Source: a virus. Taken from it: a DNA stretch of 22,689 bases. Both the position numbers and the translations under genes were made by a program. This document shows positions 1 through 22,689 of this stretch, one piece after another. The notes under the pieces were generated by a model. That model saw nothing but the letters and a program-made list of their open reading frames with translations. It searched no databases and had not been told where the DNA came from. Location of the stretch: positions 1 through 22,689 of IMG/VR virus record IMGVR_UViG_3300043811_000242; one strand, given 5' to 3'. Each line of letters begins with the position of its first letter. The first letter of the stretch is position 1.

Positions 1-360
1 GAGGTCGGCGGAGTCGGCGGAGTCGGCGGCGTGGTCGGCGTGGTCGGCGGAGTCGGCGGCGAGGTCGGCGGCGAGGTCGGCGGAGTCGGCGGCGGAGTCG
101 GCGGAGTCGGCGGAGTCGGCGGAGTCGGCGGAGGCGGCGGAGTCGGCGGAGTCGGCGGAGTCGGCGGTAGGTCGGCGGCGAGGTCGGCGGAGTCGGCGGC
201 GGAGTCGGCGGAGTCGGCGGAGTCGGCGGAGTCGGCGGAGTCGGCGGAGTCGGCGGAGTCGGCGGAGTCGGCGGAGTCGGCGGAGTCGGCGGCGGAGGCG
301 GCGGCGGAGGCGGCGGAGTCGGCGGAGTCGGAGGCGAGGTCGGCGTGGTCGGCGAGGTCG
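1..360. repeat. 9-bp GTCGGCGGA-type tandem repeat (minisatellite)
   Basis: Degenerate units of GTCGGCGGA, with variants GTCGGCGGC, GAGGTCGGC and GGAGGCGGC, run almost without interruption from the window edge to about 360. The longest homogeneous stretch is about 205-290. Unit length is a multiple of three, so loss or gain of units keeps the frame. One junction at 168-171 is out of phase and changes which codon triplet is read. Confidence 0.9.
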
Positions 361-438
361 GCGAGCGTGAAGTCGTACGAGCGCATCGCGGACAAGCTCC
401 TCGAGCTGCTCGCCGCTGCACCTATGGGAGGTGCGTGA
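1..438 (+). CDS. Repeat-containing protein of unknown function, 5' end outside window
   Basis: The frame is open from the first base, so the gene probably starts upstream. Most of it is a 9-bp GTCGGCGGA-type tandem repeat read first as Val-Gly-Gly units. After an out-of-phase junction near 168-171 it is read as Ser-Ala-Glu units, which favour helix. The last 27 residues (SVKSYERIADKLLELLAAAPMGGA at the end, by content) are non-repetitive, look helical and use G/C-ending codons, which supports this frame as the true C-terminus. The stop overlaps the next start by one base (TGATG). The gene lies in the position where a small terminase subunit might sit, two genes before TerL, but no terminase small subunit domain can be seen. 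The function is unknown. The reverse strand of the repeat would read Pro-Thr-Pro but has no credible gene context. Confidence 0.55.
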   Translation, partial: EVGGVGGVGGVVGVVGGVGGEVGGEVGGVGGGVGGVGGVGGVGGGGGVGGVGGVGGRSAARSAESAAESAESAESAESAESAESAESAESAESAESAAEAAAEAAESAESEARSAWSARSASVKSYERIADKLLELLAAAPMGGA

Positions 439-824
439 TGCGTCGTAAGTGGGCCGTACTAGGGTTCCTCACCGGGGCTGCATTCGCCGGGTGCGAGTCG
501 GCGAGCCGGCAGCGGGACGCAGTTGTGAAGTCGTCCCTGGACAACGCGCGCGTGCTCGACCCGTCGAGCGAGTGGGTTCCGTGCTGCACGGAGGTCTACG
601 AGGAGCAGAACGGCTCGCCTGTCGCGTGCTCGTCGGGCCTCGACTGCTGCTCGAACGTGTGCGCGGACGGTGGTGTCTGCGCGTGCGCGGCGACGGGCGG
701 CTACTGCTTCGTGAGCAGCGACTGCTGCTCGGGGGCCTGCGACGTGCCCGAGGGGTGCTGCCTGGACGACGCTGGGGAGTGCCCGAACGACGGCGGCAAC
801 CCGTGGCTCGACGGCCAGCTCTGA
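438..824 (+). CDS. Cysteine-rich lipoprotein
   Basis: This 128-residue protein has a classic lipoprotein signal peptide: basic MRRK, a hydrophobic stretch, then the lipobox AFAGC with Cys19 as the predicted lipidated residue. The mature part has closely spaced cysteines, including repeated DCCSxxC patterns (DCCSNVC, DCCSGAC) and CACAATGGYC. This resembles the short disulfide-rich modules abundant in myxobacterial secreted proteins. A GGGAGG Shine-Dalgarno lies at 427-432, and the ATG overlaps the previous stop by one base, implying translational coupling. A phage-encoded surface lipoprotein could act in superinfection exclusion or envelope modification, but that is inference. No enzymatic motif is visible. 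Confidence 0.8.
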   Translation: MRRKWAVLGFLTGAAFAGCESASRQRDAVVKSSLDNARVLDPSSEWVPCCTEVYEEQNGSPVACSSGLDCCSNVCADGGVCACAATGGYCFVSSDCCSGACDVPEGCCLDDAGECPNDGGNPWLDGQL

Positions 825-908
825 GTCGATGTTCTCGCGGATGCTTCGGGACTCGGCCAGGGAGGCGATGCTCGCCCGAGTCGACGGGCGGCATCGCAGG
901 AGCTGAGC

Positions 909-1364
909 GTGGCCTACGACGAGGACGAGCTCCGCGAGGCGGTCGCCGAGATGTTCGGTGCGGAGGATCACGAGCCGGCGCAGCTCGTCGGCGGGGTGTG
1001 GCGCAACAGGTGCGCGCTCCCTGGTCGGAGTGGCTTCACCGTCATCCGGAGGGAGGGCCCGGCGAGGGCCCGGGCGATGGCGGTGCACGTGCCCCCGCTG
1101 GCGGTCCACGCGCCCCGTTCGGCGAGGACCCGGGGTCCGGCGGGTCGGGACGCGAAGAGCGCGTACGTGCCCACCCTGGCGGGCTGGCACGGGGAGGAGT
1201 GGGCGGTCGGCGGCGACGGCGCCCGGGCGCCGTCGGAGGTCGTGGCGGTCTGCCCCTTCTGCCGGAGGGTCGTGGAGAGCCCGGACGGGAGCCACGCGTG
1301 CGTGCCCGTGCCGACGGGGGTGCCGGCGACGAAGCCGAACCTGCGGCATCACGTCCGGGCATGA
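909..1364 (+). CDS. Hypothetical protein with C-terminal CxxC zinc-ribbon-like motif
   Basis: The protein has 151 residues and starts at GTG 909, after a purine-rich CAGGAGC Shine-Dalgarno about 10 nt upstream. The N-terminus is acidic (MAYDEDELREAVAEMF) and the middle is Arg/Ala/Pro-rich. The C-terminal part has CPFCRRVV followed by HAC, a possible zinc-binding CxxC...HxC arrangement. The 20-bp palindrome found elsewhere between genes occurs here inside the frame (1215-1234, read as DGARAPS). An internal GTG at 1242, with GGAGG just before it, could start a 40-residue zinc-ribbon protein. The gene lies directly upstream of TerL, but no small-terminase helix-turn-helix is recognisable. GC3 supports coding. 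Confidence 0.6.
   Translation: MAYDEDELREAVAEMFGAEDHEPAQLVGGVWRNRCALPGRSGFTVIRREGPARARAMAVHVPPLAVHAPRSARTRGPAGRDAKSAYVPTLAGWHGEEWAVGGDGARAPSEVVAVCPFCRRVVESPDGSHACVPVPTGVPATKPNLRHHVRA
1215..1234. repeat. 20-bp perfect palindrome, intragenic copy 1
   Basis: Exact GACGGCGCCCGGGCGCCGTC inside the coding sequence 909-1364, where it is read as Asp-Gly-Ala-Arg-Ala-Pro-Ser. It is followed by GGAGGTC and GTG 1242, so it could also separate two genes if the 909 frame were not real. Confidence 0.85.
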
Positions 1365-1405
1365 GCAACCCAGTCCTCCCGATCGCGGAGCGGTTCGGCG
1401 GGTGA
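1361..1405 (+). CDS. Possible 14-codon micro-ORF
   Basis: ATG 1361 overlaps the preceding stop as ATGA and encodes MSNPVLPIAERFGG before TGA 1403-1405. The overlap matches the tight junctions used elsewhere in the window, and third positions are G/C-rich. It is too short for the call to be safe. It may be only a coupled leader peptide or chance. Confidence 0.25.
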   Translation: MSNPVLPIAERFGG

Positions 1406-1420
1406 CGATCCGGGGAGAAG

Positions 1421-1426
1421 TAGTCT
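1421..1426 (+). promoter_or_regulatory. Leaderless-type -10 for TerL (TAGTCT)
   Basis: TAGTCT is followed by 7 nt and then ATG 1434. No Shine-Dalgarno is visible in that interval, so transcription would start at or within a base or two of the ATG. Confidence 0.5.
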
Positions 1427-1433
1427 CGCCCGG

Positions 1434-4136
1434 ATGGCGGACGGCGGGACGGACGAGCCGAGGGACCTGACGAACGAGGAACTCGAGGCGCTGAGCGCGC
1501 ACCTGCTCGCGAAGGCGGAGCGCGCGCGCGTCGACCCGGTGGCGTTCCTCGACTTCGTGATGGAGGAGGAGACGACGCGCGAGCCGATCGTCGCGGCCCC
1601 GCACCAGAGGCTCGCCTGCCACTTCATCCTGGACCACGAGCGGTGCGTGATCGTGCTGCCGCCGGGCTTCAGCAAGTGTCACGGCAGGGACACCCCGATC
1701 CTGATGTTCGACGGCGCGACCAAGCCCGTGCAGGATGTCCGGGTCGGGGACCGAGTCATGGGTGCCGACGGGAAGCCCAGGGTCGTTCTGGCGACCAACC
1801 GGGGAAGGGGGGAGCTCTTCGTGGTGACCCCCCACAAGGCCGGCCACCCGTTCACGGTGAATGAGGACCATGTCCTCACGCTTGTGAACACGGACACGGG
1901 CGAGGTGTTGGACATCTCTGTCCGCGAGTACCTGTCCCGCAGCGAGTGGTTCCGGGAGAGGCACAAGCTCTTCCACGCCCCGGTGGACGAGTTCGAGCGG
2001 AAGGCCTCGATTGGGATGGACCCGTACTTCCTCGGGGTCTGGTTCGGGGACGGCCTGCACTCGATCGCGCCGTCAAGAGGCGTCCGGGTGACTACGATTG
2101 AGCCAGAGATCGTCGAGTGCCTCGAGAACACGGCTCGGGACTATGGGCTTCAGTGCGTGAAGAGGGCGAAGTACGAGTACGCCCTGACGCTGAAGAAAGC
2201 GGACAGGGGACGGGAGAACACCCTGAAGGCGTCGATCCGTTTCGCGGTCGGCCGAGACCTCTCGTTGGAGAAAGTGAAGAGAGCTCCTCGCGAAGAGCGG
2301 GCGGAGTTCTTGGCGGGTTTCATTGATACGGACGGGGGCGTCGTCAAGAATTGCGTCACGCTCGTCCAGAAAAGGCGCGACTGGGCGGAAGCCATTGCGT
2401 TCATCGCGCGATCGCTGGGGCTGGCGGTGAGCGAGACGATCCGGACGGTCCCCGGCTACGGCTCGTACGTCTCGCTGGGGATCTACGGGGACTGGGAGCG
2501 GTCTGGCGTGCGACCGCGAGTCGCTAGGAAGCAATTCATGGCGAGGAGGGGCAAGCGCAACGCTCTGCGGAGTCGGTTCGAGGTGACTCCGATCGGGGAG
2601 GGCGACTTCTTCGGCTTCACGATCGGGGGCGATGGTCGGTACCTACTCGGGGACTTCACGGTCACGCACAACAGCTTTTTAGCGCTGGGGCTGTCGCTCT
2701 GGTTCCTCGGCCACGACGCGACGGCGCGCGGCGCGATCGTGAGCGCGGCGCAGGAGCAGAGCGAGAAGATCGTGACGGCGGTGCGCGCGTACATCGAGCA
2801 CTCCGCGAAGCTGCACCTGGTCTTCCCGCACCTCAGGCCGACGCAGCGCGACGGCGAGCCGTGGACGCAGACGAAGATCACGGTGGACCGCCCGGCTGGC
2901 ATCCGCGACCCGTCGCTGTCGGCGTACGGGCTCGACTCGAAGAGCATCCTCGGCTCGCGCCTCAAGTTCGCGTTCGTCGACGACCTCCTGAACGACGAGA
3001 ACACGCGGACGCCGGAGCAGCGGGAGAAGATCTACCGCTGGCTGCAGAACTCAGTGGTCTCGAGGAAGGACAAGGTCGGCGAGACGCACTTCGCGCTGAT
3101 GAACACGGCCTGGCACCCCGACGACGCGGTCCAGCGGTCGATCCGGGAGGGGTGGGCGGCGCTGAAGATGACGGTGACGGGGGACATCTACGTGCAGGAC
3201 TCGCAGGACCGCGTGGTGGTGGCGCGTGCGGCGGGGGTCGAGTTCAAGCCGTGGGACTCCGACGAGCTCCGGCTGGCCGACGAGTACGAGCCGAACCCGT
3301 GCCGGCTCGTGGCGCACGACCCGGACCCGGACAACCAGGTGCCGCTCTGGCCCGAGGTCTTCGACAACGTGAAGATCGAGGAGGCGCGCCGGAACAACGT
3401 GCCGGTGATCTTCAACCAGCTCTTCATGTGCGAGTGCCGCGACGACGCGACGGCGCTCTGCAAGCAGGAGTTCATCGACGCCTGTTACTCGACGGGGCGG
3501 AGGCTGAAGGTCGACGGCTTCACGAACCGCTTCCGCGGCCCGGAGCCGGTGTTCATCGGGGTGGACCTCGCGTTCGAGCCGGGCGAGGAGCACGATGAGA
3601 ACTGCCTGTTCGCGTTCTACCCGCGGCGGGACGGGGTGCGGGTCATCATCGACATCGACCTCGGGCAGTGGGACGGGCCGACGACATTGAAGAAGGTCGT
3701 CGCGATGCACGACCGGTTCAAGAACGAGAACAACTCGGTCGTGATCACGGTGGAATCGAACGGTGGTCAGGCCCTTTTGCGCCAGTTCGCGCTCGAGAAG
3801 GACCGGAGCCTGCCGATCAAGAGCCACACGACGACGATGGCGAAGGCGAAGCCGTGGAGCGGCATCCCGGGGATCTTCACGGAGCTGATGAATGGGGCGT
3901 GGGCGTTCCCGAATGACCGCCACGGCCAGGCGCACCCGAACGTGAGGAAGCTCGCCGACGCGTGCCTCTACTACACGCCGCAGCGGCACACGAGCGACGT
4001 GCTGATGGCGATGTACTTCGCCTGGAACCAGGCGAGGAAGTGGGGGACGTTGCGGCAGCAGTCGGACGCGTCGCCCGAGGGGCGCGCGAACGCGCGGAGG
4101 CGTGCCGGCGCCATCGCCCGGGTCATGCAGCGGTAG
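1434..4136 (+). CDS. terL: Terminase large subunit, intein-containing precursor
   Basis: The 900-residue precursor gives a 568-residue motor after intein removal, a normal size for TerL. It is the ATPase-nuclease that packages phage DNA into the prohead through the portal. The spliced Walker A is PPGFSK plus SFLALG, with the intein between Lys81 and Ser414. A Walker B-like stretch FAFVDDLLNDEN follows (Asp516/517 of the precursor). The RNase H-fold nuclease shows FIGVDLAF (Asp711), ITVESNGG (Glu774) and HTSDVLMAMYFAW (Asp855), the three acidic positions of TerL nucleases. The start is chosen from TAGTCT 7 nt upstream. The 3' end overlaps a convergent small gene by 14 bp. Splicing must occur before the P-loop can bind ATP, so activity depends on the intein. 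Confidence 0.95.
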   Translation: MADGGTDEPRDLTNEELEALSAHLLAKAERARVDPVAFLDFVMEEETTREPIVAAPHQRLACHFILDHERCVIVLPPGFSKCHGRDTPILMFDGATKPVQDVRVGDRVMGADGKPRVVLATNRGRGELFVVTPHKAGHPFTVNEDHVLTLVNTDTGEVLDISVREYLSRSEWFRERHKLFHAPVDEFERKASIGMDPYFLGVWFGDGLHSIAPSRGVRVTTIEPEIVECLENTARDYGLQCVKRAKYEYALTLKKADRGRENTLKASIRFAVGRDLSLEKVKRAPREERAEFLAGFIDTDGGVVKNCVTLVQKRRDWAEAIAFIARSLGLAVSETIRTVPGYGSYVSLGIYGDWERSGVRPRVARKQFMARRGKRNALRSRFEVTPIGEGDFFGFTIGGDGRYLLGDFTVTHNSFLALGLSLWFLGHDATARGAIVSAAQEQSEKIVTAVRAYIEHSAKLHLVFPHLRPTQRDGEPWTQTKITVDRPAGIRDPSLSAYGLDSKSILGSRLKFAFVDDLLNDENTRTPEQREKIYRWLQNSVVSRKDKVGETHFALMNTAWHPDDAVQRSIREGWAALKMTVTGDIYVQDSQDRVVVARAAGVEFKPWDSDELRLADEYEPNPCRLVAHDPDPDNQVPLWPEVFDNVKIEEARRNNVPVIFNQLFMCECRDDATALCKQEFIDACYSTGRRLKVDGFTNRFRGPEPVFIGVDLAFEPGEEHDENCLFAFYPRRDGVRVIIDIDLGQWDGPTTLKKVVAMHDRFKNENNSVVITVESNGGQALLRQFALEKDRSLPIKSHTTTMAKAKPWSGIPGIFTELMNGAWAFPNDRHGQAHPNVRKLADACLYYTPQRHTSDVLMAMYFAWNQARKWGTLRQQSDASPEGRANARRRAGAIARVMQR
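1677..2672 (+). other. Intein with LAGLIDADG homing endonuclease, in TerL Walker A
   Basis: This region encodes precursor residues 82-413 (332 aa). It begins with Cys82 (block A: CHGRDTPILMFDG) and has a block B-like NEDHVLTL region. It contains two dodecapeptide motifs, YFLGVWFGDG (about 198-207) and FLAGFIDTDG (about 292-301). It ends in block F/G FGFTIGGDGRYLLGDFTVTHN, with Ser414 as the first C-extein residue. All residues expected for class 1 splicing (Cys1, block B His, penultimate His, final Asn, +1 Ser) are present, so it looks active. Both endonuclease acidic residues are kept, which suggests a functional homing enzyme. Codons are less G/C-biased at third positions than in the exteins, consistent with later acquisition. 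Confidence 0.95.
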
Positions 4137-4359
4137 TCGCGGCGTGGCAGGCGAGCGCGGTCCTGCCGAGGGCAGTCACGTGCCAGGTGATGTAGACGAA
4201 GTGCTCATCCTCGAAGCGCCGCTCCTCGAGCAGTCCGCGCTTCACGAGTTCGGCGATCGCGGTCTCCTCGTAGGGGCTCGGGTCGTGGGTCATACCCGGG
4301 TCTACAGGGCCGAGTTGGTTCCTGAGGAGGTCGTGCTCCAGCATCGTGAGTCCGCGCAT
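4123..4359 (-). CDS. Small winged-helix-like protein
   Basis: This 78-residue reverse-strand gene is the only one on that strand I would accept. It begins MRGLTMLEHDLLRNQLG and continues with AIAELVKRGLLEERRFEDEHFVYITWHVTALGRTAL. The helix, the GLLEERRF turn and the beta-hairpin ending in TALGRTAL resemble the recognition helix and wing of MarR/PadR-like winged-helix proteins. The start is supported by TACCCT (complement of 4365-4370) 5 nt upstream. It is divergent from 4396 and converges on TerL with a 14-bp overlap. It could regulate the 4360-4395 double promoter. A longer reverse frame to 4689 is a shadow of 4396-4821. Confidence 0.6.
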   Translation of the reverse strand: MRGLTMLEHDLLRNQLGPVDPGMTHDPSPYEETAIAELVKRGLLEERRFEDEHFVYITWHVTALGRTALACHAATTAA

Positions 4360-4364
4360 GCTCG

Positions 4365-4370
4365 AGGGTA
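4365..4370 (-). promoter_or_regulatory. Reverse-strand leaderless-type -10 (TACCCT)
   Basis: On the reverse strand TACCCT is followed by 5 nt and then the ATG at 4359. It lies back-to-back with the forward TACGCT at 4384-4389, so one 36-bp spacer serves both genes. Confidence 0.4.
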
Positions 4371-4383
4371 TCGCGCGCGCCGG

Positions 4384-4389
4384 TACGCT
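4384..4389 (+). promoter_or_regulatory. Leaderless-type -10 (TACGCT)
   Basis: TACGCT is followed by 6 nt and then ATG 4396. No Shine-Dalgarno is visible. Confidence 0.45.
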
Positions 4390-4395
4390 CCGGGC

Positions 4396-4821
4396 ATGGT
4401 CAAGATCCCGGTCCGCTACATCGTGCACGTCCGGGACGACCTCCCAGACGGCACGTGGAAGCACTCGCGCTACGAGCTCCCCGCCGGGACGGTCATCCCC
4501 CGCCCCGAGGTGGGCGACGCGTTCTACATGCCCTGCCGATCGTGCCCGTACTGGGACAACTGCCTGGGGCGCCACCTCTACGTCATCGTCCCCGACCCGC
4601 TCTGGAACGGGCACTGGTTCAACGTGGACGCGCGGGCGGGCAACTGCGGTAGTCCCAACGAGCGCACGCACCGGTGCTGGGTGCGCCACGGGGACCCTGC
4701 GAAGGGAGAGCCGCTACAAGTCGACAAGAACGGCAACACCTGCGTGGCGGGGGCGGGCTCGATCCAGACGCACTCCTGGCACGGGTTCGTCGACCGCGGG
4801 TTCGTGACCGACAGGCGGTGA
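4396..4821 (+). CDS. Conserved phage hypothetical protein with CWVRHG and AGAGSI motifs
   Basis: The protein has 141 residues. It contains a cysteine cluster, PCRSCPYWDNCLGRH (CxxC...C), then a VIVPDPLWNGHWFNVDARAGNC segment, THRCWVRHGDP, and GAGSIQTHSWHGF near the C-terminus. This series of conserved-looking Cys, His, Trp and Gly positions recalls small phage proteins usually left unnamed. I cannot give the family name with certainty. The start at ATG 4396 is fixed by the -10-like hexamer 6 nt upstream, and the frame continues open upstream without coding character. It could be a metal-binding protein. No catalytic role is proposed. Confidence 0.75.
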   Translation: MVKIPVRYIVHVRDDLPDGTWKHSRYELPAGTVIPRPEVGDAFYMPCRSCPYWDNCLGRHLYVIVPDPLWNGHWFNVDARAGNCGSPNERTHRCWVRHGDPAKGEPLQVDKNGNTCVAGAGSIQTHSWHGFVDRGFVTDRR

Positions 4822-4839
4822 GCGGGTCGGCTCAGGCGG

Positions 4840-4845
4840 TATGGA
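4840..4845 (+). promoter_or_regulatory. Leaderless-type -10 (TATGGA)
   Basis: TATGGA is followed by 7 nt and then GTG 4853, the same geometry as at 7172 and 11026. This favours GTG 4853 over ATG 4841, which lies inside the hexamer. Confidence 0.35.
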
Positions 4846-4852
4846 TCGGAAC

Positions 4853-5056
4853 GTGAGCGGACCGTACTCAGGGCAGCTCCCGCGAGGGAACTACGTGCGC
4901 GTCGACGTGATGAAGACGGAGCCGATGACCCTGGGCATCCGGGAGAACGCGACCGAGGAGGTGATCCAGACCTGCAGGAGCGCGCTCTTCGCCGAGCAGC
5001 TCGTGCGGGAGTGGGACTGCCACTTCGAGCAGTCGAAGACGCGCCGGGGCCGGTGA
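4853..5056 (+). CDS. Hypothetical small protein
   Basis: The protein has 67 residues from GTG 4853. An in-frame ATG at 4841 would add four residues but overlaps the -10-like hexamer. The sequence contains VRVDVMKTEPMTLGIRENATEEVIQTCRSALFAEQLVREWDCHFEQ, a mixed alpha/beta-looking small protein with no recognised domain and a basic tail (KTRRGR). The stop overlaps the next ATG by one base (TGATG), so it is probably translated together with the small membrane protein that follows. Third positions are G/C-rich. Confidence 0.6.
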   Translation: MSGPYSGQLPRGNYVRVDVMKTEPMTLGIRENATEEVIQTCRSALFAEQLVREWDCHFEQSKTRRGR

Positions 5057-5157
5057 TGGTCGCCCGGTGGCTCGTCGAGGGTCGCGGGTGGGACGAGGTC
5101 CTCGTCGCCTACTGCGCGTTCGCGGCGTGGCTGGCGTGGGGCGCGCGCAAGAAGTGA
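5056..5157 (+). CDS. 33-residue single-pass membrane protein
   Basis: ATG 5056 overlaps the previous stop as TGATG. The product has an N-terminal basic/polar part (MVARWLVEGRGW), one hydrophobic helix (DEVLVAYCAFAAWLAWGA) and a terminal RKK. This is the look of a tiny membrane peptide. It ends 4 bp before a copy of the 20-bp palindrome. A holin-like or membrane-modifying role is possible but not shown by the sequence. Confidence 0.5.
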   Translation: MVARWLVEGRGWDEVLVAYCAFAAWLAWGARKK

Positions 5158-5161
5158 GGGC

Positions 5162-5181
5162 GACGGCGCCCGGGCGCCGTC
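5162..5181. repeat. 20-bp perfect palindrome, copy 2
   Basis: Exact GACGGCGCCCGGGCGCCGTC, starting 4 bp after the TGA at 5155-5157 and ending 6 bp before the TACCGT hexamer of the next gene. As RNA it can form an 8-bp stem with a CCGG loop. There is no T-tract. Confidence 0.9.
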
Positions 5182-5187
5182 GCGGGC

Positions 5188-5193
5188 TACCGT
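5188..5193 (+). promoter_or_regulatory. Leaderless-type -10 (TACCGT)
   Basis: TACCGT is followed by 7 nt and then ATG 5201. The palindrome at 5162-5181 covers the region where a -35 element would lie. Confidence 0.5.
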
Positions 5194-5200
5194 CGCGGGC

Positions 5201-5506
5201 ATGAGCCGAGTCGTGAAGGTCGACTACGGGGACGGGACATTCGGCCGCCGGTTCGACTGCCCCGGGTGCGGCGAGAAGCACGCGATCCCGGTGACGGGCC
5301 CGAAGGTGTGGGGCTTCAACGGCGACGACGAGCGCCCGACGTTCACGCCGAGCATCCTGGTCCGCGGGGTGAAGGGGGCGTGGGGGCCGGTCTTCGACCC
5401 GACGCCGACGGTGTGCCACTCCTTCGTGAAGGACGGGCGCATCCGGTTCCTCGACGACTGCACGCACGCGCTCGCGGGGAAGGAAGTCGACCTGCCCGCT
5501 GTCTAG
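5201..5506 (+). CDS. DUF6527-like phage protein
   Basis: The protein has 101 residues. It has an N-terminal FDCPGCGEKHAIPV zinc-ribbon half, then GFNGDDERPTFTPSILV, VCHSFVKDGRIRFLDDCTHALAGKEVDLP. This order (CPxC.xxHxxxV, ERPTFTPS, CHSFVxDGxIxFLxDCTHxLAG) matches a very common small phage protein family that I know as DUF6527, sometimes misnamed ammonia monooxygenase. The Cys/His positions suggest one zinc site. The function is unknown. The start is set by ATG 5201 with a -10-like hexamer 7 nt upstream and a palindrome before it. Confidence 0.8.
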   Translation: MSRVVKVDYGDGTFGRRFDCPGCGEKHAIPVTGPKVWGFNGDDERPTFTPSILVRGVKGAWGPVFDPTPTVCHSFVKDGRIRFLDDCTHALAGKEVDLPAV

Positions 5507-5511
5507 GGGCG

Positions 5512-5541
5512 TCGACCTCCCGGACCTCCCCGCGCTAGCGT
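5512..5541 (+). promoter_or_regulatory. Promoter for 5582 virion gene (TCGACC-18-TAGCGT)
   Basis: TCGACC (5512-5517) and TAGCGT (5536-5541) are separated by 18 bp. The predicted start near 5548 leaves a leader of about 34 nt containing GAGGAGAGGA, so this gene is Shine-Dalgarno-led, unlike its leaderless neighbours. Confidence 0.5.
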
Positions 5542-5581
5542 CGCGTCCGCGGGTGCTCCCGCGAGGAGAGGACCGGAACCC

Positions 5582-6244
5582 ATGAGCGCGATGATCCTGA
5601 TCACGACCGTCACCGCAGCCACGATCGGCGCGGGCGGGAACCCCGACGTCTACTTCGCGGGCTCCACGATCTCCGACGCCAACGTCCAGGCGGCGGTCCT
5701 GGCGGTGGGCGGGGTGCTCGCCCCGGCGACCGACCCGATCCTCGCGGCGGCGGCCGCTGTGGTCACGAGCCTCCGCAATTCGACGGCGATCGACGAGCAC
5801 CGAGCGTCGGCGATCATGACGGCGGCGATGGCGGGCGTGGCCTACGGGGAGGTGCCCCAGCGGGTCACGGTCGACGTCCCGCTCGCGACCATCCAGGCGC
5901 AGACGTCGGGGACGGCGTTCAACGTCGGGAGCGCGCTCCCAGCGAACGCGCGGCTGTTGAACGCCGAGGTCAACGTCCTCACGCCAGTCTCGGGCGGGAC
6001 GCTCAGCGCGGTCACGGTGAAGCTCGAGGGCGGCACGGACACGGCGGGCTCCATCCTGGGCGGAGCGTCGGGGCTCTCGGTCTTCACGGGCGCGTCGGCC
6101 GTCGTGGCGGGCAGCGGGTCGAACCCGTACCAGTCGCGCGGCGGCCAGCAGGTCAAGATGACCCTCACGGCGACGGGCGACACGCTCGCGGACGCGACGG
6201 CGGGCCACCTCTCGGTCGACCTGTTCTACAGCGTGACCCCGTGA
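5582..6244 (+). CDS. Probable virion structural protein
   Basis: The protein has 220 residues. The first half is Ala/Gly/Ile-rich (ILITTVTAATIGAGGNPDVYFAGSTI), and a helical segment with STAIDEHRASAIMTAAMAG follows. The second half reads as a beta-sandwich, with NAEVNVLTPVSGG, TVKLEGGTDTAGSILGG, QQVKMTLTATGDTLADATAGHLSVDLFYSV. That alternating pattern is typical of phage head decoration or minor tail proteins. It has a leader with GAGGAGAGGA and a dedicated promoter, which suggests strong expression. The stop overlaps the next start as GTGA. No exact family is recognised. Confidence 0.65.
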   Translation: MSAMILITTVTAATIGAGGNPDVYFAGSTISDANVQAAVLAVGGVLAPATDPILAAAAAVVTSLRNSTAIDEHRASAIMTAAMAGVAYGEVPQRVTVDVPLATIQAQTSGTAFNVGSALPANARLLNAEVNVLTPVSGGTLSAVTVKLEGGTDTAGSILGGASGLSVFTGASAVVAGSGSNPYQSRGGQQVKMTLTATGDTLADATAGHLSVDLFYSVTP

Positions 6245-6723
6245 GGTGGACGGACAGTTACCAGGCGTCCCTCGCCGTCCCTGCGACGGGGGCCACCACG
6301 ACGATCGGCAAGCCGTTCGCGCTGCCCCAGCCGGTCGACAAGCTGGGGCTGATCCTCACGGCGGCCGGGCTCTCTTCTTCGACGCTCGACGTCTACGTCC
6401 AGGGGTCGTGGAACGAGGGCGACACCTGGTTCGACAGCATCGACATCGCCCAGATCGCCGGGGGTGCAGCTTCGGCGTCCGTGTTCTACGGGATCAACGA
6501 GCTGAACGGTTCTGGGACGGCGCCGACGGTCGGGACTGGGACGCCCACGTCGGCGAGCCCGGCGATCCCTGCGGGCATCTCGACGCCACCGCCGTGGGCG
6601 CCGCTCCTGCGACTCGTCACCGTGTCCGGGTCCGGGACGAACTCGGGGGGCGTCATGGTGAGCGTCCTGTTCGTGATCCAGAGGACAGCCGTGTCGGGGC
6701 CGGAGCTCTTCGGCGGGCACTGA
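6241..6723 (+). CDS. Probable virion-associated beta-rich protein
   Basis: The protein has 160 residues from GTG 6241, overlapping the previous stop by 4 bp (GTGA). The start reads MRWTDSYQASLAVPATGATTTIGKPF, followed by GLSSSTLDVYVQGSWNEGDTWFDSIDIAQI and a C-terminal LLRLVTVSGSGTNSGGVMVSVLFVIQR. It is a chain of short beta strands separated by Gly/Ser/Thr turns, as in jelly-roll decoration or fibre-base proteins. Coupling to 5582 suggests the two products work together in the particle. No family name can be given. Confidence 0.6.
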   Translation: MRWTDSYQASLAVPATGATTTIGKPFALPQPVDKLGLILTAAGLSSSTLDVYVQGSWNEGDTWFDSIDIAQIAGGAASASVFYGINELNGSGTAPTVGTGTPTSASPAIPAGISTPPPWAPLLRLVTVSGSGTNSGGVMVSVLFVIQRTAVSGPELFGGH

Positions 6724-6729
6724 GCGGCA

Positions 6730-6735
6730 TAGACC
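6730..6735 (+). promoter_or_regulatory. Leaderless-type -10 (TAGACC)
   Basis: TAGACC is followed by 7 nt and then GTG 6743. It is one of the weaker matches (ends in C). Confidence 0.35.
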
Positions 6736-6742
6736 GGGGACG

Positions 6743-6961
6743 GTGATGATCGGAGAGGCACACTTCCCCGGAGGGGGGCGGCCCTGCCAGTGGCGCTGCC
6801 TGAGCGGGTCGGACGCGTGCGACCGGGACGCGGCGGTCATGTCCTGGTCCGCGGTCCCATGGGCGCTCGTCGTCGCGGTGGCGGCGGGGCGCCTGGAGAA
6901 CTCCGGGTGCATGGTCGGCGTGCCCCTCTGCGCCGACCACTGGGGACGGAGGGCGTCGTGA
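6743..6961 (+). CDS. Hypothetical cysteine-containing protein
   Basis: The protein has 72 residues from GTG 6743. A second in-frame start, ATG 6746, is possible, but the hexamer spacing favours GTG. Cysteines occur as CQWRC, DAC and a C-terminal CMVGVPLCADHW, which could make a CxxxC...C...H metal site. A short hydrophobic stretch (AVPWALVVAVAAG) lies in the middle. The stop overlaps the next start as GTGA. No family is recognised. Confidence 0.5.
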   Translation: MMIGEAHFPGGGRPCQWRCLSGSDACDRDAAVMSWSAVPWALVVAVAAGRLENSGCMVGVPLCADHWGRRAS

Positions 6962-7155
6962 AGCTGGTCTGCGTCATCGACGAGAGCGGGAACACCCTCA
7001 GCGAGACCACCTACGTCGAAGTGCCTCGCGCGGGGGACCAGGTCGAGGTGCGGACGGTCATCGACGGGGAGATCTACACGGCCTTCTTCGTCGTGGCCTT
7101 CGCCCGCTGGTTCGAGGGCGCCGAGCAGGCGACTGTCGTGGTCCGGCCGATCTAG
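6958..7155 (+). CDS. Hypothetical small protein
   Basis: The protein has 65 residues from GTG 6958, overlapping the preceding TGA by 4 bp. The sequence KLVCVIDESGNTLSETTYVEVPRAGDQVEVRTVIDGEIYTAFFVVAFARWFEGAEQATVVVRPI looks like a compact five-strand beta protein. An upstream extension of the frame overlaps 6743-6961 and lacks coding character, so it is not used. No family is recognised. Its position suggests co-translation with the cysteine protein before it. Confidence 0.55.
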   Translation: MKLVCVIDESGNTLSETTYVEVPRAGDQVEVRTVIDGEIYTAFFVVAFARWFEGAEQATVVVRPI

Positions 7156-7158
7156 GGG

Positions 7159-7164
7159 TACCGT
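7159..7164 (+). promoter_or_regulatory. Leaderless-type -10 (TACCGT)
   Basis: TACCGT is followed by 7 nt and then GTG 7172. It lies just after the TAG stop at 7153-7155. No Shine-Dalgarno is visible. Confidence 0.5.
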
Positions 7165-7171
7165 CGCCCGG

Positions 7172-7561
7172 GTGAGCAATCCCCTGGACCAGGCGAGTGT
7201 CGAGGCCCTCCTCGCCCAGCTCGCGACGCGCACCGACTCCTTGACCTTCCGGGTGACGCAGTCGACGGGCACGAGGTACCGGTTCGCGTCCTCGCGGAAT
7301 GTCGCGGCTGCGGCGGCCGAGGCCCTGAAGCCGGGGGCGCTCGACACCCCGGTGCTCTTCATGTTCTCGACGCGGTACCGGAACGTGCCGTTCCGCGGGT
7401 GGCTCGTCTCCACGGCGGTGCACGCGACGGAGGCGACGGGGCTGCTCGCGTACGCGGCGCAGGCGGAGATGGACGCCTACGACCTCCGCTACCCGACGAG
7501 CGGTGAGGCGCTCGCGATCCCGACGGTCGCGCCGTACGGGAACACGTCCGGCATGCGCTGA
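7172..7561 (+). CDS. Hypothetical protein
   Basis: The protein has 129 residues from GTG 7172. The N-terminus is helical (LDQASVEALLAQLATRTD). A segment with TFRVTQSTGTRYRFASSRNVAAAAAEAL follows, and then a region rich in aromatic and Ala residues (LFMFSTRYRNVPFRGWLVSTAVHATEATGLLAYAAQAEMDAYDLRYPT). No motif is recognised. The stop TGA (7559-7561) is followed immediately by palindrome copy 3. It lies among small virion and accessory genes and might be structural, but nothing in the sequence proves that. Confidence 0.55.
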   Translation: MSNPLDQASVEALLAQLATRTDSLTFRVTQSTGTRYRFASSRNVAAAAAEALKPGALDTPVLFMFSTRYRNVPFRGWLVSTAVHATEATGLLAYAAQAEMDAYDLRYPTSGEALAIPTVAPYGNTSGMR

Positions 7562-7581
7562 GACGGCGCCCGGGCGCCGTC
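7562..7581. repeat. 20-bp perfect palindrome, copy 3
   Basis: Exact copy starting at the base after the TGA stop and ending 4 bp before TAGCCT. Its position fits a terminator for 7172-7561 or an operator over the next promoter. Confidence 0.9.
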
Positions 7582-7585
7582 GGAG

Positions 7586-7591
7586 TAGCCT
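7586..7591 (+). promoter_or_regulatory. Leaderless-type -10 (TAGCCT)
   Basis: TAGCCT is followed by 7 nt and then ATG 7599, directly downstream of palindrome copy 3. Confidence 0.5.
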
Positions 7592-7598
7592 GCGGGCC

Positions 7599-8027
7599 AT
7601 GTCGGACGAACAGAAGCCCGCCCCGGCTCCCCCGGTGAGCGCGATCGCGGCGTACGCGGCGAACCTCTGCCCGCACAAGCTGAACCCGCGCGCGTGCCTC
7701 AAGTGCTTCCACGTGAAGCCGGCGCCGCAGGCGCCCCAGAAGCCGCTCACACCGGCGCAGGCGAAGGCCGTCGACGTCCTCGCCGACATCCGAGCGCGCG
7801 CGATGCGGGAGCAGAAGCTGCCCGAGGTGCACATCGCGCAGGGCGAGGCGCCGAAGGCGGTGATCCCGGGCGGCACGACGCCGACGGCGAACATCCCGGC
7901 GCCCTTCTCGTACTCGAACGAGCGCGGGAGGCTGAACGCGCAGGGGATCTGGGAGCCGCCCCAGCGGCCGAGCATCATCGACCGCCTGCCGAGTCACCCG
8001 AACCCGGGCGGCGTGCCCCCGAAGTGA
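7599..8027 (+). CDS. Hypothetical protein with CPHK...ACLKCFH zinc-binding-like motif
   Basis: The protein has 142 residues from ATG 7599. An upstream extension of the frame crosses the palindrome and is rejected. After a Pro/Ala-rich start there is CPHKLNPRACLKCFH, a CxH...CxxCxH pattern likely to bind one zinc. A Pro/Ala-rich region and a C-terminus with WEPPQRPSIIDRLPSHPNPGGVPPK follow. The low-complexity proline-rich parts suggest an extended protein. No enzyme domain is visible. It resembles small phage proteins that carry a single CPH...C..C knuckle. Confidence 0.6.
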   Translation: MSDEQKPAPAPPVSAIAAYAANLCPHKLNPRACLKCFHVKPAPQAPQKPLTPAQAKAVDVLADIRARAMREQKLPEVHIAQGEAPKAVIPGGTTPTANIPAPFSYSNERGRLNAQGIWEPPQRPSIIDRLPSHPNPGGVPPK

Positions 8028-8048
8028 CCCGCGGCATCAGCTGAGGCC

Positions 8049-8447
8049 ATGCGGATCTACGTGTGCGGGGCGAGCGCGGAGGCGGCGGACGTCGCGGCCG
8101 ACGCCGAGAAGCTGGACGAGAGCGGCTGGACGATCACCTTCCGGTGGTGGAAGCCCTTCCTGGAGGGCAAGCACGTGCCGGGCAAGGACGCGAGCGTGAG
8201 CCGCGAGGAGCGGGTCCGCTACGCGCTGAAGGAGCTGGCGGCGATCCGGGAGGCCGACGTCGTGTGGCTCCGCTCCCCGGAGATGCCGACGACGGGCGCG
8301 TGGGTGGAGCTCGGGATGGCGATCGCGTCGGCCAAACACCTCGTCGTGAGCGGCGAGCACCGGCGCCGGACGATCTTCACGGAGCTGGCCCACGTGATCC
8401 TGCCGACGCACGAGCACGCGCTCGAGTACCTGACCTCGATGGTCTGA
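8049..8447 (+). CDS. Nucleoside 2-deoxyribosyltransferase-like protein
   Basis: The 132-residue protein has a Rossmann-like start, MRIYVCGASAEAADVA. The diagnostic part is ADVVWLRSPEMPTTGAWVELGMAIASAKHLVVSG, where Glu87 sits in the position of the catalytic glutamate of nucleoside deoxyribosyltransferases (the xxxGAxxElGxA pattern). The family exchanges bases on deoxynucleosides or cleaves nucleotide glycosidic bonds, and phages use such proteins in nucleotide salvage or base modification. The fold is also shared with DUF4406 and other SLOG-like sensors, so the substrate cannot be named. Upstream TCAGCT lacks the usual TA, and only a weak TGAGG precedes the ATG. Confidence 0.65.
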   Translation: MRIYVCGASAEAADVAADAEKLDESGWTITFRWWKPFLEGKHVPGKDASVSREERVRYALKELAAIREADVVWLRSPEMPTTGAWVELGMAIASAKHLVVSGEHRRRTIFTELAHVILPTHEHALEYLTSMV

Positions 8448-8499
8448 GCCCGGGGCTCGTGGCACGACGGGGCGGGCGCGTGAGAGGCTCGGCGCCACG

Positions 8500-8736
8500 A
8501 TGCTCCCCGAGTGCAAGAAGGCGAACGACCTGTCGGCTGCGGCGAAGAAGAGCGGCAGCTCCGACGACCACGCGGCCGCGGCGCGGGCGCACGATACGGC
8601 GACGAAGGCCGCCTTCAAGTCGGGCGACCCGGTCGCGGGGAAGGAGCACGCCAAGAAGGCGGCCAAGCACCGCGCCAAGGCGAAGGTCGGCAAGGTGCCG
8701 GTCCTCTCGACGTGGGCGCAGTCGCGGACGAAGTAG
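8500..8736 (+). CDS. Ala/Lys/His-rich helical protein with C-terminal WAxSR motif
   Basis: The 78-residue basic protein is almost entirely helical in appearance (KANDLSAAAKKSG, DDHAAAARAHDTATKAAFKSG, HAKKAAKHRAKAKVGK). It ends with VPVLSTWAQSRTK. The composition resembles histone H1-like or DNA-condensing proteins. It is clearly related to the next gene, with shared HAxAAxAH helices, a DPV turn and an LSxWAxSR end. No clear -10-like hexamer is found at the standard distance. Its stop TAG (8734-8736) begins the TAGGCC hexamer of the following gene. A nucleic-acid-binding or internal-virion role is inference from composition only. Confidence 0.55.
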   Translation: MLPECKKANDLSAAAKKSGSSDDHAAAARAHDTATKAAFKSGDPVAGKEHAKKAAKHRAKAKVGKVPVLSTWAQSRTK

Positions 8737-8739
8737 GCC
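8734..8739 (+). promoter_or_regulatory. Leaderless-type -10 overlapping a stop codon (TAGGCC)
   Basis: The stop TAG of 8500-8736 forms the first three bases of TAGGCC, which is followed by 8 nt and then GTG 8748. Confidence 0.35.
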
Positions 8740-8747
8740 CGGGGACC

Positions 8748-9074
8748 GTGGGCTTCGACCACGGCGCGCACCCGCGCGAGGAGCGGGGGACGTTCACGCT
8801 CGTGGGCGGGGACGGCCACGCGCGCGCGGCGTCGAAGCGGGCCCGCGCGGCGTCGAAGGCGGCCAAGGACGGGGGCTCGCACGCGAAGGCGGCGGAGGCC
8901 CACCGCGAGGCGCAGAGGGCGCACGAGCTGTCGGCGAAGAGGGCCGACCCGGTGAAGCGGACCGCGCACCTCGCGAGCGCGAGGACGCACGCCGCGGCGG
9001 CGAGGGACCACGAGAAGCGGGCGGAGGGGAGCGGTCCGCTCTCCCGCTGGGCGGAGTCCAGGGCGAGCCGCTAG
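8748..9074 (+). CDS. Ala/His/Arg-rich helical protein, paralogue of 8500-8736
   Basis: The 108-residue protein starts at GTG 8748; the frame is open farther upstream but overlaps 8500-8736. After a short polar start, it repeats Ala-rich helices (ARAASKRARAASKAAKDGG, HAKAAEAHREAQRAHELSAK, LASARTHAAAARDHEKRAEG). It ends GPLSRWAESRASR. The end matches LSTWAQSRTK of the previous gene, and the helices align around DPV, so this is a tandem duplication followed by divergence. It is strongly basic, so DNA binding or head-interior location is plausible but unproven. Its TAG stop begins the next hexamer TAGCGT. Confidence 0.55.
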   Translation: MGFDHGAHPREERGTFTLVGGDGHARAASKRARAASKAAKDGGSHAKAAEAHREAQRAHELSAKRADPVKRTAHLASARTHAAAARDHEKRAEGSGPLSRWAESRASR

Positions 9075-9077
9075 CGT
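9072..9077 (+). promoter_or_regulatory. -10-like hexamer overlapping a stop codon (TAGCGT)
   Basis: Stop TAG 9072-9074 is part of TAGCGT, followed by 10 nt and then GTG 9088. The spacing is longer than the usual 6-8, so the transcript may have a leader of 2-4 nt. Confidence 0.4.
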
Positions 9078-9087
9078 CGGCCCTGCC

Positions 9088-9351
9088 GTGAGCATCGACG
9101 TCCAGATCGTGGGAGCGCAGCGGGAGGCCCAGGACGCACTCGACGCGGTCGAGCACCAGGTGAGGGAGCTCGCGCACCGAGCCGGGGTCGCGCCCGAGGA
9201 CTACGAGGTGGCGCGCGCGCTGTTCGCGCGGAAGCTCGGGAAGGCGGTCGCGCGCGCGTCGGCGGGCAAGGGCGGGACGGTGAAGCTCTCGCACTACCGA
9301 CGGTGGTGGGAGGGGTACGCGGCGGGCCTCCGGGCGGGGAGGGGGTCTTGA
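9088..9351 (+). CDS. Hypothetical helical protein
   Basis: The protein has 87 residues from GTG 9088 and is mostly helical: AQREAQDALDAVEHQVRELAHRAG, EDYEVARALFARKLGKAVARAS. Its C-terminus is tryptophan- and arginine-rich (HYRRWWEGYAAGLRAGRGS). The stop overlaps the next start as TTGA. There is no family match, but the coupled ParB-like gene suggests a shared process. Third positions are G/C-rich. Confidence 0.55.
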   Translation: MSIDVQIVGAQREAQDALDAVEHQVRELAHRAGVAPEDYEVARALFARKLGKAVARASAGKGGTVKLSHYRRWWEGYAAGLRAGRGS

Positions 9352-9815
9352 GCCTGGCGACGTGGGCGAGCGGCAAGCGGGACGACCGCGTGGCCGAGGC
9401 GAAGGCGCGGCTGAAGACGCTGAAGCCGTGGAAGAAGGACCCGGCGACGGGCCTCACGCGCGTGCGCCACCCGTTCCCGGTGGGTGACCGGGACACGTAC
9501 CGGCAGGGCTACACGACCAAGGAGATCAAGGCGCTCATCGAGAAGGCGCCGATCAAGAAGGTCCCGATCAAGGATCTCACGGCGATCCAGCACTCGGTGA
9601 TCCCGGGGCGCGTGGCGCAGTACATCGACGACCCGCGGCTGCTCGAGCGCGGAGCTCGGAAGGAGCACGGCGGGCTCGTCGACCGCCCGATCGTCATCGA
9701 GAGGGGCGGTAAGAAGTGGCTCTACGACGGCCACCACCGCGCGACGGCTGCGGCCCTGCTCGACGCCCCCGAGATCGACGCGCGATACGTGACGCTCAAC
9801 GACAAGGAGAAGTGA
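9348..9815 (+). CDS. ParB/sulfiredoxin-fold domain protein
   Basis: The protein has 155 residues from TTG 9348, overlapping the preceding TGA by 4 bp and preceded by the purine run GGGGAGGGGG. The N-terminus is SLATWASGKRDD, which echoes the LSxWAxSR ends of the two earlier proteins. Residues about 73-150 contain VPIKDLTAIQHSV, GLVDRPIVIERGGKKWLYDGHHRATAAALL and IDARYVTL. The DGHHRATAA box (127-135) is the hallmark of ParB-like domains (GxHRxxA), which bind nucleotides and in some phage proteins act as nucleases or kinases. Such domains occur next to phage head morphogenesis proteins. The exact activity cannot be told. Confidence 0.7.
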   Translation: MSLATWASGKRDDRVAEAKARLKTLKPWKKDPATGLTRVRHPFPVGDRDTYRQGYTTKEIKALIEKAPIKKVPIKDLTAIQHSVIPGRVAQYIDDPRLLERGARKEHGGLVDRPIVIERGGKKWLYDGHHRATAAALLDAPEIDARYVTLNDKEK

Positions 9816-9818
9816 CCC

Positions 9819-10052
9819 ATGCACGAGTCCAGGAGCTACACGCCGACTCCCACGAGCATCCCGCTGCCGGACCTCCGGCCCACGGTGCCGGCGCCTCCCC
9901 CCGTCTTCGCCGACGCGGAGGAGGGCGACGAACCGCCGCCCCTGAGCCCCCTGGACCTCGTCGCCATCGGTGCCAACGAGCTCGACCTGTCGACCCCGGA
10001 GGCCGGGTTCCTCGTCGACCTGCTCGCGGTGGGGGAAGAGGACGACCTGTAG
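9819..10052 (+). CDS. Acidic proline-rich protein with repeated DLxAxG motif
   Basis: The 77-residue protein starts at ATG 9819 with AAGGAG about 9 nt upstream. The first half is Pro/Thr/Ser-rich and extended. The second half is acidic and carries two similar peptides, LDLVAIGANELDL and VDLLAVGEEDDL, the latter forming the C-terminus. The same peptide ends the next gene (VDLVAVGEEE). It is probably an unstructured protein with short binding motifs, by composition. The partner is unknown. The TAG stop is followed by an unusually AT-rich 40 bp that contains a promoter. Confidence 0.6.
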   Translation: MHESRSYTPTPTSIPLPDLRPTVPAPPPVFADAEEGDEPPPLSPLDLVAIGANELDLSTPEAGFLVDLLAVGEEDDL

Positions 10053-10077
10053 GGCGCGCGGGGCGGGCGATTATCGC

Positions 10078-10105
10078 TTGCAAGGATGTAATCGGTAGCT
10101 AGTAT
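10078..10105 (+). promoter_or_regulatory. Sigma70-type promoter TTGCAA-16-TAGTAT
   Basis: TTGCAA (10078-10083) and TAGTAT (10100-10105) are separated by 16 bp in an AT-rich island that stands out from the GC-rich surroundings. TAGTAT ends 7 nt before ATG 10113, so the transcript would be leaderless. It is the best non-capsid match to a bacterial housekeeping promoter in the window. Confidence 0.6.
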
Positions 10106-10112
10106 GAGGGGC

Positions 10113-10232
10113 ATGACGAACTGCTCCTGCGACGCCGAGAAGGTCTGCCCGTACAGCCCGACGATCCCGGTCCCGCCGCCCTCCGAGGAGGGCTTCGACG
10201 TCGACCTCGTCGCGGTCGGCGAGGAGGAGTGA
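10113..10232 (+). CDS. 39-residue acidic protein sharing C-terminal motif
   Basis: ATG 10113 lies 7 nt after TAGTAT. The sequence begins MTNCSCDAEKVCPYSPTIPVPPP and ends EEGFDVDLVAVGEEE. The N-terminal CxC...C could bind a metal or form a disulfide. The C-terminal GFDVDLVAVGEE matches GFLVDLLAVGEE of the preceding gene, so the two are partial paralogues. The stop overlaps the next start as GTGA. It is short, but the strong promoter, codon bias and shared tail support it. Confidence 0.6.
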   Translation: MTNCSCDAEKVCPYSPTIPVPPPSEEGFDVDLVAVGEEE

Positions 10233-10477
10233 AGGTGGACGTCCAGATCAACGTGCGCGTCCGCCGGACGCAGGCGGGATCGGAGATGACCGTGTTCGTC
10301 GGCCGCGTGGAGCTCCAGGTCTCCGGCGAGTGGGCGGGGTCGACGGGCGGGTGGCGCCCGGTGTTCGGGGCGGCGGAGGCCTCCACGTTCGACACGGCGG
10401 CCGAGGCGACCGCGTTCGCCGAGGACTTCCTGCAGGACGCCGACGACTGGCGCGTCGTCGTCTGGGGGGAGCCGTGA
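10229..10477 (+). CDS. Hypothetical protein
   Basis: The protein has 82 residues from GTG 10229, overlapping the preceding TGA by 4 bp. It looks like an alpha/beta protein: KVDVQINVRVRRTQAGSEMTVFVGRVELQVSGEW, then FGAAEASTFDTAAEATAFAEDFLQDADDWRVVVWGEP. The latter part (strand-helix-strand with ATAFAEDFLQ) is common in small phage proteins, but I cannot name a family. The TGA overlaps ATG of the next gene (TGATG), making a run of coupled genes from 10113 to 11427. Confidence 0.55.
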   Translation: MKVDVQINVRVRRTQAGSEMTVFVGRVELQVSGEWAGSTGGWRPVFGAAEASTFDTAAEATAFAEDFLQDADDWRVVVWGEP

Positions 10478-10683
10478 TGGGCGGCAAGCTGCTCGCCCAG
10501 CTCTCGTGGGTGGCCCTCAGGGACGCCGAGGCGGTCGATGACCCCTACGCCTGGCCGCGCCGCGAGCTGACCCCCGAGGAGCGGCTCGAGGTCGACCGCC
10601 TGCGGACCCTGAGCGCGCGACTCTGGTACCGGGCGGCGGAGCGGGGGTGGGGTTCGGCGGGGCTCGAGGAGGCGTTTCAATGA
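10477..10683 (+). CDS. Hypothetical small helical protein
   Basis: The protein has 68 residues from ATG 10477 (TGATG junction). Sequence features are GKLLAQLSWVALRDAEAV, PYAWPRRELTPEERLEVDRLRTLSARLWYRAAERGWGSAGLEEAF. It appears to be two helices with a charged TPEERLEVDRLR segment and several tryptophans. The stop overlaps the next ATG as ATGA. No motif is recognised. Confidence 0.5.
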   Translation: MGGKLLAQLSWVALRDAEAVDDPYAWPRRELTPEERLEVDRLRTLSARLWYRAAERGWGSAGLEEAFQ

Positions 10684-10775
10684 CGGGGCCGGCCTACTGG
10701 TTCGGGCTCCTCGCGGTGCAGTCGGCGGCGTGCATGCTCCTCGTCGGCGCCCTCCTGTACTCGGCGCTCCCGTGA
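10680..10775 (+). CDS. 31-residue single-pass membrane peptide
   Basis: ATG 10680 overlaps the previous TGA by 4 bp. The product, MTGPAYWFGLLAVQSAACML followed by LVGALLYSALP, is a single hydrophobic helix. It is shorter than most gene finders accept. The downstream GTG at 10772 overlaps its stop as GTGA, so it sits between two coupled genes, which supports translation. The role is unknown; it could be a membrane-active peptide. Confidence 0.45.
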   Translation: MTGPAYWFGLLAVQSAACMLLVGALLYSALP

Positions 10776-11029
10776 GCTACTCGGGCGAGTTCCGGGGCCT
10801 GGCGGAGGCGGTGCGCGTCCACGTCGCGGACCTCGTCGCGGAGGAGACGGCGCTCGTCGAGCGGCTCTTCCTGGCGTACCCGTGGGCGACGCACGCGGTG
10901 AGCACGTACACCCACGAGTGGGGCTCCCAGCCGAGGATCCGGATCGACGCCCGCGCTTACGGGTCGATGCCGGCGGAGTTGCTGAGGGGGGCGCGACTCT
11001 GGGGGCGGAAGGTACCGTCCGAGGCGTGA
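10772..11029 (+). CDS. Hypothetical protein
   Basis: The protein has 85 residues from GTG 10772 (GTGA overlap). It is helical in the first half (FRGLAEAVRVHVADLVAEETALVERLFLAYPWATHAVSTYTHEW) and basic later (RIRIDARAYGSMPAELLRGARLWGRKVPSEA). An upstream extension would overlap the membrane peptide and is rejected. Its stop TGA (11027-11029) overlaps GTG 11026 of the next gene. No family is recognised. Confidence 0.55.
   Translation: MSYSGEFRGLAEAVRVHVADLVAEETALVERLFLAYPWATHAVSTYTHEWGSQPRIRIDARAYGSMPAELLRGARLWGRKVPSEA
11013..11018 (+). promoter_or_regulatory. Leaderless-type -10 inside upstream gene (TACCGT)
   Basis: TACCGT is followed by 7 nt and then GTG 11026. It lies inside the 3' end of 10772-11029, so the downstream gene has both a GTGA coupling and its own possible promoter. 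Confidence 0.45.
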
Positions 11030-11427
11030 AGACGGCGACCACGAACACGGCCCGGCAGATGTCCCGAGGGGACACGCTGCAGCTCGCGATCCAGGTGCTC
11101 CAGGACAACGGCGCACCCCAGAACCTCACCGGCTTCACGGTCTGGTTCACCGCGAAGTACACGGTCTACGACGCGGACCTCCGCTCGGTCTTCGCGCTCG
11201 ACAACATCAGCCCCGGGGGCAACGGGGGGGTCGTCCTCACGTTCCCCACGATCGGCGAGTTCACTGTGACCGGCCCGGCGGTGGCGACACAGGGCTTCCC
11301 CGACGGGGTGGTCACGCTCGTCTACGACGTTCAGGTCGAGGACGCCTCGGGGAACCTCACGACGGTGGAGACGGGGACGCTCGCCGTGAACCCGGACGTG
11401 ACCCGGAGCATCTCCGGCCCGGCATGA
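11026..11427 (+). CDS. Probable virion protein with immunoglobulin-like or BppU-N-like fold
   Basis: The protein has 133 residues from GTG 11026. After MKTATTNTARQM comes SRGDTLQLAIQVLQDNGAPQNLTGFTVWFTAKYTVYD, then FPTIGEFTVTGPAVATQGFPDGVVTLVYDVQVEDASGNLTTVETGTLAVNPDVT. The GDTLxLxIxVxxxNGxPxxLTG pattern is characteristic of the N-terminal beta domain of phage baseplate and fibre proteins such as BppU. It is beta throughout. This protein alone has no receptor-binding part, so it may be an adaptor or a minor structural protein. Confidence 0.6.
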   Translation: MKTATTNTARQMSRGDTLQLAIQVLQDNGAPQNLTGFTVWFTAKYTVYDADLRSVFALDNISPGGNGGVVLTFPTIGEFTVTGPAVATQGFPDGVVTLVYDVQVEDASGNLTTVETGTLAVNPDVTRSISGPA

Positions 11428-11429
11428 AG

Positions 11430-11435
11430 TAGCTT
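11430..11435 (+). promoter_or_regulatory. Leaderless-type -10 (TAGCTT)
   Basis: TAGCTT is followed by 8 nt and then ATG 11444. No Shine-Dalgarno is visible. Confidence 0.45.
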
Positions 11436-11443
11436 CCTCACCC

Positions 11444-12331
11444 ATGGCCACCTACGGCATGGGCTGCAAGCGCGACACCCCCCACCGACGCCGCGGCGTC
11501 TACCGGATGGCCCTCGGTCCGGGAGGGCTCTTCACCGCGACGCCGGCGCTCGCGACGGGGCTCACCTCGCTCGCCGAGTACGAGGCGGTCGTGATGGACC
11601 AGGGCCAGACGTCGAGCTGCGAGGGTCACTCGACCGCGCAGGCTCTCCGCATCGACTTCGCGACCCAGGGGGCCCCGCTCGACTGGGTCCCCAGCCCCGA
11701 CGCGCTGTACCGAGACATGCGGTGCCAGGAGCGCGCGCCGAACGCGGACGGCACCCTGCCCCCGCTCGCCGACACGGGGGGGATGACGGCGGACATGGTC
11801 ACGATCCTCCGCACGTGCGGGATGCGCGCGATGGGCGCCCCTGGGATCGCGGGGTCGAACAGCGACATCGACCCGACGACGATCAACGCGGAGCCGCGAC
11901 TCGACCAGCTCGACGCGGAGGCGAGCGACCTCGTGCTCGTCGACGCGGGCGCCTACGCGGTCGACCTCAGCGACCCGAAGACGGCGCTCGCGGTGATCCA
12001 GGCTGGGCTCCAGGCGAAGCACCCCTGCCGGATCGACATCGTCTGCGACTCGGCGATGCAGGCGTGGGACCCGTCGAAGGGGCCGCTCGACGACGGCAAC
12101 CCGGACGACCCGAGCGCCGGGGGCCACGCGATGTGCCTCACGGAGCTCGAGGTTCTCTCGGACGGCTCGGTGAAGCTCGGGGTCCTGAACTCCTGGGGTC
12201 GGTGGGGTGCGGGCTCGCTCTCGGCGGCGGGCCCCAACGCGCAGGTCGGGCGACTGGTGGCCGGCGCGAACTGGTTCGCGAAGATGGCGATGCAGTGCAC
12301 GATCTTCAAGTGCTCGAAGGTGACCCCGTGA
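11444..12331 (+). CDS. Papain-like (C1A) cysteine peptidase
   Basis: The 295-residue protein has the full set of C1A active-site blocks. DQGQTSSCEGHSTAQAL contains oxyanion Gln55 and nucleophile Cys59, GGHAMCLTEL contains His228, and VLNSWGRWGAG contains Asn249. Spacing is normal for the family. It would cleave peptide bonds. In a phage this could be a cell-wall or cross-bridge hydrolase, a virion maturation protease or an anti-host factor. There is no obvious signal peptide. The GTGA overlap with a lipoprotein gene and the nearby TIM-barrel protein suggest an envelope or lysis role. The start is set by TAGCTT 8 nt upstream. Confidence 0.85.
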   Translation: MATYGMGCKRDTPHRRRGVYRMALGPGGLFTATPALATGLTSLAEYEAVVMDQGQTSSCEGHSTAQALRIDFATQGAPLDWVPSPDALYRDMRCQERAPNADGTLPPLADTGGMTADMVTILRTCGMRAMGAPGIAGSNSDIDPTTINAEPRLDQLDAEASDLVLVDAGAYAVDLSDPKTALAVIQAGLQAKHPCRIDIVCDSAMQAWDPSKGPLDDGNPDDPSAGGHAMCLTELEVLSDGSVKLGVLNSWGRWGAGSLSAAGPNAQVGRLVAGANWFAKMAMQCTIFKCSKVTP

Positions 12332-12663
12332 AGACGACCCTCCTCCCGCTCCTGGTCCTCCTCGTCGGCTGCGCGTGCACGAACGCCCCCGCTCCGTCCC
12401 CATCGCCCCCGACGCCCGCTCCCGCGCCGGCGGCCGACGCGGCGCCTCCCCCGCCCCCGGCACCGGGCGACTGGGCCGACCAGCTCTGCGCGCACCTCGC
12501 CCAGGTCGGGTGCTCGCAGCCCTCCACGTGCGCGGCCACGCTGCGCTCGAAGCAACTCGGGCGTGGTGGCGTGGGTCCGTACGTCGACTTCAAGCCGGCG
12601 TGCCTCGCGGCGGCGGGGTCGAAGTCGGCGGCCGCTGCGTGCGGCACCGTCGACTGCCCCTGA
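12328..12663 (+). CDS. Proline-rich lipoprotein
   Basis: The 111-residue protein starts at GTG 12328 and overlaps the peptidase stop by 4 bp. MKTTLLPLLVLLVGC is a lipoprotein signal with Cys15 as the lipidated residue. A Pro/Ala/Ser linker (residues about 20-50) follows, and then a small cysteine domain: WADQLCAHLAQVGC, STCAATL, ACLAA, ACGTVDC. The WADxxCxxLxxxGC pattern recalls short lipoproteins from myxobacteria. Translation coupled to the peptidase suggests the pair acts together at the envelope. It might be an outer-membrane spanin-like component or a host-derived lipoprotein; neither is proven. An upstream extension of the frame is the shadow of the peptidase gene. Confidence 0.7.
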   Translation: MKTTLLPLLVLLVGCACTNAPAPSPSPPTPAPAPAADAAPPPPPAPGDWADQLCAHLAQVGCSQPSTCAATLRSKQLGRGGVGPYVDFKPACLAAAGSKSAAAACGTVDCP

Positions 12664-12678
12664 TCTCGGGGGTAGGGT
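12650..12678 (+). promoter_or_regulatory. Promoter TCGACT-17-TAGGGT, leaderless
   Basis: TCGACT (12650-12655) and TAGGGT (12673-12678) have the optimal 17-bp spacer. TAGGGT is followed by 8 nt and then ATG 12687. Confidence 0.5.
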
Positions 12679-12686
12679 CGCGTCAC

Positions 12687-13526
12687 ATGGCGCAGACGAT
12701 CCTCTCCGGGGCTGGTTTCTGGGCGTACGACGGGACGAGACTCGGCGAGCTGAGGACGCTCGCCGAGCGCGAGGTGCAGCCCATGCTCGGGGGATGGCTC
12801 GCGATGAAGGGGGGCGAGGACGGGAGCGACTACGGCGTCTTCACGCCGGAGCTCATGGCCGCGTGGCGCGCGGTCGGGGTGGAGCCCGTCTTCTGGTGGT
12901 ACTCGCGTCCGCGGAACCTGGACCTGCAGGTGGCGACGGTGGCCCGGTACGCGCGCGCCGGCGTGCGGGCCTTCATCATCGACGCGGAGCTCGAGTGGGA
13001 GGCGGACCGGCAGGACGGGGCGTGGCGCCCGCGGGACTACCGGAGCGTCGCGGCGACGTTCGCGAAGCAGCTCCGCGCGGCGGTCGGTTCGGACGCCGTG
13101 CTCGCCGACGCGCCGTGGCCGATCCCGAGCGCGCACGCGCTCTTCCCCTTCGACGAGTTCGGGGCGGCGTGCGACCTCCGGATGCCCCAGGCGTACTACG
13201 CGGTCGCTGCGCTCGACCGCACGTGGCCCCGGCCCCCGACGGCGGCGGACCTCTCGCTCGAGGCAAAGGCGTTCCTGTCGCGCACGGACCTCGAGTGGTC
13301 GATGCGGGAGCCAGCGGAGCGCGTGTGCCCGATCGTCTCGAACGTGGACGGCAACGGGTCGAAGCGCCTCGGCGTCCAGGACCTCGCCGACGCGTGGGAC
13401 AGGTACGGCGCGCGGCCGACGCGGTCGCTCTGGTCGCTCGAGTGGCTGAACACCCAGGAGCGGGCCTACCTGACGTCGCACTTCATCGAGCCCCGGAACG
13501 ACCCGGAGGCCCCTCCGGAGACGTAG
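12687..13526 (+). CDS. TIM-barrel glycoside-hydrolase-like protein, candidate endolysin
   Basis: The protein has 279 residues from ATG 12687. The pattern of strands and helices fits a (beta/alpha)8 barrel: GFWAYDGTRLGELRTL, GVEPVFWWYSRP, AGVRAFIIDAELEWE (97-105), AAVGSDAVLADAPWPIPS, CDLRMPQAYYAV, RVCPIVSNVDGNG, RSLWSLEWLN. Asp99, Glu101 and Glu105 in IIDAELEWE sit at a strand end and could be catalytic, as in GH25-like or DUF1906-like enzymes. The neighbouring peptidase, lipoprotein and small membrane protein make an endolysin role reasonable, but no exact family is claimed. The longer upstream frame overlaps the lipoprotein and is rejected. Confidence 0.6.
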   Translation: MAQTILSGAGFWAYDGTRLGELRTLAEREVQPMLGGWLAMKGGEDGSDYGVFTPELMAAWRAVGVEPVFWWYSRPRNLDLQVATVARYARAGVRAFIIDAELEWEADRQDGAWRPRDYRSVAATFAKQLRAAVGSDAVLADAPWPIPSAHALFPFDEFGAACDLRMPQAYYAVAALDRTWPRPPTAADLSLEAKAFLSRTDLEWSMREPAERVCPIVSNVDGNGSKRLGVQDLADAWDRYGARPTRSLWSLEWLNTQERAYLTSHFIEPRNDPEAPPET

Positions 13527-13543
13527 GCGGCATCACGTCGGGC

Positions 13544-13735
13544 GTGCCCGACGCCGTCCTCTTCGCAGCGGTCTTCCTGTTCATCCGGTGGGCGACGAAG
13601 CAGCGTCGCGAGCGCGCGGTGCGCAAGGGGAGCCCGATCGAGGTCATCGAGGGGGACGGCCCGAGATCGCTCGTCGCGCTCGACAGCGGGGCCGTGGCGC
13701 GCGCGCTGAAGGGGTCGAAGAAGGACCCGGAGTAG
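13544..13735 (+). CDS. Small membrane protein, holin-like
   Basis: The protein has 63 residues from GTG 13544, with one N-terminal hydrophobic helix (DAVLFAAVFLFIRWA). A strongly basic TKQRRERAVRKG stretch follows, then a soluble tail. This single-pass N-out/C-in look and its position directly after the TIM-barrel candidate endolysin fit a holin or lysis regulator, but it could be any small membrane protein. The 17-nt gap before it contains TAGGCG, the preceding stop region, without a clear Shine-Dalgarno. Its own TAG stop begins the next hexamer. Confidence 0.5.
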   Translation: MPDAVLFAAVFLFIRWATKQRRERAVRKGSPIEVIEGDGPRSLVALDSGAVARALKGSKKDPE

Positions 13736-13738
13736 CCT
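13733..13738 (+). promoter_or_regulatory. Leaderless-type -10 overlapping a stop codon (TAGCCT)
   Basis: The TAG stop of 13544-13735 is the first half of TAGCCT, followed by 8 nt and then ATG 13747. Confidence 0.5.
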
Positions 13739-13746
13739 CCGGCCCG

Positions 13747-14313
13747 ATGCAGAACGTCACGAGCGTGAGCTGGGTGGTGGTCGAGGATTCGGTGTACCCG
13801 CGCGGGTTGGAGGTCGACTCGGCGAAGCAGCGCGTCCTCCGCGCGCGCGGAGGGGTGGCGCTCCCGTGCTCCTCGGCGCTCCTCCGCATGGGCGCGGTGA
13901 GCGGTTTCGCGGTGGTCGACCTCGGGTACGGCGCCCTCATGGGCGAGTTCCCGGGGCCGCGCGCGCGTGTCGCCGTGCGCTCCACGGGGCGCGAGTGCTG
14001 GGTCGCCTGGGCGGCGAAGCTCGTCCCGGGGGAGACGATGCTCCCGCTCCTCCGCGAGGGTCGGCAGCGCGCGCAGGGGGCGCTCCGCGTGATCGCGGAC
14101 GGTTCCGTCGCGAACACGATCGCGAGCCTCGGCTCGGCGCCGGCGACCCCCTTCGACTACTCGGGGGAGCCGAAGGGCGACGGCTGGATCATCGAGGGAC
14201 TCGGCGAGGCGAACTTCCAGGGGGAAGGCCACTACGGGCTGCAGCTCCACGGCCAGGGGAGCCAGGGTCTCCGGGTGAAGTGGTTCGCCGTGACGATCGT
14301 CGAGCGCGTCTGA
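13747..14313 (+). CDS. Hypothetical, possibly structural protein
   Basis: The protein has 188 residues from ATG 13747. It is rich in beta-type segments (SVSWVVVEDSVYPRGLEVD, AVSGFAVVDLGYGALMGEF, RARVAVRSTGRECWVAWAAKL) and ends LRVKWFAVTIVERV. The middle carries LREGRQRAQGALRVIADGSVANTIASLGS. No family is recognised. It could be a virion or accessory protein. The stop overlaps ATG 14313 (TGATG). The frame is open upstream across the preceding gene, but the hexamer spacing decides the start. Confidence 0.55.
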   Translation: MQNVTSVSWVVVEDSVYPRGLEVDSAKQRVLRARGGVALPCSSALLRMGAVSGFAVVDLGYGALMGEFPGPRARVAVRSTGRECWVAWAAKLVPGETMLPLLREGRQRAQGALRVIADGSVANTIASLGSAPATPFDYSGEPKGDGWIIEGLGEANFQGEGHYGLQLHGQGSQGLRVKWFAVTIVERV

Positions 14314-14600
14314 TGCTGCGGTCGGTGCGTAGGGTCGTGGGCGGGCTCGTGGTGCTCGCGGGGGCGGCGGTCGCGCGCGTGGGGGCGCGGGTCGCCGGCT
14401 ACCGCGAGCAGGGGGACGTGTTCCCTCCCGACGAGCCGGCCGAGGAGGACTTCGAGATCGTCGGCGCGGTGATGACGCCCGACGCCGAGGAGATGCTCTA
14501 CCGCCCCGTCCGCGAGGAGCGGGAGGTCGAAGCGGAGCCGCTCCCGGGGAGCGTCGCGCACCGCCGCTGGGCTCAGCGGCGTGCGGCAGCACCGCGCTAG
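14313..14600 (+). CDS. Membrane-anchored small protein
   Basis: The 95-residue protein starts at ATG 14313 (TGATG overlap). The N-terminus has MLRSVRRV followed by a hydrophobic run GGLVVLAGAAVARVGARVAG, probably a signal anchor. The rest is acidic (PPDEPAEEDFEIVGAVMTPDAEEML, REEREVEAEPL) and ends HRRWAQRRAAAPR, loosely like the WAxSR ends of the 8500 and 8748 proteins. The TAG stop (14598-14600) begins TAGTCT before the portal gene. The role is unknown; it may belong with the lysis-like group upstream. Confidence 0.55.
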   Translation: MLRSVRRVVGGLVVLAGAAVARVGARVAGYREQGDVFPPDEPAEEDFEIVGAVMTPDAEEMLYRPVREEREVEAEPLPGSVAHRRWAQRRAAAPR

Positions 14601-14603
14601 TCT
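14598..14603 (+). promoter_or_regulatory. -10-like hexamer before portal, overlapping a stop codon (TAGTCT)
   Basis: TAGTCT includes the TAG stop of 14313-14600. The gap to ATG 14619 is 15 nt, so a leader of about 9 nt is expected. No Shine-Dalgarno is visible in it. Confidence 0.35.
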
Positions 14604-14618
14604 CCGCGCCACGCTCCA

Positions 14619-16739
14619 ATGACGATGGCGAACCTCAGCGAGGCCGGCGGCACCATGTTCGGGTCCTCGACCTGGGGCCCCACCGGCAGCTTCCGGGGGA
14701 GGAACCTCCTCGACTCCGAGCGGTACGCGGTGATCGAGCGCCGGCTCGCGTACTTCGACTGCACGCAGCACGACCGGAAGAAGTTCGACTTCGACGGCCG
14801 GATCTACGACGCGCAGGGCGGCCGCGGGATCAGCGCGACGCAGCCGCTGCTCTCGGCGGAGCAGTACCCCGACTTCGTGCCGCTCTCGCGCAGGCGACCG
14901 AGCGCGCCTGCGCGCCTGGGCCGGACGATCGTGCAGTCGTTCACGTCGCTGCTCTTCGGCGAGGAGCGATTCCCCAAGTTCCTCGCGCCGAGCGACCCGG
15001 CGGCGCAGGACTACATGGGCGCGCTCTCGGTGGCCCAGCACCTGCCGCGGCGGATGATCAGCGCGCGGAACTACGGCGGCGCGTGCGGGACGGTCGCGAT
15101 GTCGTGGGCGTTCCTCCGCGGCAAGCCGGTGACCGCGGTGCACAACCCGAAGAACATCCACGTCGCGTCGTGGATGGACCGGGACGAGCTCGTGCCCGAG
15201 CACGTGATCAAGTGCTTCCAATACTCGACGCTCGAGTGGAACCCGGAGAAGAAGAAGCTCGAGACGGTCTGGTGGTGGTACCGGCGCGACTGGACGCCCT
15301 ACGTCGACGTCGTCTTCCAGCCGGTGCGGGTGAGCAAGGACCTGCCGGTCTTCATCCCCGACCCGACGAAGATCGTCCAGCACGACGACGGGGTCTGCCA
15401 CTTCACGTGGGGACAGAACCTGCCGAGCGACGAGGTCGACGGAGAGCCGGACTACGAGGGCGTCTACGACCTGCTCGACCAGGCCGACATCACGCTGAGC
15501 GTCGTCACGCGCGGCGCGAACCTGAACCTCGACCCCACGCTCGTCCTCAAGATGGACCCCGACCAGGTCGCGGTCGGCGGCGTGAAGAAGGGGAGCGGCA
15601 ACGGCCTCACGGTCGGCGAGGCCGGTGACGCGAAGTACCTGGAGCTCGCCGGCGCGGGCATCCTCGCGGGCCTCGAGCTCTTCAAGGTGATCCGCAAGAC
15701 GACCCTGGAGGACGCGCAGTGCGTGATCCCGGACCCCGACGAGGCGACGGCGAACGGGCAGTCGAGCGTCGCGATGAAGGCGCTCTATCGTCCGATGCTC
15801 GGCAAGGGCGACGTGCTCCGCGAGCAGTACGGGAGCATCATCCGGCGCCACCTCGAGCCGCAGCTCGTGATCGCGCGCCGCAAGTCGCGGTCGACCATGG
15901 TGGTGGTCGAGCCCGACGGCTCGGAGAAGCACTACGACGAGGTGCTCGACCTCCCCCCGAAGATCGAGAAGGGTCCGCCGACTCCGGAGGAGCCGCAGGG
16001 CGCGATGCACGAGGTCGAGCGCGACCCGGGCCACGCGGAGAGCGTGGACCTCGACTGGGGAGAGTGGTTCCCGCCGACGCCGCAGGACGCCTCGACGTAC
16101 GTGACCGCGATCGGCAACGCGACGGGCGGCAAGCCTTCGATGTCGGCGCGCACGGGCTCGGAGCTCGTCGCGTCGTTCCTCGGCCGCGACCCCGACGAGG
16201 AGCGCTCGCGGATCGAGGAGGAGACGCAGCACGCGGCCGACCAGCAGTCGGCCATGTTCGGCGGCCTGCCGAACGCGTCGCAGGGCGCGAAGGTCACGCA
16301 CACCGTCCCGACGCCGGGCGGCGGCACGGTGAAGGCGCAGATCGGGCCGCCGGAGAGCTCGAGCTCCACGGAGTCGAGCGAGTCGGAGCCGGAGAAGGAC
16401 GACGGGACGCGCGGCGCGATCCCGCTGAGCCCCCAGGCGGCGATGGCCCTGTCGACGGTCGACGAGTACCGCGTCTCGATGGGGCTCTCGCCTCTCGGCG
16501 GGGACGACGGCTCGCTGTCGGTCGCCGCGTTCCTCGCGAAGTACGGGGAGGCGATCGCCAAGGGCGCGAACGCGATCACCGGCAAGGTCGGCGCGACTCC
16601 TGGCGCCCCGCCGCCGGCGCCGAAGGGACCCCCGGGCGGGGGCCCCCCGGGCCACGGTCCTCCCGGAGCTCCTCCCGGTCACCCCCCCGGAGTCCTCCCC
16701 CCGAAGCCGCCCGGCGGCGGCAACCCGTTCGGCGGCTGA
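14619..16739 (+). CDS. Portal protein
   Basis: The 706-residue protein forms the dodecameric ring at one capsid vertex through which TerL pumps DNA. Features fitting large portal proteins are an N-terminal ARLGRTIVQSFTSLLFGEERFP and VAQHLPRRMISARNYGGACGTVAMSWAF clip/wing region. A core follows with DKDxVPEHVIKxF-like DRDELVPEHVIKCFQY and YDLLDQADITLSVVTRGANLNLDPTLVL. The stem/crown helix GDAKYLELAGAGILAGLELFKVIRKTTLEDAQCV leads to KALYRPMLGKGDVLREQYGSIIRRHLEPQL. The C-terminal 40 residues are Pro/Gly-rich and disordered-looking. Its position between the candidate lysis group and the head morphogenesis gene is standard for portals. ATG 14625 is an alternative start. Confidence 0.88.
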   Translation: MTMANLSEAGGTMFGSSTWGPTGSFRGRNLLDSERYAVIERRLAYFDCTQHDRKKFDFDGRIYDAQGGRGISATQPLLSAEQYPDFVPLSRRRPSAPARLGRTIVQSFTSLLFGEERFPKFLAPSDPAAQDYMGALSVAQHLPRRMISARNYGGACGTVAMSWAFLRGKPVTAVHNPKNIHVASWMDRDELVPEHVIKCFQYSTLEWNPEKKKLETVWWWYRRDWTPYVDVVFQPVRVSKDLPVFIPDPTKIVQHDDGVCHFTWGQNLPSDEVDGEPDYEGVYDLLDQADITLSVVTRGANLNLDPTLVLKMDPDQVAVGGVKKGSGNGLTVGEAGDAKYLELAGAGILAGLELFKVIRKTTLEDAQCVIPDPDEATANGQSSVAMKALYRPMLGKGDVLREQYGSIIRRHLEPQLVIARRKSRSTMVVVEPDGSEKHYDEVLDLPPKIEKGPPTPEEPQGAMHEVERDPGHAESVDLDWGEWFPPTPQDASTYVTAIGNATGGKPSMSARTGSELVASFLGRDPDEERSRIEEETQHAADQQSAMFGGLPNASQGAKVTHTVPTPGGGTVKAQIGPPESSSSTESSESEPEKDDGTRGAIPLSPQAAMALSTVDEYRVSMGLSPLGGDDGSLSVAAFLAKYGEAIAKGANAITGKVGATPGAPPPAPKGPPGGGPPGHGPPGAPPGHPPGVLPPKPPGGGNPFGG

Positions 16740-16759
16740 GACGGCGCCCGGGCGCCGTC
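16740..16759. repeat. 20-bp perfect palindrome, copy 4
   Basis: Exact copy starting at the base after the portal TGA and ending 3 bp before TAGTGT of the head morphogenesis gene. The whole portal-to-head junction is 35 bp and consists essentially of this palindrome plus the hexamer. Confidence 0.9.
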
Positions 16760-16762
16760 GCG

Positions 16763-16768
16763 TAGTGT
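16763..16768 (+). promoter_or_regulatory. Leaderless-type -10 (TAGTGT)
   Basis: TAGTGT is followed by 6 nt and then GTG 16775. No Shine-Dalgarno is visible. Confidence 0.45.
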
Positions 16769-16774
16769 CGCGGC

Positions 16775-17812
16775 GTGGGAGCGGCAGCGAGGGCGATCGA
16801 GGGACTCCCGGCGCGAGGCAAGGCGCACGAGCGAGCGCGCTCCTCGCTGCTGGCGAGCCACGTGGCGGCGGAGCGCTACACGCAGGAGGTCGGACCGCAG
16901 CGGCTCGCCGAGGTCCTCCGCGAGGCCGTCGAGGACCTCACGCTGCGCCTGAACCGGCAGATCCTCCTGGGCGCGGGGGAGACCTTCACGGTGAACCAGA
17001 TCCGCGTCGCGCTCGCGCAGGTGACGCACGTGCTCGCGTCGATCGTCGCGCCCGGGATGCGGACGGCAGTCGTCGACGTCTCGGGCCAGGCGGCGCGCGC
17101 GGCCGCGCAGGCGACGGTGGACTACCTGGAGCTGGCCGACAAGGCGTTCCTGGGGGTCGCGCAGCCGCTGGGACTCGACACGGCGAGGATGCTCGACCGC
17201 TCGGCGTCGGGGGCCGAGGCGAGCGTCCTGCGCAGGCTGTCGGGCGACCCCCTGCACCCGGCTCGCCGGGGGATCCTCTCGCGCTACGGGGTCCAGACCG
17301 TGGGCTACTTCGAGGACGAGCTCCGGAAGGGGATGGTCGCGAAGAAGCCGTGGGGCGAGATGCGGGACGACCTCACGAAGAGGTCGCCGTTCCTGCAGGG
17401 TGCGCCGCGCTACTGGGCCGAGCGGATCGTCCGGACGGAGGTGGCGGGGGCCCACGGGCGCGCGCAGCTCGAGTCGGCCAAGGACGCGCACGAGCAGCTT
17501 GGCGACGTCGTGAAGATCGTGAGCTCGACGGTCGACGACCGGACCGGGTCGGACAGCATCGCGATCCACGGCCAGGTGCGCCGGGTGGGCGAGTCGTTCG
17601 CGAGCTGGAACGGCGCGTTCGACGCTCCCCCGGACCGGCCGAACGACCGCGCGGTGCTCGTGACTCACCGGGTCGCGTGGGGACCGCCGCCGGCGCACCT
17701 GCAGCCGAAGCCGTGGGACGCGGTGGTCGCTCGCTGGAAGCGGGAGAAGCGCCGGGGATCTCCCCCGGCGCTTCCCCTCATGTCGACGGTGAGCTTCGCT
17801 CGGGCGAAGTGA
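16775..17812 (+). CDS. Head morphogenesis protein, Mu F / SPP1 gp7 family
   Basis: The protein has 345 residues from GTG 16775. The N-terminal half is helical (YTQEVGPQRLAEVLREAVEDLTLRLNRQILLGAGETFT). The C-terminal part shows GYFEDELRKGMVAKKPWGEMRDDLTKRSPFLQ, then YWAERIVRTEVAGAHGRAQLESA and VSSTVDDRTGSDSIAIHGQV, SWNGAFDAPPDRPNDRAVLVTHR. The RTE...A...R, DDRTxxxSxxxHGQ and PxxRPNDR order is that of the phage Mu F-like family, minor head proteins that bind the portal and help capsid assembly. The last residues overlap a strong hairpin (17746-17774) and a smaller one (17794-17809), and the tail (SPPALPLMSTVSFARAK) is atypical. Confidence 0.85.
   Translation: MGAAARAIEGLPARGKAHERARSSLLASHVAAERYTQEVGPQRLAEVLREAVEDLTLRLNRQILLGAGETFTVNQIRVALAQVTHVLASIVAPGMRTAVVDVSGQAARAAAQATVDYLELADKAFLGVAQPLGLDTARMLDRSASGAEASVLRRLSGDPLHPARRGILSRYGVQTVGYFEDELRKGMVAKKPWGEMRDDLTKRSPFLQGAPRYWAERIVRTEVAGAHGRAQLESAKDAHEQLGDVVKIVSSTVDDRTGSDSIAIHGQVRRVGESFASWNGAFDAPPDRPNDRAVLVTHRVAWGPPPAHLQPKPWDAVVARWKREKRRGSPPALPLMSTVSFARAK
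17746..17774. terminator. 12-bp stem hairpin within 3' end of head morphogenesis gene
   Basis: GAAGCGCCGGGG (17746-17757) pairs perfectly with CCCCGGCGCTTC (17763-17774) around a 5-nt ATCTC loop. It sits inside the coding sequence, about 38 bp before the stop. A second hairpin CTTCGC-TCGG-GCGAAG follows at 17794-17809. There is no T-run, so intrinsic termination is uncertain; mRNA end protection or pausing is also possible. Confidence 0.5.
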
Positions 17813-18082
17813 AGAGGGGGCTCTGCCTGTAGACGGGCTTCCCCCAGCAGAACGTGACGAAGTGGAAGTAGACGCCGCGCTCCCCAGCCGGGGCGAACGT
17901 TTAGGAAGAAGGGAGGGGCCCACTTGGGGTCGGAACTGCCCAAAGGTCGCTGGGCCCACCCGTTCGTCGCAGATATGAGGATCGCGCTCATGTCTCGAAT
18001 GACGTCGCGACCATGTTGGCGAACGAGGAGAAGTGGCTGTCGTTCATGGCGACCTGGATGCCGCCGCTGCTAGGTGATCTCC
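17813..18082 (+). other. Largely non-coding interval with predicted RNA structure and a possible gene remnant
   Basis: This 270-bp gap is the first stretch without a credible gene. GGGCCCA (17916-17922) pairs with TGGGCCC (17951-17957), enclosing TTGGG (17924-17928) with CCCAA (17939-17943), a two-tier stem-loop. At 18013-18073 a short frame reading MLANEEKWLSFMATWMPPLL has strong G/C third positions and could be a gene fragment broken by a frameshift. The same bases also carry TAGGTG at 18071-18076 just before ATG 18083. I see no other convincing gene on either strand. Confidence 0.45.
18071..18076 (+). promoter_or_regulatory. -10-like or Shine-Dalgarno element (TAGGTG)
   Basis: TAGGTG is followed by 6 nt and then ATG 18083. 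The core AGGTGA could also act as a Shine-Dalgarno at suitable spacing, so this one is ambiguous. Confidence 0.35.
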
Positions 18083-18259
18083 ATGGCCGCGATCAAGTCG
18101 GGCGAGGAACGGGCGCAGCCGCTCCCGAACATTGGCGGGGCGAAGCCGCTGCCGAACGACGCCGAGCTGCCCCCGGGCACCGGCCACGGGCACTCGCCCG
18201 AGATCAAGTGGCCCCCTGCGGACAACGGCCCCGGTAAGCCGTTCAAAAACCTCAAGTAA
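18083..18259 (+). CDS. Small Pro/Gly/Lys-rich protein ending PFKNLK
   Basis: The protein has 58 residues from ATG 18083; an in-frame GTG at 18074 is less likely. The sequence is polar and Pro/Gly-rich without predicted structure: AAIKSGEERAQPLPNIGGAKPLPNDAELPPGTGHGH and so on. It ends GKPFKNLK. The next gene ends RPFKGLK, so the pair share a C-terminal peptide although the rest is not alignable by eye. It lies between head morphogenesis and virion genes. The role is unknown; the small basic end may be a binding peptide. Confidence 0.55.
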   Translation: MAAIKSGEERAQPLPNIGGAKPLPNDAELPPGTGHGHSPEIKWPPADNGPGKPFKNLK

Positions 18260-18279
18260 TTCGACGAAGGAGACGGACC

Positions 18280-18603
18280 ATGGGTGACCAGAAGATGAGC
18301 GGTGCGGCGAGTCCCCCCTTCGCGACGAAGGACGGCAAGCCGCAGGGCCAGGGCAGCGGGTCGAGCGGAGCCGCGAACTTCGTGACGGACGCGAACTCCA
18401 AGGTCGGCGACAAGACCGGCCCGGGCTACCTGATGAAGGACCGCCCGCAGAGTGAGGCCCGCCCCGAGGTGGTCCCGAACCCGCAGAGCGTCGTGGCGGG
18501 CGGGAAGATCCTGAAGGCCGACCCGGGCCCTGTCTCGGCGAAGGTCGCCGGCACGGCGGCTTCGATCCCGTCCGTCCCGCGCCCCTTCAAGGGCCTCAAG
18601 TAA
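18280..18603 (+). CDS. Low-complexity Gly/Ser/Pro/Lys protein ending PFKGLK
   Basis: The 107-residue protein starts at ATG 18280 with a good Shine-Dalgarno (GAAGGAG, about 8 nt upstream), so it is Shine-Dalgarno-led. It is unstructured-looking: GAASPPFATKDGKPQGQGSGSSGAANFVTDANSKVGDKTGPG. It ends SVPRPFKGLK, the same PFKxLK end as the preceding protein. TAA is followed 3 bp later by palindrome copy 5. It may be a head-interior or assembly protein by context only. Confidence 0.6.
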   Translation: MGDQKMSGAASPPFATKDGKPQGQGSGSSGAANFVTDANSKVGDKTGPGYLMKDRPQSEARPEVVPNPQSVVAGGKILKADPGPVSAKVAGTAASIPSVPRPFKGLK

Positions 18604-18606
18604 GCG

Positions 18607-18626
18607 GACGGCGCCCGGGCGCCGTC
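18607..18626. repeat. 20-bp perfect palindrome, copy 5
   Basis: Exact copy, 3 bp after the TAA stop at 18601-18603. It is the first of four consecutive inverted repeats in this intergenic region. Confidence 0.9.
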
Positions 18627-18695
18627 GGGTGCGGTATAGGCCGGGATGCCAAGTCGGCCTCCTGGGTAGTTTGCTGTCTATCCAGGGGGTACAGG

Positions 18696-18731
18696 AAGCC
18701 CCGGGACTCACCCTCCCGGGGCTTTCGTCTT
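18696..18731 (+). terminator. Intrinsic (Rho-independent) terminator
   Basis: The 11-bp perfect stem AAGCCCCGGGA/TCCCGGGGCTT with 7-nt loop CTCACCC is followed by TTCGTCTT. It is the most canonical terminator in the window and separates the 18083-18603 genes from the 18762 virion gene. Confidence 0.75.
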
Positions 18732-18748
18732 CCATGGTCGGCGGGTGG

Positions 18749-18754
18749 TACGGC
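18749..18754 (+). promoter_or_regulatory. Leaderless-type -10, weak (TACGGC)
   Basis: TACGGC is followed by 7 nt and then ATG 18762. The last base is C rather than T, so it is a poorer match than the others. Confidence 0.3.
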
Positions 18755-18761
18755 TCGGGGC

Positions 18762-19175
18762 ATGGGCCAGCTCAATCTCTCCGGGACCGTGCAGGCAGGC
18801 CCTGCTCAGGTGTCGGACACCACGTTCCCCTCGGGCGAGACGACGATCCCGTTCGTCTCGAACCCCTCGCCGAAGGGCTACAACAACGACACCGGCAAGA
18901 ACGTGACGACGCAGTTCGCGTCGCCGTCCTCGTTCGCGACGCTCGCCGCGGTCGGCCCGGGCGGCCCGGTGATCCAGGCGAACTTCCTCTACCTGCGGAC
19001 CTCGACGCAGATCGCGTTCCGACTCACGCAGCTCCAGCCGGCGAGCTCCCCGACGACGGCGGTGGTGACGGTCGCCGGGGTCCTGATCGTCGAGCCGGCC
19101 CCTGGGTTCGAGATCACTCTCGTCGAGGCCCAGGGGGCCGGGACGATCGAGTGGTACGCCTGCGGCAACCAGTGA
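18762..19175 (+). CDS. Probable virion structural protein
   Basis: The protein has 137 residues from ATG 18762. It is rich in Ser/Thr/Gly/Ala with a beta-strand pattern: LNLSGTVQAGPAQVSDTTFPSGETTIPFVSN, then SSFATLAAVGPGGPVIQANFLYLRTSTQIAFRLTQL and AVVTVAGVLIVEPAPGFEITLVEAQGAGTIEWYACG. The repeated short strands and lack of charge resemble head fibre or decoration proteins. Position between head morphogenesis and capsid genes supports this. No exact family is recognised. Confidence 0.6.
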   Translation: MGQLNLSGTVQAGPAQVSDTTFPSGETTIPFVSNPSPKGYNNDTGKNVTTQFASPSSFATLAAVGPGGPVIQANFLYLRTSTQIAFRLTQLQPASSPTTAVVTVAGVLIVEPAPGFEITLVEAQGAGTIEWYACGNQ

Positions 19176-19261
19176 CCCTGGCGCGCGCTCTCGCGCCGCT
19201 GCTACTCGTCATCGCACGAGGCTCGGGGCTCGGGTCCCACAAGCCCTAAGGAGATTCCGCG

Positions 19262-19954
19262 ATGATCACGACCCTGGCGAGCTCGCTCAAGAACGCGCTG
19301 AACCGCGCGAACCTCCAGTCCCTCACCGCGCTCTTCGAGCTGATCGGTCTGGGCAACGTGTTCCGCGCCCTCTCGGTCGCGAAGCGCGGCGTCGCCCCGG
19401 GGGCGGTGGCCTCGAACCCCTACGTCGTGGCGAGCGGCGCGCAGCCGTACACGCTCCCCGACGACGCGAAGGCGAAGGCGATCGACTACGTCTACGCTCG
19501 CAAGGGCACTGGGACGGCTGGCCTGCTCACCGTCGACACGACGGCTGCGACGGCTCCGGCGGCGGGCCACTGCAAGATCGCCCCGACCGGCGACATCCTC
19601 TTCGCCTCGGCGGACGCCTGGACGTCGCTCGACATCGTGTACGTGCCCGAGAAGCAGGACACCTACGAGATCAGCGGGCTCAGCGTCGCGTCGAACGCGG
19701 CGACCATCCCGGCGAGCGCCGGGCTCGCGGTGATGGCGATGGAGATCCAGTCGCTCGCCGGCACGAAGACCGGAGCGCTCGAGGTCCTCCTCGCTGGCGG
19801 CTCGCCGTCGACCGGCCAGGCGTGCCTCTCGGCGGACAAGACCCAGGTGCTCTTCGCGTCGGCGGACGCGGTCACGAGCTGCCGGGTCAAGCTCGGCGTC
19901 GCGAGCGCGATCGACCTCGACGCGGTGCTCGAGGCCGCGACCCCGCAGATCTGA
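19262..19954 (+). CDS. Probable virion structural protein
   Basis: The 230-residue protein starts at ATG 19262 with a strong AAGGAG Shine-Dalgarno, indicating high expression. It begins with a helical MITTLASSLKNALNRANLQSLTALFELIGLGNVFRALSVAKR. A beta domain follows with LPDDAKAKAIDYVYARKGTGTAGLLTVDTTA, APTGDILFASADAWTSLDIVYVPEKQDTYEI and KTQVLFASADAVTSCRVKLGVASAIDLDAVLEA. The repeated FASADAxTS units look like an internal duplication. I recall a similar protein being common in phage head regions next to the capsid gene, but I cannot name a family. Probably head-associated. Confidence 0.6.
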   Translation: MITTLASSLKNALNRANLQSLTALFELIGLGNVFRALSVAKRGVAPGAVASNPYVVASGAQPYTLPDDAKAKAIDYVYARKGTGTAGLLTVDTTAATAPAAGHCKIAPTGDILFASADAWTSLDIVYVPEKQDTYEISGLSVASNAATIPASAGLAVMAMEIQSLAGTKTGALEVLLAGGSPSTGQACLSADKTQVLFASADAVTSCRVKLGVASAIDLDAVLEAATPQI

Positions 19955-19994
19955 AGGCTTGCCCGCTGGAGCAGATCCGGCAACGTGGCAGAAC

Positions 19995-20030
19995 GAAGCG
20001 CCGACCTCCCTCCGCGGGGGCCGGCGCTTC
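19995..20030 (+). terminator. Hairpin terminator after 19262 gene
   Basis: GAAGCGCCG (19995-20003) pairs with CGGCGCTTC (20022-20030). An A-C mismatch and CCTCC/GGGGG inner pairs (one U-G) close a 6-nt loop. ACCTTTGG follows, so the T-run is poor. The outer stem is the same sequence as the stem at 17746-17774. Confidence 0.5.
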
Positions 20031-20038
20031 ACCTTTGG

Positions 20039-20044
20039 TAGCGT
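20039..20044 (+). promoter_or_regulatory. -10-like hexamer for scaffold gene (TAGCGT)
   Basis: TAGCGT lies about 50 bp before ATG 20094. Start near 20051 would give a leader of about 43 nt containing GAAGGAG. No good -35 is visible because the terminator hairpin occupies that position. Confidence 0.4.
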
Positions 20045-20093
20045 CGCGATCCTCCGGGCGCCTTTCTGCGCCGACGGGACGAAGGAGCGCGAC

Positions 20094-20960
20094 ATGGCAG
20101 GCGAGAACGAAGAGAAGACGAACGCGGGCAGCGAGACTCCCGCGGCGACGGCGAAGGAGACTCCCCCGACGGCGGGGGCACCGGCGGCGACCGCGAAGCC
20201 AGCGGAGACTCTCGCGGCGACAGCGAAGCCCGCGGAGACGCCGGCCGCGAAGGAGGGAGCGTCGAAGGAGGTCATCGTCGGCGACGACGACGAGATCCCG
20301 GAGAACGCGGAGCTCCTGAAGCTCTCGGGCAAGACGCTGAAGAAGCGCCTCGAGCGGCACACCGCGAAGGAGCTGAAGGAGCGGTTCGGGACCTCCGACA
20401 TGGGCGAGATCGGGGCTCGCCTGAAGAAGCTCTCCGAGTTCGAGGCGAAGGAGGAGGAGAACCGACGCCAGCAGCTCTCGAACGAGGAGCGCCTGAAGGA
20501 GGACGCGGAGCGCGCGCGCGCGGAGGCGGCGGAGTGGCGCGAGAAGTACGAGGAGGCGGAGCGCAACCAGGTGATCGGGGCGGAGGAGAGCCGCGTCGCC
20601 GGGATCGCGAAGAAGCACGTCAAGGACAAGTTCGTCCGCTACGCGCTCCCGGACTTCGCGACGCACCTGCGGCAGAAGTACACACCGAAGGAGCTCGACT
20701 CGGTCGACGACGCGAAGATCGAGGAGTGGTTCGCGCAGTACGCGAAGGAGAACCCCGAGTTCGCGGTCGAGACCCAGAAGCCGGCGCCGAAGGTGGAGAA
20801 GAAGCCGGTGACGAACAGCGTCGCCGACGCTTCGCGCCCGACGGCGAAGACGCCCCCGGGGGAGGGAGCAGGAGGGCGGTCGATGCGCCCCGGGCAGCAG
20901 AACTCGATGTCCACACAGGAGGCGCGCGCGGAGGCGGCCAAGGCGGGCTTCCGCTGGTGA
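20094..20960 (+). CDS. Capsid scaffold-like protein
   Basis: The protein has 288 residues from ATG 20094, with GAAGGAG about 8 nt upstream. The N-terminal 60 residues are Ala/Thr/Pro/Lys-rich and contain ATAKPAET repeats. Then come LLKLSGKTLKKRLERHTAKELKERFG and a long charged coiled coil: LKKLSEFEAKEEENRRQQLSNEERLKEDAERARAEAAEWREKYEEAER. The C-terminus has a helix-rich DFATHLRQKYTPKELDSVDDAKIEEWFAQYAKENPEF and a basic/flexible end (AAKAGFRW). The coiled coil plus C-terminal basic end directly before the major capsid gene is the typical arrangement of scaffolding proteins. No protease domain is visible. The GC3 pattern is normal. Confidence 0.8.
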   Translation: MAGENEEKTNAGSETPAATAKETPPTAGAPAATAKPAETLAATAKPAETPAAKEGASKEVIVGDDDEIPENAELLKLSGKTLKKRLERHTAKELKERFGTSDMGEIGARLKKLSEFEAKEEENRRQQLSNEERLKEDAERARAEAAEWREKYEEAERNQVIGAEESRVAGIAKKHVKDKFVRYALPDFATHLRQKYTPKELDSVDDAKIEEWFAQYAKENPEFAVETQKPAPKVEKKPVTNSVADASRPTAKTPPGEGAGGRSMRPGQQNSMSTQEARAEAAKAGFRW

Positions 20961-20978
20961 CGGTGCCCGGGCGCCGTC
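20959..20978. repeat. Palindrome copy 6, one mismatch
   Basis: GACGGTGCCCGGGCGCCGTC differs from the consensus only at T20964. It begins inside the scaffold TGA codon. Its 3' half also pairs with GACGGCGCC at 20986-20994 as an alternative hairpin. Confidence 0.85.
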
Positions 20979-20983
20979 CGAAG

Positions 20984-21013
20984 TTGACGGCGCCGGGTGA
21001 GGTCCCCTAGCGT
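20984..21013 (+). promoter_or_regulatory. Major capsid promoter TTGACG-18-TAGCGT
   Basis: TTGACG (20984-20989) and TAGCGT (21008-21013) are separated by 18 bp. This is the best complete sigma70-like match in the window. Start near 21020 leaves a leader of about 220 nt before ATG 21239. Confidence 0.65.
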
Positions 21014-21082
21014 CGTCTCCGTCACAACCGAGCGAGCGATCCTCCGAGTGGGGCCGAGCGCGCGGTGCGACGGAGACGACGC
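21010..21082. repeat. 14-bp inverted repeat spanning capsid promoter -10
   Basis: The left arm (21010-21023) overlaps the last four bases of the -10 and the expected start. The right arm (21069-21082) lies downstream of the expected start. As DNA it could be an operator or structure at the promoter. As RNA it would form a long stem only if transcription enters from upstream. Confidence 0.7.
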
Positions 21083-21238
21083 GGAATCCGGCCCTTACGC
21101 GGGCACACCCGGCGGACCAATCAGGGTGGTGGGAACCGGACGCGCCAGACCGACGCACCTGCGAAGGCGGACCCCGAGGAGATGACGGCCAAGTCTACGG
21201 CCCGTCCGCGCTAGGCGCGCTCCTCCGAGGACGACCCC

Positions 21239-22648
21239 ATGGCAGGCATCGTCGCAGCGTTTCCGCCGATCATCGTCAACCTGCAGCAGCAGAACCTCCT
21301 CGAGCGCGCGTTCCACGACGGGCTCTACCCGAACCTGGCGTACCGCGCGGAGGCGATGCCGGAGATGTGGGACGCCCAGACCGGGCAGACCATCCTGATG
21401 TCGCGCCCCGGGCTCCTGAAGCCCTCGGTCCAGCCGCTCGTCCCCGGGACGGAGCCGACGGGCCAGACGGTGCCCTACGAGCAGTGGATCGCGACCCTGA
21501 ACCAGTACGCGGACTCGATCGACACGCACATGCCGTCGTCGACGGTCTCGAACGCGAACCTGTTCCTCCGGAACATCCACCAGCTCGGTCTCCAGGCTGG
21601 CCAGTCGCTGAACCAGATCGCGCGTAACGCGATGTTCCAGGCGTACCTCTCGGGCCAGACGGTGGCGACCGGGACGATCGGCTCGGGCGACACCTCGATC
21701 CACGTCGCCGCGCTGAGCGGGTTCACCGACGTCGTGATCCCGAACACGAACGTGGCGCCGCAGTCGGTCTCGCCCGCGTACCCGCTCCCGGTGACGGTGG
21801 GCCCGACGGGGACGACGACGAGCGTGACGGTGATCGGCGCGCTGCCCGACAACCCGAGTGACCCGAACGGCCCGGGGACCCTGATCCTCTCGGCCGCGAT
21901 CGGCACCGCGTACTCGACGGCGCGCGTCCCGGTGACCAGCGGCTACGCCCCGATCATTCTCCGCGCCGGCGGCGCGCAGTCGATCGACGGCATCTCGACG
22001 GCCAACCTGCTCACGCTGCAGATGGTCATCGCAGCGGTCGGCTACCTGCGGCGCGCCAACGTGCAGCCGCACGACGACGGCTTCTACCACGCGCACGTGA
22101 GCCCGCTCGGGAACGTCCAGTTCTTCGCGGACCCCGTCTTCCAGCGGCTGAACCAGTCGCTCCCGGAGCACGTCGTCTACAAGGAAGGCTTCATCGGCCA
22201 GATCGCGAACGTCCTGTTCTTCATGAACAACGAGTCGCCCGAGACGACGAACGTGGGCACGCTGCAGGCGACGGCTGGGTCGTCGAACGCGCTCTACGCG
22301 CCGGCGCTCAACTCGGAGATCGTGAACAACAGCGGCGTCCCGATCGGGATGGTCCTGCTCACGGGCAAGGGCGTCGTCTACGAGAAGTACCTCGACGAGT
22401 CGAACTTCTCGACCGAGGCCGGCACGACCGGGAAGATCGGCGAGTTCGACGTCACCAACGACGGGATCAAGATCCTGACGGAGCGCATCCGCCTCGTCTT
22501 GCGCGCGCCGATCGACAAGCTGCAGCAGATCGTCACGAGCTCCTGGAGCGCGACGACGTGCTTCCCGGTGCCGAGCGACGTGACGGCGCCGAGCGGGCCC
22601 CAGCGCTACAAGCGCGCGGTGGTCCTGCAGTACGCGCAATCGGTCTGA
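21239..22648 (+). CDS. Major capsid protein
   Basis: The 469-residue protein forms the icosahedral head shell. It starts at ATG 21239 with GAGGAC 6 nt upstream. The N-arm (AAFPPIIVNLQQQNLLERAFHDGLYPNLAYRAEAMPE) and E-loop-like strands TGQTILMSRPGLLKPSVQPLVPGTEPTGQTVPYEQWIATLNQYADSIDTHMPSSTV are followed by LRNIHQLGLQAGQSLNQIARNAMFQAYLSG (spine-helix-like). Residues about 140-240 hold an inserted beta domain (SIHVAALSGFTDVVIP, TTTSVTVIGALP). The rest contains FYHAHVSPLGNVQFFADPVFQRL and GKGVVYEKYL. This resembles HK97-fold capsids of the N4 gp56-like type. The order scaffold then capsid agrees. The last 41 bases of the window after its stop are non-coding and contain TTGACA. Confidence 0.85.
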   Translation: MAGIVAAFPPIIVNLQQQNLLERAFHDGLYPNLAYRAEAMPEMWDAQTGQTILMSRPGLLKPSVQPLVPGTEPTGQTVPYEQWIATLNQYADSIDTHMPSSTVSNANLFLRNIHQLGLQAGQSLNQIARNAMFQAYLSGQTVATGTIGSGDTSIHVAALSGFTDVVIPNTNVAPQSVSPAYPLPVTVGPTGTTTSVTVIGALPDNPSDPNGPGTLILSAAIGTAYSTARVPVTSGYAPIILRAGGAQSIDGISTANLLTLQMVIAAVGYLRRANVQPHDDGFYHAHVSPLGNVQFFADPVFQRLNQSLPEHVVYKEGFIGQIANVLFFMNNESPETTNVGTLQATAGSSNALYAPALNSEIVNNSGVPIGMVLLTGKGVVYEKYLDESNFSTEAGTTGKIGEFDVTNDGIKILTERIRLVLRAPIDKLQQIVTSSWSATTCFPVPSDVTAPSGPQRYKRAVVLQYAQSV

Positions 22649-22676
22649 CGCGGCGCCCGTCCCCGCGGCCCGCGTC

Positions 22677-22682
22677 TTGACA
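22677..22682 (+). promoter_or_regulatory. Perfect -35 consensus TTGACA at window end
   Basis: The exact TTGACA lies after the capsid gene. The matching -10 would fall near 22700, outside the window, so the promoter cannot be confirmed. Confidence 0.35.
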
Positions 22683-22689
22683 GGGCCCA

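Follow-up and report, generated by a model that had tools for sequence, protein, structure and literature searches.

In this study, we found that a phage DNA fragment of 22,689 nucleotides, the whole of which is called the window here, carries the hexamer TANNNT directly upstream of many of its start codons at a sharp spacing of 6-8 nt. The hexamer is in excess at gene starts, is conserved in related phages, is mutually exclusive with Shine-Dalgarno sequences, and is linked to late-type genes. Judged from the sequence, the hexamers are most probably (about 0.87) sigma70-type -10 elements driving leaderless mRNAs. A first-pass annotation had already proposed leaderless transcription, and at the sequence level the spacing, the Shine-Dalgarno exclusion, the orthologs, and the relatives all support it.

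The coordinates listed in that annotation proved right when re-read in the window sequence. Of its 18 TA-starting, usually TANNNT sites, 13 are exact, the other five being degenerate, without T at hexamer position 6. The exact hexamers end 5-10 nt before the start codon with a mode of 7, as had been described:

1421-1426, + strand: -10 TAGTCT, 7 nt before ATG 1434 of the terminase large subunit (TerL) with intein
4365-4370, - strand: -10 TACCCT, 5 nt before ATG 4359(-); divergent partner of 4384
4384-4389, + strand: -10 TACGCT, 6 nt before ATG 4396
5188-5193, + strand: -10 TACCGT, 7 nt before ATG 5201
7159-7164, + strand: -10 TACCGT, 7 nt before GTG 7172; kept at the G004 ortholog
7586-7591, + strand: -10 TAGCCT, 7 nt before ATG 7599
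9072-9077, + strand: -10-like TAGCGT, 10 nt before GTG 9088; TAG doubles as the upstream gene's stop
10100-10105, + strand: -10 TAGTAT, 7 nt before ATG 10113
11013-11018, + strand: -10 TACCGT, 7 nt before GTG 11026; adjacent hexamer in the G003, G004, and G008 orthologs
11430-11435, + strand: -10 TAGCTT, 8 nt before ATG 11444; kept in the G001, G002, and G010c orthologs
12673-12678, + strand: -10 TAGGGT, 8 nt before ATG 12687
13733-13738, + strand: -10 TAGCCT, 8 nt before ATG 13747; TAG doubles as the upstream gene's stop
16763-16768, + strand: -10 TAGTGT, 6 nt before GTG 16775 of a head morphogenesis protein; kept in the G009c ortholog

The first T of the window hexamer lies most often 13 nt before the start codon. 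Some spacings, such as gap 10 at 9072 and gap 5 at 4370, would leave a short leader of a few nt or put the start within the codon. The TerL gene of the relative G002 also has an adjacent hexamer. Four of the degenerate sites, and after them a more distant exact hexamer, are:

8734-8739, + strand: degenerate -10 TAGGCC before GTG 8748; the G004 ortholog has a perfect TAGGCT
4840-4845, + strand: weak site TATGGA before GTG 4853, whose gene start is uncertain
18071-18076, + strand: weak site TAGGTG before ATG 18083
18749-18754, + strand: weak site TACGGC before ATG 18762
14598-14603, + strand: TAGTCT, 15 nt before ATG 14619 (portal-like), which would give a leader of ~8 nt

Genes were called by codon usage only, blind to upstream sequence, using a codon model that was first trained on the known genes of the window and then retrained for each related genome; self-trained gene calling was dropped for these 70% GC genomes, as it picked antisense ORFs (12 genes per strand in the window). 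Of the 18 listed starts, the codon-only finder places 13 at the same codon. TANNNT stands 5-10 nt upstream at 12 of the 40 called window genes, against a mean of 0.70 and a maximum of 5 when the upstream 40-mers were dinucleotide-shuffled 2000 times, the kind of shuffled control that had been suggested as a check. Among the 1040 ATG/GTG triplets in the window, TANNNT is found at an offset of 5-10 nt in 13 (p ~1e-17 to 1e-19), and each of these is a gene start, 12 of them being called by the codon-only finder. The hexamer is scarce in the window (22 on the + strand and 5 on the - strand), as are TA dinucleotides (216 seen, 476 expected), and T at hexamer position 6 is over-represented (13 of the 18 listed sites, p=2e-8).

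Shine-Dalgarno sequences had been reported as missing at nearly all hexamer genes, and a core is indeed found at 0 of 12 TANNNT sites compared with 11 of 28 other window genes. Sorted by hexamer position, a Shine-Dalgarno is present at 2 of 65 genes with an adjacent hexamer, 30 of 54 (56%) with a distant one (18-84 nt), and 241 of 722 with none (distant versus none, p=0.0016), although part of its absence next to an adjacent hexamer is geometric, as the two would fall in the same stretch. Genes annotated as leadered (5582, 18280, 19262, 20094, and the capsid gene 21239) do have Shine-Dalgarno sites instead. TAGCGT lies upstream of 5582 at 40 nt, of 20094 at 49 nt, and of 21239 at ~225 nt:

5536-5541, + strand: TAGCGT, putative leader-type promoter of the Shine-Dalgarno-led gene 5582
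20039-20044, + strand: TAGCGT, putative leader-type promoter of the Shine-Dalgarno-led gene 20094
20984-21013, + strand: TTGACG-N18-TAGCGT, putative promoter with a -35 and a long leader, upstream of the major capsid gene 21239

The last of these is the single clear -35 case. Over 53 sites from the window and relatives, no clear spacer-specific excess was seen for a -35 near TTGACA at 16-18 bp. The T of an extended -10 (TG) occurs at 0 of 12 window sites and at 18 of 53 sites pooled with relatives, in which TG is suggested.

Seven related phages show the same start-anchored peak, the first T lying at -12/-13. It comprises 13 of 136 genes in G004 (p=6e-13), 5 of 47 in G001 (p=6e-7), 10 of 131 in G002 (p=2e-7), and 7 of 118 in G003 (p=2e-4), and is visible too in G009c, G010c, and G008. 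Among orthologs, 35 reciprocal-best pairs have the hexamer in both members, against a mean of 12.5 and a maximum of 30 in 5000 permutations. Megablast against named phages gave no match, and the capsid protein has matches, at ~30%, only in Streptomyces phage Kromp and two Komagataeibacter phages; the host is therefore not assignable. Capsid homologs also occur on three MAG contigs, but the bins of these contigs (a proteobacterium, an Armatimonadetes, and a Methylocystis) are too inconsistent for a host to be named. A scan of IMG/VR with the head protein 16775 gave no match, and a test for Rfam families was negative.

On the favoured reading, a sigma factor, more likely the host housekeeping sigma than a phage-encoded one, would bind the hexamer, and RNA synthesis would start at the start codon or no more than one or two nucleotides from it. 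Ribosomes would then recognise the AUG/GUG at the 5' end itself, with no use of a Shine-Dalgarno, and the mRNA would be translated without a leader. The TANNNT class lies mainly in the head/packaging region of the window, where many genes would thereby have their own promoter.

Such an arrangement has precedents. In Deinococcus radiodurans, a -10 motif at a 6-7 bp gap was experimentally shown to make leaderless mRNA, and the motif adjoins ORFs at almost one third of genes (PMC12340547); leaderless genes in high-GC bacteria have been defined by a TANNNT signal ~12 bp upstream (PMC3160421). Like the leaderless genes of Deinococcus-Thermus and high-GC bacteria, the TANNNT genes of the window have the TANNNT core, the 6-7 bp gap, and no Shine-Dalgarno, and they make up 26-30% of its genes, as compared with almost one third in D. 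radiodurans (PMC12340547). Unlike Deinococcus-Thermus, this is a phage family known from sequence, and in the relatives the TANNNT-adjacent share is only ~6-19% of called genes. In Thermus phage P23-45, gp39 redirects host RNA polymerase to extended -10 promoters, and its middle/late-gene promoters, like the putative start-adjacent promoters of the window, are without a -35 (PMC7403470); the TG extension, in contrast, is suggested only in the relatives and not at window sites.

A second start-anchored element, CGGCA or CGCCAT, lies about 15-17 nt before the start:

8032-8036, + strand: CGGCA, 17 nt before ATG 8049 of a nucleoside deoxyribosyltransferase-like gene (below the Pfam cut-off)
13528-13532, + strand: CGGCA, 16 nt before GTG 13544
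889-893, + strand: possible CGGCA, 20 nt before GTG 909
6725-6735, + strand: CGGCATAGACC before GTG 6743

The last had been listed as TANNNT-like (TAGACC at 6730), but the CGGCA class fits it better, and it probably belongs to this second, non-TANNNT class. The two initiation modes proposed for the phage, leaderless-type and Shine-Dalgarno-leadered, understate the number: in the relatives there are two start-anchored classes and, besides them, the leadered mode. The two classes also divide by gene function: among scanned genes with a named function, 7 of 7 in the TANNNT class are head, tail, packaging, or lysis genes, and 17 of 18 in the second class belong to DNA/nucleotide metabolism.

That TANNNT is read as a dedicated late regulon by a phage sigma-like protein and not by the host housekeeping sigma is unlikely, though it is the alternative that survives best, and leaderless mRNA would be compatible with it. 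All six near-complete relatives encode a conserved sigma-like protein of 207-228 aa, with a Sigma70 region 2 match in five of the six, and a -35 is not needed. In a structure search, this protein gave no match below E=1e-3; sigma factors rank first, and the local matches fall in the region 2 domains of SigE and E. coli sigmaE, so that a region 4 is at most putative. The window fragment, however, carries no sigma gene, high-GC bacteria use TANNNT as their general -10 (PMC3160421), and a bin-mate chromosome shows the same peak, albeit weak (5 of 91 genes). Furthermore, the second-class element, which is absent from both bin-mate chromosomes tested, is a better candidate than TANNNT for the phage sigma.

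It is tempting, if rather speculative, to imagine two leaderless regulons: TANNNT, read by host sigma-A, for virion genes, and the lineage-specific CGGCA/CGCCAT for replication genes, read by a phage ECF-like sigma whose region 2.4 would covary with the element; between the cassettes, lineage-specific palindromes would serve as operators or terminate transcription at gene ends. Leaderless expression is already known, albeit unusual, whereas the two-class layout looks new. With the element classes split by gene function, the timing of phage transcription may become predictable from DNA, and the sigma-like protein of the relatives gains a precise, testable role. A -10 at 6-8 nt before the start codon would also fix gene starts in GC-rich phages, where start calling is hard. 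Genome-scale leaderless expression is documented for few phages, Thermus phage phiYS40, with leaderless middle/late transcripts, being the case found (Sevostyanova 2007, as cited in PMC3594737), and a family whose start-anchored promoters are readable directly from metagenomic sequence is therefore a useful model. As far as that secondary account goes, phiYS40 was studied by transcript analysis, whereas the present family is known from sequence alone; both have a leaderless class, predicted here, on late-type genes (late by gene function here, 7 of 7), and the present family differs in its second start-anchored element on replication genes and its sigma-like protein.

Less probable still than a phage sigma is that the hexamers are genuine -10 elements while the main transcripts arise by read-through from upstream operons, leaderless mRNA being minor and translation depending on coupling or reinitiation. 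The genes lie close together, most of them on the same strand, and several gaps measure only 11-23 nt, as read-through would have it. On the other hand, genes with an adjacent hexamer are without a Shine-Dalgarno, the hexamer is kept at orthologs, and strong hairpin-forming palindromes, GACGGCGCCCGGGCGCCGTC, lie between several stop codons and promoters. The copies of this palindrome in the window are:

5162-5181: between stop codon and promoter
7562-7581: directly 3' of a stop codon, 4 nt before the -10
16740-16759: directly 3' of a stop codon, 3 nt before the -10
18607-18626: 3 nt after a stop codon
1215-1234: inside the called gene 909-1364

Most relatives carry their own dispersed palindrome. 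The palindromes fold well as hairpins but are not followed by a U tract, and called genes contain some of the copies; as terminators they have a candidate role only.

We consider it very improbable that the hexamer has nothing to do with the transcription start and acts instead as an operator or at the level of translation. Its anchoring to start codons is what a ribosome site would show, but it is unlike any anti-Shine-Dalgarno complement, further copies of it lie far upstream of Shine-Dalgarno-led genes (5536, 20039, and 21008, the last with TTGACG as -35 at 18 bp), and the Deinococcus motif is not replaceable by a ribosome site (PMC12340547). That the pattern is a by-product of TAG stops just before the next start is hardly credible and largely refuted: TAG is the preceding gene's stop at 9072 and 13733 (also 8734 and 14598), but only 2 of 12 window hexamers overlap a TAG stop, 5 of 13 are TAC, 8 of 83 hexamers in nine genomes coincide with an upstream stop, and T is strongly over-represented at position 6.

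The sigma70-type -10 reading also sets the window apart from the start-associated sequences (SAS) and extended SAS (ESAS) found near the start codons of cluster K mycobacteriophages (PMC3203893). The 13-bp SAS GGGATAGGAGCCC has 0 matches in the window with up to 2 mismatches allowed. In both systems, many start codons carry a short conserved element, and an inverted repeat often lies just 5' of it (PMC3203893); unlike in SAS/ESAS, the inverted repeats of the window are perfect palindromes and its element is -10-like.

A TANNNT hexamer directly upstream of start codons is a real pattern in the window, a complete IMG/VR virus record of 22,689 bases with 71% GC, classed as linear and probably a fragment of a virus genome. 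TANNNT occurs 27 times on the two strands, and 13 of these copies end 5-10 nt upstream of an ATG or GTG that opens an ORF. Genes were called from codon usage only, which avoids a circular choice of starts, and 13 of the 18 starts listed as hexamer-bearing in the first-pass annotation were recovered exactly. The hexamer is in excess over shuffled sequence: 12 of 40 called genes carry TANNNT at this offset, versus a mean of 0.70 and a maximum of 5 in 2000 trials with dinucleotide-shuffled upstream stretches. Of the 1040 ATG/GTG codons in the window, 13 are preceded by TANNNT at 5-10 nt, and each of these is the start of a called gene or, for 10113, an in-frame alternative to one. Among the 18 listed hexamers, 13 are exact TANNNT, whereas those before the starts 4853, 6743, 8748, 18083 and 18762 contain TA but not TANNNT. 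The divergent genes 4359(-) and 4396(+), 36 bp apart, each have an adjacent -10.

No close named phage was found for the window, and it was compared with related phage genomes of 88-103 kb (G002, G003, G004, G008, G009c and G010c) and two shorter ones (G001 and G005). Products recognised in the window are:
1434-4136, terminase large subunit with intein
14619, portal-like protein, by homology to a relative's protein, itself a weak portal match; no direct family match
16775, head morphogenesis protein
21239, major capsid protein, with relatives in IMG/VR contigs (60-68% identity) and three MAG contigs (45-61%)
The intein (~1677-2672) contains a LAGLIDADG homing endonuclease domain and interrupts the terminase alignments with relatives. 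At the contig end, a long imperfect GTCGGCGGA repeat lies in an ORF (1-370); a small cysteine-rich ORF (438-824), possibly secreted, has what we take to be a myxobacterial look.

The first T of the hexamer peaks 12-13 nt before the start in G001-G004, G008, G009c and G010c, relatives with over 60% GC whose sequence was covered completely or for the most part; G005 (58.6% GC) and some shorter loci show a weak peak or none. Both members of 35 reciprocal-best ortholog pairs carry the hexamer, versus 12.5 by permutation (maximum 30). Window genes sharing it with orthologs are:
11026, with G003, G004 and G008
11444, with G001, G002 and G010c
7172, with G004
16775, with G009c
terminase, with G002
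The consensus of 53 pooled sites is TGG-TAGGCT-C, its TG coming from relatives and not from window sites, and no consistent -35 was found among these sites.

Most likely, RNA polymerase would bind the TANNNT -10 and melt the DNA, transcription would begin at the start codon's purine, and the resulting leaderless message would be translated by ribosomes recognising a 5'-terminal start codon. This mechanism is already known: it is established in Deinococcus with motif and spacing identical to those in the window (PMC12340547) and predicted for many high-GC bacteria (PMC3160421), and it has been described for phage phiYS40 (PMC3594737). The novelty lies in the phage family and its two-class layout. 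The proposal of two start types is supported by the sequence, and the relatives show two start-anchored classes beside the leadered mode. Across eight genomes, a Shine-Dalgarno accompanies 2 of 65 adjacent-hexamer genes, a low count that is partly geometric, and in the window the Shine-Dalgarno genes 5582, 20094 and 21239 have TANNNT at a distance, 40-225 nt upstream, that of the capsid gene 21239 being preceded by TTGACG by 18 bp. In the eight genomes a Shine-Dalgarno is more frequent where an intergenic hexamer lies at 18-84 nt (30/54) than where there is none (241/722), a contrast that is not geometric (p=0.0016). Across nine genomes, only 8 of 83 adjacent hexamers overlap the upstream gene's stop codon. 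The Shine-Dalgarno is retained at 18280 and 19262 in most relatives.

A second start-anchored class was found by k-mer enrichment upstream of starts, and its element differs by lineage (loci L037-L051 and L054-L068, read from G002-G004, G008, G009c and G010c). CGGCA lies 15-18 nt upstream of starts in G004, G003, G002 and G010c (p from 1e-3 to 8e-8), and CGCCAT ~14-17 nt upstream in G009c and G008. Forms and window sites are:
GCGGCATAAGG, CGGCA element of G004
CGGCACTCTC, CGGCA element of G003
GCGGCAT, CGGCA element of G002 and G010c
CGCGCCATCATCC, CGCCAT element of G009c, ten genes
window 8032, before gene 8049
window 13528, before gene 13544
window 6725, before gene 6743, probably second class
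window, before gene 909, possibly second class
Nine ortholog pairs have the element in both members, versus 0.99 expected (maximum 7).

The classes differ in function (Fisher p=1.7e-5) in a PHROGs scan of a sample of longer genes, with genes bearing both motifs (G004 helicase, G010c polymerase) counted as second class. By our reading, 17 of 18 named second-class genes serve DNA or nucleotide metabolism (DNA helicases, DNA polymerases, replication initiator, SbcD-like nuclease, DNA methyltransferases, dCTP deaminase, thymidylate synthase, DHH phosphoesterase), the methyltransferases and DHH protein being 'other' in PHROGs; one small terminase is also in this class. All seven named TANNNT-class genes have head, packaging, baseplate or endolysin functions. 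In the chromosomal contigs that share a bin with G009 or G010, where binning may be wrong, the second class was not seen, and a weak TANNNT peak occurs in one binned with G009. A tRNA T-arm-like sequence (GTTCGAGTCC) directly precedes the G010c DNA polymerase start 65247 (L062:5247).

Homologous sigma-like proteins of 207-228 aa are present in all six near-complete relatives (L034, L033, L043:2096-2755, L062:3209-3829, L055:1783-2418(-) and L066:8248-8931(-)), the gene lying outside the window fragment. Five of the six match Sigma70 region 2, as does an extra, longer protein (273 aa) of G008. A structure model of moderate confidence (pLDDT 75.7, pTM 0.48) locally resembles sigma region 2, including the E. 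coli sigmaE region bound to the -10 strand. The region aligned with 2.4 reads DKAKK or NAAKK in CGGCA phages and TDTKR or VVGKA in CGCCAT phages; in these alignments it seems to vary with element type, a correspondence that is suggestive only because the sequences are few and share descent.

In most near-complete relatives a perfect palindrome particular to that genome is repeated many times, and none dominates in G010c or G001:
G004, CCCAAACCCGGGTTTGGG, 26 copies
G002, ATTGGAAACCCGGGTTTCCAAT, 18 copies
G003, TTCGAAAAGCGCTTTTCGAA, 14 copies
G008, core CGCCGCGCGGCG, 16 copies
G009c, core AACCCCGGGGTT, 9 copies
window 1215, 5162, 7562, 16740 and 18607, GACGGCGCCCGGGCGCCGTC, 5 copies
Many start 0-5 nt past a stop codon, often with a promoter following, three window copies lie 3-6 nt upstream of a -10, and strong RNA hairpins are predicted on folding; they may act as terminator, insulator or operator. 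A near-copy of GACGGCGCCCGGGCGCCGTC lies at 20959. In G008 (L064-L068), several genes with an adjacent hexamer have a GTGTCTAGACAC palindrome touching the -10, ~22-26 nt before the start, placed as an operator would be. Window 18607-18730 holds, in order, the palindrome, CGGTATAGG, a 7-codon ORF (18646) and a hairpin predicted to be very stable (-33 kcal/mol), possibly a small RNA or leader peptide.
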